Origin: Isoetes taiwanensis
Lineage: Eukaryota; Streptophyta; Lycopodiopsida; Isoetales; Isoetaceae
Direction: 5' to 3'
DNA: 64,000 nt
Assembly: GCA_021234155.1 (NCBI GenBank)
Contig: JAJEKV010000008.1
Coordinates: forward strand, 7,962,445 to 8,026,444
How positions within the stretch are numbered: the first letter of the stretch is position 1; every line of letters starts with the position of its first letter. Both the position numbers and the translations under genes were made by a program. Below, one piece after another: positions 1 through 64,000 of this stretch. Below the pieces are notes generated by a model. That model had not been told where the DNA came from. It was given only the letters and a program-made list of their open reading frames with translations, and ran no database searches.

Positions 1-41
1 TAATGTGTCTTAAATCTTTGGTTTCTTCTTCCTCTTTCTGC

Positions 42-161
<120 letters not shown>

Positions 162-3100
162 ATACCAAATACAAACAATCAAGCAAAAGATATATTGAAT
201 ATGGTTCCATTTTTTCCTCCTCTTTTTTATTTACATTCTTGTACTTGCCATGTAATTTGGAGTGTTTAAAAATTTTAGTTTCTTGGCCATGTGGAATGTG
301 CGGCTTTTTACCTATAGAGCAATATTCTTATTCTATCTCCTCCTTCGAGGTGGACATATATGTTGTAGCCATTTAGAAACTATTGGCATCTATTCTTTTG
401 CACTAGGATCAAATGTTGGCCTTGCTAATTAGAGTGACTTCTTTTAGAACTAACCTAAAGTGCTAACCCTGTCCAAGTTTCAGATTGGGGTTAGTTCTTA
501 GGCTTGGAGGGTAACCTCATCTCTGGGTGAGGCCCAAATTTTGTTGTTTCTTTGCGATCTTACCTCATTCTAGCATAGGGTTTGACCAAGTTTCAAACCT
601 AGAAGTTTGTATTCTTAAAATGGGTCGTTGCATCTCCGATTCAACCTTGAAGTTCAATTTCAAGGCAAGTTTGAGAACACTTCTTGCTCGGGTTAATGCC
701 ATAAGAAGGTTTTCAAGGTGAAATCATGGCCATGGGGATGTACTAATTCTGATTTGCTTCTTTAGGCTAGAAACAGATTATAAGAGAACTATTGTCACTT
801 TTTTTTTTTTTTTTCCTATCATTAAAATAATGTGTCAAAAAGCTATTATAAAAGTGACAATAACAATGACAAAATTATTGAAGTCGGAGGTGGCGCCGGA
901 AGATAAGGCAAGCGGAAACCCTAGGCGCTTCCTAGGGCGACAACGACCGCTGCCCATCTTGTGCAGGCATATCCGGAGCTACAGCTGCTGGAAGAAGAGT
1001 CGAAATGGTTGTTGATGATCTATCACTACGTTTACTGCTCTGATAGTCCTTATACACTGGCTTGAAGGGTTCTGGTGCAAAAAGCTTGGTATTTAGAGGT
1101 ATAGTTGCTGCCCCTTGTATCTTCCTTTTGTAGCAGAGCTAGGTATAGTTAACGAGAGACAATGGTGCTTCACCCAACAATCGAGTATCTATATCAGCAA
1201 ATATTGGCAAGCAGCAAGCTTTTTTAAATTTCTTGGTTTTTTTAGAGCATGTGGCTACTGCCACGGCTTTATGGACTGTCCAGGATGTTATTCTTTCTTG
1301 CGGTTGCTAGAGACTAGTGCGCTGATTGTGGATGCAATTTTTTAGTTCTATATAGGCAGGTTAGTCACAAGATCCTTCTTGCTGCACTCATTATAGCACA
1401 AAGACTGCACTCACTGCAGAATGAAGACTGCACTCATTGCGGATTTTGGCAAGGCCAAGTTGTATAGGATGCAGGGCAATGCCACAGAGCTTTTATATTT
1501 CCGTCTCGTTTACTCATAGTCCTTAGGGATGCTAGAGCACTTTATTGGTGCTCTTAGTTCATCCTTTCCCTCACCCATCCAAGTTAGAGAGAGAATTAAG
1601 ATTCTGGCAAAGCAAATAGGGGATATTACTCTTTTGGTTTGCCTATACGGGACAAGAGGCCCATGTCAGACTGGTTGCCTAGTCTCTCTAGGTCTTGCGA
1701 TTGCCAACCTACCTCTTTGGGATGCAGCTTCTTGCTAGAGGCTGTTGCTTGATAGTTTTCTTGAAAAAGTGGCATTAACAATGTAAAGTTTTAACATGTA
1801 ATTTAAGAATAGAATAAAATAGAATAGAATGTATTTTTATCGTCCACAACTAGTCTATGGGACCCAAACAAAGAAAACAGCAAGCGCATTAAGATGGCCA
1901 GGATATATCACCCAATATTATTGTGTAGAAAAAACTTAATTGCACATCCTAACGATAGGGGAGTCCGACAACAATTTTCTGAGTTATTGCTCGTCACTGT
2001 TACGCGGCCAAACTTGGCACTACTATGTTTGTTTAGCTTATGAAATTAGTTATAGTTATGCAGCTATTAAGAATGCTACCAAAGATCCAAGTTCTATAAA
2101 CATCCCTATTTTTTTTGTTATACATTTTATTTTAAAAGTTTGCGCTGCAATAAAGAGATGACACAGTCTATGCAAAAAGCATGGTCGGCAATAGGACAAG
2201 AACAACTGAAAAAGTACACGGTTTAAGATTTAACAGAGTTTAAAATTTAACAGAAAAGCATCAAGGATTTGATATTTAGAAAAAAAACAACAGCAAGCAA
2301 ACGAAGAAGATTTCTTGGCTTTGGCTTGAGCGCAATAAAGCAACCCTATTTTGAAGATTTTGAAGTTTTTTGTGTCGGATTCCTTTTATCTTTTGAAGCT
2401 TTTGTACTGTGTTGGATTGCCCCGAACCTCAAGGGGAATCTGAAGGATTGTAGTTTTTGGTTTGAAGAAAGTTCTATAAAAATATTTAAGGGTAGTTCTG
2501 AATTGATAAAAAGAAACAAAAATTTCTCTCTTATTTGATATGAAATCACAAGAAAATACTATGTAGAAATGACAAAGAAATAAACTTACTTACAAAAATC
2601 ACAAGAAATACTACGAAGAAATCGCAAAGATTTGCAATAGAATTGCCTCTTGCCAAGAAGCCCGATTATGTTAGCCGGATCATAATTTGTTGGAGAGATC
2701 TTGCCGTTATTCTGTAAGAATACATAATTGGTCTGTTTTTAGTTGAAGGCTACTATGCATTCTTGGAAGTTCATAGCAGAATCTTTACGATGACGAAAAT
2801 TACACGGCGTGCTCAATCTTAATGATACAGAGGTGTTGGCTCTGCTTGGGCTCTTGCCACTCCGGCATCACATAAGAAAGGTCTTGCACTTAATATGCTC
2901 AAATTCACAGTCTCCACTGAGTTTAAAAGGGGTCTTAGGGATTTAAAAACCTTTCAAGAAACCTTGTTATTCCTAAAACAAACTTGTATACAGACAGGAG
3001 CTGGCCAACAGTTAGCAATCAGTAAGATGAATAATCTTAAGTTGCATACTATAAACTAAGGGTTCAGATCAAAAACCTGTTAATTAGTTGCAGCAGCAAT

Positions 3101-3190
3101 GTTTTGATGTAGAGATTGCAAACAGATGGCATGATTAAGTCGAAGCGCCTGATTACTAGGAGGTCTCAGCTTAATTACTCTATGGTCTGA
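162..3190. other. Unassigned intergenic stretch
   Basis: I see no gene here. Frames are short and lack recognisable motifs. The only identifiable item is a LINE 3' end at 1806-1915. A T-run lies near 800-815. The rest is AT-rich single-copy-looking DNA. Confidence 0.5.
1806..1915 (-). mobile_element. 5'-truncated LINE 3' end with (TATTC)n-like tail
   Basis: Read on the minus strand, this ends in TTTGGGTCCCATAG, then a GTGGACGATAAAAA-like block and a tail of TCTAT/TTTTAT units. The same order (GGGTCCCATAG, GTCYNYGTGGACG, A-rich, short tandem tail) is found at the 3' end of the RT-bearing LINEs at 33545 and 49363. Only about 110 bp remain, so this looks like a very short reverse-transcribed stub. 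Confidence 0.7.
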
Positions 3191-3274
3191 TCACCTTGTG
3201 CCTCTAATGTGGTTTCTTATAAGTCTAATGCAACTACTTCTCCAAAGGTTTCTTCTCTTCCAATGTATCAGCCA

Positions 3275-3760
3275 TTTCTCTGCTGGCATTGTGGAAAGAA
3301 AGGCCATATTTGAAGAGACCACAGGCAGTTCCATAAAGGTATTGCTCAATATCGTAAAGATCAAGCACAATCCTTTGCACAACAAGTTTCAGAATGATTT
3401 TTACAGCCAGTTTCATAGTAACCATTAGAGGAGCAGGTTGTTTAGCAACCATTTGTACCAGCTCCACCAGTTTATCAGCCAATATCTACACAAGAACTTT
3501 CTGCACAAGTCCCTTATCTTTCTATTGAAGAAGTTGAAGCTCAATTTCTTAATATTGCTACAGAGTAGTTACCAAAATATATTTGGTTGGTTGATTTTGG
3601 TGCCACAAAGCATTTGGCAGGCAGGTCAGATGTATTAAAGGATCTTACACCTCTTGAGAATACAGTGGTGGCAGATGAAACTCTTGTGAAACCTCCAGCT
3701 AATGGGACTGCTACCTTGGAAATAGATAAATTCAAGAACACGTAGGATATTATATTAAAT
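3275..3760 (+). pseudogene. Copia-type gag zinc knuckle and protease remnant
   Basis: One frame starting near 3281 reads CWHCGKKGHI followed by a stop and RDH, a damaged copia-type CCHC zinc knuckle. About 300 bp downstream, near 3590, is WLVDFGATKHL, which resembles the copia protease active-site region (W-x-x-D-S/F-G-A-S/T-x-H). The spacing and order (nucleocapsid, then protease) fit a Ty1/copia polyprotein. Several in-frame stops and loss of the final knuckle Cys show it is dead. I see no integrase or RT downstream and no clear LTRs, so it is an internal fragment. Confidence 0.72.
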
Positions 3761-4024
3761 AGCTGCTAAATGTTTGATCTGAACATAGCAATCTTCATAA
3801 GCTATTTCTACTACAAATTGCATGCCCGTAGATCGAAACCCGTTTCTGACTCTTCATGGAAAGTTTTTTCTTATTTATGGTGACATGCCTAATTCACTGC
3901 GCTGACATTCTTGAGCTGCTCCTTGCTCCAGGTATTGAAGTTATTCTGCAGCATATTAACTTGGTGGTTACGTTTTTTTATTCATAGTCTCATTCAAACA
4001 CAAATTACGGAAGATTTATCCAAT

Positions 4025-4212
4025 ACAGATGACATTGCACATTTTAGATACATTTTACTCTGCGGGTATGCAGTTTATCCAAGATTCCAACCATTCATCT
4101 GCTTCAGATGTGCCATTAAAGTATGCACATTTTAGACATATTTTGCTCTGCAGGTATGCGATTTATTCAAGCATTGCTCTGCTTCATATCAAGCATTGCT
4201 CTGCTTCATAAA
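4025..4212 (+). repeat. Imperfect short direct duplications
   Basis: GCACATTTTAGA(T/C)A...TTTTGCTCTGC(A/G)GGTATGC occurs twice (about 4035 and 4125), and AAGCATTGCTCTGCTTCAT occurs twice near 4172-4210. This is non-coding duplication adjoining the copia relic. Confidence 0.6.
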
Positions 4213-4455
4213 GGTGTAGTATTGCTCATCTTCAGAAAAATGAAAGCTTCTTCAAAAAAATAAAAGTTGAAATGCTTTGGGGCAATCAGATAAGACATTG
4301 GCACATTTATTGCTTTGGGACAAGCTAGAGAGGGTTTTGACGAGGAAACAAGTTGGAGAGGTTATTGTACAGACAATTGCTTTATTATTGTTAACATAAG
4401 ACATTCCATTCCATTCGGCACAATGACATGGTGAATTCGCAAGTTTATTAAGTTT

Positions 4456-4660
4456 CCCATCGATCCGAGCCATCGGATCGCCATTCTGGGAAGGGACGAG
4501 CGCCTATATTAGGCCATTTCCATTTTGGCTCGGTTATCGGTGTCTTCTCACAGTAGCTCTTCTTCTCCTCTCGTGGCTTCCTCTCCTCATCATCTTTCTC
4601 CTCTTCATCTTCTGGCATCTTCTTCATCTTTACCACCATCTTTTTCCAGGTAAGCTTCTG
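4456..4660 (+). promoter_or_regulatory. H1: promoter-like repeat module with 8-bp hairpin, TATA-like box and splice donor
   Basis: The module begins CCCATCGATCCGAG. CGATCCGA (4461-4468) and TCGGATCG (4473-4480) form a perfect 8-bp stem with a 4-nt loop. A TATATTA box follows at about 4505, then a CT-rich stretch as expected for a pyrimidine-rich leader, and CCAG/GTAAGC at 4650, a consensus 5' splice site. Related copies lie at 10794 (H2), 59915 (H3) and 60276 (H4). The order hairpin, TATA, CT-leader, donor is what a plant pol II promoter with a leader intron looks like. That it functions as a promoter is inference. Confidence 0.6.
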
Positions 4661-5767
4661 CTCCTATCTCAGGCACGATGATTCCTTACTAGGGGTGGCG
4701 AGAGCTTTTCATGTTTGATTCCGCTATCAATTGGTTATGGCTGCTCTTATTTGTTGATTTAGCAGAATTGTTTTTGGTTGATGAGCCTTTGATTATGGAC
4801 TTGGGTTGTGTGGTGATTGTTTTGTCAATTAGGCTTTGTAGTACTTGTGCATGCAAATGTATAGATTATGAGCAGTGGGACTTCTCAGTACTCTTTGGTA
4901 TTTGTCAAGTTGTTGTTCATGCTTGCCAAATTTCATAGTTCTATTGTTCACGGCTCCAAACGGTGTTTTTGCCATCTTCTGCAAAGGGTTTCGCATCGAT
5001 CTGGTTGACCTGTTGCAGTTGTTTTTCGCATCGTCTTCGTTGGCCGGTTCCAGCCAGGCTTGCTCTGCCAATTTCTATAGCATCACTATGTGTCTCACTT
5101 GTCCTTTTAATGTTTTTGTTTTGTTCTCTAGAAATTCTTACAGATTGGCATTCACGAATTCTCGCTCATCTCGGTACTTCCTCGTCACGATTCGAGCCTG
5201 TGGTCGGAGCATCTTGGCGGCTGTGCCTACGACCCTGTTCATGCAGATCTTCCCTATTAAAACTTTTTATATTCCAGCTTCCTCTTTCGACTCTTTTTCC
5301 CTGCATTCGTATCTCCTTGGTCCTTGTAATTTTCCTATGAACTACCGATTGCCAGCCTAAACCATCGATTTGTCACAGGGAATCCAGGTCTGCGCTTCTT
5401 TTTTCTATTTCGATCTGGTAGGTTGGATTTCCACCGGGCTAGCTGGGCGTGCGCAGGAACGGAGGAGAGTTGGAGCTGCATGCTCCATATGCTTCATCGA
5501 TTTTTCAGCCCCAGTCTCAACCATCGAATTGGAATTCGGTTGCACCACACATCTCTGCTTTTTTTGGACATCACCACAGAAAATTATCCTGGGCCTGTAT
5601 TTCCATTGCAGATACATGTCTTCTATTGTTTTCATGTTTGACAACAATTGATGGAGTTGCCTAGAGTCTTCTGTGGTTCACGTTTCACCTGGAGCTACTT
5701 TCAGTCACCTTCTCGATGTTCATTTATCGGAGTTCCGGCATCTAAGTCACTCACTAGCTTCTCCCAT

Positions 5768-5840
5768 GTATGTTCTTCTTTTGTATGTCTTGTGCAGATT
5801 ATGTATGTTCTTCTTTTGTATGTCTTGTGCAGATTATCCC
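5768..5840 (+). repeat. 36-bp tandem duplication
   Basis: A unit reading TATGTTCTTCTTTTGTATGT then CTTGTGCAGATTA occurs twice back to back. The copies are nearly identical, so the duplication is recent. It lies inside the pyrimidine-rich block. Confidence 0.85.
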
Positions 5841-7109
5841 AATGGTGCTGCATTTGAAGTGGCGATTGGGTGCTGGCCTCCATTTTTTATCTCAATTCTG
5901 ATCCTCTTAGATGCTTGCTATAAAGGATAAAACCTGGATGTGTAGTTAACTTAGGTCGTGTATATAATGTGATTTTCTTCTTTTCCACTATCAGAGTTGC
6001 AATTCCAAGTCCGTTATTAGCTCTGCCTTTTTCACTTATTTGTTGCAATGTGGTTCTTCCCCTCCATGCAGCTATCTAGCCTCTTTGCATTTGCAGGTTG
6101 TGGAGTCCAATTGCAGCTCTCATGTGCCCACAGATTATCTACTATCTATTTATATCATAACCTCAGTAGCCGAGATTGGTTCTCTTTTTGTAGACATCGA
6201 ACTGTTCTGAGGCACAAAACGTGCTTTGGGCCAGGCTTTTTGATGCACCGGTTTGTTGCCTAGACTTCCTTCCCGCTTCTTCTTGTTGTTGCTAGTTATC
6301 GATCTGACAGATTAGAATCGGGCTGCACTGTTCCTTCGCTAGTTCCAGGTTTGCATTGGGTGGTCGGGACTGAACTCTTCACCATCATTCAGGGGTCGCC
6401 TTAGAGGATCTTTTTGCCATGCACAACCGGCACAACGGTTTTTCCATGCACCCATAACATTCTGGATTTTCTGACTTTCTTAGCATGTTTGTATGCCATT
6501 TGTGTCCTGCTTTGGGCTAGGGGATACACATTGTCACTAATCTTTTCCTTGGCCTTGCCCATATGAGTTCAGTACGTACCTCTTATATTAGAGGCCAGTT
6601 TGCCTTTGGCCTTTGGTTCCTCCCAATTCTTAACTTAGAATTTGTTTGCAGTATGTTATTATTTTCTTATTTGTTTATTCGACAAGTCCTTGGTTTTCAT
6701 TCGCAGTCTCCTTACATATTAACTAGCTTTTCTTTTGTCATCACCCATGTGTATTTAGTGATAGTTTTTCCTTTATCGCGCATTGCCCTCGGCAAAATTC
6801 TCTATTCATACTATCGTATTTTTTCTTTGTCATCACACATGCACTTAGGTCATCGTTTTTCTTTATACCGTAGTGCATCTTCCCATGGCAGCCTTCCTTC
6901 TTGCCTTTTGGTTCCTTTGCACTCGTCACCAGGATCCTTTCCTCCTCCATCCATTCCACCGGCCCGGAAATTTGTTTTAGTTTTTCAGTGCATTTCTTAG
7001 CTCATCCATTTCTTTGTGGTGGGCTTACTGCTTCCACTTGTTATATGGTCTATAAGCATGCCTTTAGTCCCCGATAGCCATGCTACTATTTAAATGGGTC
7101 TATGCTCTC

Positions 7110-7870
7110 CTCGTGCTGTTTTTCTCTTGTTTATGTTCTGGCTCACTTTTTGCCTCATTTTCGTCTTGTGGTCGTTTACTTGGGATGTTGTCTTGTTTTC
7201 ATAATTCTACGCTGCAGTCCCATGGTTTATTATCTTTTTATTGCCTATAGATTTGTGGCCACCATCTTCCGGGTTGCATTTGTCTTTTTTACATTGATGC
7301 ATTCCATGTCCATGGTAGGTTGCAGTATGGCCTCAATTGCGTGTTACTTCTCCGACATGTATCTCTTTTGTATGTTATTTTTTATATTGTGGTTCCCATA
7401 TGGTTATGTGGCATTCTTTTCTGCGTTTAGGTTTTCCCCATGGTGGTTTGGGTTTTATCTTTTGCACTTGTGTTTGTATCTTATGTGTGATGCACTACAC
7501 TCGGCTCAGGTGGTATACGTTATTCGGGTGGTATTATCTTCTACATTCTAGGTTTCCCATAGTTGTTGGGTTTTATTTTTTGCACTTGTGGTTTATCTTA
7601 TTTTTTGATGCACCGCACTCTTCAACAGTTGTCTGGGTTATTCCGGTTGATTTTCTTGTTTATGTTCTGGCCCGCATTTTTACTTTAATTTCTTTCTGTG
7701 GCCTATGTGTTGTTTCCTCGGGCTGTGCTGTTGTTTTTCTATTTTATATGCTGCATTCTCATGGTTTCCTTCTTTTTATTGCCCCGAGATTTATTCACCA
7801 TATTTGCCAGGTTGCACTTTGTCTTTTTATGTCTGTTGCCAGTTGTTAAAATATTGTTACCTGACTTGTG
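7110..7870 (+). repeat. Diverged tandem duplication, about 0.5-kb unit
   Basis: The order TTTATGTTCTGG, TTTCGTCTTGTGG/TTTCTTTCTGTGG, CATGGTTT, TTTTTATTGCC, AGATTT, GGTTGCA.TTTGTC appears at 7131-7290 and again at 7660-7825. Between them, TTTTGCACTTGTG...GATGCAC(T/C)(A/G)CACTC also appears twice (about 7455 and 7575). The copies have diverged. No reading frame is conserved between them, which argues against a gene. Confidence 0.65.
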
Positions 7871-8149
7871 TATGCCATCTTAGTTATTTTTAATATTGCT
7901 ACATGGCTTGTGTTCCAAGTATTCCATATGTTGGGGTTTTTTTGCTTGGGGTCATGTCGATGCTTGTTGTTCACATATTTACTATGGTAAGTTCCTTCGT
8001 AGTATTCTTTTACAATTATTGATTTTTGATGGTTCTTATTTCCTCATCATTTATGCATCTAGAGTTGCCTTGACAGTGCTAGGCGTAATGGGACCTACTT
8101 TTTGACGGTTTCTTGTCTTAGAATACGTCAATGGAAACATTTTTTGCAT

Positions 8150-8400
8150 CATATGGTGGCTCCTTCATTTTGCTTAGATACATGCGTTTTTTCTATGTGC
8201 TAAATGATTTTTATTCTATTGGTTCTTTATGGGCTATGGCTCCTCCGTTTTGCTTAGATACATGCATTTTTTTCTATGTGTTCGATGATTTTTAGTCTAT
8301 TGGTCTTTTATGGGCTTTAGGTTGGTGGATCGATATCTCTGCCACTTTTTCATCACGTGGTGGCTTATTCAATTTTATCTAGATACATGAATGTGGGTAT
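8150..8400 (+). repeat. Tandem repeats of about 80 bp, 2-3 copies
   Basis: CTCC(T/G)TC(A/C)TTTTGCTTAGAT followed by ACATGC, a T-run, CTATGTG and TATTGG...TTTATGGGCT occurs at about 8160 and 8240. A weaker third copy (TTTTATCTAGATACATGA) lies near 8370. Confidence 0.75.
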
Positions 8401-9096
8401 TTTCCATTTTCTATAGGGGGATTGGTTATTTATCATAAATCGACTCTTTTGGACTGTGTACATATGTCCCTGATAGAAACAATGTAGAGCCAATGTAGGG
8501 ACAATGTCGATGTCCCTCAGTGATCTTATGACCCTCGTTGCTAGGGGCTACCAAGTCGTTTGGCGTTGTGTTCTTGCCATTGTTCTTTTCAGTTTTCGGT
8601 TTTCTGGCCTTAGTATTACACGTCATTTGTATTTGTGCTATTTAGCTTTTTTCTGGATACGCCGCATGTTGCGTTTGGCACTTCCTTATACTCATTCAAC
8701 CTTTCACATTCTTCTCTTTGCCATGTTTTTTGCACTTTGTCATCTTTTTGCATTTGCGAGCTCTTTTGCACCATATTTATCCTTTGAAGCCTATTCACCT
8801 CGTTGGTTTAAACTTCATGTCGTATTTTCATATTGTATATTCTTTCCTTGATTTTTCAGTTATAGGGAGCTTCGTCCATTGTTTTGCCCTGCTCACTCGA
8901 TCTTCTGTCGGTATATCATCTGATGTGGTTTTGGGCATTATAGCATTGTTATTAAGGGCGATCGTGTTTTACACTTTTTTCTAGCCGTTGGGCTCTTGTC
9001 TGTGGTTATTTTCTTGTTGCATTGTGCTACCATTATACCTCATATTTGTTATTTAGCTATATTTGGACACAAATTTCTGTTTATCATGTGTTTTCT

Positions 9097-9145
9097 TCCA
9101 CCCGCTGGGTGATGCTTTTCTCCACCCCCCGGGTGATGCTATCCT
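9097..9145 (+). repeat. Paired GC hairpins CACCC...GGGTG
   Basis: CACCC-GCT-GGGTGATGCTTTTCTC is followed at once by CACCC-CCC-GGGTGATGCT. The two adjacent small hairpins have the same arms, so the unit is a tandem duplication of a stem-loop. Confidence 0.6.
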
Positions 9146-10112
9146 CTCTTTTTTCATGAATTGTTGATTTTTTTCTCATTTCTAATCGCTCACATCAATT
9201 TAAGTGCTTGTAGTTTGCAGTTTGCCGCTTCACCATTATGCACATTCTTGTTCTCCTTAACCGTTAATGGGTGCCTTCTACATGTTCCCATTCTTCTCGC
9301 GCTCCCGGTCATTGGCGCTCCTCTTCGTCTCACCCTCGCTACGCGCTTCGTCACCTGACTCGACACCTGGCGGTTTCGCGGTGGCTGGGCTTATAGTTTA
9401 TGGAGTTGCGCCTCATTTTTTCTTTTACGTTGTGCTCTGAATTACCTTTAGTTTCCTTCTTGACCTTCCTTTTGCTCGGTGTTAGTATGTCTACATTCTC
9501 TTCTTCGATCTCATTCCTCGTTTGCCAAAGTTTGTTTTCCTATTGGGGCCTTTATTCATGGCTTTATGCATATGGTATTTGTCTTCTGACATCACCACAC
9601 ATTTCTCCTATGCTATCCTGAACCGGACCTTTGCATTTTCACTCTCCTCATTATGAACTTCTTTGCTTTAGACTTCTTGTTGTCAACCTCTTTTTTCTTA
9701 TTGACATTCCTCTGAGCTGGCTCATTCTGTTGGTGTTTGTCTTGTATTGGTAAGCTTTGAGACGTTGCTTTTTAGGTTCACATTAGCACTCTTGATATTC
9801 ATCTTCCTTTATCTGGTTTATGGTTTGACCTCTTTTCCCGAATATTGACGTCACCTGCGTATGCACGATTGCACTTTTGTTTTTGACCATATATGAAGGG
9901 TTGCACTTTGTCTTCTTTATGTCTATGTATTTTTACCTTTCTATGTGTAAGTTTTTTCCTCTTTGCCTTATTACCTCAGTTACTTGTTATTCTTCCTTCT
10001 TATTTATCGTTATTGTTTATTCTTTTTGGGGCTCCAGGATGAAGGGTTCCTTTGTTGACTTATCTTCATCTAGATATTGGCCACAGGTTCGGAAGGAATA
10101 ATAGCCACATTC

Positions 10113-10199
10113 ACGGACTTCAGTCCGTAGCCATATTCACGGACTTCGGTCCGTCATCTGTCTTCAAATAAAACACCTATCCACGGACATAAATCCGTG
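10113..10199 (+). repeat. Three successive ACGGA...TCCGT hairpins
   Basis: Hairpin 1 is ACGGACT-TC-AGTCCGT (10113-10128). Hairpin 2 is ACGGAC-TTCG-GTCCGT (10139-10154), with a UUCG-type tetraloop. Hairpin 3 is CACGGA-CATAAA-TCCGTG (10182-10199). Loops vary while arms are kept. They lie about 600 bp before H2, in the last part of the pyrimidine-rich block. Confidence 0.85.
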
Positions 10200-10793
10200 A
10201 TCTGCATTCATACCATATATGCTTTGTACGCATTAACGTGGTTGTTTTTTCATCGCCTTGTTGCCGGGGCGCTTCCTTAGATTCGTCATCGTGGCGGCGT
10301 GCTTTTCTTTTCATTGTTTTTTCTCTAATGTCCTTTCCTTTTTCAGGTCATTGAGCTGATACCGTCCATAGCAGGCGCTTCCGGCTCTTCTTCTTCAGCT
10401 TCGTTTTCTCCCCCACGGCTCGCTCGCGCTGCTGGTTCTCGTCAACGTGTAGCTTCCAGACTCTTCGGACCCTGGTTTCTTTTCTCCTCCCGCCACTCCA
10501 AATGAGACCAATTTGCCCGTGGTCATACGATTTCTTTAGCTCGCTTGCCTTCATTCGCATGCCCCGTCACTATCCTTCAGCGCCTAATTTCTACCGGTTC
10601 CTATCATCTCCTCGATCCTCCGTCCGATGGCCCTCTTTTTCGCTCCTCTCCTTTCTTTCTGCGTCCTTTATTCTATCCGACTGCTCGGGGGTGGTGCAGT
10701 GTCTTCTTGCTATCGGCTTAACCTGGAGGTTTCGCGGCGACTAGGCTTATAGTTGAGGAAGTCCTTTGGTAGTCGGCCGGTTTTGTGTCTCTC

Positions 10794-10900
10794 GCCATCG
10801 GATCTCCATTCTGGGAAGGGACGAGCGCTTATATTAGGCCATTTCCATTTTGGCTCGGTTATCGGCGTCTTCTCACAGCAGCTCTTCTTCTCCTTCAGGA
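10794..10900 (+). promoter_or_regulatory. H2: second copy of the H promoter-like module
   Basis: It matches H1 from CATCGGATC through CCATTCTGGGAAGGGACGAG, the CTTATATTAGGCC TATA-like box, TTGGCTCGGTTATCGG and CTTCTCACAG.AGCTCTTCTT. The first arm of the 8-bp hairpin is lost. Similarity to H1 ends near 10895 at TTCAGGAATGC. The sequence just before it (GGAAGTCCTTTGGTAGTCGG) matches the sequence before H4. About 80 bp downstream begins a pogo/Tigger transposase relic. Confidence 0.62.
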
Positions 10901-10979
10901 ATGCTTGTATGGTAGGATCACCCATAAGTAATTAAGACATCCATAGGTTTTGACAACCCTCCAAGAGAAAGAGCTTGTT

Positions 10980-11745
10980 AATTGGGCCCTTGGTAGGGCA
11001 GATCGAGGAATAGGAGTTACCCCGACTGCTATCAAGGAGATGGCAGCAGATGGCTAGGGAAGGGGATAATTTTGATCTCCATGATCTGCCTGGCAATAAA
11101 TGGTGGAAGCACTTTAAGCAACGACATCCACAAGTTGTTTTGAAGAGTGCATAAACACTTGATATAACATGCACCCATGCCATGACCGAAGTAAACTTGG
11201 ACAATTTCTATGCTGGGCTCACGCAAATTTTATAATGAGTTCAACTTCCCAGCCTCCAGGATATGGAATGCTGATGAGACTGGAATTCAAGCAGGGAAAG
11301 TCAAAGGCCTGAAAATAATAGGCATAAAATGGGAGAATAGGATAAATGAGGTGGTCGTGAACATGAGGGAATGGGTTATTATTGTGGTGTGTGTCAATAT
11401 TCAAAAGTTTAAGATCCCTAGCATGTATAGTTTTAAGGGCACTTGACTGAGACAGGACAACATTGCAAGATGTGAAGAGGGTGCAATACATGATGTCCAG
11501 TCTTTAGCCTAGATGGCAATATAGCTATTCAAATTCTAGCTATCACACTTTGTAGCAAGAATCCCAGGTGGTGTCTCCCCAACTAGGCCTCACCTCATCA
11601 TATTGGATGGTCATGGCAGCCATGTAGAGCTTGATGTGATAGTGGAAGTAAAGGATTAGGACATTCACTTTGCCTTGCTACCAAGGGTTAAATTTGCATG
11701 GCAGCCCTTCTGATCTTTTGAAGGGCACTTCCAAAACTTGCCTTT
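10980..11745 (+). pseudogene. Pogo/Tigger-like (CENP-B HTH + DDE_1) transposase remnant
   Basis: Conceptual reading across frameshifts gives GVTPTAIKEMAADG near 11020-11060, then DNFDLHDLPGNKWWKHFKQR (11069-11130), the shape of a CENP-B-type helix-turn-helix. FNFPASRIWNADETGIQAGK (about 11231-11300) carries the DETG motif of DDE_1 transposases. The EWVIIVVCVN and IPSMYSFKG segments follow in the expected order. Near 11580-11640 comes HLIILDGHGSHVELDVIVE, the second DDE_1 motif (DGHGSH). Stops (for example after AADG) and frame changes show it is inactive. Family members cut and paste DNA with TIRs and TA duplications; I could not find the TIRs. Confidence 0.82.
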
Positions 11746-11759
11746 CGGTTTGAATGGCA

Positions 11760-13440
11760 GTTTTTAACGTTGCCAATCTGCTGCATGGTAAATTTTTTGG
11801 CTGCCACTCAATACAATAAATTAATACTCAATGACCAAACCATGAATTTGTCTTATCGAATATAATACTCAATGACTCCATATATTCATATCAAAAAGTT
11901 ACAATGGCAAAGCACGACGTTGCTTTTGGTCCATCCAATTAGAAAAAATCAAATCATAATCAGCATCTACATAACTAGGTGCCGATAATGACAAAAACAT
12001 CAAGGTCTTAAGTGTAGTAAGAAGTAGACGTTCCTGTCTTCATCGTTTATCAAAAATTTATTTAATCTTCTTTTTTAAAAAGAGAGTGTGTTGGGTTGCG
12101 TGCAGGAACGCCGCATGTGCACATGCGGCGTTCCCTTCTCGCTTGCGGCTTTCTTGCGGGATGCTGGTTGCCTACCTTCAATGCCGATATTTGAATCCCT
12201 CTTTGGTCCTTCCTACGAATTTTTTACTTCCTGCGAGTCTTTTTGATGTCTTATCTGGCGCCTCATATCGATTTTTGCCCTTTGATCTTGGCGCCATTCA
12301 CATTTGAACTCCGAACAAGCATTTCCGTTCTGGAGAGCAAAGATCCAATTCCAGGTCGCAATGGATAACTTGAGAAGTATGCTTTATAGCAAGCATGCAT
12401 TATCTTTGTATTTGGGTCGGTTTTGTTTTTCAACTACGCTGGCCATGAATGCAGGTTTTTAGTTTAAAAAAAATGCAGGTTTTTAGTTTAAAAAAAGCAA
12501 GACAAATCTAGAGTTATATTTTAGCTCAAATCGTTGGCTGGCTGGGGATCTCTTCCACTGATGCCGGATTAGGTAAGAACACTACAGAAGAAGAAGAAGA
12601 AGAAAGGACGAAAATACAGAGACAGAGCTTCAGGCTAGAATAAACGACCAAATGCAGCTGCTGAAGTTTGAGACTGGAGATGGTTTTTCATAATTTACCT
12701 GAGAAGAATTCCTCAAGAAGCAGAGAAAGATGTTGGGAAGTTGATTCAGATATGGCAGCCACATATCAAATTTTGCAAATACCCCTTTGCTTGGGCGATG
12801 TCGTCTGGCCATTAAGGCTCCTGCATACAGTTTGGAAAGAAGTCTGCCTTATGTTGGATTATGGAATGCCTTATGCAGCCGGATACAGAGTCTGCAACTC
12901 TGTCTGTAAGAAATGAGCCCAAAAAATGGGTCTGTTTGCAGATCTCGGAGTGGTGGTAGACAGATCTTTGCAAAAGCAGAATCGATTTGCTGTATCTTGA
13001 GCCAATACAGGGTCTGCACCAATGTTGTTGCAGGTTCTTCTTATGATTCAGATAACCCATTTGTTTCCATTTGCTTTCCTTCCTTGGCATCATCATTTTA
13101 CTGTGTGATGTGTGATGTTTATAGAATGTTGTTTTATTGTTAACAGAATTCTGCGAAAGCAGATTGCAGATTGCAGTTAAAGCTTCGTGTGATTTGAGGT
13201 TAGTAATTGTTGGCAACAAATCGATTCACCTACATTTCTTAGATGTTAAGAATTGTCTAATGTAAGCTTCATTTATTAATCCTCTGTTGATAGCAGCATA
13301 TTTGGATAGCATCAGCAGCTAGAGTAGGAAGATACAAGCAGCTAGCCACCAGTGGAGATCCATGAAACAGTAAGTGTTGTGATTATTTGCACCAAAGGAC
13401 ATGCTTGAGGGCCTACATTGAAGTTCAATTTGAGACCCTT
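11760..13440. other. Unassigned stretch upstream of the seven-exon relic
   Basis: No convincing gene. It holds the 30-bp perfect palindrome at 12105-12134, a 23-bp tandem duplication at about 12452-12500 (TGCAGGTTTTTAGTTTAAAA twice) and a GAA-rich run near 12590. Frames at 12668-13143 and the antisense frame at 12812-13219 have no recognisable motif. This interval could contain 5' exons of the downstream relic, but I cannot define them. Confidence 0.4.
12105..12134. repeat. Perfect 30-bp palindrome
   Basis: GGAACGCCGCATGTG is followed at once by its exact reverse complement, with no spacer. The sequence is GC-rich in an AT-rich setting. It could extrude as a cruciform or act as a symmetric binding site. 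Confidence 0.95.
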
Positions 13441-13469
13441 GCTCTTTTTGCATTTGGACTTTGATGCAG

Positions 13470-14950
13470 ACCGTTCTCGCACCTTTTGACATGTCACATC
13501 AAGAAGGCCTGAAATATGAGCAGAAGAGGCAGAAATTACTCAAGGCATGTGGTCTAACTAATTGTTAATGCTGATGCTAGATCATCATCATTTAGAAAGG
13601 CCTTCATTTGTTTCTGTGTTTACGTGGTTGTCATGCTTTGCAGGTCGTGGAGATCCTGCAACAAGTCATTTTGCAGAAGGCAAGACCTTGCGCAATGCTT
13701 ATCGGTGAAGGTTATATTCGCTTTCCTTTTTATTTTTGCTTCTTTTGCAAACAGAAGTTTGAATTGTACGAGCTTTGATTATCTGTGATCAATATTTTTG
13801 CAGCCCTGTACATTGGGTTTTACAATCTTGCTTAAATATCTTTTGTAGATTTGGAAGTGTTAGCAACGAAGCAACAAAGCTCTTCTTCCATGTTCATTTA
13901 GCAAAACTTCTACTTAGGTTTTCTGGAAACTTTGAAATCATCACATAATGAGGGAAGAGACGATCATTACGAAATCAATATAGAGGTAACAACTGTCTTT
14001 TTTGACTACATATGCATCTTTTTTGTATCATTTTTATTTATTGTATTTGCTTTTGAAATCAATGTTAATGTGTTAATCTATTCTATTTATTACATTTGTT
14101 CCTGTTGAAGTGTTAAACAACTATTGTGATTATCTCTGCTTTCTAATGTTGTTGGCATTTTTCTTTCAAAAGGTTATAAGCTTTGGCTAATACGAGGGGC
14201 CAACATGCTTATGCGGCTCAGGAGCATGAAAAAAAACTCTGATAATACATATCTTATTGGTAAGAGTCAAGAAAAGATCTGCTTATTCTTTTAAATATAT
14301 TGTAAGTTTTACTCCATGTCTTTTGCTGCAACGAGTTGTTTTTCATATGTAGAGCAGGGGCTTTAATCCAGGTACATAGCAAGATAAAATTCAGAAAAAC
14401 TTTCTTCCATGAAGCACATTATCTGCTAAGTGCAACCACATATGTCGTCAACTCAAATGTAAGGGCATTCATTTTTGCATTATCTATAGAAAGTTAGAAC
14501 TTCATGCTTTGTAATGGCGGGTTGTGATTATCTCAGGTCGTGATGAACTCTTTTACACTGGTCTATCCTATTAGAGCCGCTTCTATGGTACATATGTTCT
14601 CCTCAAAAGCCATCCCAGGCATTGGCCATTTCAACCATGTGAGTTTGGTGTTTTTTGTGATTTGAGAAAGTAACAAAATTAGCAAGTTACTTATTCAATC
14701 TTTTTTGAAGTCTTGCTGGTGGTTTTGCTGCTTATCTTTGCACAGAGGTGTATTTAGAGTCCAAAGGGGCATATCCAAAGTTCAAGCATCTGTGTTATAC
14801 TTTACTGGGGTGCAATGGAATTGTTTAACAAGTCTCACATCTACCTATTTTCCGATCTGTTCTGGATCACAAGATAATATCATCAAAATTTGGCGACCTT
14901 GCGAAAAGATTTGTGTTACCTATGCAATTTGTATATGCTGGATTAGCCAG
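13470..14950 (+). pseudogene. Decayed seven-exon gene, product not recognised
   Basis: Splice-bounded coding blocks can be placed at 13470-13544, 13644-13710, 13849-13985, 14181-14259, 14355-14458, 14537-14638 and about 14708-14950. The first six join with matching phases (0,1,0,1,0). Introns are GT-AG except the first, which would be GC-AG (CAAG/GCATGT). Example peptides are EGLKYEQKRQKLLK, VVEILQQVILQKARPCAML, LWLIRGANMLMRLRSM, KFRKTFFHEAHYLLSATTYV and IPGIGHFNH. Damage is clear: TAG at 13899-13901 in exon 3, no acceptor giving the protein-like frame of exon 7 (SLAGGFAAYLCTEVYLESKG), and a stop in that frame near 14824. I do not recognise the family. The start and 3' end are not defined. 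It may instead be a live gene that I have spliced wrongly at two places. Confidence 0.5.
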
Positions 14951-15059
14951 GTAAAGGTATTTAAAAGCGTAGAGCAAATACTCTCTACATTTTTCATTTC
15001 TTTCTTATTAAATGCAAGCTTTGACAACCATCACCTTGGTATATTCTAGGTGGAAATCC

Positions 15060-17525
15060 TACTACATCTTTGTTTTATTGTTGTAAAACAGTGAATTGGA
15101 ATCCAGTTTGAGTTGGATTTAGCCCATATGATTTTTAAAATAGTTTAGAACACGATTCTTATGATTCTTCCTCAACCATAATCTTGGCCATTCTAGATGG
15201 AAATCCTACTGTATGCAATAAGGAAGAGCTACAAAGTGCAAACAGAGTCCATTGTATCTTTGTTTTACTGCTATAAACACCTGTATACAAAAAACAAACT
15301 CTTGCTTCTTAGAAAATGAGGAAAAAATCAAAGCATGATCATGAATATTGCTGATTGCTGCGGCCATGAACTGGAGAAGGGCATTTCGAAACCCCAAAAT
15401 ATAGGGGTATTTTTAATTCGTAAGTTAAGTTAACGTAATGAGAAATGCAGTTTGTATATTGTGGGTAGAAAGAGGTTTCTAAATATACATTCTCAGATAC
15501 TCTTGCTCGTAATTGTCTTTGAAAAACATATGCTTTCCTTTTTTTCTATTTTAATTAAACTCTAGCCATTTGTAGTGCAAAACTTGCTCATAATTGTCTT
15601 TTCAAAACATATGCTTTCCTTTTTTCTATTTTAATTAAACTCTATAACCATTTGTAGTGCAAAAGCATTGTGTTTATTGGGAATCAAATGTTATTGGGTC
15701 CAGGATTATTGTTGATATGATTTACGAGTCCTCTTTACAATGTTAAACCAATATAGGCATGTTGAATCTTCTTTACAATGTTTAAACCAATATAGGCATG
15801 TTGAAGTAAATTTCACCTAATCAAGCTTGATTGGGATTTATATAGGCGATATATAGGCATTATATAGGGAATTTGATTGGCATTTATATAGGCATTATGT
15901 TCTCTTCGCCATGATATTGAAGTCACTCTTTTTCTTTCAAATGCATTTTGTTATGTTGAATGAATGTCTTATAATAGGTTAGAGGTGCATATCATTTCAA
16001 TTATTATGTGCAATGGTAAGATATTAGGTGCATTGGTTTGAGCATGTGCATCCAGGATTTTTATGTGATTCTAATGGGACAACAAGGGATTGGACTCTAC
16101 ATAACAAATCATGTCATTTTTTTTGACATTCTGGCATCCCAAGTTCAACATACTCCAGATAATGTCATGTTATGGGTCTTGAAGTTCTGCCATGATTGTC
16201 ATGCTTCATTCATTCAATTTCATGCAGTTTGTCCCTTCCATTTTTGTCATTTTCTCAGGTAGTGTTATGCATGTGCAACCATGGAATAATCTTTAATACG
16301 CTGCAACTTTCTCTTTCGTTCTATTTCCAAGTATGTTACTTATGTAGGAGTTGAACTTCACTAGCATTGTGTGTTTAAACAAAGTTGATTCGTGCTTATA
16401 GAATTGTCTCCAGTCTAAATCCTTAATTCCTTTTTAGACTTGGAGGAAATAAGGTAAATTTCAATTGTCAGTTCAATATCTTAATTTCTAAATATTGTAT
16501 TTTTTAATCCTATCTGTTTGGATGACCATTTGAACTGTTTGGTTAGTTGCCATTGCCTTTCACATTAAGGTTTCTTGCGCAACTTTCTTATCACAAAATC
16601 GAAGACTTCTTCACTCAATTACTCTAAAATGTTCATTCATTCTTGCATCTATATTTGGATCTACATTTATTTTTGAAAATAGAAGGTAAACCTTTCAAGA
16701 CTAATAAGATCTAATCACGGATTATGTTGGGGTTAAGAAGACCTGATCACGGGTGCATTGATTATAGGACTGGAATATGGTGAGTACAAGTGGAATAGTC
16801 TGTGGCAGCAATTGCAAATTAACCGAGGTCTACTGAGCATTCCAAAGTTTTTATGCACGCATAATGGGTATTGTGTTCTTCATTTTATTTTTATTTTTTT
16901 GAATTTTTCCCTTCTTGAAATAATGCTTTCGTATTGCCAATACCTGCTTCACTCCACTTGATAAGTAGGAGGCTATGTTAATTATTTTTCTTTTTTTCTC
17001 TTCAACATACAATGAAAACTTGAAAATTGATAATTATGTTATTCTATGCAGCTATAACAAGCCCTAAGTGATGACGTTAACCCCAAATTACCCCATACTT
17101 GAACATGACTTAAAACCCTACTATGCCCTATATATTGTTGTAATTTGCCAGGAACATATGTGAACGTACTACTAAAATTTGATCCGCATAGATTTTGTTT
17201 CGAAAGATGTTGGTGCAAGTTTTAACTTGAATCATCTTTGTTATTTTTTGAAGAAGATGGTTTGGCATTACATTAAATGTATTGGATCTACATGCTAATC
17301 ACACAATACAAACGATGTTGTAGAGAGTGTTCTGTAAAGTTATGGTTTAAGGTCTACGGTTAGAGTTTATGGGTTTAGGGTTCAAGGACTTAGCATTTTA
17401 TGAATGCTAAAGAACTTGAAGGATGTAACATGCTGCTCATAGATGAAGCACACAATTCTATCAACCATGGCTTTAGAATTTGTTTAAGATATGCTTTCAT
17501 AAAGCAGGTCACTACATGCATTGAT
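15060..17525. other. AT-rich unassigned stretch with short tandem duplications
   Basis: No gene seen. The recognisable content is the duplications at 15502-15805. A short in-frame stretch at 16038-16262 has no known motif. Confidence 0.4.
15502..15805 (+). repeat. Two adjacent tandem duplications (about 83 bp x2, about 38 bp x2)
   Basis: TTGCTC(G/A)TAATTGTCTTT...CATTTGTAGTGCAAAA is repeated at 15502-15585 and 15586-15664. CTCTTTACAATGTT(T)AAACCAATATAGGCATGTTGAA is repeated at 15727-15764 and 15765-15803. TATATAGGCAT.ATATAGG motifs continue to about 15900. Copies are close to identical. Confidence 0.85.
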
Positions 17526-17527
17526 TA

Positions 17528-17585
17528 AGAAGAATAAATGGACTTCTATCGTCTACAGATATCAGAAGGCCTATGGGACCCATTA
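17528..17585 (-). mobile_element. Very short LINE 3' end relic
   Basis: On the minus strand this reads GGGTCCCATAGGCCTTCTGA...GTAGACGATAGAAGTCCATTTATTCTTCTT. It is a degraded match to the LINE 3' signature (GGGTCCCATAGGC, GTGGACGATAAAAA, tandem tail) seen at 1806, 23095 and 33545. Confidence 0.5.
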
Positions 17586-17841
17586 CGAAAAATATCACAA
17601 CAAGACCACTATTGTCCAGCAACAATACTCTAAACTCTATGCACTCATTCTACCCGTTCAATTCCATTATTTACACCCCATCCATGGCTAATGCCTGGTA
17701 TCCCTAAACCCTACACACTTTCAATCCTAAACGCTTCATATTTGACACGCCATTACCTCATAGACATGATTACATATACCATCTTTTTATTCCACTTGCA
17801 AACTCCATTATAACTACCCATTCCAGTCATCCATGATTAAT

Positions 17842-17870
17842 GCCCGGCATCGCCGGGCACACGTTTCTAG
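17842..17870 (+). mobile_element. Helitron-like 3' end (hairpin + CTAG)
   Basis: GCCCGGC-ATC-GCCGGGC (17842-17858) is a perfect 7-bp GC hairpin. Eight nucleotides later comes CTAG (17867-17870), followed by T. Helitrons end in a short GC hairpin close upstream of CTRR and insert before T. A second end with the same hairpin sequence lies at 63669-63696 in the opposite orientation. I could not find the 5' TC end, so the element length is unknown. It carries no visible Rep/Helicase. Confidence 0.6.
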
Positions 17871-18299
17871 TACATAGTTAGTTAGATAATGTTTTGTACA
17901 GACACACATTATACATACGCGATATGACATATGATATTTGCATGGAAAAATATTTGAGATATAAATAATTAGAATAAAATATTATATACATATATAATAA
18001 TGTGCATAAAATTAGAAATTTTTAAAAAATGATAGCCATTCTGTAGATTACAACCTTTTGGCATGTTATGTTTTGCTCCATTTAAAGCATCCTTCAAGAG
18101 GCTTAGGGTTGTCTATATGGTCAATAAAGGGAGAACAGAGCCAAAGAGGGAGGACATTGCAGAGTTGATCTCTGAGTAAATCGAGTGTGGCCTAACCCCA
18201 AATAATATCAAGTCAGGTTTTAGTGACTTGGCCCTTCAACTTTGAAAAGATTAAGCCAGACCAAGAGGGTTCAAGGTTTGCTATGTATGCATCCATCTT

Positions 18300-19200
18300 T
18301 CTAGTCATGTATGCAGCCATCACAGTCCATAGGGGCAAGAATAGAATAGAATAGAATAGAATAGGAAGAGAGGGCTTGCTCTAAATATGGGAGCGAAGTG
18401 CACCTCTTTAGTAATAGTTTCTGTCAAGCCTTGGTAGCTGAAAGCGCTGAGGCTAAGAAGCTGAAGATTGAGCAACTTGCAGCTTGAAGAATTGAGGCCG
18501 CCAAGAGGAAGGTTGAGGGAAGAGGCAGCCAAAGGAGAGCAAGGAGAAGGCTGATGCTTCTTTTGAAGCTAGTGCTGCCAGACTAAGGAACTTCATGTAC
18601 CCCAGAAGTCAGTCTAGAGTTGCCTCTGTTTTTTCCTAGAAGCCTTTGAATGAGGAAGTGAAGGAGGCTTTAGATAAGGAACAGATTGAGGATGAGGCAA
18701 GGTTTGAGCCCAATTTGAGCTTGCACTCGAATCACATCCCCCCCGAGATAGACCAAATGCCCCCACATGGGAGTCCTTTCCATAGTCCTCCTATGAATGA
18801 TCACAATCGTCTCCAGCAAGATGATGGGACGATGCAAGTCATGTGCAGCCTAGAAGACACACACATTTGCAGCGGTGATGCTCAAAGGAGGCAAAGTGAG
18901 TATAAGCATTAAGGGGTACCTACCTCTGGTCAGACCCGTGCCAAACTCAATCAATACACTTAGGTTACAAATGAAGAGATGGGACTTGACCAACAAGAAA
19001 GTGGAAGCCCAACAACATGCTGACATTGGCCATATGAATTCCATGAGGATGGACACACAGAGCTGAATGATGTTGCAGCCAATTCATGAACCCAACACAA
19101 CCAAGTCAGGACCATAGATAAGGCAAAGATTATAAGGGAGATGGGTGGTAATTTGAGTTGGCCTTGTTATTATATATGAGGCCAGGTGCATGGACGTGGG
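18300..19200 (+). other. Coding-like Lys/Glu-rich relic, unrecognised
   Basis: Between about 18430 and 18640 the frames give KKLKIEQL and AAKRKVE, with stops between. At 18646-18912 is an open stretch rich in Pro, His and acidic residues (LSLHSNHIPPEIDQMPPHG). A (TAGAA)n tract lies at 18337-18362. This resembles the spacer part of a plant gag or transposon protein, but I see no diagnostic motif. Confidence 0.3.
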
Positions 19201-19594
19201 ATTTGCAAATACATGGAGGGCTAAGATGGCTCAGGAACACAACCAACCTCGAGGTTTGAAGAGGGTACCACATTTACAGTAGCAGTCACTCCAGGCCATG
19301 TATTTTTTATTTTAAAATAGTGCATAATAGGTTTCATTGACTTTGACATTCCAACCCTTATTCTTGGCAGTTATCTAAGGACAACAATGAAATGCAAGAC
19401 GCCTAAGGCATGAATTCGTGTCTACTCTGTACATTATGTTATTGTTTGCAATTTGAATACAACAGGGAAAGCCTTGAAGCTCCGCTATTCAACATAATTG
19501 CACCACAACTATGCATGATGCTTGTTACTTGATTTGGGGGAGGGGGAGGAGGGGGTTTATGCCCTGCAGAACCACTCAGTGGCAACTGTGGCTA

Positions 19595-20345
19595 ACGCCG
19601 CTCATCGGCCACCTTGTGGTTTTCTAGTGCATAAAACCCTGATGCCGATAAATTACCTAGTACGTAAATTTGTTTTTTTTTGGCATTTTTGCTTAAACGC
19701 CCGTCCAGGGCTTTGAGCACTCTGAGGCTATCCACGTTGGAGCCAGGTGGGATTTTTGTGCAAGTGGATGCCCTTTCAAGTGTTTGATTTCATCTATGGC
19801 GGTGGAAATTCCAATCATCATCGAAAGATCTCTTTGGTTTAAAATTTCCAGTTTGTTGAGTGACAATGCCAAATAGGGACAATTGAGGCAATGCAATCAT
19901 GTTGCACCAAGATTAAGGTTAGATTATCTTTATAAAGCAGTGTAGCAATACTTCCTGTGCTTTTCTCGACAATTCGTCTGCAAAGTCATCATCAAAATTG
20001 ATGCCCAAGTTTAGGGTTGTACCCTAAACCGAAATATAGGTATTTTAATTCCGTTTGCATATGTATTCTTCAGTAGAAGGCAAATTGGATTAGTCATAGA
20101 TGAAGAAGATGCAAATTTCAACACTTCGGCCGGTGCTCTTCCAGCATTCCAGCATTAGGGATGCCTCAGTTCATCCTACAACGTCATCAAAAGACCCTCC
20201 AAGTCCTTACATTAGCCTGGAAAGGGATGCAACCAATGAAGGTTTCAGCTGTATTTAGATGTCCTATCTTCGGCGGCCACCTCTTGTTTTTTCCGGTGCA
20301 TAAAATCCCGCTGCCCATAAATTACCTAGTAGATAAATGTGTGTG
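19595..20345 (+). repeat. Pair of about 80-bp direct repeats
   Basis: CGGCCACCT(T/C)TTG(T/G)TTTTC...GGTGCATAAAA.CC...ATAAATTACCTAGTA.ATAAAT occurs at 19607-19676 and 20272-20340. The copies are followed by a T-run and a (GT)n run respectively. They flank a roughly 600-bp stretch with no gene and lie just before the ELO gene. Confidence 0.7.
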
Positions 20346-20462
20346 TGTGTGTGTGTTTTTTTTTTTAATAATGTAATAGTTTGTTGCAAGTATTAAATGT
20401 TAAATTCATTTAATCGTGAATATATACAAGAAGTTTTCGTGAGCCAGGTGAAGAGCTCAGAT

Positions 20463-21281
20463 ATGGAGAAAGCAGGGTGCCCTTTCCGCTACTGGACGAC
20501 GGATCATCCTGCCATTGCCACATTCCGGTGGATCGATAAGCCATGGGGATCATCTTGGAGCTTTTTGGTCTATTCCATGGCAATATACCTAGTTTCAGTT
20601 CTTTTTCTAAGCATCCTTTTCAGGTTCAAGAAATCCCCGCTGCCGCTAGGTCCAATCCCTATTCTTCATAACCTAATCTTGTTGCTCGGATCTACGGCGA
20701 TGTTTGTAGGATGTGCTCAATCTGCTACGGCAGAGGTTGAAGAAAATGGGGCAACTTGGCTGCTGTGTTTTCCAGTCGGATTTCGAGCTTCCGGTAGGGT
20801 TTTCTTTTGGTCTTATTTATATTATCTTTCAAAGATCTATGAGCTTTTGGACACTTTGATTGTGGTGCTCCGAAAGCGACGCATTACTCTGTTTCATGTT
20901 TTGGAGCATGCTGGAGGGATTTTAGTAGCCTTTTCATGGCTTGAATATGTTCAATCTTCTCAAGTTGTCATATTGCTTGCATCTACCGGACTCAGGACCT
21001 TTGTTTATGGTTATTTCTTTCTTTCTAGTCTGGGATTCAACCCACCATGGAAGAAATGTGTAACTCAGATCCAGATTTTGCAGCTATTTCTGAGTCTTAC
21101 AGCATCTGCAGCTCCTCTGTATCTCCAGTATAAGGAAGGGAAGAAATGTTCTGGGCTAGACATATGCATATATAATAGTTTATACAATCTGGTGTTGATG
21201 CTCCTGCTGATGAATTACTACAGAAGGAATTACTTGGCCTCTAATACTTCCAAATCGAAAAGGAGGAGCAAAAGAGAGTAG
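20463..21281 (+). CDS. ELO-family (GNS1/SUR4) fatty-acid elongase-like protein, 272 aa
   Basis: ELO proteins are ER multi-pass condensing enzymes that extend long-chain acyl-CoA with malonyl-CoA. This intronless frame has a typical ELO length. Its N-terminus (YWTTDHPAIATFRW, then WGSSWSFL) resembles plant ELO-like proteins. The family motif K-x-x-E-x-x-D-T is present as KIYELLDT at residues 124-131, followed by basic RKRR. The histidine box at residues 145-149 is HVLEH instead of HxxHH, so the fourth position is Glu. At least five hydrophobic segments are visible, and the tail is Lys/Arg-rich (SKSKRRSKRE), as in ER-retained membrane proteins. I chose the ATG at 20463 because homologous sequence starts right after it; an in-frame ATG at 20397 would add 22 unlikely residues. 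The condensing function is uncertain given the altered box. Confidence 0.9.
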   Translation: MEKAGCPFRYWTTDHPAIATFRWIDKPWGSSWSFLVYSMAIYLVSVLFLSILFRFKKSPLPLGPIPILHNLILLLGSTAMFVGCAQSATAEVEENGATWLLCFPVGFRASGRVFFWSYLYYLSKIYELLDTLIVVLRKRRITLFHVLEHAGGILVAFSWLEYVQSSQVVILLASTGLRTFVYGYFFLSSLGFNPPWKKCVTQIQILQLFLSLTASAAPLYLQYKEGKKCSGLDICIYNSLYNLVLMLLLMNYYRRNYLASNTSKSKRRSKRE

Positions 21282-21988
21282 TCTGGAACTGCCACCTAGA
21301 GCTAATTTGATTCAATCAATGCTTCATGCTGTTTCATGTGAGCATATTTATTGTTTTCGTATGACAGTTCACAAAAACAACTGTGTATCCGTGCCATATA
21401 GAAAATTCTCTTTTCCAATTAATGCAACATGGGAAAATAAGAAAATTGTAGTTCGAATGTCAAAAAAAGAAGAAAACTAGCAATAGGTAAGGGTTGGGGT
21501 AAAGGTTGGATGGGTTTAAGTGAGGGGAGAAGGGTAGATGAAGGAAAAGAAAAGCAATAGGAGGAGAAAAAATTAGAAGGAAGCGGATAGGGTTGTGCTT
21601 GGTTGTTAGGGGGAAAGATGTTGCATTGAGATGATAATTCTTCTTATCTAGACACTAAGTGTCATTGAGATTTAGTTATTTATGGCTAAACCTTGTATTA
21701 TGGCTTCTTAGCCACTGGATAACAGCACATTTGGCAGCATATTCCCTCTCCATAAATCCACAACGCCCAAACGAGTCTTTTGCAGGTCAAACTGGCCCTT
21801 GTTGACCCGACTTTGAAGGGCGCATTATTAAGGCACAGACCATTGGATAGAACAGTATTCTACCTTTTGTATAATATAGTATGAAAGCAACAGAACAGAT
21901 TACTGTGTAATGTTTCCGCAATCAGAAGAGTATTCTTGTAACAACACTCCAGCCAACAACATGAAGAACATCACAGAATGACATGAGC

Positions 21989-22122
21989 CTGGGGAATCAA
22001 ACCCCAGATGAATCCAGAGCTCATGGCTTAAACTTATCTAAACCTTCACAATCCAGTTTAATTTCTGATCCTGATACAACTCAGACTTGCAACAGACCAG
22101 GGCTTGGGGAATCGAACCCCAA
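21989..22122 (-). repeat. Two tRNA T-arm-like elements (possible SINE B boxes)
   Basis: On the minus strand, CTGGGG-TTTGATT-CCCCAG (21989-22007) and TTGGGG-TTCGATT-CCCCAA (22104-22122) are each a perfect 6-bp stem with a 7-nt loop. The second contains GGTTCGATTCC, an exact pol III B box. They are about 115 bp apart. No full tRNA cloverleaf could be built, so tRNA-derived SINE remnants are more likely than tRNA genes. Confidence 0.5.
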
Positions 22123-22149
22123 CAAAGATCCTATGCCCTTGGCTTACCT

Positions 22150-23094
22150 GATGAACCAGCCTTTCAAGTTCTTCAACAAGTTTTTCTTTTGTGGCTATGG
22201 CAATGATCTGCTGCAACAATGCTCAATTCCTGCAAAACACAGATTATCCAGAAAACCTCAAGGCAATATGTCCCTCCTTTCATCTGTATTACAGAAGAAA
22301 AACATAGGTCATGCAAAAACTCTCAAGGCAAAAACATTGGCGAAAACACGAGGCTATCTGTCCCTCCTTTCATATCATCAAATACAGAGCATTTCTGGCA
22401 GTTTTTCTTCAGCCCTCCTGGCTATGGCGCCCTTTCACGGAGATGCGGAAGAGCTGGAGGTAGAAGTAATATCTGGAGGTGGAAGCAGGATCCAGACTTG
22501 GAAGAGCTGGAGTTGGAAGCCTTTGAAAACCAACAAAACATAAGCACAGCACCAACAAATCATAAGCACCAAACCGCACAAAACATGAGCACAGGACCGA
22601 ACCGCACAGCACCAAACAGAGCTGGAGTTGGAAGCCTTGCTCCCCATCGCCTCCATCGCCATCGTCTCCCTGGCCGCCATCCGAGTTTGGCATCATCATC
22701 CCTGGCCGCCATCTGCCAAGGCGCCCAATGGTTCTTACAGCCATCTGCCAAGGCCAAGGCCGGCATCTGCCAAGGCGCACAAAATCTCCTATAGCCATTT
22801 TCTTCGAAGCCATCCAGAATAGAAAGCCATGTGCAGCATCACCATGTTAGGCATCGCCTGTTCCTCCTCTAAAACTGAACAAAATCAAACCCTAGATTCT
22901 GCTATTTCGAATCTGCAGTGCCACCGTCAGCAAATAAGGTATTCCAATACGAATATCAAGAATAACCTTAACAAATCATAAGTTATAAATATACGGTTTT
23001 TGATTGGGCACACATTATAGATCAAAGAAGTATTTTCTTGTACAATATTAATTTGTGTATCTACTTAAAGCTCTCTCTCACCGTAATACGTTTG
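22150..23094. other. Unassigned stretch downstream of ELO
   Basis: Open frames on both strands at 22219-22822 consist of repeated words (GCATCTGCCAAGGC and CTGGAGTTGGAAGCC, two or three times each). No motif is conserved. I regard it as non-coding repeat debris. Confidence 0.4.
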
Positions 23095-23200
23095 TTGCAC
23101 CTCTTTTTTTTTGGTCCCATAAGCCGATTAGTCTCCGTGGACGATAAAAACTCTATTTTATTCTATTCTATTCTATTCTATTCCATTCTATTCTATTCTC
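23095..23200 (+). mobile_element. 5'-truncated LINE 3' end with (CTATT)n tail
   Basis: TTTGGTCCCATAAGCCGATTAG, then TCTCCGTGGACGATAAAAAC and about nine CTATT-like units. It matches the 3' end of the LINEs at 33545 and 49363, in plus orientation. Only about 60 bp of element remain before the tail. Confidence 0.75.
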
Positions 23201-26200
23201 AATAAAGTATAGCTTCATCCCTTCGACAAAAAAAGAAAAGAGAAGAAAGTTTTTCTAGAGAATTGTTCTTTTCCCAAGCATATTTCTGAATAAAATTAGG
23301 AGGCATCTTTTAATTCCTTTCCAAACATAAATAATATGTTACAACACGATAGATGATAGATTGTAAAGGGAGCTAATCATGTATGCAATGACATTATGCT
23401 TCAACTTAAACTAAACAGTGTCTCTTGTTGATTGTGTTGGAGTACATTTCTTAAAAGGACTTCTTTGCAAGTATTACATGCAACAAGAAGGCTATTAACT
23501 AGAAGAAGAAAATACATTTTTATATTATGCTATTATGCCACATTGGTAGTATTCAAATGGACATATGATGTGCACACTACGCCACCATTACTTTATGGAG
23601 TCCTACTTCAACTACGTTACATTGAATATGACTCTGGACAGCTTTGAACTCAAGATTGCTCTAAACCTAGTGTATTTGAAAGTAGAAGATTCAAATTTGC
23701 TCAAGATACTCAAAGGACATATTAGATTTGGTATTCCCTTGTACATGTCACTAACCATGGGATGCCATCTTGTCTACTTTTGAACATGATGTATAGAATA
23801 TTATGCATGGAATATTATACGACATGAGAAGCATTCATATGTAAGTACCAATTGATCCAAGTCTTGTCTCTCCACCTTATGTTGTTTTCTATGATATAAA
23901 TCACAAGCCCGATGTAGTAAGGCCAATGGTAATTGTCCAAAGAAATTTTTATATGGCACCTTTATTTGTTTCCTCTTTCTTTTTTCCAAATTAAAAGACA
24001 ACAAAACATTATTCATTAACATCGTCCCAAACCTACATTCAAAAGTACATTCATGAGCTCATGCAAAAGATTTCCTAGCAAATAACAAATCAAAAAGGGA
24101 TAAGCTTATACTTTTCAAGTTTGAACTATAAACAATAAGACTTATTACCTCGTAGAAAAGTATTGCTTGCATGACTTCTCCATTAAATTTGCAAAATGGA
24201 GTGTAAAACTGAAAAGAAGATATTCTATCTCAATTCATGGATGGCAATTGCCTAAAGCAACCTTCAGTTGTCATAATCTTGCCAGTACTATGTAAAAGAA
24301 GAGGCATGTGTGTCATGGAAATTCTGTTTCACAAATATATGACATTACACCCCTTAGAAGACAACTAGTTTTATGCTATTAAGAGAATGTGTGACTCCAT
24401 TCTACTTCTATTAATCTGGTCATGTATAATCTTTAGGACCACGGCATAAATCTCTGTGTTTGTAATACTACCTAACATCTGCTTTTAATAATACAATTCA
24501 AGGACTGCCTTACGCTGATCCTATTTAGCATTGGCAACAATTTTAAAGTCAACAATAATTGCAGTCCATGTCAACAAGTGTGGTGCCTACATATACATCA
24601 GTTGTGCCATCGTTGTGCCCTATATCAGATAATAATGATAGCACAATGCTTGCATTCTAAGCTTAGTAACTTTTACACTGCAAGCAAAACATGTTGATTT
24701 TGTATAAATAATTGTTCATCTATACAAAGAGTATTGGAGAAATCTTGAGAAACGCTTTAAGTAGCTACATGGAATGCCATTATATGGCAGAGAACATGGC
24801 CAATTGATGTCCCAGTAATCATGCTCTATGATATGTACATTCGATAGGCATGTCTCTTACAAATACTGCATTATGCTCTATCAGTATGCGAACTAAGTTT
24901 CTAAAGGCATGCCATAATAGACATGTGTTAAACAAGGTACAAAGTCTGACAACAAATCCAAAGCATCCAGAGCTTGACCTGGAGTTTTGCGTCATGTAGG
25001 AAGATTATAGTTATTTTGAAAATAACATATATCTATGGAGCGTATGAAGTAAATGTGCAAAACAACTTGTTTGCCTGCAAAATTCGTTTATGGAGGAAAA
25101 TGCCTATTGTTCATATAAGATGTGCACATCCAGCGATATAAGAAGTTTCTTGGCTGTCCAGGATTCCATAAAACACTGTTGAGCTGAAATAGCACTGAAG
25201 TGGCACATAAAAGTTAGAAAAACGGAGGAATCTACTTGTTTACCTTATTATTCCAAGTGTACCATAGCTTCTAGATATCCAAAACCAAAATGAGTTTTAC
25301 AGAAGCAAAGACTAGTTACTTGGTTAAGTTGGAGGTCCTCTGCGTCCAGTTGACAGTTGACGATGTGCTTCAAAATCCATAGCATCAGCCTTGTTGGTGC
25401 TAAATTGATCACAACTGCAAACTACATTACTACATGAGATAAAACTTCTCAATCCTAGCATCTTTCTTAGTGGTTGGAGCTTACCAAATTGTATCTGCTC
25501 ACTATTTCAACTAATAAATGCTTACTAGCCTGTGTTGGTGATTCCATAACCTACGCCCACTTGGGGTTTTTGCTAGGCTTTTCATTTTCAACATTCAGCC
25601 CTACAAAAGGGCTCTAAATCTTAATATAGCCTAAAGGAGTAGCGGGAGCAGTGCATTTGTGCAAGAGACCCTGTGAACCAAAAGAAGTATGCCTTTTAAG
25701 GCTCGGTTTGCATCTTCAAAATCTTAGCTGATACAATAACAGAGCTAATAGTATTTCTAAATTGGCGAGTCCTAAATATGCTAAGTTTCATAATGTAAAC
25801 CAGTAAGACCTTTGAAGATATATTTGCAGCTAAGGTTTTCCACAGAGGCAAATGCTATACCAACACAAAAAATGGACCTTGCTGCTCAGATTAGCTCAGG
25901 AAAAATGTGAATGCGTCTTGCCTTTTATAAACAACTCAGTTGTTCTACAAAGCTTATCAAATCTGAAAGCAGAACCGTGGTCGAATGACGCAAATCAAGA
26001 AACACAACTAACCTGATGAGGAGTACGTTTATAGTTTCCCTTGCCTATATATGTACCTAATTCAATGAATTTTTCCTAGACTAGTGTTGTGTAGTATATT
26101 TTAAAATCTAACGGTTGAAAAAAGACATAATCCAATAAATTTTATTCAATTTGCAAAATATTTTTGTACTAGTAAATAATCCGAAAATGTAAGTGTATGA

Positions 26201-27300
26201 CACGATGAATAGCAAGAGGTCCTCCTCCAGTGGGTTCTTCGAGACAGTTAAGCAAAAGAGAGTTATTTTGCATGGCCCACTAAAGGGGGAGGTTGACTTC
26301 CCTTAAAATCTGTCTTCAGACTGGAATGGAGGTGCATCACAAGTAATTACAGCTGAATAAATCATGGTTTCTCTTATCACTTTCATTCAAGGCAATAGTA
26401 GATGTGATACCTTGTAAACTTACGCCTGCTTCCTGTTGTTGGCTTGATTGAACAAGCAATTCACATCAAAGATTGCACAATCCCTCAATCCAGCACTGTA
26501 ATATGTAAACTCCTGCATAGAGAAAGATTTCTTGGCAGAAGTATGTTCAAGCAAAGGAAACAGAAGCAAAAACCAGAGGTAACTCTTTGTGGTCTCTGAA
26601 TTGTACTGGTGAAGAATATTCAGGAGATTCCTGTGATAATCTCCTTTGGCCAAAATTATCAACATAATCTGGTATCACCATATTCCGCAACTTAACTGCT
26701 TCGAATCTAATGATTGTCAACAGTCTGAACTTCATTAACTTTTAGTGAAATATAGAAGGAAGAAAACCCTAGACAATAAGTAGCATGGATGTTATGTGGA
26801 ACACTTTACATTCTTCTCTTCTAAGATATGGTTCTGGTGATCCATGTAGGAAATCATAGAACGGATGGCAACCACATAATTCATTCTGTAATCTGTCTCC
26901 TGTCAGTCAAACTGTTGCCCAACATATTGTTTATGCACGATCACAATTTGCTAGCCTATGGCATATACATCAAAGTGATCCTTAGATTCATAATCATAAC
27001 CCCCATTTAATGGTGGCAGGTCCAAAATCAAAACAAATGCCCTAGCCTTAATATTAACATATCATATCATATGATGAATATCAATCTGCACAAGGGAAAG
27101 GAAAATAATACTCCTACTCGGTACATTTCATGAATATAATACGCAGCTTGTGCTGGTAATGCAGCCCTCTTTGATAAAGCAAAATTGGATTCTCCTAACA
27201 ATAGCATTGACGGTGAACCACCTGATAGCAGCTCGCCTGATGCATGTAGACTCTGTCTTTCACAGATGGTCACACTTGGAGGTTGGTAGCACATTCAAAA
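23201..27300. other. 4-kb AT-rich stretch without a recognisable gene
   Basis: Frames are short and carry no motif on either strand. I see no clear repeat structure. It lies 3' of the MATH-BTB gene and may include its 3' UTR close to 27300. Confidence 0.45.
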
Positions 27301-27308
27301 CCACCTGC

Positions 27309-29195
27309 TCAAGTCTTTTGTCTTACTCGTCTACCATTTGCATCTGCGCCATCAGCAATGTTCAAACGGTTGCCCCTATTTCTGTTTATATCAGCAATTC
27401 CAGCCAGCATATGCAATAGGTCTGTTTGAAGCACGGGACAAGATTCTCGCAAATGATTGTACCCTTCAGATTTCATCACCGCTGCAAAGAAACACAACTG
27501 TTAACTAGATGCAGAAGAACAAGAAGACCGGCTTTGTCCAAACATTAACAGAGGCTGGTGAAAAATGGCATATACTATACGCAATGAGGTTTAAAGAACT
27601 AGAAACAAAATTGTGGGACTGGAAGGAGGGTATTTAGATGCTCTCCTCATCCTTCTTAGGACCATACTAGGCAGACATTACATCAGATCTTGAATCAGAA
27701 AAGCAATCTTAAATACAAACTAGGAATAAAAACCTTAGCTAAACAGATGACATGTTAAAAGATCAAAAGAAAGTTAAAACCTCTATTTTGGCACTAGCTT
27801 AAACCATTTTGATCAAAAGATCTTATAAAGTACAGAAGAGGTCAATTAATAGATTTATAATGATGATATCTCGTGATAAAAATTTGCACTATGCTAAAAG
27901 AAGAAACAAGCCTTAACTCTAGGACATAAAATAACAAACCTTGAAGGTTTGCAGCAGCGAACTCTAAGCAAACAGTTTTTAGTTGTGATGTATGATGTTG
28001 TTCTGCAAGTGCAAGGGTTGTCGCCACAGTGTCTACTGTAATATCTTCACATAGTCTTGCCTCACACAATAATCTGAGACGCTCCAGTCCATATTGGTCC
28101 GCTGCAGCAAGCAAGTGTTGGGCTAACATGGTGGATGTGGAAGGTGAAGGTGAGCCTGTTAACTCTTTGGTATCTGGAAGTTCATCATGATAGATGAAGT
28201 GAAGCATTGCCTGAAACACAAACAGAATCTGAATGATGCATATTTCCCATGTTCGTAAAAACAGCAAAAGAAGGGATCCTGTACTAAATACTATTCCCAT
28301 TACTGTTGAAAAAACAGGCATGAATTGATCCATTTACCTTGAATACAGGTGGTTCAATGTCCTGAATATGCAAAACGTCATCTTCTTTATTTCTCATTGG
28401 ACCAAATAGCTGAGCTTTAAAAACAGGAGAACGTGTTGCCAGCACTAGCTTGTGAGCCCTAAAAGCCTCTCCCTTCACCTCCAATGAAATGTCTGAAGTA
28501 ATATCATTACCCTCCCCTTTCAGTAAAGCTCCAAAATGTTTCCCAATGTCCGTTTCTGGGACACTCAAATGGTGTTTAATGGGGGTATGCAAGGAAGAGA
28601 CCACTACACCTACAGTGCATGTAATTGCAAGGCTATCATCTTTTAAAAAATCAGATGTCTCCAGAGCAGTCCTCCTAAAGAAACGTTTGTAACCCCTGCA
28701 CATTAAATAAAAACTCAACGTAAATGAGACAATTACAGGCATCATCAACACTTTACCTAAAGGGTTGTTAGAGGCTCACCACATACTGCCTCTATATTTC
28801 AGAGTGTAAGGACCGCTTTCTAAAGAGCGATCAAAATGGCTATGAACTTTATGTTTTCCTTTCCCGCTTTGGTCTAAAAGAGTAAGCTCAAAAAGCGCCC
28901 TCACATCTGTGCCCTCACTGGCAAGGGCTATAAAAACTGAAACATATAAAGAATTATCTTCAGCATTTTTGCCATCTGGATAAAAGTAGATCGCCCATTG
29001 AAAACCTGCAACTGTAAAGGTTTCGCTTGCTATATATTTCCCAACACCCATTCCTTTAACCAAGGAATATCCATTAATTGTAAGATGATGAGACCCATTT
29101 ACAGTCTCTGTCACAGAACTAGACTCGCTTGCTACACTAGAAAGCTTAGAAGATGCCCGAACCCTGGATGTACTGCCTGCGATTTGCAACGCCAT
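27309..29195 (-). CDS. MATH-BTB (BPM) protein, CUL3 substrate adaptor, 4 exons, 405 aa
   Basis: BPM proteins bind substrates through MATH and CUL3 through BTB, forming nuclear and cytosolic E3 ligase complexes. Exons on the minus strand are about 28780-29195, 28338-28695, 27940-28210 and 27309-27481. Donors are TG/GTGAGC, AAG/GTAAAT and CAAG/GTTTGT; acceptors are all CAG. Phases match and the total is 1218 nt. Exon 1 carries the MATH domain ([31 protein letters not shown]) and joins exon 2 at [10 protein letters not shown]. Exon 2 holds [16 protein letters not shown] and the BTB start ([30 protein letters not shown]). Exon 3 continues BTB and the 3-box ([19 protein letters not shown]). Exon 4 gives the BACK-like tail ([20 protein letters not shown]) and ends GRRVRQKT. 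The length matches Arabidopsis BPM1-6. It appears intact and is the best-supported gene in the window. Confidence 0.95.
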
Positions 29196-29498
29196 ATTTG
29201 TTGTTACATTAAACAGGAAGGTCGGGATTGCTGTTTGTTATTGCATATTTTCCATTGTTTTTGGCATCTCTTAGAATCAACGCACATTCAGAGACGTGGG
29301 CCTTCTGCAAATCGATTCCCAATTGCCTTGAAAATCCCTCCTCGCCTCAAGCAGACAAACCCTAATCTTGCTATGTCGCGCCATAATAATACCCTTATAA
29401 AGGCCGACGGAAGAGAGTGATCCATCTTCTCTTTGTCAAGTTGCCATGTGGACCGCCACGTTGTATGACCCATCTTTTTTTTTCCTGTTCCCTTTTAG

Positions 29499-29838
29499 CA
29501 TCCATTGTGTTGGAGAGAAATTGGCAGTACTAGGAATTTGCACCGTTGAAATATGTTTCCCTTGTTGTTACGAAATGTTAGGGCAGGTCCATATTATCAC
29601 CCTTATTACATCCTATAACTTTCCTGTCCCACCTGCAGGCTGCTAGTACCACCTGGCAAGCTGCTAGTGCTCGCCGGATTGAACAAAAGGGGGTGGCACG
29701 TGCGAAATGTGGACTGCTCTAACATTTCGAGAGGAAATATTCGTTGGTTGGCCATTGTGTTGGAGAGAAATTGACAAGACTACTCAAAAATCTACGAATT
29801 TGCACCGTTAAACATGTTTCCCCTTGTTACGTATAGTT
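29499..29838 (+). repeat. Direct repeat, two copies of about 85 bp
   Basis: CCATTGTGTTGGAGAGAAATTG followed by GGAATTTGCACCGTTGAAA or CGAATTTGCACCGTTAAA, then CATGTTTCCC(C)TTGTT and GTTAGGG occurs at 29499-29583 and 29752-29838. The copies have diverged. They lie upstream of the BPM gene on its 5' side and do not code. Confidence 0.8.
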
Positions 29839-29990
29839 AGGGGGAGGAAATTCCAGTGTATTACTAGCCTAGATTAAAAACCTATAGTATGTGTGTGTGT
29901 AATGTTAGAAGGGATGGGCATCATTTTTTTAAAGTTGTGGTCAATATAATGCCACGTGGCATAAAATTTCCTCCCCTCTAGACTTTACGT

Positions 29991-30098
29991 GGGAAAATGT
30001 GTCGGAGGAGGTAATTTCGCCTGGTTCGAATCTAGCTCGCCCTAACGTGCTCGCCAGGCACTTACGAGGCGAAATTGCCTCCTCCGACATATTATCCC
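29991..30098. repeat. Long inverted repeat, 32-bp arms (MITE-like fold-back)
   Basis: The left arm is 29991-30022 and the right arm 30067-30098. The right arm reverse-complemented matches the left at 29 of 32 positions, including GTCGGAGGAGG and AATTTCGCCT. The spacer is 44 bp. Weaker pairing extends outwards (ACTTTACGTGGGA against TCCCTAACAAAAGT). It could be a MITE-like fold-back element. No clear target duplication was found. Confidence 0.8.
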
Positions 30099-30504
30099 TA
30101 ACAAAAGTCCCTAATTGCTTCTAAGGCGGGGCGGCTATCCTGCTTCTAAGGCGGGGTGGATATGTGACTAAGGGCTTAAGATGCCTTTACCTTGGTTTCT
30201 GGGATCCCCGAGGTAAAGATTCCGTCCTCCAGGATCTCGGCCATTATCAACGGGATCCTTTTAGGAGCCCCTATTTCGTCATGCTGACACATGTCATGTG
30301 GGCTACAGGCGATCTGGCCATCAAAATTCCCATTGCAGCATAGTCGTCCATGGAGGTCAACCTCCAGGATCTTTTAATGATCCCCAGTCTTAAGGATCCC
30401 GCGTCCGGTTCAATTTCAACTACACGATTCTGGCCTCTAAGATCATGGCAATGTGGTCGATATCGTCTCCAGTTTCAGCCATCTTTATCCCATCCCTCGG
30501 ATCT

Positions 30505-30590
30505 AGCAATCCTCATTTGTGAGGTATGCTTGTACAAGCTTTGGTGTATTGTATAATGAGGTTTGCAAAATACCTTAAGGTTTGAGGCAA
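30505..30590 (+). repeat. Dispersed repeat D, copy 1
   Basis: GCAATCCTCATTTGTGAGGT followed by ATGCTTGTACAAGC, GTATTGTATAATGAGGTTTG and CAAAATACCTTAAGGTTTGA. A diverged copy lies at 56343-56425, about 26 kb away in the same orientation. No coding content. Confidence 0.75.
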
Positions 30591-30599
30591 ACCAGTATA

Positions 30600-32200
30600 G
30601 ATATCGCATCAGATGGGATGGCAAACTAGCTGCATAATAGAATGTACAATATATAAAAACCAGAATTGTCTCTCTCATCAGATGTGGTGTATGGCAATAG
30701 TGATATTGTGGAGAACATTCGACATAGCATCGTGTTTATCTGAATGGGCTGATTGTTTTAGATGTAATTTGAATTTAATGCTTACAGGATTCCAAGCTGT
30801 TTTGTAAGGGTTGCCATCAATAAAATTAAAGTGTTGCATCCTGCTAAGACAGGCTTATCTTTATTCCACAATTTTCACGGCTCTTTCAAGAACATTAGTT
30901 CGTACCAGTTCTAAAAATGTCGTATAGTGGGCAAGTGTCCATCATGAAATTTCTCTATTTTCCTCACAGTATATGGAAGTGAATTATGCAATTCGAGTTG
31001 TTACCTTAAGGGGAAGGTGATGTCATTGAAGTTGGCCTTGAAATATCCATAAATACATGCATGGAAATTTGGGTAAGCTTGAAGTGTGCAAAATACTTTA
31101 GTGAAATATTACTTATCTTATTTATGACATGTCGTTTAGGATGTTGATACTTCACTTGCATTATATTTCACTGTGCACTTTTTTTATTCTAATTTTTCTT
31201 ATTCCCTTGTTTAGGTAATCATACCTCTAAAAATAATTGTCAATTGATTCTATTTTATATACATTTTAAATTTATCGTTCAAACTCACAAGAGCACAATT
31301 GCATAGTAAAATCAACAGGATCACAAAAAATCGCAACAATTAGGAGCATCACTTTCATTCAAAACGATTTCCTTATATTTTTCTTTTCATGACAGAGTAA
31401 GATTCTAATTTCTAAGTTCATTTGGAGGATCCTTACGGATATGGTTGGCTTACCTAGAGTGCGTTTGGTGAAGCAGTCACTTGCGTATTGTGTTCCTTTT
31501 GGGAAAGCTTCGTTAAAACCTCTTCTCCCTTGGGGTCTCTTTTATCATCTATGCCCTTTTCCTAATGCGTTAGTCAAGATCCTTCCAAACCCCTTCTTTT
31601 GGATTGCCTTTGGGACAATCTATTGTAGAAGGGCTTTTAAGGATGGACGCCATTTGTTCTAAATCCAAGATTAGCAATTTGTTGTGGAAATGTGGAGACT
31701 GTTGGTAAAGAACACTAAAGAACTGGATTAAATGAGATTTAAATTCATAATCTCACACTTGCAAGTTCAATGCAGTTTATTTATATTTATCACACAATGC
31801 CTCTGATCATCATTTTGGAGAGCACCATTTTTCATGACTTTGGAAAACATGTTAGATTGCAACTTTTCATGGGTAAATTAGAATGCACATCTCTGAAGTG
31901 AAATAACTGCATAAAATATTAGAGAAGCCGTATATGGAAGGAAATGCTAATGACCTTAACCTTGCTTAGAACATGATACAAAAACTTCTAGTTAGATCTT
32001 TTCTATAATTGACTCAAGCCAAAATAGGGAACTCAAAGAAAATAACCATCATTCAATTAAATTGGGATTATGTCTTAATTTTGGGACAAATTTCATACTG
32101 CATGTTTTTAGTAGCATATTCAAATTCACGCATTTCACCTCAAAAGTATGAAAACATAATATCGTATTATTTACAAAATAGTATGTAATTGTCAAAAGCC
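30600..32200. other. Unassigned AT-rich stretch
   Basis: No gene recognised. An open frame at 31441-31662 has no motif. No repeat structure stands out. Confidence 0.4.
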
Positions 32201-32756
32201 AGACAGTTAGGTTACCCCTCAGGCAGTTAGGTTTCGTCCTCCTATATATACTCTTCCGGGCCTTTTCCATTCTTCATCAGCACATCTGTATCTCCACAGT
32301 TTTCTGTTTCGGCTCTTGCTCTTCCACCCTACCAACCACTCGCCCACCCGCCCACCCATTCTGCTAGTATATGGGGTCCTTGTGCCAGTGTATTTGGTGT
32401 GAAGGATGGCCCTCGTGCCGGTAAACTGTTGTGATGTTTGGCCCTCGTGCCAGCATTGGAAGGCCCTAGTGCCTTATGTTGTGCTGCATTATTATGTTGA
32501 GACTTTCTTGTTCCTTTGTTTCTTTGAGTTCATTTATGTTGCGGGGTTTTCTTCTGGCACTTCTTACTTGACTTGGAGTTTGTTGGTATTATTCAATTAT
32601 GCAGAGTTGCGGTACATTATGATGGTTTGGAGTATGACTGAAGACTTGCGACTCGATTTGATGTGGACAAGAGCTTGTATTTTATTTCTTCATCTTGTTC
32701 AGATTTGTCTAGCTGATGTTGTGCTTATACAGTTAGTTCCTTTTCTGATTAGTATT

Positions 32757-32823
32757 GCTATTATGGCCAGGGTTTTTCCTTGAACCCGAAAGGACGAGGT
32801 TTTTTAATCCCGGCCATAATGGT
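32757..32823 (+). other. S1: conserved 3' stem-loop, LINE-type
   Basis: ATTATGGCC (32760-32768) pairs perfectly with GGCCATAAT (32812-32820), with GC and wobble extension outward. Inside are GGGTTTTTCCTTG, then CC-GAAA-GG, then GAGGTTTTTTAATCCC. The internal loop sequence is shared with S2, S3 and S4, but the outer stem has its own sequence. Confidence 0.75.
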
Positions 32824-32858
32824 TTCACTGACCAGCATGGCATTGTAAGCATTGTATA

Positions 32859-33365
32859 GCATTGTATTATGGTTTGTGCTTAGTGGAGATGCCAGTTGTG
32901 GAGCATTGTATTACGGTTTGTGCTTAGTGGAGATGCCAGGTGTGGAGCATTGTATTATGGTTTGTGCTTAGTGGAGATGCCAGGTGTGGCTTTTCTTAGC
33001 ATTGTATCATGGTTTTGCTTAGTGGAGATGCCAGGTGTGGCTCAAGGGGGGTTCACAGTTTTGGGCGTATAACCCATCTGCATGCATGGGAAGGGGGTTT
33101 TTTGGACCCATTTTCGTACATATACGGTCGGCAGGGGGTCCTTTTCTGGTATTTTTTGCACTATCCTAGGTAATTTTTATTCGAAAGGGGTCAAAATTTG
33201 CTTTTAAAGATCCGTATACAGGGGGGTTTTTTGCCACCCCATGCATGCAGATGGCATATCCCCCTTATACATGAGTGAATCCCCCTTGGTGTGGCTTTTC
33301 TTTAGCTTGTATTATGGTTTGTGTTTAGTGGAGATGCCAGGTGTGGCTTTTCTTTTAGCTTGGCT
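32859..33365 (+). repeat. Tandem 44-bp repeats, about 5 copies, split by a MITE
   Basis: AGCATTGTATTATGGTTTGT then GCTTAGTGGAGATGCCAGGTGTGG recurs at about 32859, 32901, 32945 and 32998. A fifth copy occurs after the MITE, at about 33305. Later copies carry an extra CTTTTCTT. Near-identity suggests recent amplification. Confidence 0.88.
33043..33288. mobile_element. 246-bp hAT-type MITE with 8-bp target-site duplication
   Basis: The element begins CAAGGGGGGTTCAC and ends GTGAATCCCCCTTG, giving 14-bp terminal inverted repeats with one mismatch. GTGTGGCT flanks it on both sides exactly (33035-33042 and 33289-33296). An inner inverted pair, CCATCTGCATGCATGG and its complement, makes the whole element foldable. 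An 8-bp target duplication with C/TAAGGG-like ends is the mark of the hAT superfamily. It has no coding capacity. It interrupts the tandem 44-bp array, so it is younger than that array. Confidence 0.88.
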
Positions 33366-33370
33366 CATAT

Positions 33371-33371
<1 letters not shown>

Positions 33372-33463
<92 letters not shown>
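33372..33463. repeat. (CT)n microsatellite, about 46 units
   Basis: An uninterrupted CT run immediately after the 44-bp tandem repeats. It creates a Ser-Leu frame artefact. Confidence 0.97.
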
Positions 33464-33466
<3 letters not shown>

Positions 33467-33544
33467 TTTGACAATTGAATTTATCTTCGTATAACGATAA
33501 GAAGATAACAATATTTCACAATATAGCACTATATCATAAAAACA

Positions 33545-34610
33545 TAATGAAGAATAAGAATAAGAATAAGAATAAGAATAGATTTTTAGCGTCCACAGAG
33601 ACCAATTAGCCTATGGGACCCAAACCAAAAAGAGAGCAGCAAGCCTATTGACTGACAGGATTAAAAAACCCCCGCCCCGAAGGGTTTTCGAGGGAAAAAC
33701 CTTAGCAGTAATAAGTATGCTGGAAGGACACAACTGAGTCCGTGCATCCATAACCTCCTGGAGGTATGACCCCAACAAACCCACTGACGCCGTAGTCAAT
33801 AACTGATGCAACGGCTGGCCATGCACTAGTAATCGAGCATATCGCTCTCGGATATGAGCAAATGCTAGGCAGATCTGGAGGACATGACATTCATCCTCAA
33901 TAGCACCCTGGTGGCAACACTGGCAAACCCTTTGCTCCCGTGCTTCCCGAGCCCAACGTCCTGTTTCAATGCGGAGGCGATGTGCACCCGTGCGAATGGA
34001 AGCTACAAGTCTGCGCTTCTTCATGGGCAGCCGGGTGTACAAATCTTGGTGTGGGCCTCGTGAGCCTAGGATTGACTTCTTTGCGATAGTGTGCCCGACT
34101 TACGTCGCGTCAAAGCATCTGCATCCCAGAGCTTGCGAAGGAAAGTAGCATCTAGGTACAGCTTAAGTGCCTTGCGATCTTTCTTTGTCCTGACCTGGAC
34201 ACATCTGTTTGCCTGCACACCCCAGCGTGAGAACCACTGAGCTTGCTTGTCTTTCCAGCAGGATTTCAGGTGTTGAGGACCCATCGCCGTGGCCAAATCA
34301 AGGTTGGACAAGCGTGTATCAGCCATAGCGACCACCTTCTGGAAGTAAACGATATGGCGTTCCAATGCAGCCCGTTGAAGGGGCAGAAAGCCTGTCTCCT
34401 GAAGTAGGATCTGGTATGGAACTGTGGACTTCACCCCAAGGGCCCATGCCAAGAAGGCCTTCTGCACCTGCTCAAGATCATTCCAGGTGCTAAGGGATAT
34501 CACCGGACCCCACACTTCTGCCCCATACAAAAGGGCCGGCTCGACCAAGGCCCGAAACAGGTGTGATTGATGGCCCCAGGCATACAAGTCTGCCTTGTGG
34601 CTGTTGTTCG
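33545..34610 (-). mobile_element. 5'-truncated LINE: C-terminal part of ORF2 and 3' end
   Basis: Two frames on the minus strand, 34066-34587 and 33611-34042, read as one protein across a frameshift. The N-terminal part has LFRALVEPALLYGAEVWGP, which is 80-90 percent like the same segment of the LINE at 49363. The C-terminal part has HRLRIETGRW, then a Cys/His cluster (RVCQCCHQGAIEDECHVLQI) typical of the CCHC-like tail of LINE ORF2 proteins. The catalytic RT is missing. The 3' region has the S2 stem-loop, GGGTCCCATAGGC, GTGGACG and a (TTATTC)n tail at about 33551-33582. The 5' break at about 34600 abuts the TGACG array. Confidence 0.85.
33644..33715 (-). other. S2: conserved 3' stem-loop of the truncated LINE
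   Basis: On the minus strand, CTTATTACTG (33715-33706) pairs with CAGTCAATAGG (33654-33644) with one bulge and one wobble. The inner hairpin is CCC-TTCG-GGG, a UUCG-type tetraloop, within the same conserved frame of GGTTTTTCCCTCGAAAA and GGGGGTTTTTTAATCC as S1 and S4. Confidence 0.75.
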
Positions 34611-34659
34611 CATGGCATATAGTGCCTTCAAACCCGCCGCGACAAGAGAATGCCTGTTC

Positions 34660-35105
34660 TGCGTCAGAAAATACGTCAGAAAAATCTTATGTGTTTTTTC
34701 GAGACCGACGAATCGGACGAAAATTTTCGCGAAAATTGGCGGTAAAAGTTCGGAAAAAAAAATTCGATGAAAAATCGGACGCGATAAATTTTCCGAAGAC
34801 GAAAAGTCCGGACGAATAAAATGACGCTTAAAATCGTGAAAACCCCGAAAAATTTGTGACGCAAAATTTGACGAAAACTGTGACGAATATTTTTGCGATT
34901 AATCTGATGCAAAGTCTGACGAATAAAATGACGCAAAATCTGACGAAAAACCTGACGAAATTTTTGACGCAAAATTTGACGAAAAATCTGACGAATATTT
35001 TTGACGATTAATCTAACGCAAAGTCTGACGAATAATGTGACGAATACTTCTGACGATTAATCTGACGAAACTTCTGACGAATGTTCTAACGATTCTTTTC
35101 GTCAG
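34660..35105 (+). repeat. TGACG-rich tandem array
   Basis: A 12-bp-like word (TCTGACGAAAAA, with AAT, CAAAAT and ATTAAT variants) recurs. From 34822 to 35085 I count about 17 exact TGACG, with degenerate TAACG between. The left part (34660-34820) holds GGACGAA/TCGGACG variants. The minus strand shows a repetitive RQxLRH-like frame with no family, so I read it as satellite-like DNA. TGACG is the core of plant TGA/bZIP (as-1) sites; any regulatory role is inference. Confidence 0.8.
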
Positions 35106-35109
35106 TATA

Positions 35110-36500
35110 TTCATCAAAATATTCGATTTGTTAGCTTTAGGTCAACATTACAGGTTTCCAGACTTATTTTTAGAAGTTGCATGACTTCATACATACCAAA
35201 GGAACAAGGAATGCTCATATGCATGTAGATATGAAACGTTTTACAATCTATTTCAAACATGTCGAATAGTTAGACGAGGTAAATTGTACAATGTCGTCTT
35301 GTCTTTGGAAAGGATAATTAATCGTCTTGTCTTCGGAAAGGAGAATTAATCAAGCAAGTCTTAAAGCTGACTGCAAGTGCATAGTCGCACGCTCTGGTGT
35401 TTGATGAAACAATCATATAAAGTTTGAAGAAAAAGTGTGGCATCTAAAGAAACGGAAAAGGATAAGTTCAACCCAAATCCTTTTTGTGAAAGAGAAAACC
35501 ACAAAGTACCCTTACATTGTCCAGTCCAACACCAGAATGCCATGCCATACTCAAACAGAGATGTACTTCCAAATATGCAATGTATGTGTTTGCTAGACAA
35601 AATTACAATGCCATTTAGCACTCAAATAGAGTAGATGTTTTTTATACAATGTGTAAGGGCTGCATACCAAAGCAAACGTATTTTTCAAAGTTCCTTAAGA
35701 AGAATTGTCTAAGGTTCAGCATGTTCTACTAAAGTATGTTAATCCAACTTGATTCTTAAAGCATAGATTCAGTTGCGATGTTACGGACCTTAATAATAGA
35801 CACCATAGCAAATGTAACCCAACATAAATACCTTCCAATTTAAGCACAAGATCAAAGCCCCACTTTGAAGCAAATTTGTGTGCATGTCATTTCTATAGAG
35901 ATGCACAAATATTAGTTGAGCCAATAATTTCATTTAAATTGGCTCCGATCAGTTGCAAAGCCTTGTGCAGAGCCTCTGAATGCAAAGCCTCCAGTACAAA
36001 GCCTTCTGTAGAGCCTCCGATGCAAAAAAATCATAGCCTTACACTAAAGCCCATCTTCATCTGAGGCTATGGCCTTTGTCTACGTTTTCTGTGAGTCTGT
36101 GGCCTTCGTCTGCGTCGGCAAGGCTATGGCGGGTTTTTTGGAGGGCTATGGCAAGGATATTGCCTTCTAGGTTTTTTGTAGGACTATGGCTTTCGTTTGT
36201 GTTTCGGCTATGGCATTATGAAAGGAGGCAAGAAAGCATAACTGTGTTGGCAACACCACTTGAGGGCCGCCAAAAAAAGCACCCAAAGATTACCTGGATG
36301 CAAAAAAGTGTGTAATCTTAAGTAATCTGGGCTGACAAAGGTTACATAAAATAAAAACACTCTGAAAGGGCGAAAAATTGATGGTCTCATCTTTTTTAAA
36401 TATGAAAATTTCGTTGCATGTGTTTTGGGGGTAAAGAATTTTCACCGAACCCCTCTTTTTTCCTTCTTCAACGCCCAAAAGGATATCCGGGAAACCTAAT
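35110..36500. other. Unassigned stretch
   Basis: No gene. CTATGGC and CCTTCGTCTG(C/T)GT words recur at 36065-36220, giving open frames without motifs. Confidence 0.4.
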
Positions 36501-36506
36501 CCAACA

Positions 36507-36630
36507 TTTTTTGGGTTGCCCCTAAGGGGGCAAACCCTTGTTTATGTGGGTTTTTGGCATATCCTAGGTATATACTGGAATATACCTAGAATATCTTTGG
36601 TGGATTTGCTAAAACCCACTATTAGTCAGA
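36507..36630 (+). repeat. R1: double-hairpin module
   Basis: TTTTTGGGTTGCCCCTAAGG begins the module. GGGTTGCCCC pairs with GGGGGCAAACCC (hairpin I). Then TATCCTAGGTATA pairs with TATACCTAGAATA, one mismatch (hairpin II), followed by AAACCCACTATTAG. It lies about 200 bp upstream of the PPR relic. Other copies are at 42161, 57682 and 58529. Confidence 0.8.
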
Positions 36631-36836
36631 AATGCCGTGTCACCTTCCTTGTGGATGGCGGATGCTCCAACCGGGTAACTGGCAGGGCCCTTTAGGTTAC
36701 TGTGCCGTTCTTGGAGCCTAAGTTAATTTGTATTCTGTCATAGGTAAGATAGCAAAGAGTTATGACGAATCAGGTCGGAAAGTAGCACTACTGAATCCTG
36801 CATGCTTGTATTTGCGAGAGCCCAATTCCACAGCTT

Positions 36837-38476
36837 TTGATGCGCTACGAGCAAGACATTCCTAGTTTATTGCGAAAATGCAGTAGGGACGACACCAATG
36901 GTTTGGCTAAGGGGAAGCAGATTCATGCTTATCTTACGAGAAGTGGGCTTCTACATGATAGATTTTTGGGCAATCTTGTTGTCGAGATGTATGGAAAGTC
37001 CGGTGACCTAGAAAATACTTTTGGTTTATTCAAATGTATTTCTAAACCGAATGTTTATTCATGCAATATTATGATGGCAACATATACAAGCCTTGGGCAT
37101 GATGCGAAGCCCTCCACTTGTTTAGAAAAATGCCGGATGTAGGCTTAAGGCCGGACATAGTTACATGGAATGCATTGATTTCGACATATGCTCGGCCTGG
37201 TCATGTTGAAGAGGCATTCAAAACATTCACTTTCGAATGAGCAAAGAAGGTATCTATCCCGATGTTTTTTCATGGAATGCCCCGATTTACGCACATGCTC
37301 AACACGGGGTGTGCAAAAAGAGCTTTAGGTCTTTTTCAATCAATGCTGGAAAAAGGGTTAAACCCGATATTGTTTCATGGAATACAAATCATAGCGGGAT
37401 ATGCACAGAAAGGTATGGCGAGAGGCTTTGGAACAATTTCATAAAATGCGAAAAGTGGGTTTCAAGCCGATAAATATACTTTGATTAGCCTCGCTTAGTG
37501 CATGTGCGAACCTAGCATCTTTTGAGCATACTAAGATGATCCATTCTTACTTAGGAAATGAATTACGTTCAACTAATGCTACTTGGAATGCCCTCGTTGA
37601 TGCATATGCCAAATCGGCGATATGGATTTGCGCTTTGGATGTTTTTGAACATATGAATCACAAGAATGTAATAGCTTGGACATCTATCATTGCAGGCTAT
37701 GCAAAGAGGGAAATGGCAATAAAAGCGGTTCAACGGTTTCATGAGATGCGTGAGAAGGAGTTGAACCAAATAAGTTCACATTAGTGTTCATTTTGAGAGC
37801 TTGCCACGACTCTAGCTGCTCTAACAAGAGGGAAGATAATTCATTGTCTTGCAATTGCTAATGGTTTTTTTTCAGATGAAATAATGTGCACCCCGGTCAA
37901 TATGTACACCAAATGTGGCGGTTTGGGGAATGCATTGAGTGTTTTTGACAGGATGCACCTCGGGAGGTGTCATTTAAGTGGACCGCAATGATCACCGGAT
38001 ATGCTCAAAGACGGATATGGTAAGGAAGCCATACAACTTATTCACCAATGCAAACTAGATGGCACTAAAGGCGACGATATCACTTTCATTGCCATTCTTT
38101 CTGCATGTAATTATGGAGGGATGTTAAATGATTGCCATCATTACTTTATTTCCATGGGCAATGAAAATGGCATGTCACCAACAACCTAACATTATGGATG
38201 CTCAATTGATCTTTTTTTGGGAGAGTAGGCTGGCTAGAAGAGGCACATGATTTCATTGATAATATGCCATTGCAACCAGGATGTAATTGTCCGGGCGTCT
38301 CTCGGTTAGTACCTCTAGATTTCATGACGACTTTAAAGTTTGCAAATTATGCATCAGAACACATTATTGAGTTAGAACCATTAGATGCTGTACCATATAT
38401 ATTGCTGTCTAACCTTTATGCTAGGTATGAAGAAAAGAGTAAACAAACAGGGAGATGGAATGGACAAATATCCTAA
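36837..38476 (+). pseudogene. PPR (PLS/P-type) protein pseudogene
   Basis: PPR proteins bind organellar RNA through tandem 35-residue helical repeats. The intronless frame opens with PSLLRKCSRD and GLAKGKQIHAYLTRSGLLHD, the usual plant PPR N-terminus, then FLGNLVVEMYGKSGDL. Repeats continue across frames: VTWNALISTYARPGHVEEAF, IIAGYAQKGMAR, MRKVGFKPDKYTLISL, NVIAWTSIIAGYAKREMAIK, and SACNYGGMLNDCHHYF near 38100. LEPLDAVPYILLSNLYA (about 38370) resembles the C-terminal E region. At least six frameshifts or stops break it (for example near 37140, 37225, 37490 and 37785). It is clearly inactive. Confidence 0.9.
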
Positions 38477-38479
38477 AAT

Positions 38480-41400
38480 TGAGCTTCACTATCAGGATGC
38501 CAGATTCAGAGCATGTCTGATGCTAGTTCAGCGTTGGAATATCTTGCCTGCCAATGGATCTTGATTGAAAGCTGCTCTATCAAGAAAATTGATCAATGTC
38601 GGCTTGAATTTCTAAGAGTTAATGATGCTATGTGATGTGGTGTTTGAGGAATCATTGATGTGCCAGTTTTTGAAGCACAATCTTATGTTGCTATTATTGA
38701 GCTGGCAATGAAATCAGAGAACATCATTATGCGTCGGAGCTCACCAGCATTTGTCGTGCATTAGAGTTTGTTACAAAATTGAGTATAATTTTTTACATGC
38801 ATATTCATCTGTTATTGATATTGCTGCTCTTCCTGTTTTTCAATCCCCCATGTAGATTTGCATGCTTATTTTGATATGCCTTGCTTTGTTGCATAATTTG
38901 CCAAGTCATTAAAGCTTGAGTCCATCATTCTCATTGTAATATCTCTGTTCAATCTCAAAGAATCTAAATGGCATACCTTAAGGTTATGGAGATCATTCTA
39001 TTCACATTGTAGCTGGGAGAGTATGGTTAACTATTTCTCTTCATTTTTGCAGGCTGTCAACTTAAGTAGCTTTACAGATTAGATTTCCATAATGCAAGAG
39101 GTAATCAGTAAAACATTTTTGCTTCAATTTTTTAGCAAGCCTCCATTTGAATATGATTATTCATGCAGATACCAACAAAAGGAAAACAATGTGCACATGC
39201 TGAGATTCTAGAAGTTCTCTCAGCAGTATGAAACACATCGATTGGCATTAGCTACAACTTGGTCTCCTGTTGTATTGAGCGGGAAGAATTATAAAGGTTG
39301 CTCTAACATCAATCACATTAGAAACCTCGTGATGCTATCAGTGAGAAATGGCCCTTCCCACGTGAGAGACATCCAAACGTAGCATGGATGGCATTTCTCA
39401 AGCTGGTGGCCAAGTAAGTCTTCTGTTCTTATATTGGACTGACTGTTTCATGATGATTGAGATTGTACCACTCTTTGTTTGCTTGAATTTGGTCTTTGTT
39501 GTCGTACAGCGGAACAATGCAACAATGCAGATCTGTAGACTAAGAATTCTCTTGCCCCTTTCATGGCATAAATACTGCTACCCATTACTATGATTTTAAG
39601 GTCAATGTTCGTTTCATAACCTTTGGGAGGCTTTATTTTTTGTTCTCTTGCAAATAGTCTTGATTTCTCACAATTGGGTTTTCTCTACGAGATTGATTAT
39701 GTAAACTACACAGTTTGTTGTGCCATTAAGGAAATTGTGGCAGTAAATGGAAAATCTCCAGGGCCCTAAATCCAACGGCTAGGATTTGATTTGATAACCC
39801 TATCAAATCAAGGGATTTAACTAAAAAAAAGGGCAACCCTATCAAGCTTACCCGGGTTTACCCTATCAAGTCCTGACCCTCCCATTGACCCTCCCATCAA
39901 CTGATTCCTTCTGCAGATATGCACAGTGCTTGCCCTAGATTTACTGGGGCCAAAGCTTGCACTAGATAGGCCTGCCATCTCCATCCGATCAGCCTTTGTG
40001 AAAGAAGCGCAATAGCGGCATGCAAAGTTTATGGTATTTTGCTTGGCTGTGGCGACAAATATCATCAAAGCAGAAGGTTGGATTTTCTTTCACAGGGATA
40101 GTAAGCACAGATCATAAGGCAGGTCTCGGCTTCTTTTAAATGCGGATCATGGTAAGAACAGGCTTTACACACAGAGGGCACATTTGGTAAGAGATGTATC
40201 ATCAGACGAATTTAGGGTAGAGGAGAGTGTCAACAATGTTTTCATGGCAAGCATCTTCGACATCAAATACAGATGGTGACAGTTCGGCATCATTGCTTTG
40301 AATAAACGGTATCGTTGTCATATTTTTTAGCTCTCAGTTAGCTAAAATAAGTAGCTGAATGGGATGTATGCTCTGTAATCTTGATCTGCTTCAGAATTTT
40401 ATTTAATCGGGAGGAAGGAATGCAAAGTTAAAAGGTCATCTCTGCCCACTTTTAAGCTTGAGCATGCGTGCAGACATCAGATCTGTATATGTCAGATACA
40501 TACATGGGGCTTCTTATAGTGAGGCCAAATGGTGGTCAGGCAAAAAATCTTACAAAGAAGGCAGATAACATCTTCTGAAATTCACCAATGATGTTAAAAT
40601 TTGTGAAAATGGCCATCATCTACTTCACAGACGCCAGTACCAAGTATAAGAAGGTAACACCCCTAACTAACGTCTATATCCTCCAGTATGATTTAAATAC
40701 AGAAGAAACAATTATGCTCCTCGGGATCCCATTTAGCTGAAAGTCTTATTCTCTTCTATTCCTTTTCTTTTGTGAATGTCTGGTGGAAGCATTCAACAAG
40801 TTATACAACCAAGTATGTCTACATGGAGTGCAATTTTTGCATCTCCTCATCCTTGCGATTCTTGTATTATTGTTGTTGTTTCAGGTACTCCGGCAGATCT
40901 AGCTGCAAACATGTACACATCATGGCAGTCTTGGTTGCAAATGGAGCTTGCTATTGACAACGGCCTTTTTTTCCTTTGCCACTAGGACAGTGATGCGCAC
41001 TCTTCGATGCTGCCTGAGTTCAGCGTTGATGTCAATCCTGCACATTTTATGCATACCACAATAGAATTATAACAGTGGTTTCAAGTTAAACAGATTTGTT
41101 GATTGTCCTTATGCTCATGTTAGCTTTGCGAGGCAAATTCAAAACATACAGGATGTTATGCCAAAGATTTCTTAAATACGTTTGCTTCTCTTTGGAACCA
41201 AAGCTTTGCTAATTGCCTCTAGGCATTTTGATTTTTTATTCCCTTAATCCAAAATGGTGTACCTATTTCATGTAAAATGTAATAATCCACTTAGTTTAGA
41301 AATATAATCTTTTTCAACTTTTAGTTTTCAACTTTTAATATCTTCATACTCTTTGCAAAAGAAGTTAGTCATTTGAGGAACTAAAATTTTGGTTGGCCGC

Positions 41401-42160
41401 CAATTTGGATTCATGACCTATGTTGGGTGTTTTTTAATTGATGCATCTTGGAAACGAGTTTATTTCTTCAAATGCTCTATTTAGCTACAACGAAGAAGAT
41501 GCAAATTATACCTAAATGATTGTGGCAAATTCAGGTCTGTTGTCTTAGAGAAAACATTGACCATGTCTTTACAAATGTAGTTGTGATAAATCAATTGATA
41601 ATCACAACCTATGTTAGGTAAAGGATATTGCATGAGTTGGGTTGTTAGGTAAAGGATATTGCATGAGTTAGTTTTACGTGCCCCAGAGGTCATGTAGTTT
41701 AATTGAAGTTTTCCAGTATGTTCCAACTTTAGTAGGGGCGTGGACGAAAACTTGCCCAGAAAATGGCAGGGGAATGACCAATGCATTGTAATTAGAAGTT
41801 GTGTATTCCATAAAATTTTCCATAATACATTTTTTTGTTTTAAGGACATGAGCCTTTATTATTTAGAGAAAGTCACAAACAAAGGACAAATATATACACT
41901 TCCAACTATGGTCAACCACCTTCTAGCCTAAGAACCATCTTCACCTCTACCAATTTTAATTCAATTTTTACAGCCCAGCAATGCTCAATACCAATACGTA
42001 GCAAAATAACAGGGGTTTTTTTTTTGTATTTTTGTACGGTTTTTGCTATGGTTTTTATATGATTTGATGGGCGTATTCTGCGGGGCATACTAATCAGTAC
42101 TTCTAGAGTGCGCCTCGTATTTTTTTTTTCTTGAAATCCATATCTTCACTGGTTTACCCC
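38480..42160. other. 3.7-kb stretch without a supported gene
   Basis: A short spliced-looking block at about 40881-40985 (TPADLAANMYTSWQSW) follows a TTTCAG acceptor but has no partner exon that I can identify. A 27-bp tandem duplication (GTTAGGTAAAGGATATTGCA plus TGAGTT) lies at 41613-41670. Otherwise it is AT-rich intergenic DNA. Confidence 0.4.
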
Positions 42161-42297
42161 TTTTTGGGTTGCCCCTAGGGGGGCAAACCCTTGTTTATGT
42201 GGTTTTTGGCATATCCTAGGTATATGCTAGAATATCCCTAGGATATGCTGGTGACTGCTCCAAACCTCCTATTTCCTGTAAACTCTCGGTCAGCTGG
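42161..42297 (+). repeat. R2: double-hairpin module
   Basis: Hairpin I is GGGTTGCCCC against GGGGCAAACCC. Hairpin II is perfect: GCATATCCTAGG (42209-42220) against CCTAGGATATGC (42237-42248). The module then reads CAAACC.CCTATTTCCTGTAAACT. It shares CAACCGGGTAACTGGCA further downstream with R1. It lies upstream of the PRP22-like pseudogene. Confidence 0.85.
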
Positions 42298-42299
42298 TA

Positions 42300-43310
42300 A
42301 AGAACTCCACGTCTCATTTCTTTTGAAGCCAACCGGGTAACTGGCAAGGCAGGATCGGCGCTTATTTATCAGTTACCCGGCAAGGCAGGATCGACGCTTA
42401 TTTATCAGTTGGGCGGTTCGATTATAGGTGGATCAGGGCAGTTTAATCCGATACCTCGAAAAAGGGCCTTATTTTGCATCTCAACTTTTTTTCCGGAATA
42501 GACTCTATTTCTTCATGCCTCCTTCCTTCCCCTTTCGTTGGATCTGTCCTTGAACAATTCAAGATTAGTTATGCTGATTGAATGCTTTTTTGCAGGCATC
42601 CTAGCATAGCGATGGTTAATATAGAGGTACATGTCTATAATTCTAGATTTATGATATGTTCATGTTTGATATCTCTTTCATAGGCATGTTTAAGTTCTAA
42701 AATCCCATGTGCGGGCATGTTTCCCATGTTTTTTTGTCCTAGGAGTGAAGACATATCTGAGCCCCATATTTCTTTATCCCATAGCATTCAGAATTGTTGT
42801 TGTTTGGTATATTCAGAATTGTTGTTGTTTAGTAGACTTATGGAAATTAATCATGGCAGATGTGAAGCTATAATGTGTAGGAGTTCTAATGGTTATTATG
42901 TTGATTACCATGACATGAGAAGCTGCTTCAGTATAAGCCTTTTACCAGGATATGCAGCATAGTAAGATGAGTTGCATAGATCAAAAGAAGGATAGTGATT
43001 TGAGGATTACAGAGATGGATTCGCTGATGGAAGAAGTAGCTGGATCATTCAAAGAAAGCTGCAAAAGTTTAGGTCCAAAGCATACAAAAAAAATTCCAAT
43101 TGCAATCAGCTATAATGAAGATGATGGTTGCCCAATGTATTTAAGTGATGGTTGCTCTTGAGAAATTCATTTGACAAAGGATGCTTTTGCCTTGATTTGG
43201 CAAGCTGTCCATACTAAAGCAAAGACAAAGGTGCTGGAGAAATGACCACAGTTTTGGAAACACAACCCAGATGTCCCAACAATTAAACTATTATACCACT
43301 CAAAAGGGTG
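42300..43310 (+). other. Coding-like segment between R2 and the PRP22 copy
   Basis: A 30-bp direct repeat (GGCAAGGCAGGATCG.CGCTTATTTATCAGTT) lies at 42345-42410. At 42952-43161 an open frame reads MEEVAGSFKESCKSLG and is acidic-rich; a continued frame has FALIWQAVHTKAKTKVLEK. I do not recognise it. It may be an upstream part of the same inserted gene copy. Confidence 0.35.
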
Positions 43311-43314
43311 AATG

Positions 43315-44990
43315 CTATGGATCAAAAGGACCTTAAATGATTCCATGAATTAGACGCTAGAAATTGTCCATTGGATGATGAGGATAAAACGCCAGAAGTC
43401 GTTGAAACAGGAACCAAGCGGTCAATGGGAACGTCACTTAAGAAGATTGTAAAAGATCCCAACAGCTGAAACAATCTGCACTTGTAAAGAAAGAAGGGAA
43501 TTGAGGAAGCAATAGCAAAGACATTCAACCGATTTGATAACAGACACGGCAAGGTCTTATGGCTCAAGCAAAGAGAGACGTCTTGCACAGGCGCTGAGGG
43601 ACATGGAGTTCTCGACATATGCCATGCCTGAATGAAAGCAGGATGCTTTCATTAAGGCACCTTCGTCTAGAAAACAATCTCAGCTGGACATTCTAGAGCA
43701 ATGGCTAAGTTTACCAATATATACATTAACAAAAGAAATTGTCAAAGCTGTGAAAGATAACCAGGCGTCCACTGTCTTGGTCTGGAAAAACAACTCAAAT
43801 GACTGAATACCTGGCAGATGCTGGCTACACTTTATTTGACAAAATAGGTTGTATTGAACCTCGAAGGCAGTGTGTTGCAGAGGAGTTTGCTTACACAGGA
43901 CGTGAAACAGTTATCAAATACATGACAGAGATATGTTCTTAAGAAAACAATTCTAGTTACTAACCTTTCAGAAAACTCAGTTATCATGCTAGATGAAACC
44001 CATGAACAGACTATCTATACCGAGGTGCTCTTTGCTTTGCTGAGATGTTGATTTGAGGAAGCCTTACACGTGTTTGATTGTGACATCGGCAACATATGTT
44101 CCCTAATACCTCATCATCAATTGTTGGAGGGTTATACCCAATAGAGATCTTTTATTCAAAGAACCAGCTGACAAGTTGAGCAGCATAATGACTGTGATGA
44201 TTCATCTACATGTAACAGGCCTGAAGATGATATCCTCCACAGGATAAGAAGAGAATGACACAGGATGCCCACATTCAATATGAAAGGATTGACAGGCTGG
44301 TGCCAAATGCACCACAACTGCTGCTGAAGCCTCCTTGAATATCGAAAGTATTTGCCATGTCATTGATCTTGGATTTGCTAAGCAGAAAGTTCACAATCCG
44401 AAACTTGGATTAGAGTCACTAGTTGTTACTCCAATTTCTCAAGCCTCTGCAAATAGCGGGCAGTGCATGTCGGTCATAAAGGTCCTAAGTGCTACAGGCT
44501 TTATATAGAAAGTGCTTTTATCTTTAGAAAAATGCCTACAATTGTTCCTCACTGAGCAATAGATGAAGAGGGTCGAATTTGGTTGGGCAGAAAAATGGTA
44601 GAGTTCTCTTTGAATCCCTTTCGTGAAACTCTCACCATGCTGGAGGCTCAAAAATAGTTTCTATCATCCTATGCAAAGCAAGCCCAGATTGACCAGAAAA
44701 AGGCAGATCATCTACTGTTGCTTGCAATTTATGAAGCTTGGAAGACAAAGAAATTTCTAAAGTTTTGAGAATTATGTGCAATCATTGAGAAACGTACAAG
44801 GTACTGGCATAAACTTGAAATGATCAGTGCTGGCAAGAAATTCATCAAAAATGGAGTACAGGCTACCTTTTCCATGCAGCTAGAAATGATGCTTAAGAAC
44901 AATACCAGACAGTAATAGAGAATGAGCATGCGTCATTCATCCACGCGGTGCACTATTTCAAAGACAACCAGATAGATGGGGCGATTCAGG
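43315..44990 (+). pseudogene. Intronless copy of a PRP22/DHX8-type DEAH-box RNA helicase
   Basis: PRP22 releases spliced mRNA from the spliceosome. Matches in order: LAQALRDMEFSTYAMPE, then [40 protein letters not shown] near 43795-43850 (P-loop GETGSGKT lost), EPRRQ, VIKYMTE, the motif-II region VIMLDETHEQTIYTEVLFAL (DEAH reads DETH), LIVTSAT (motif III, 44070), AEAS and [20 protein letters not shown] (44355-44415), and [10 protein letters not shown] (motif VI region). Near 44660-44780 is LAIYEAWKTK. Order and spacing follow a spliced cDNA, so this looks like a retrocopy. It has many frameshifts and internal deletions. It is not functional. Confidence 0.9.
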
Positions 44991-44999
44991 TGAGATCCA

Positions 45000-47149
45000 A
45001 TTCTAATTCTAACGGGGATTGGTTTTGAAATAACTGGACTACCACATCGACGAATAACATGGATGGACAAAGTGAATGGGTACAACTCTTAAAAGGGTTA
45101 CCTGCAAAATAACCCACCAACTATTGCACAGATGAGTAAGCTTAAAGTGAGTGGGTGCAAGTGTCACAAGAATAGTATTGGCCTTTTAAGCATGACAAGA
45201 TATTATCTCATCACAATTTTGGTAAGCATATAAAACATTACAACTTTGGTAATAACTTTGGTGTCATATAATTTTCCACCTTTTATTTATTAGAATGGGC
45301 TTATCCAGCATGTTATTATTCTTTTTTTGCCACTATAGAATTATTGGCATTATGGATGTAGGGAGGATGCTGTTGTGCGTAAGGGATCGATAGGCTAATG
45401 ACAATGCCAATCAAAACCATGCATCTTTACAACGCCAATTCAGTCATAGTCATAAACCTGGGCAGAAAATGGCAACAGATCAGGGACAAGGATATCTCAC
45501 TTCCTCCCAACATCTCGTTGCATAGTTCAATTCTCGAATAAGAAGGTGAAAAACTTTGCTAGTTATCATTGCTTGACATAATTCATTACATGATCACTAT
45601 TCATTTGTACAGTACCACGCCCATTAATGTGTGCATTTATCATACTTTTGCAAGGACCTACATCAACGTATAGTATATATTGATTTGGGTTGCAATAGAG
45701 ACGAAATGATAAGAAGGTTGAAAGTGAGAAGAAATATTATGCGCACAAGCGTTTCATGAATGGAGATTTAAGTTAGGACCGCATGATTTACTGCCTTTTG
45801 TATCTTATCCCATATTTTTGTTTTGAATCTAAAATCATTATAAGTTTTTTCCATGTGGTGGCGAATTTTTGTGTTCTCAACCATCCGACCCAGCTTCAGG
45901 ATGTATGGTAGGTGGTGTGATGCTAGTGGTATTTTCTTGTTACAATGTCCCTCTCCTATAGTACATGTGCATATTGAAAGCAACATGGAATGAACAGTTG
46001 GAGCTTTCAGAGGTGGTGTACACAACTGTTTGATATAGATGTGAAATGCATATTTGTGTTATTTTTTAATTCAAACAAAACAGTTGTACACTTAACCGAA
46101 CGCCAAAATTGTAAATAATAGTTTATAATGTCTAGTGGTGCCTCTGCATTCATATCTGTTGGCGTCAAAGTCTAGGACATAATGATAGCATTGAGCTTGT
46201 TGAAATTTGACTAAAATTTTCATAGGCAAAATTGCATGTTTAACAGAACATTCTGATGATACTCCTCTCATGCTACTTTGAATTGTACAAGAGTCTTACA
46301 CATGACAAGGGGCATCTGGTGCATTAAGAACTTGGTATATGCCTTTTTTGCCTGGCCTTTGTTAGAAAGGTTTCCCAATGTGTTTTATTGTTTTTTTTTA
46401 CTAGAGGTCTCACAAAGTGTAAGTGTTTGCACTTTTTGTCGTCGACACCTAGCTTGTTATGGAAACCACCATTTAGTTCTCGGGTCCAGTTTGTTAAGGC
46501 GGATAATACCCTACAACTTGGATGTTATCTCTCTCTTAAAATCATATCATCCACTTCGTTTTTGGATGGAAATGGAAACATGATTCTATTTTGTGGCAAT
46601 AGAAGAGACCATAAATGTGGAAGAAATCTGAGGCAGTCTTATAGAAGTGTCAAAAATGTAGAGCCTACCACTTATTCTTGGAAGTCATTCTGGAAGCTAA
46701 AGGTTAGGACAGATAGATAGATATTATTTTAATGTCCACGGAGATCCTATGTGATTTCTTGAGGGATATGACTGTGATTAGGCTATTTACTGAGAACTAA
46801 TAGTGGTATCAAAGCAAGTAAATATGCTCAGTAAGGTGTTGATGGAATTTAAACTAGTGTCAAGCACAAGTAGGTACAGGCTGAGGAGGAGTTGTAAGCA
46901 TAAGGATGCAGCCTGCACATAAGATTATTAGATGATAACATGGCATTGGAGCTGCCAAAGGCTGGAGGCATTTGAGCTATTGAGCAGAGAAACAAGAAGG
47001 AATTCAATCTGCAAGAGGTAAATTGTGTAGGCTTGAATTGGCCCTTTCCAGACCTAGAATAATATTTTAGGGATCAAGGGTGAAATTCTTGTTGAATCAA
47101 GTATCAAGTATTGTATTGTTTTGAATTAGCAATTTTGATTGATTGTGAA
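45000..47149. other. Unassigned stretch with retroelement debris
   Basis: No gene called. A minus-strand LINE 3' stub lies at 46715-46760. At 46808-46820 TGGTATCAAAGCA resembles the primer-binding site for initiator tRNA-Met used by plant LTR retrotransposons. A frame at 46388-46720 has no motif. Confidence 0.35.
46715..46760 (-). mobile_element. LINE 3' end stub with (TATC)n tail
   Basis: On the minus strand: ATAGGATCTCCGTGGACATT, AAAATAA, then TATCTATCTATC. The GTGGAC(A/G) block and simple tail match the other LINE 3' ends. Only about 45 bp are left. Confidence 0.55.
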
Positions 47150-47226
47150 ACATGACTTTGAAGTATGATTTAAGTCACTTCACCCTCGGGTCACGGAGGG
47201 CAACCCTCCGTGCGCAACACCTTTTT
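47150..47226 (+). repeat. Q1: repeat with perfect 9-bp hairpin
   Basis: ACATGACTTTGAAGTATGAT then TTAAGTCACTTCACCCT, then CACGGAGGG-CAA-CCCTCCGTG, a perfect 9-bp stem with a 3-nt loop, and GCGCAACACCTT. A second copy lies at 62088-62168. The first half also occurs directly after R3 at 57768. Confidence 0.8.
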
Positions 47227-48337
47227 TATTTTTATTTCCATGATTTATTTAAAATTTATCCCCATTGTTTTGTATTTCTATGATTTATTTAAAAGTGGTG
47301 TGCATGCAGGGCTCGAGCCCTGTTACTTTAGGGTTAGCTGAAGCGATTTAGGTATTTCCTGGTTCTGCAGGCATAAGGCAAAGCAGCAGCGATGCTGTCA
47401 AAATTCGAGTATGCAGCAAGGAATTTCTTCCTCGGTTCGTGAAGACTTGGAGCAACCTCTCAATTATGCAAGGAATTATTTGGCAGACATTCTTGAGCCT
47501 TGCATTCAACGGGTATCAGGCAAACAAAAGCGGAAGCTGGGAGTGCAAGCTGGTTGTGGAAAACATAATTTCTGAAAGCAGGCAGAAGGATATGGCCAGG
47601 ATTTTTGCTCTTTGGTTGTGCTGGACGGTTGCGTAATGCTGTATAGTTGCTCTTTGGAATAGTTGCTGCTGGGGTTTTTCTGCTCATAGCAGCATGCATA
47701 ATTTTACTTCATTTGGACTTGGTTGTGTTAAATGTGTTGGGAGATTTATATAGATCTGAATCTTAGTGCAATGACAGCCTGGTGCAATACTGTGAGAATA
47801 GAAATAACAATGCAGGTAAGACATAATATGAAGAATAAAGAGTGCTTTAGAGCCTTTCAAACATTTTAAAGGAAGGCATAAAGAGGGGCAACTATTGAAC
47901 ACTTCTGGTTATGTGCACCCGCTTCACTTTCAAAAGAACAGATGGAAGGCTTGCAAATGTCCTAAGCCATATTTGTTCTTTTTCAACCAGGTTTGAAGCA
48001 CGTATTTTATTCAGCGTACATCTATTACCTACTATGATGAACACAGCTAATTACGTCCTACAAGGCCATGGCCAAAGGTCTTTAATGAATTGCAGATCAA
48101 TGGCCATAGAATCCAAGCCTGGTTCTGGGGCACATCGATGACGTTTAGGTACAGGGGAAGCATCGACCTGTTATTATAAAAAGGAGAACAAGAATCATTG
48201 TATCCTGCGTGGCCACCACAGCAACCCATTCTTCAAGGCAACGACTGCTTCGACATCTTGCGACCAGACCTGCTGGTCTCAGGTAAGCACAATTTTTGTG
48301 CATCCCTTGTTCTAAAAAAGCCATGGAATACATCTCT

Positions 48338-48705
48338 CTTCTTATTTTTGGCAGCAACCACATCATGTTATTCTGTAGCAGGATTGTTTACAGGTTTGTT
48401 CTATCAAATATGAAAATATCATGGATAGCATTTGTGATTGCAGATACTTTGTCGTTCTACCTCTCTTAAATTTCATAATTCTAGCAGCTTCCTATCTCTC
48501 ATGCTTCCTTACATTATAGGAGGGCTACTCTTCTTACTTTCAGCAGCAACCTTATCATAGTATTCTGTAGCTTATTTACATTTTTGTTCTATCAAATATG
48601 AAATATCATGGATAGCGATATTTTGTTGTTTTACCTCCCTTAAATTTCTTTAATTCTAGCAGCTTTCTATCTTTCATGCTTCCTTACATGATAGGAGGGC
48701 TATGT
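48338..48705 (+). repeat. Tandem duplication, about 190-bp unit
   Basis: CAGCAACC.(C/T)ATCAT...ATTCTGTAGC...TTGTTCTATCAAATATGAAA, then ATATCATGGATAGC, TTAAATTTC and TCATGCTTCCTTACAT.ATAGGAGGGCTA occurs at 48351-48533 and again at 48541-48703. The copies have diverged modestly, and no frame is conserved between them. Confidence 0.85.
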
Positions 48706-48721
48706 GGGTTCAAACCCCATA
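48705..48721 (+). repeat. tRNA T-arm-like motif
   Basis: GTGGG-TTCAAAC-CCCAT forms a 5-bp stem and 7-nt loop as in a tRNA T arm (pol III B box-like). No cloverleaf can be drawn around it. Confidence 0.4.
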
Positions 48722-49498
48722 GGAAAGAACCAAGCTTGGGATTTATATTAGTTGGTATTAGTTGCCACAAGTATGGCAATGTAGCTCCGGCACTGTATGC
48801 TATGATGGCTCTTTGTATTTTGTGATATTATCTTTGCATCCTTATCTGGTAGATGAGCATCAGTTGAGCATGAAGATTTTGAGATGTTAATTCTGTTTGT
48901 TTCCAAGTTAGTATATTTCTTGTTCTTCCAATTGTGTACATCTTTTGGCATTTTTGTATGCAGGCCTTTTACGTTGCCTGCGAACATCAATATCTAGCAT
49001 AACGTATTGGCTTCTATGGATTTTGTTGAATTTGCTTAGGACCTATCAAGTAGAGATCCGAATTCGCTGCTTGATGCACATAAAGTTGACATCCGAATTG
49101 GCATCCACAATGTGGAAACTATGTTCTATCTATAATGGCACGTTATACCCGGTATGGGAATAGGTTGCATCTGGCCTATTTATCAATGCGCATCCATGTA
49201 CATCTCTTCAAATCTCAGAATTACACAGTAACACAATGCGGCTTATTGACTATTTTGAGAAGAATGGGGAATATCTGAATGCCAGGTATATATAGAGTGC
49301 TAGGAAATTCTTAAGCGACCATTTTTGAGAAAAATGGGTAATACATGAATGCCATGTATATAAGGAAGGAAGGAAGGAAGGAAGTTTATTTTAACGTCCA
49401 CGGAGGCCAGAGGCCTATGAGACGGTACATGCAGAGAACAGGCAAAAAAGCCAAAAACTCCAACACCAAAAACAAACAATGTAACTGTACAGTAGAAC

Positions 49499-49552
49499 CC
49501 TACTACCGGGATGAAAAAACCCCCACTTGGGAGGAAAAACCCTAACAGTAGG
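49499..49552 (-). other. S3: conserved 3' stem-loop of the LINE
   Basis: On the minus strand, CCTACTGTT (49552-49544) pairs with GGTAGTAGG (49507-49499) as nine pairs, three of them G-U. Inside: AGGGTTTTTCCT, hairpin CCC-AAGT-GGG, GGGTTTTTTCATCCC. The frame is the same as S1, S2 and S4, with a different stem. Confidence 0.72.
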
Positions 49553-49555
49553 CTC

Positions 49556-52500
49556 TCAAATACCATGCCCCAGAAGAGCAAGTCTGACGGCCGAAATCTG
49601 CAGGATGTAAGCTCCCAGTCGCGCTACCATAGGTGATGCAAGTAACTGATGTAGCGGTGTGTCAGAGCATCTAAGATCAGTGTGCACTGCTCGAACATGG
49701 GCATATGCTGGGCACCGCTGGAGGGCATGGTGCTCATCCTCTATCACGTGCATCTCACAACACTGACATATCCTCTCCTCCCTGGGGATCCCGTGCCCAC
49801 CATTCACCCCCCAGCGACCTGTTTCAATTCTGAGGTAATGGGAACCCGTCCTTATGGCAGCAATAGCTCTCCGTTTCTTCACAGAGATGTGTGCTTTCAA
49901 GTACCGATGGGGTCCATGCTCAAGGCCGGGATTAATCTGAGCGTGATAGTGCTCTGTCTTGGGCTTTGCAAGAGTAGAGGCATCCCACAGGGTGGCAGCA
50001 TAGCCTGCATCCAATTGCCCATTCTGCGCATCAGAATCTGCCAGTGCCACCATCTGTTGGTAATCCATAGACCACCTCCTAAACCATCCCTTACGATTAA
50101 GCGTGCCATACATACCCTCTTCACCCCAATTTGGGGCCCTCCGTTAACAACACGGCACTGTGGGGGCAAGCGATGCTCATCCATCCCATCCACCTTATGG
50201 AAGCAAGTAAGATGCTGCGCATAGCGTATTTGTAAAGGCCCCGTCTCATACAACAAAATGATCTGGTGCGGTGTCCTTCACTCCCAAGCTATATGTCAAG
50301 AAAGCTTTACGCACCTTTCCAACCTATCCCACGTATTTTTGCTAATCTAATTTGGGCCCCAAACCTCCACCCCATATAGCAGCACCGGCTCGACCAAAGC
50401 CCTAAACAGGTGTGCTCTCCTCGCCCAGTCACAGAGATCTATCCGGCAACACGCGCGTTTTTGCATCATATATAAAAGCCTTCCAGCCTGACCGCTCTCC
50501 CTCTCCACACACTCATCCCACAGCATGTTAGTAGTGAAATCAATTCCCAGATACTTGAAGCTCCGCACCATCTCCACTTCCTGTCCCCTGTAATATAACT
50601 CCGGGATAGGGTGTTGCGAGGACAGGATCGCGAGAAGCTTAGTTTTGTGCAAGTTCACTGTCATTCCCGTTGCCCCACAGAACCCACTGAGGGCATCCAA
50701 CTGCTGCTGCATACTGCTGGCCGTGTGGGCTAGCAAAGCTACATCATCCGCATATAGTAACTGGCTCACAGAGGTCGCATCAGATAATTGCACCCCGGCT
50801 CCCCCATGGTGCTGCATCCACGTCTCCAAGCTATCAATGTACAACCCAAAAAGCGTTGGAGACAACGGGCAGCCCTGCTTAACTCCCATAGTGCTAGCTA
50901 CCCGCCGATCTTCATAAGGCAACGCAGCATAAATCCCATCATAAAGCTGGTGCACCACATTTTGCAACTCCTGTGGAACTCGCAATTCTTGCAACCTCTC
51001 GCCACAAAGATGTCTCCGGGGGACGGTATCATATGCGCTTTAAAATCTACAAAGCAAAGAATACAAGTCCTGTCGCGCATTGCGGCTTGCCTCCATCAAC
51101 ACTCTCAAAGTGAAGATATGGTCAGTCGTGGAGTGAGCTGGGCGAAAGCCTGCCTGGCCAATTGCCCGCACCCCTGCCTCCTCGGCCCACTTAGTGAGCT
51201 TCTTCTCCACCACCCCTGCCAGGAGCTTTGCAAACAGCGAGCTTACCATAATCATCCGGTAATTCGCGGCCATCCAGATTACCAGGCTTTATGAACAGGA
51301 ACAACCTTACTAACCATCCACTCCTGGGGGAGCCCCTCGCTCAGAGCCTGGTTAATGATCACCGTCAGGGGCCCTACCACAGATGGGCCACCCCACTTCA
51401 ACAGCTCGGCCTGCAGCCCCTGTAAATCCTTTGCCTTGCCATTCGCCGGATATGCGAGACCTGGCTGGACATCCTCCCGCGTGAGCTGCAGCACCTCTCC
51501 TACCTGATCCGGGACCCTGGCATTAGCTCCTGGGGGGTCATATAACTCCTGCAAGCGGTGCATCCATTGCTCCACACTTACATTACCAGCCACCTGGCGC
51601 TTCTTGTATAACACCTTACGCCAAAAAGCTTTTGGCTCTGCCATAAGCATGTCAAACAGACGCTCCTGGGTTTCTGCCATGTATCTCCCCTTCTTGGCTT
51701 TTAGGAAGAGCTTATAGTCTTGCAGGGCCTGTGGCCGCAACTGTGGATCTATGACCAAGCGCAGCTGGCTCTTTAGAGCCTTGCAATCAGCATCAAACCA
51801 CGGGTTCTCAGGAAAATGCTTGGTGTCCCTCCTTGGAGGGCCCTTCACGCAAAGGAAGCCTCGGCGGTGCGCAAAGCGGCCCCCTCACCAGCCATGCACA
51901 CTGTCTTGCGGTGTGTAAAAAGCTATCAAACCCCTCAGAACTCCCGCACCAACACGATTCATCTTCCCTCGCCGATAGCGTGGGATGTACGGTAACCCTC
52001 CATGCCCCCTTTGCGGTGTCTCCACTATTGAGTGCTCCCAATTCAGCGTGACATAAAGCGGGTAGTGATCTGACAAAGCCTCCTCATCCCCCTCGTAGCT
52101 TGTGCCAATGGAGAAGTGTGTAACCATGTCAAGTCTTTGCTATCTTTGGGCGAAGGTAATCCAACACACTAGCTCCCCCATCCCCGCCTATCACTCCCCG
52201 CAAGTAACACCCCCGAGGTGTGGCCATCGGCATACCATTACAAATTACCATGTCAAAACCACGGCGAGCTGGACCAGGTTGCACGCCAAATGGTCTAGCC
52301 ACCATATCCCGGGAGTGCCGTGTATCTTTGAATAGCGGCTGTCTCAAACCAAAGCGGATCAGCATTATCGTCACCTTGGAAGGTCACCGATCGCAAATCT
52401 GGCCAGACGAGCATTGAAATCTCCAAGCAAAAACACCTGTCCCCTCTTTGTCTATAGCGGTCTATGTCATCATCTGAGATCCCTATACACGGATCCGGAC

Positions 52501-52850
52501 ATCTCGTAATTCGCATCATGTACCGGTAGAACTTAGAGCCGCGCATGGGGAATGTAGCAGCTAGCAAGAAACAATGGGACATGACCGGGGCTCTAATACC
52601 ATTACCCACATGTAGCGATTAAATGCATCGAGACTTAAGTGTGATCTTGCATGCTAAGGCATCCCTAAAGTAGCAAGCCACCCCACCGCATTCGCGTACG
52701 CCATGGCGCATTAGCAAGTGAGAAATGCTGATATCCTCGAATGTCTGGCAATCGATGCCCTTCATACTCCCATGTCTCCTGCAGGAAGACGATGTCCATG
52801 TCTGTCGCAATCCCATTCAAGCCACTGCCCTTCTGCCACGGGAAGCCCCT
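49556..52850 (-). pseudogene. LINE ORF2 (APE endonuclease - reverse transcriptase - CCHC tail), frameshifted
   Basis: Endonuclease signs: ECGGVACYFRDALACKI (about 52650-52710), GFDMVICNGMP (about 52220-52260) and SDHYPL (about 52056-52073, the catalytic Asp-His motif of APE enzymes). RT signs: WFDADCKALKSQL (linker, about 51750-51800), VVPVHKAW at the start of the fingers, RMIMVSSLFAKLLAGVVEKK and IGQAGFRPAHSTTDHIF (51100-51270), GVKQGCPLSPTLF (about 50848-50886), LLYADDVALL with the catalytic YADD at 50743-50754, and FKYLGIDF. C-terminal: HYLRIETGRW and CQCCEMHVIEDEHHALQRCP. Breaks occur near 51275, 51000-51060, 50300 and between endonuclease pieces. Confidence 0.92.
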
Positions 52851-52999
52851 ACAATTCCAGGAAACAATGCGAAGACACTTTCCCTATGCTGACTGCGGCT
52901 GTGGACCCATCTGAGTGCCTGAGGACGCTGCTGTGGTTGGAATAACTCGGGCAGCCTGCTCACGGGACCCTGATGGATGTGCTGCAGTGGTGGAAGGCC

Positions 53000-53581
53000 T
53001 CAATCCGCCCTCTCCCTGGCCTGCCTGGCCTGATGCCCCGGGACGCTACTCGCCCGCCTGCGGCGCAAATTGTTCGTGGGAATGCCGCCTCCGCAATCGC
53101 TCGTCGGCGAGGGAGGCACATATACCTTCATCTTGCCATTAACCAAACCAGCAGCCCCTCCAGCTTGTCGAATCTCTCTTATCTTGACCAACTCTTGGCT
53201 TCTTTCCCGTTGTTGCAGTGGCGTGAGATCCAGATCCAGGTATATGGACGTACCTTTCAAGCGACTGGTGCGTTGCAACAACAAAGATTTTGCCTCCCAA
53301 TCCAAGACTGCAAACTTAACTAGCCGAGGTCTCATGCTCGGTCCTCCGATCCTGACTGGACTCTTGATAACCAAATACTGTAATTGGAGCTTTGCAAGTA
53401 CCATGGTAAGCTTACCTGGCAAATCCTCGCCTTGCTCCTCCGGCAATCCCCGCACAATATAACACTTATAATATACTTTGAGAGAGAGGGCTTTTGGTGG
53501 TACGTGAGGAATTTTTGCAAGAGAGGAGCTCCAGAAGGAATTTGGGTTGCAGAGGAGTCGGAGGAGGCTATCTGGAGGCAA
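53000..53581 (-). pseudogene. LINE ORF1-like protein
   Basis: A 193-codon frame on the minus strand directly upstream of ORF2. It contains YKCYIVRGLPEE, GPSMRPRLVKFAVLDWEAKS and LKGTSIYLDLDLTPLQQRER, resembling the RRM-like and C-terminal domains of L1-type ORF1 RNA chaperones, which coat the LINE RNA. The annotated 5' end is uncertain: the frame is open upstream and lacks an obvious ATG at 53581. It probably represents the C-terminal half of ORF1. Confidence 0.65.
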
Positions 53582-53599
53582 GAGCTGGAATAGACGGCA

Positions 53600-56590
53600 T
53601 CAAATCGTTCTTCCTTTTCAGGTGGGGTTTTGGATTTTGTGGATTCAAGTTATGGCTTGCATAGGCTGCAGGAATCAATCTGTACATGCTTTTGGATGGT
53701 AGATTTCTTCTGTGTTAGCTACGGTTGGAATTGCCGAGGCTCTAGTAAAGCCTGTGAGACGAGATTGAATATGCAGGTATCTTAGAATTAATTGAGGTGT
53801 TCCATAGAGCAACATGACAGAAATTACAGGACTTAGGCAAGCTTGGAAGATGGATTGGATTTGTTTTCATGCTGGAACCAGATAAATATAAGAAGAGCAG
53901 ACAGGAAAAGGGTCTCGATTGCTGCATCGAAGCCAGGGATCATATGCCTAGATCAGGCTGGGATTTCATGAAAAGGGCCGATTTGGGCCATAGAAGGACT
54001 GAGCTGTCCTGGGCAGCAATGAATCAGGGAGATCAAGGGTTTTCCAGAGCTGCCGAACTAAACCCAACGGCCTCCTGATTGATACAAGAACAGGTCGAAA
54101 TTGCTCCTAAGGAGCCGAATTGGGGTTTAACAGAGAAATTATATGTGCGTAGTTTTGGAGCTGCCACAAAAACCGTCACACCTGGGAAGAATCGGTCAGA
54201 ACACTTGGAAACGACCAGGAATGGGTCGATTTGAGCCTGGAACATGCCGATTTGGCTTTTGGATTGGCCGATTTGGCCTTAGATGATCCGGGCCATGCCT
54301 AATCAGGCCGACCGTTTGGCAAAAAGACTCCTGTGTGGAGGTCGGAAGGCCAGACCCAAAATGGGTCTGCGTTTGTTGTCTTTGGTTATTTTTATTTTTA
54401 TTGTCTTGCTCGTTCCTTTTGTTATTTTGTTTTACTTTGTCTTATGTTAAGTAGCAAGCTGGTGGTTATAGGGGAAATAGGAAATACAAGGAGCCGGATG
54501 AAGCACAGATTATTCAGAGGGTAAATTTGGGTGAGCTGCAAGCGGTTTGGGATAATACAATACACAGAGATATGTAATAACTTAATTGCTTGGAATAACA
54601 ATTGTAAGGGAATAATGCGTAATTTGATATCCATAAGAATAATATGATAAGCATGAATAAATGTTTAAATCTATAATTGAATAACTAAGGGAATTGTGAC
54701 GGCTTGCTCCCAGAGATGGGGCTTGCCTGTGTGCTGCTTGACGGAAGTTCCAGGCAGTTGCGGTCAGGGGACCCCATGGATTTTTAAGCAGGAAAAGCGT
54801 AAGTTGGAGGCGCCAGTCTGAATGCGCAATTAATTCATTAGCTAAGAAGTGGTATTTTAAATATTAAAACCTTGAAACCATATCTAAGGGAGTTTATAGT
54901 AAATAATGTTATGGAGTGAATCCTGCATCGAACTTAGGGATGGTTTGAGCACGCTACATCAACATTTGAGTTGTCATTATGGTTTTCATCATCGATCTAG
55001 CTACTTCGGCATGGTTAGGTTGTATGGGCAACCTCGACAAGGGCTAAGAGTATGATCTAGGCACATTTATAGTACATTCTCTAATGAACACACATGTTAT
55101 AGTCTTGAGTTGTTCCACTGTCGTTCTTGATATTATGCATGTACTTGGAACCTCCGGGGTCGGACTTCCAGGTTCGGTGGCCTGGGTAGTTCCGGCATTC
55201 TCATGTCATTTGTGTTCTTTGTATCTATGCTCTGTGACACCGGGCGTGGCCTCCTCACGGGCGTAGCTTCCCGGTGAGGTTGTACGTCAACTCCTGTGAC
55301 TCCATGGTAAGAGGTCCTCCAGCGCCAGACGTGGGCTGGGAAGGGTATGCGCATACGAGGTTCACCCCACCAACTCCGCCAACGGGGCTCGGAATGTGAG
55401 CTGGCCGGGCATTTCTCTGCTAACAGGGCCTGCATGTAGGCTGGCTGAGCTTCCCATTGTCCCGGAGCTTTGCTATGTTGTTTTGGTACTTTGGCTTTGT
55501 GTTCTTTGCTCTTGACTCTTATGGTATTTCTTTTGTCGTCATTGTCTAGCACTGCACCATAGTCTCTTGTATATTTGGAATTGTTCATGTTTATGTTACC
55601 AAGATGCCAGAGTCTCCCTATGTATGCAGTAGCAGCCACGGGATCCCCACTTAGTCACGAGGACTAACCCCAGTGAGTGCATGTGCAGTGAACCCGCAAG
55701 GTAGCGGTCAAGTTGATGGTGGCAATGTGGCCGGGAATCGTGCTTGAGTTCTAGAGCTAGCAGTTTCTGTTGATTTGCTCAGTGCTGTTGTACATGTATA
55801 TTTGATAACACATTGTAAATATTTGAGTTGTTTGATTTGCTCAACTCGAGATTATAATATATTAAGCTTATGAATATGTTGAATGCATGAGCAGTGTTGT
55901 CTGTTGAGCATAAACTGTGGATTTTAATTGCAAAGGAAGATTCAATTCTTCACCTGAATTCACCTGTGCATAAATCTAGTCGTAAGTTAGACAAGATCCC
56001 GAGTTGCCAATGCATACATGTCATCAATTGAATCCATTTGCCATGGAAATAATTTGTCGTGTTATTGTGCTTTTTGGTAATTAATATTTAGGCCCATAAA
56101 GTTTACCTATGCTTGCTTTAGTTAGGGCCCGAAGGGCCTTAAATCTTTTTTAATATAACAATCAACACACAACTACCATTAACATTATTAACATAAACCA
56201 TTGTATTTAACACATTTAAAATAAAATCCCCCTTAAACCCCCTTTGGTTTGGGTGCATATTCTCACAGGGGGGTTACTCCGGGCAACGAGAGCTGTCGGA
56301 TGGGTATATTTGCTCTTTATTCCAAGATCTGGACCGTACATAGCGATCCTCATTTGTGGGGTATACATGTGCAAGTTTTTGTATACTGTATATTAAGGTT
56401 TGCAAAATACTATAAGGTTTGAGAGAATGTACTTAATAGTGTTATAGGCGTCCCAATATTTGCAAGTTCCAAATCATGCCCTGCAATGCTGGGCACCATA
56501 ACTATCCTGTTGTAATGTATTAGTTTGTTCAAATAAAATCTTTGTAACTCCCAATATAATACAACGTACTCGTTCTTGCTTCCATGCATT
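53600..56590. other. 3-kb unassigned stretch, possibly LINE 5' region and LTR-like debris
   Basis: At 53960-54290, GCCGATTTGG/GGTCGAT words recur. At 55235-55430 is a GC-rich stretch starting TGTGACACCGGGCGTGG that resembles plant gypsy LTRs in composition, but I found no second copy in the window. The minus-strand frame at 55133-55639 has no motif. Copy 2 of dispersed repeat D lies at 56343-56425. Confidence 0.35.
56343..56425 (+). repeat. Dispersed repeat D, copy 2
   Basis: GCGATCCTCATTTGTGGGGT, then ATACATGTGCAAG, ACTGTATATTAAGGTTTG and CAAAATACTATAAGGTTTGA matches the copy at 30505-30590 in the same orientation. Confidence 0.75.
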
Positions 56591-56599
56591 GCAGTAAGG

Positions 56600-56995
56600 C
56601 ATAGGCACCACTTTGGCACCGCCTGATTATTATATTCTTGCTATAAGAGGTGCTTCTATTCAATCATTTTTCCCAGTGGTTCTGGAAATGGGTCTGGATT
56701 ATCCAAGGGACATAGTCTTACTTCAACCGAAAGATGTGAAAGACCATATGTTGCAGTTATCAAGATATTTTCTCCTGTCTTATCCGCATGGTTTCAATTT
56801 CAGTTTTGGACTTTAGGAAATCAAGGCTTCAAATAATGAGCTTGCAAATGCTGTAAATGGTTGTGCTATGGTACCTGATGAAAATACAGAGCTTCAAGAT
56901 GAAGTTCCAGATTCTCAGTGTGCTGGAATTATTTTAAGCACTTTATTTAAATTGGTGCCTTTAAATACAGTTATGATGGTTATGATATATGGAGT
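56600..56995 (+). pseudogene. Coding-like remnant, product uncertain
   Basis: One frame reads VVLEMGLDYPRDIVLLQPKD then DHMLQLSRYFLLSYPHGFNF, a TAG at about 56814, and continues in the same frame with NNELANAVNGCAMVPDENTE to MVMIYG, which meets GTAAGT at about 56994, a consensus splice donor. The single in-frame stop and the donor suggest a decayed exon. It lies 1.8 kb upstream of the class-3 lipase relic and could belong to the same ancestral gene, but I cannot show this. Confidence 0.45.
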
Positions 56996-57166
56996 AAGTA
57001 TAAATAAAGTTATCTGGCTAATAATTAGAGTACCTTATAGATTGTAAGGGCCTCTTGGATGTAATATATTCATTGTGAACATGAATACTCATGGATGGTG
57101 GTTGCTTCATGGCTATCTCTTAGCCATTATAATTACACTTTGGTATGCTTAGATTTTGGGCATAAT

Positions 57167-57183
57167 GTGGGTTCAAATCCCAC
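57167..57183 (+). repeat. tRNA T-arm-like motif
   Basis: GTGGG-TTCAAAT-CCCAC is a perfect 5-bp stem with a 7-nt loop, as in a tRNA T arm. No anticodon arm or acceptor can be placed. A tRNA-derived SINE remnant is possible. Confidence 0.45.
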
Positions 57184-57681
57184 ATATTCAAGATCGTCTT
57201 CCACGCCATTCAAAATTGAGAGATATACTCTACCATAAAATGTCGAACATTAATAATGGATTCAACCTTGTAGTTTTAGAACCAAACAAATGTCTGCACA
57301 CTGGGGTGTCTCATTTTCGATGTCCCTTTTGTCCCCCAATTTAGTACTAAAATCAATAAAGGTAGTTGGAAATCTTGGAGGCAATTTCAAATTTAGAAAA
57401 CAAAAATAGCAATAAAAAATCGAATTCCTTGAATCTTGGAGAACCGGGCTACAGTGCGTGCATGTGTTGAGCCCCGATAAATAAAACTAAAACACCAACG
57501 AAATCATCATTCTTGCTTCTCGTCTTTCGATATGTTCAAGGTTTGAATGGAACCAATGGATTGTGTTTCTTTTTCCTATTTGCAACATTCAATTTGTGAG
57601 TTATTAGCGTATTTGAATGCCTTGCCTTATGAATTATGAATTGGGCATGGAAATAACATTCCACTGATATGTTTGAGTCCA

Positions 57682-57763
57682 GTTTTTTGGGTTGCCCCTA
57701 AAGGGAAAACCCTCATCCATGTGGGTTTGTGGGATATTCCAAGTATATGTCAGTATATGCTCG
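57682..57763 (+). repeat. R3: decayed double-hairpin module
   Basis: TTTTTTGGGTTGCCCCTAAA followed by GGGAAAACCC, GTGGGTTTGTGGGATATTCC and AAGTATATGT. Hairpin II is degraded. It is followed directly by a Q-type start (ACATGACTTTGAAGTGTGAT, 57769), so R and Q may be parts of one larger repeat. Confidence 0.7.
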
Positions 57764-58069
57764 AAAACATGACTTTGAAGTGTGATTTAAGCATGACTTT
57801 GAAGTGTGTTTGAAGTGTGCTGTACAAATATTAGGCTAGATTGCACGAAATACATCTGCCAACGGAAAAGGTGGAAATCTTTCATAATGGAAGGCACCAG
57901 TGTGTAACAGCCATTGCATTTAGCATCAAACGTCCACTGACAAGTAAACCAATAAACAAATCAATGCAAACACGTGTACAGGAATAGTAGTGAGAAAGTC
58001 AAGTGGAATAGAACGTGATAGGAGTTTCAGATAGGAAATCAGTTATGACAACATGAATATGAGTCTGTG

Positions 58070-58155
58070 CGCTCTATGAGAAGTTGGGGCAACAGTATCC
58101 CTCTTGCATCAGTGTGAGAAGTTGGGACAACAATATCCCTCTTGCATCAACAGGA
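58070..58155 (+). repeat. Tandem duplication of about 43 bp
   Basis: GTGAGAAGTTGGG(G/A)CAACA.TATCCCTCTTGCATCA occurs twice in succession. Confidence 0.85.
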
Positions 58156-58179
58156 TTTAGCTCCGTTATTTCTGAACCA

Positions 58180-58415
58180 TCAACATGAACATCAGCAAGA
58201 ACATCAAAATTTTTAGTACATATCAGAATTTGAGGTGAACCATCAATATGAACATTAACAAGAACGTCAAATTTATTAGTTAGAATTTGAGGTGAACCAT
58301 CAATATGAACATCAACAACAATGTCAAATTTATTATTAGTACAAGTGAACCGTCAATGTAAAAATTAGCATGAACATCAAATTTATTTGTACATATATCA
58401 GAATTTGAAGTCTAG
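58180..58415 (+). repeat. Minisatellite, about 62-bp unit, 4 diverged copies
   Basis: The unit GAACCATCAATATGAACAT, CAACAAGAAC(A/G)TCAAATTTATTAGT, (ACATAT)CAGAATTTGAGGT recurs four times with indels. No coding frame is conserved. Confidence 0.85.
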
Positions 58416-58528
58416 TTGATGAAGTTTTAGGGTGGTTAGACTGATCTAAATATGCACTTGAATGAAAATTAAGTTTGCCTTTGTCAAATGATGACATATT
58501 AGGATGGGCCTTTAGTATTTGTTGCAAT

Positions 58529-58662
58529 ATTTTGGGTTGCCCCTAAGGGGGCAAATCCTTGTCCATGTGGGGTTTGTGGTATATTCCAGGTATATGCTAG
58601 TATATGCCCGGAATATGCCAATAACTGCTACAAACCCATTATTGGCTGTAAACTGGCGGTCA
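58529..58662 (+). repeat. R4: double-hairpin module
   Basis: TTTTGGGTTGCCCCTAAGGG opens hairpin I. Hairpin II pairs GGTATATTCC.GG with CCCGGAATATGCC. Its core is TTCC/GGAA here but TCCTAGG/CCTAGGA in R2, so both arms changed together. ACAAACCCATTATTGGCTGT follows. The lipase relic starts about 100 bp downstream. Confidence 0.82.
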
Positions 58663-58759
58663 TTTCTGTTTCTGGGGAGGCACTCTGGAAACAGGCTAAC
58701 CGGTGTTTTGGCGATGGTGGCTATCCCCTTTGGTAGACATGTCTGCAAATCCTACACAC

Positions 58760-59265
58760 ACCCACGTCTCCAAAACATCTCCGGCTGGAGCCTGCCCACT
58801 AAACTCTTTCCTGCTTGCTCCTCATGGAGGAGCCCATGCTCATGTATACCTTCATCATTTTAGTGAGCGAATGATTGTTGCATTTCGAGGCACTGCTGAA
58901 TTTCAAAAGACGGAATGTCGGATCTTTGCACAGGCCAGAACATGTTCGGTCAAGGATTTCCAGGTATTCCCTTTGTACGCTCTGGCATATGCTCCATGTT
59001 TGCCAATGAAACCCTAGATAACTATTCCCAGGCAGTGAAATATACAAAGCAAGCTTTAGCAGCCTATCCTAGTAGATCTTTGTTGCTCACAGATCATAGT
59101 TTGGGTGCTGGACTTGCCCTTTTGGATTCTGCAAATTTTTCTAACAGATTAGTGCTCCCTATTGTTGGATTCAGTGCCCCTGGTCTATCAGAGTTACCTA
59201 AAAGATGGAATTTGGAACTTAAGGCTGCTCAAGAGCATATGGTCTTTGTAATAGGGGATAAATGA
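58760..59265 (+). pseudogene. Class-3 (Rml-type) lipase fragment
   Basis: Class-3 lipases are alpha/beta hydrolases of acylglycerols and galactolipids. The first frame holds LLAPHGGAHAHVYLHHFSE then RMIVAFRGT (about 58857-58890), the usual strand before the oxyanion region. After a frameshift near 58910 comes ETLDNYSQAVKYTKQALAAY and then LTDHSLGAGLALLDSANFSN: the nucleophile elbow GHSLG has Asp in place of its first Gly (near 59092). LPIVGFSAPGLSEL follows. IGDK then a stop ends it before the catalytic Asp-His region. QVGIIGLY, a plausible continuation, appears at about 59295 in another frame. It is inactive. Confidence 0.8.
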
Positions 59266-59914
59266 AATGTAGTCATTAGATAAGCTTGGAATAGGCAGGT
59301 TGGCATTATTGGTTTGTATCAGACCTAGAAAATCCCTCATTGTAGTGTTTGCTTACAATGCCATTTCTAGGATTAATATATTAGATCTACTAAGGCCTTC
59401 CAAGGATCTTGACTCCTTAACTTGTTTCTTTGAGAGCCACTACTTAAAACATTTGATTAGCCTTATATACCAAGGTTCAAGACTTGTGTGCCAAATAGCG
59501 AATCTCAATCAGTGCATGTGCTTCAGGCTGACTTCACAATTTAATATTGTATATCTATTAAAAATAAGAAATGCAAAAATGCATGTAATATGGAATTAAA
59601 TCATGGAATTCGATATTCAAAAATGCATGCAAACTGACATCCCGAATCGAGTCGGGGCGATCATAGCATATAAAATATGCAGGGCCTCAATGGTACCAAT
59701 TTCCTGCTCACACTATTTTCTTCAAATTCCATAAATTACTCAACAATTTAGAGCTATGAAACGGCAATAAGCTTCATTGAATCAGATACCAAATGCCATT
59801 TATACGAACAGAATTAAGGCATAAGGTAAAGGATGCTTCCCGTATATTACAAATCATAAATATAAACATATATGGGTAAATTCTACAAGAAAATGCTTCA
59901 AGAAAGCTTAATAT

Positions 59915-60915
59915 CCCATCGATCCGAGACATCGGATCGCCATTCTAGAATGGGACGAGCATGCATGTTTTGCATGCATGCGGGCGGCGCATGCCTATTC
60001 TGGTTGGGAGTTCGCTATTTTAGGCGCGTTTCTGCTTCGACTTCTCATCGGCGCTTCCTCTTCTCTCTCAGCAGTACCTTATTCTCTTTGAATTGTTTTC
60101 AGGCAGGGGAGGGGCTTCTTCCTGCCTGGTTTGGCCAATTTGGCGTTTTTTTCATGCTGTCCTTTCTCGGCCTTTAGCCTTCATCCTGTGACCTTCGTCC
60201 TCGATCCTAGTTTGTTAAGGAAGTCCTTTGGTATTCGGGCGGTTTGTTGGTTTCATGCGAGTCCCATTCTAGAATCCCATCGATCCGAGACATCGGATCG
60301 CCATTCTAGAATGGGACGAGCATGCATGTTTTGCATGCATCGCGGTGGCGCATGCCTATTCAGTTGGGAGTTCGCTATTTTAGGCGTTTACGCTTGACTT
60401 CTCATCGGCGCTTCCTCTTCTCTCTCGGCAGATTACCTTATTCTCTTTGAACCCACCCCCTCTTTGTTATTGTATTTTTATCGCGTGGCACGCTTCAACC
60501 CTCCACTCTGCGAGGTTTGTTTTGTCTTGTTGTTTTGTTAGTGATGTGCAGGTACAGGTTAGCGAGCGGCATCTGTTTCGACTTTTCCATTCGTGGGTTT
60601 TGGGAGCGATTTTTATGCCTTACGTTTGTCTAAGCCCCTTGCCGAAGGCTTATCACTAGGGTTTTTCCTCGAAAACCCGAAAGGGCGGGGTTTTTTAATC
60701 CCGGTGATAAGCTTTCGGCAGGTACACTAGCCCAGTCTCTATTAGCATTGTATTTTGTTGGGGTCCAAATGATATAATTGGATTTTCCCTTTATTTTTTA
60801 TGGGTAGTTCGCATGTGTGCGGCTACCCACTATCTACCATTGTAGAAAATCTGCTGAGATGAATGAGAAGCAAGTCGGGCGGTTTGTTGGTTTCATGCGA
60901 GTCCCATTCTAGAAT
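59915..60915 (+). mobile_element. Tandem H-module element (H3 + H4) with S4 stem-loop
   Basis: H3 starts at 59915 and H4 at 60276, a 361-bp step. Each has CGATCCGA-GACA-TCGGATCG, the palindrome CCATTCTAGAATGG, GCATGC repeats, a CTATTTTAGGCG TATA-like box and TTCTCATCGGCGCTTCCTCT leader. GGGCGGTTTGTTGGTTTCAT, then GCGAGTCCCATTCTAGAAT, precedes H4 and also ends the element at 60915. The start (ATTCTAGAATGGGAC) and end are inverted relative to each other. The S4 stem-loop lies within the second unit. Similar tandem layout at H1/H2 suggests head-to-tail units. The class is not established: LTR-like, tandem LINE promoter monomers, or a TIR element. Confidence 0.55.
60640..60720 (+). other. S4: conserved 3' stem-loop
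   Basis: GCCGAAGGCTTATCAC (60641-60656) pairs with GTGATAAGCTTTCGGC (60704-60719), 16 pairs with one G-U. Inside: TAGGGTTTTTCCTCGAAAA, hairpin CCC-GAAA-GGG (a GNRA-type loop), GGGGTTTTTTAATCCC. The internal frame matches S1, S2 and S3. Confidence 0.85.
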
Positions 60916-60919
60916 CTAC

Positions 60920-62085
60920 CTTCTGCAACCAATTGGCGCAAATAAATAATGTAAAGGCGCTGCAATTCGAGGTAATCAACGTCAGAGCAACCAACAAAAG
61001 CCCGGTCAATTCTATTCACACAGTTGCGGCTCATTGTACCCTTAGTATGCTTGAAGTATTTGGTATTAATGCCATTGAACGCGTGCTTAAGGATTGGATC
61101 TACGAAGAGGATGCCAGTCTTTTCGACATATGTCAGAGTCAAATCATATTCTAGAATATGCTCTCAATCAGAATATGACACTAGTCCATTCCGGTCCACA
61201 AAATCTTAACTTGCAAGTAATGGTTACAAGCTTTTTTATGGGATTCAATTCATGATCTTGGGATCTCTAATGAGTTTTGTTGCATTCATGGGAAAAACTA
61301 CCGTGGCTATCAAAGGTTTCGAAAATTCGAGGCCAGATGTACTTGCTCATTCACCCTCAAACTTAAAGTTGAGGTACATGTGCTACTTATATGCTTATGC
61401 AGGAGTTTGTAAAATATCATTGAGGTACTATTTCACTACTTTCTACATCACTTACAGGAGACAGGGATAATTGGACTAGATAGTCTGGGGGTGGATGTAA
61501 GGATTACATGTGGACGTTAAATTTTTTTTTCTTTCTTTCTTCATGAAACGTGCACTTGTTTTTGTTTATAGCATTTTGATTGAGTTATTAGCACAGTGTT
61601 CACTCATCATCATCACTGCATCGAAGACGCTACATGTCACAATGGCAGGAGCATTGCTTGACAAATTTCTCGGTTATCCATTAGGAGTCGCATTAGCTAC
61701 AATGAAGGCAAATCCTCGATCATTGCGCCAAAGCATACTGAAGAGCTGGGGTAAACGCACGTTCGAGCTCAACCACGGACTCCAAATCATTGCCTTCGAC
61801 AGGGCCTAAGCTCAGAACCTGACCCATAACTATTGAGCAACAAAAGACATGCCATTGCATTTGCATTTTTAAGTAACTCTACCTTGCTTGCAACTTCCAT
61901 GTACTTCATGCTATTAAATGCTTAGCCATTCAATTTATAAAATTGAATTCTTCCTTCATACCCTGAACAAAATTGACATGCAAAACAATCCTCAGTTCTT
62001 AAGTTCTTTTGCCCTCCCCCCCATTTCTCTATTTGCATTCTTCATACATTGTTTCGTATGTTTCTAAGAATCCGACGATTCCACT
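60920..62085. other. Unassigned stretch
   Basis: An open frame at 61639-61809 reads MAGALLDKFLGYPLGVALAT and then SWGKRTFELNHGLQ. It looks protein-like but I do not recognise it, and no splice partner is clear. Short frames at 60909-61209 (both strands) have no motif. Confidence 0.35.
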
Positions 62086-62087
62086 AA

Positions 62088-62168
62088 AACATGACTTTGA
62101 ACTATGATTTAAGCCACTTCACCCTATGGTATGGCCATGGAGGGCAACCCTCCGTGCGCAGCACCTTG
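62088..62168 (+). repeat. Q2: repeat with GGAGGG-CAA-CCCTCC hairpin
   Basis: ACATGACTTTGAACTATGAT, TTAAGCCACTTCACCCT, then CATGGAGGG-CAA-CCCTCCGTG (same stem as Q1 with one G-T pair) and GCGCAGCACCTT. Orientation is the same as Q1. Confidence 0.8.
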
Positions 62169-62399
62169 TTTCTCTTTGCGGTGGAACTCACGCTGCCGTC
62201 TGGATACATGGCGCCCTTGGGATCACGTCTGGATGCATTCAGACATTTTTTTTCTCTCTATCAATCTCTATTTTTCCAATGCGGTGTTCTTCCTGCTCTT
62301 GGATCTTGCCTGGATGCTATGGCGCCTGTGATTTCGATAGAATGTTTGCCTGAAGCACTATCTGGCACTATCTAGTATGATATCGAACTGCTCTTTAAG

Positions 62400-63660
62400 G
62401 TTTTTCTTGATCTTTTACTTCTGGCATGCTAAGCCTCAGAGTCCTTGCAGGTTTATCAGTGGTCTGGGAAGAAGCTAGAATCTAGTTGAGATGATGCTTC
62501 GAGTTTCCTTGTGTGCGTTAAATTTATATGATCTCTGTAGTCTACTTTTGTATTGCAGATGCTCAAGAATAAAGTACCTTGATAATCTAGAAAAGAGGTT
62601 TATTTGTGTAAACATCTTGCTCTAGTGTATTGTAGCTTTTTTCGTTTGGAAAACTGTAAATGGCATTTTTCATCTATGTTCAGAGGTTGGCAAGTTTGAT
62701 GCTATGTTGGAAAAGCTCTCCAAAACAGATACTCAGTTTTCTAGGTCTTGCAGCCTCTTTTTTGTTTCTTGTTGTTGAGCTTCTAGTTTGTTCCATAACA
62801 TTTGAAGCTTGGATTATGGTTTTAAATTCTTTGTTGGATGGTTTTTCCTACTTATCTATTTTTATTTGGGATTTTAGAATGTGAAAAAATAGCACCCAGA
62901 CTTCAATCCTTAGTCTGCTGGAGGTATTAATTGTCTTTAACAGTTTAAATGATCTTGAATGTGATTCTGACCTACCTTTTTTCAGGGTTATCTCTTACTA
63001 TTATTATCAAGCGTGGAGTGCTTGAATGACTATTTTTCCATCATTCATGTAAGTACCACATTAGGTAACGCTTCATTTTATGTTTTGTGTTAGTATAACC
63101 ATTCAACAAACCAAGGCAAATCCTTGGAGTTGTCCCATTTGGTGTGGTGCCACATATCAGATTTAAGAAGTAGACTCCTTCTTCGTGCCAAGTGCATGAT
63201 AATATGCATTTTGTCTTATTAGCCAAACTTTATCTTTATGATCATAGAAAGCTTTAACATTACCTGTTTCTTCTCGTGGTCGTAAGTTCATGATGATATC
63301 ATTTCTAGCTTGATGATATCATTCCTAGCTAGAGGGCAAGTTGGAAATTGTTCCGTCGTTGAAGATTATTGAGGTTCAAGATTATATAGATAGACGGTTG
63401 AGGCTCAAGTCCAGGGATAAAATTGTAATGTATATTTTTCTTTATGCATCAATAACATTGTGGTGTGCCTTTTGCAATGGTTTAGAACACTAATGGAGAG
63501 GACTAAAAAAGCTGTTACTTGAAGACTGTAGTTGAAGCGTTCTTTTTGAAGACTTTTGATTTCCTTTTCTTTCATGCTGACGCAGTTTGCTGGAGTCCAT
63601 TGCCCATGATCTTTGTTGGCATTGTACAGATTGTCAATTCTTGACATGTAACTATGATTA
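62400..63660. other. Unassigned stretch
   Basis: No gene. A 22-bp tandem duplication (GATGATATCATT.CTAGCT) lies at about 63293-63335. A hydrophobic frame at 62660-62884 has no motif. Confidence 0.4.
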
Positions 63661-63668
63661 TATTTGAA

Positions 63669-63696
63669 CTAGTTATGATGCCCGGCGTTGCCGGGC
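63669..63696 (-). mobile_element. Helitron-like 3' end (hairpin + CTAG), element extends to the right
   Basis: On the minus strand, GCCCGGC-AAC-GCCGGGC (63696-63680) is followed by seven bases and CTAG (63672-63669), then T. The layout and hairpin sequence match the end at 17842-17870. The body would run rightwards past the window edge. Beyond it, TCTTATTGGGTTTGAA is repeated in tandem at about 63857-63890. Confidence 0.58.
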
Positions 63697-64000
63697 TTAG
63701 TAACAATTTGAAGTGGTGGTTGTTTTCTTGTTGGCTAGAATAGACAATGTGGCTTGAAAGGGAAAGGTAATATAAAGGAACTTTTTAAGGTTCATTTACA
63801 TAGAGTTCATTATCTGGATTTTGTGTGTGTGGTAAAGTCGGACTCAAGTCATTCTGTCTTATTGGGTTTGAATCTTATTGGGTTTGAATTTGAACCACTG
63901 TAAAGGTTATTGGAGATGTCTACATGCATTGATGCAATGTGAGAGGCAATTTAGGTAGCTAAAAGAGGTTTAAATTATCTCTTTTTGACTTGAAACTTGA

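Follow-up and report, generated by a model that had tools for sequence, protein, structure and literature searches.

Probable elements for nuclear expression in the 3' regions of transposons of Isoetes taiwanensis

Four stem-loops (S1-S4) in a 64,000-nucleotide stretch of the Isoetes taiwanensis genome (the window) are probably elements for nuclear expression (ENEs) of transposon RNAs, placed close to the 3' end. Such an element holds the poly(A) tail in a U-A-U triple helix and prevents its deadenylation. The anatomy observed here comprises a conserved stem, an internal loop formed by a U5 and a U6 tract, near-invariant G-C closing pairs and an outer stem that covaries; because this shape is that of an ENE that grips poly(A), the hairpin probably protects the transposon RNA carrying it. 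All four stem-loops of the original prediction were located (Table 1), and the family to which they belong numbers thousands of copies.

The element carrying S2 was identified as a LINE by the 3' motif and tail at the locus, the motif core lying approximately 57 nt downstream of the hairpin core; no reverse transcriptase (RT) domain was found at this locus. S3 adjoins the TGA terminating an open frame (49556-50143), and the terminal motif core of its LINE lies approximately 103 nt downstream of the S3 core. Within the S4 element, the left segment (59913-60092) recurs at 60274-60451 and the right-end segment (60235-60276) recurs at 60875-60916. Folding compared with 200 shuffles yielded z-scores of -4.70 for S1, -3.43 for S2, -1.06 for S3 and -6.05 for S4. 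Given this z-score and the 31 of 200 shuffles that folded equally well, S3 by itself is unexceptional in folding, which weighs against the ENE reading.

Table 1. Hairpins and associated element features in the window.
Feature	Position	Strand	Details
S1 ENE-like hairpin, family B	32751-32829	+	core 32770-32811; R1 75.4 bits
S2 element 3' terminal motif and TTCTTA-type tail	33545-33620 (bounds approximate)	-	
S2 ENE-like hairpin, family E, UUCG loop, LINE-type 3' region	33638-33721	-	55.9 bits
S3 LINE 3' terminal motif, AATAAA, (CCTT)n tail	49352-49420 (bounds approximate)	-	
S3 ENE-like hairpin, LINE family C 3' region	49490-49561	-	72.3 bits
S3 LINE reverse transcriptase (RVT_1) open frame	50350-51039	-	E 1e-19
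Family A non-autonomous element containing S4	59913-60916	+	repeated end segments
S4 ENE-like hairpin, family A, GAAA loop, long outer stem	60640-60720	+	99.8 bits

Genome-wide, the core pattern shared by S1, S3 and S4 gave 3740 exact matches and the S2 core 4043, and reversed versions of both patterns gave none. The S1/S3/S4 pattern had no match in viral contigs and one in the prokaryote genome collection. Copy number was estimated at roughly 7,800 (exact cores) to 17,700 (a looser search minus its control). A generic scan of 308 kb for a U4-6 loop with G-C clamps returned 42 matches, 41 of them with a known core and the last an S2-type copy (L042), and the same scan of five Markov controls returned none. 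Using the outer-stem arms alone, 2188 family A copies were found genome-wide; among the 100 of these that were listed, identical sequences were frequent. For the S1/S3/S4 core, 100 of the 3740 matches were listed and 98 regions were fetched (40 of approximately 6 kb and 58 short), the other two lying inside those. Alignment A1 contained 70 of 71 distinct rows (L105 was omitted) together with S2, 71 rows in total; alignment A2 contained 35 rows picked for spread across families, including L118, which is misaligned by one base, and L107, which carries an insertion.

The proposal that selection acts on an RNA fold was borne out by the inner pairs of the outer stem, where pairing and double-change covariation exceeded all 1000 tree-aware simulations (0/1000) in two alignments, indicating compensatory change beyond relatedness. 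Control partners slid by one or two columns (A2, 200 simulations each) fell inside the null. An all-pairs tree-aware test identified no single pair at E < 0.05, and this too weighs against the ENE reading; the best structural pairs, placed second and fourth among 3003, had E values of about 1.1 and 2.0. As the compensatory change surpasses the tree-based null, selection on the RNA fold is supported, and the stem differences do not reduce to a few subfamilies lacking compensatory change. Conservation of the stem through pairing was applied here as an additional ENE criterion and is not among the published defining features. The outer stem had also been described as differing completely in sequence between copies; compensated pairing was confirmed, whereas the complete difference was not, since the aligned stems share a pyrimidine-rich 5' arm, a purine-rich 3' arm and two pairs that hardly vary (A1 columns 14-79, UA in 69 of 71 rows; columns 15-78, AU in 67 of 71).

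The U5 and U6 tracts and the GG/CC clamps were invariant or nearly so across six flank families, although this invariance is biased by the inclusion of both in the search patterns. The tracts, part of the pattern, were present in 71/71 A1 rows, and the two loop-flanking pairs were GC and CG in 71/71 rows each (pattern-fixed in 70 rows); in A2 these G-C pairs were kept in 34/35 and 35/35 rows. In the 100 listed family A copies found by their arms alone, both U runs and the clamps were visible by eye (uncounted), one U run often being a base short. An A immediately 5' of GGG, which is absent from the search pattern, was found in 103/103 copies. The lowest clamp pair covaries (GC 19, AU 14, CG 1, GU 1; n=35). 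In minimum free energy folds the lower clamp was closed in 30/35 and the upper in 23/35 rows, which counts against the ENE reading. Swapping of the inner loop among GAAA, TTCG and AAGT was seen again, with GAAA in 28 of 47 long-core rows, TTCG in 6 of 12 newly fetched S2-type copies, and AAGT, ACAT and similar loops in the 24 short-core rows. The idea that an AAAA bulge pairs within the molecule with the 5' U tract, as GGGUUUU/AAAACCC, was rejected, the bulge being missing in LINE families C and D.

The hairpin lies close to the 3' end of its element and, in the LINEs, on the sense strand. A tail was found in 28 of 34 LINE copies, and in these the core stops 95-127 nt short of it; the tail is directly preceded by AATAAA in 14 and by AATATA in 11. 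In family A, 15 copies had a matched terminus, and in 11 of them the distance from the end of the core to the right terminus is 213-223 nt. The DNA copies terminate in microsatellites or TTCTAGAA ends and not in poly(A), which also counts against the ENE reading.

This placement bears on the role suggested in the original prediction, in which the LINE RT recognises the hairpin as a 3' structure that non-autonomous elements have copied. The nearly constant short distance from the tail agrees with such a role, as does the presence of the same core in non-LINE elements. Among LINE 3' motifs, 18 of 26 had the hairpin, although 13 of the 18 had been fetched because of it; all 18 LINE 3' ends retaining sufficient upstream sequence carried it, including the five not fetched for it. 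Upstream of the eight motifs that lack a hairpin, no more than about 50 nt resembles LINE sequence, these being truncated copies, SINE-like or chance matches; as this is too little LINE sequence to decide anything on RT recognition, they were dropped as an argument against it. What does weigh against it is that in none of 31 long-flank copies of families A and B (25 and 6, respectively) was the LINE terminal motif present in the 600 nt that follow the hairpin, so that these families do not look LINE-mobilised. Moreover, conservation is strongest in the U-loop and its G-C clamps, features characteristic of an ENE, and the LINEs commonly have a distinct terminal motif adjoining the tail. RT recognition is therefore considered less likely than the ENE reading and, overall, improbable.

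Families A (S4) and B (S1) have, where resolved, termini of the TTCTAGAA type, and combine hairpin and inverted-repeat ends with a repeated left segment; the ends of family B are based on three copies (L014, L019 and L033). Candidates for their class are Helitron-like elements and tyrosine-recombinase elements with split direct repeats. Among the open frames scanned in these three copies, a PPR fragment in L014 and a weak NFRKB match in L019 (E 0.0078) were located between the repeats. The 5' repeat of L019 is overlapped by a DUF7869 frame that extends beyond it. The end structure of these families, together with the abundance of Helitron proteins in the genome, would suit a hairpin acting at the DNA level, as a single-strand structure for replication or recombination that LINEs later acquired. 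A comparison of G-U with A-C pairs, which would fix the RNA strand, was counted over 17 pairs (family A 46 v 13, family B 13 v 2, LINE families C/D 49 v 39) and over the 8 innermost (8 v 7, 6 v 0 and 27 v 12, respectively). As evidence of the RNA strand the G-U excess is mixed: it is scant in the innermost family A pairs, in line with a DNA hairpin, whereas its presence in both A and B over 17 pairs argues against one. The module also lies inside the element, some 215 nt away from its terminus, and is shared with LINEs, for which no single-strand-hairpin replication or recombination step is known. A DNA-level function is thus very unlikely.

A slightly poorer prospect still is passive inheritance, in which the module is kept merely through multiplication of its carriers. 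The copies are indeed multi-copy repeats, many of the listed family A copies being identical, and the all-pairs test singled out no pair; the compensatory change in the inner stem, however, arose between families and surpassed every tree-aware simulation.

No Rfam match at gathering level was found within the window, and permissive scans of window positions 32400-34000 and six short loci contained no ENE family, which counts against the ENE reading. These scans returned sca_ncR26 (E 2.9, at another position in the stretch), mir-9413 and, in L052 alone, three additional chance-level matches. A microRNA or siRNA precursor, for which the mir-9413 match in family A and a stem reaching 18 pairs might speak, is the least probable explanation, as the match scores 29.7 bits against a gathering threshold of 100 and is confined to the stem arms, the arms are unconserved between families while the U loop is conserved, and LINE stems have only about 9 pairs.

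If the hairpins are ENEs, the element would be transcribed by Pol II and polyadenylated, and its poly(A) tail would thread into the U-rich loop, pairing with one U strand by Watson-Crick bonds while the other U strand occupies the major groove (Hoogsteen) and the G-C clamps cap the triplex. Deadenylases would be blocked, giving a longer-lived RNA and increased mobility. The outer stem would be required only as a stable helix, so that its letters could drift in compensated pairs, and the GAAA or UUCG loop only for closing the hairpin. Target-primed reverse transcription in the LINEs would more likely depend on the terminal motif and microsatellite tail than on the ENE.

A broader proposal is advanced tentatively: the single-domain ENE may have become a transferable module for RNA stability in an early vascular plant, inherited in common by RT-coding LINEs, which have no poly(A) in their DNA copies, and by at least two unrelated hairpin-ended non-autonomous families, in the roughly 7,800-17,700 copies estimated above. 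LINE RNA would then need two 3' signals, the ENE for survival and the terminal motif with its microsatellite for priming. If this is true, poly(A) protection would be a widespread transposon strategy in an ancient plant lineage, and the copies would form a ready-made collection of compensated variants for structure-function studies. It could then be asked directly whether copy number is predicted by the presence of an ENE and whether such modules move between element classes.

The KSHV PAN ENE has a single-loop anatomy, and in the MALAT1 triple helix the A-rich tract is encoded in the genome. Both share with the Isoetes hairpins a U-rich loop and G-C stem clamps, and lie near the RNA 3' end (PMC8704770, PMC10078130); they belong to viral or cellular noncoding RNAs, whereas the Isoetes hairpins lie in transposons. 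A hairpin near the 3' end with both loop strands mainly U is described in one of these sources (PMC8704770). Known ENEs come from viruses, from a few vertebrate RNAs and from transposons of plants and fungi. According to citing papers, Tycowski et al. (2016) reported about 200 ENEs, mostly in plants and fungi; these resemble the Isoetes hairpins both in the type of element and in the type of carrier. One citing paper describes a strong association with LTR retrotransposons, whereas the Isoetes hairpins occur in LINEs and non-autonomous elements. The ENE of Evade (Copia93) in Arabidopsis likewise has U-rich internal loops and G-C closing pairs in a land-plant transposon 3' UTR (PMC12501189). 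Evade differs in being an LTR element and in having four U-rich tracts (PMC12501189), whereas the Isoetes hairpin has one U-tract pair and is carried by LINEs and hairpin-ended non-autonomous elements in thousands of copies. The double ENE of a rice hAT transposase mRNA (7JNH; PMC12707130, PMC12846552) is also a transposon hairpin with a U-rich loop and G-C closing pairs; it was described with poly(A) (PMC12707130), and poly(A) binding is a feature of the rice element that is predicted here. That ENE comprises two tandem domains in a DNA transposon (PMC12707130, PMC12846552), in contrast to the single domain in Isoetes. Against this background, the occurrence of a single-domain ENE in so many copies, in microsatellite-tailed LINEs and shared with unrelated non-autonomous elements, looks new.

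The four stem-loops of the original prediction were all recovered in the window (S1 to S4). S1, S3 and S4 share the frame GGG-UUUUU-CC ... GG-UUUUUUNAU-CCC and S2 has AGG-UUUUU-CCC ... GGG-UUUUUUAAU-CCU. In all four an outer stem encloses this frame and its inner hairpin. Relative to shuffles, fold energies were well below chance for S4 (z -6.05), S1 (z -4.70) and S2 (z -3.43), and ordinary for S3 (z -1.06).

Coordinates of the hairpins and of further features in the window and in the fetched genome region L014
Feature	Position	Strand
Stem-loop S1	32751-32829	+
Stem-loop S2	33638-33721	-
Stem-loop S3	49490-49561	-
Stem-loop S4	60640-60720	+
LINE 3' motif and microsatellite tail	33545-33620	
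LINE 3' motif and microsatellite tail	49352-49420	
Family A/B architecture	59913-60916	
ELO-family (fatty acid elongase) open frame, 294 aa	20397-21281	+
MATH-BTB-BACK gene broken into three frames	27845-29237	-
PPR (E motif) gene fragment	L014:3253-3708	-

Exact searches of the whole 1.66-Gb genome returned 3740 matches to the S1/S3/S4 core and 4043 to the S2 core, with none for the reversed pattern of either, and a 16-mer from the 3' half, allowing up to 2 mismatches, gave 20,312 matches genome-wide versus 2,564 for its reversed control. The S1/S3/S4 core pattern was matched once in the prokaryote genome collection and not at all in the viral collection. Single-base homopolymer contractions separate many of the 100 copies listed genome-wide, as expected from nanopore assembly errors; because they are common among copies, the exact-match counts are probably lower bounds. 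The published I. taiwanensis assembly combined Illumina, Nanopore and Bionano data (PMC8566536). With 71 copies as training rows, a covariance model gave 51 matches at E < 1e-6 in 308,040 bases searched, nearly all of them training rows or regions fetched via the core; those inside the window were S1-S4 and no others, and 5 outside it had neither trained the model nor been fetched for the core.

The two U tracts are fixed or nearly so, as are the G-C pairs next to them, in part through the search patterns, and the A just 5' of the lower clamp (the clamps being the G-C pairs that close the U-rich internal loop) was present in 103 of 103 copies and in all 12 new family E copies. The lowest clamp pair alternates between GC and AU, with CG once, in A2, a 35-row alignment drawn across all families. 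Inner stem and loop vary across copies. The predicted loop swapping was borne out: among the 47 long-core rows of the 71-row alignment A1, 28 carry GAAA, while TTCG occurs in 6 of the 12 new family E copies and AAGT or ACAT types in families C and D. In family E the inner stem switches between UCG/CG and UUG/CA, both sides changing jointly, as read, uncounted, from the match list.

For the 29 pairs of A1 the share of paired cells is 85.8%; shuffling gives 77.2% and sliding the partners 43-52%. Double-change cells number 218 against 87 in shuffles; two of five measures (pairs with double change, further pair types) were not clearly above shuffles. The corresponding pairing values for A2 (14 pairs) were 91.2%, 81.1% and 21-55%. 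Since kinship of copies inflates shuffle-based counts, a tree-aware null was used in which each column was simulated independently along the tree, keeping its own number of changes. For the inner pairs of the outer stem the observed pairing or double-change score was matched by 0 of 1000 simulations in both alignments, and for the distal pairs it was reached by at most 1 of 1000; controls with slid partners, run only on 8 pairs of A2 with 200 simulations apiece, fell within the null. A home-made test of all pairs, similar in kind to R-scape but with little power for 35 rows, returned no single pair at E < 0.05. Both results stand: the predicted covariation is upheld for the inner outer-stem pairs against the simulations, and did not appear as individually significant pairs. 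Two outer-stem pairs are nearly fixed despite changing neighbours (A1 columns 14-79, UA in 69 of 71 rows; 15-78, AU in 67 of 71).

Flanking sequence divides 103 copies, the 100 listed places together with S1, S3 and S4, into families A (56, including S4), B (12, including S1), C (14, including S3), C2 (8) and D (13), the last three being LINEs. A sixth, family E, of S2 type, is classed as a LINE solely on its 3' terminal motif and tail, the scanned S2 frames having yielded no RT domain. A reverse transcriptase frame lies upstream of the hairpin in family C in the window and in family D in fetched region L016. Downstream of LINE hairpins come the terminal motif and a (CCTT)n- or (ATTCT)n-type tail, and TGA stands at the stem base in C and C2 (20 of 34 C/C2/D copies). 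Families A and B are, as far as seen, non-autonomous. Both have inverted TTCTAGAA-type termini with a left-end hairpin (25 aligned A copies, 3 B copies read) and TTCTAGAA at the right, in the window and in copies within fetched regions L009-L048; in several copies the left segment is repeated ahead of the hairpin-bearing part, giving an A1-B1A2-B2 layout in which a right-end copy is followed by the left segment again. Such an architecture may be Helentron-like or else belong to a tyrosine-recombinase element. The genome is Helitron-rich, all 150 scored Helitron_like_N candidates, out of 1813 genome-wide, passing the cut-off. It also contains 66 matches to the light-harvesting protein family. 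The PPR fragment in L014 lies between two repeats of one family B copy, an arrangement as in gene capture. The stretch TCGAAAACCC is frequent in families A, B and E, which argues that the hairpin is probably one module handed between elements rather than a product of convergence.

The hairpin had been proposed as a 3' recognition structure for the LINE RT. The terminal motif adjoining the tail is common to LINE copies, and 18 of 26 such motifs in the examined DNA have a hairpin 34-104 nt upstream, 13 of these having been fetched for the hairpin and the other 5 including S2 and S3; the 8 motifs lacking one cannot inform on an RT signal because their LINE-like sequence spans no more than about 50 nt. 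A recognition role is less likely, as in none of the 31 long-flanked copies of families A and B do the first 600 nt downstream contain the LINE motif, and as the conserved portion of the hairpin is the U loop. The short motif GTCYCATAGGCC..TTGGYCTCCGTGGACGWTAAAA, common to LINE 3' ends and followed by differing microsatellite tails, makes a good RT-signal candidate.

The conserved part of the hairpin matches what an element for nuclear expression (ENE) requires, and its anatomy supports treating the hairpins as probable ENEs. Location also fits such a role: 28 of 34 LINE copies place the core 95-127 nt ahead of the tail, and 11 of 15 family A copies place it 213-223 nt ahead of the right end; directly before the LINE tail stands AATAAA in 14 of 34 copies and AATATA in 11. 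A literature search found nothing on ENEs in LINE or non-LTR elements or on lycophyte LINE RNA structure; the main 2016 survey of transposon ENEs lay outside it, so LINE or lycophyte ENEs cannot be called unreported. For the ENE of Evade, it is reported (PMC12501189) that mutating the U-rich loop or the adjacent G-C pairs abolishes the triplex transition, that mutating an A-U stem pair leaves it intact, and that Evade without its ENE shows reduced RNA stability and fewer new insertions.
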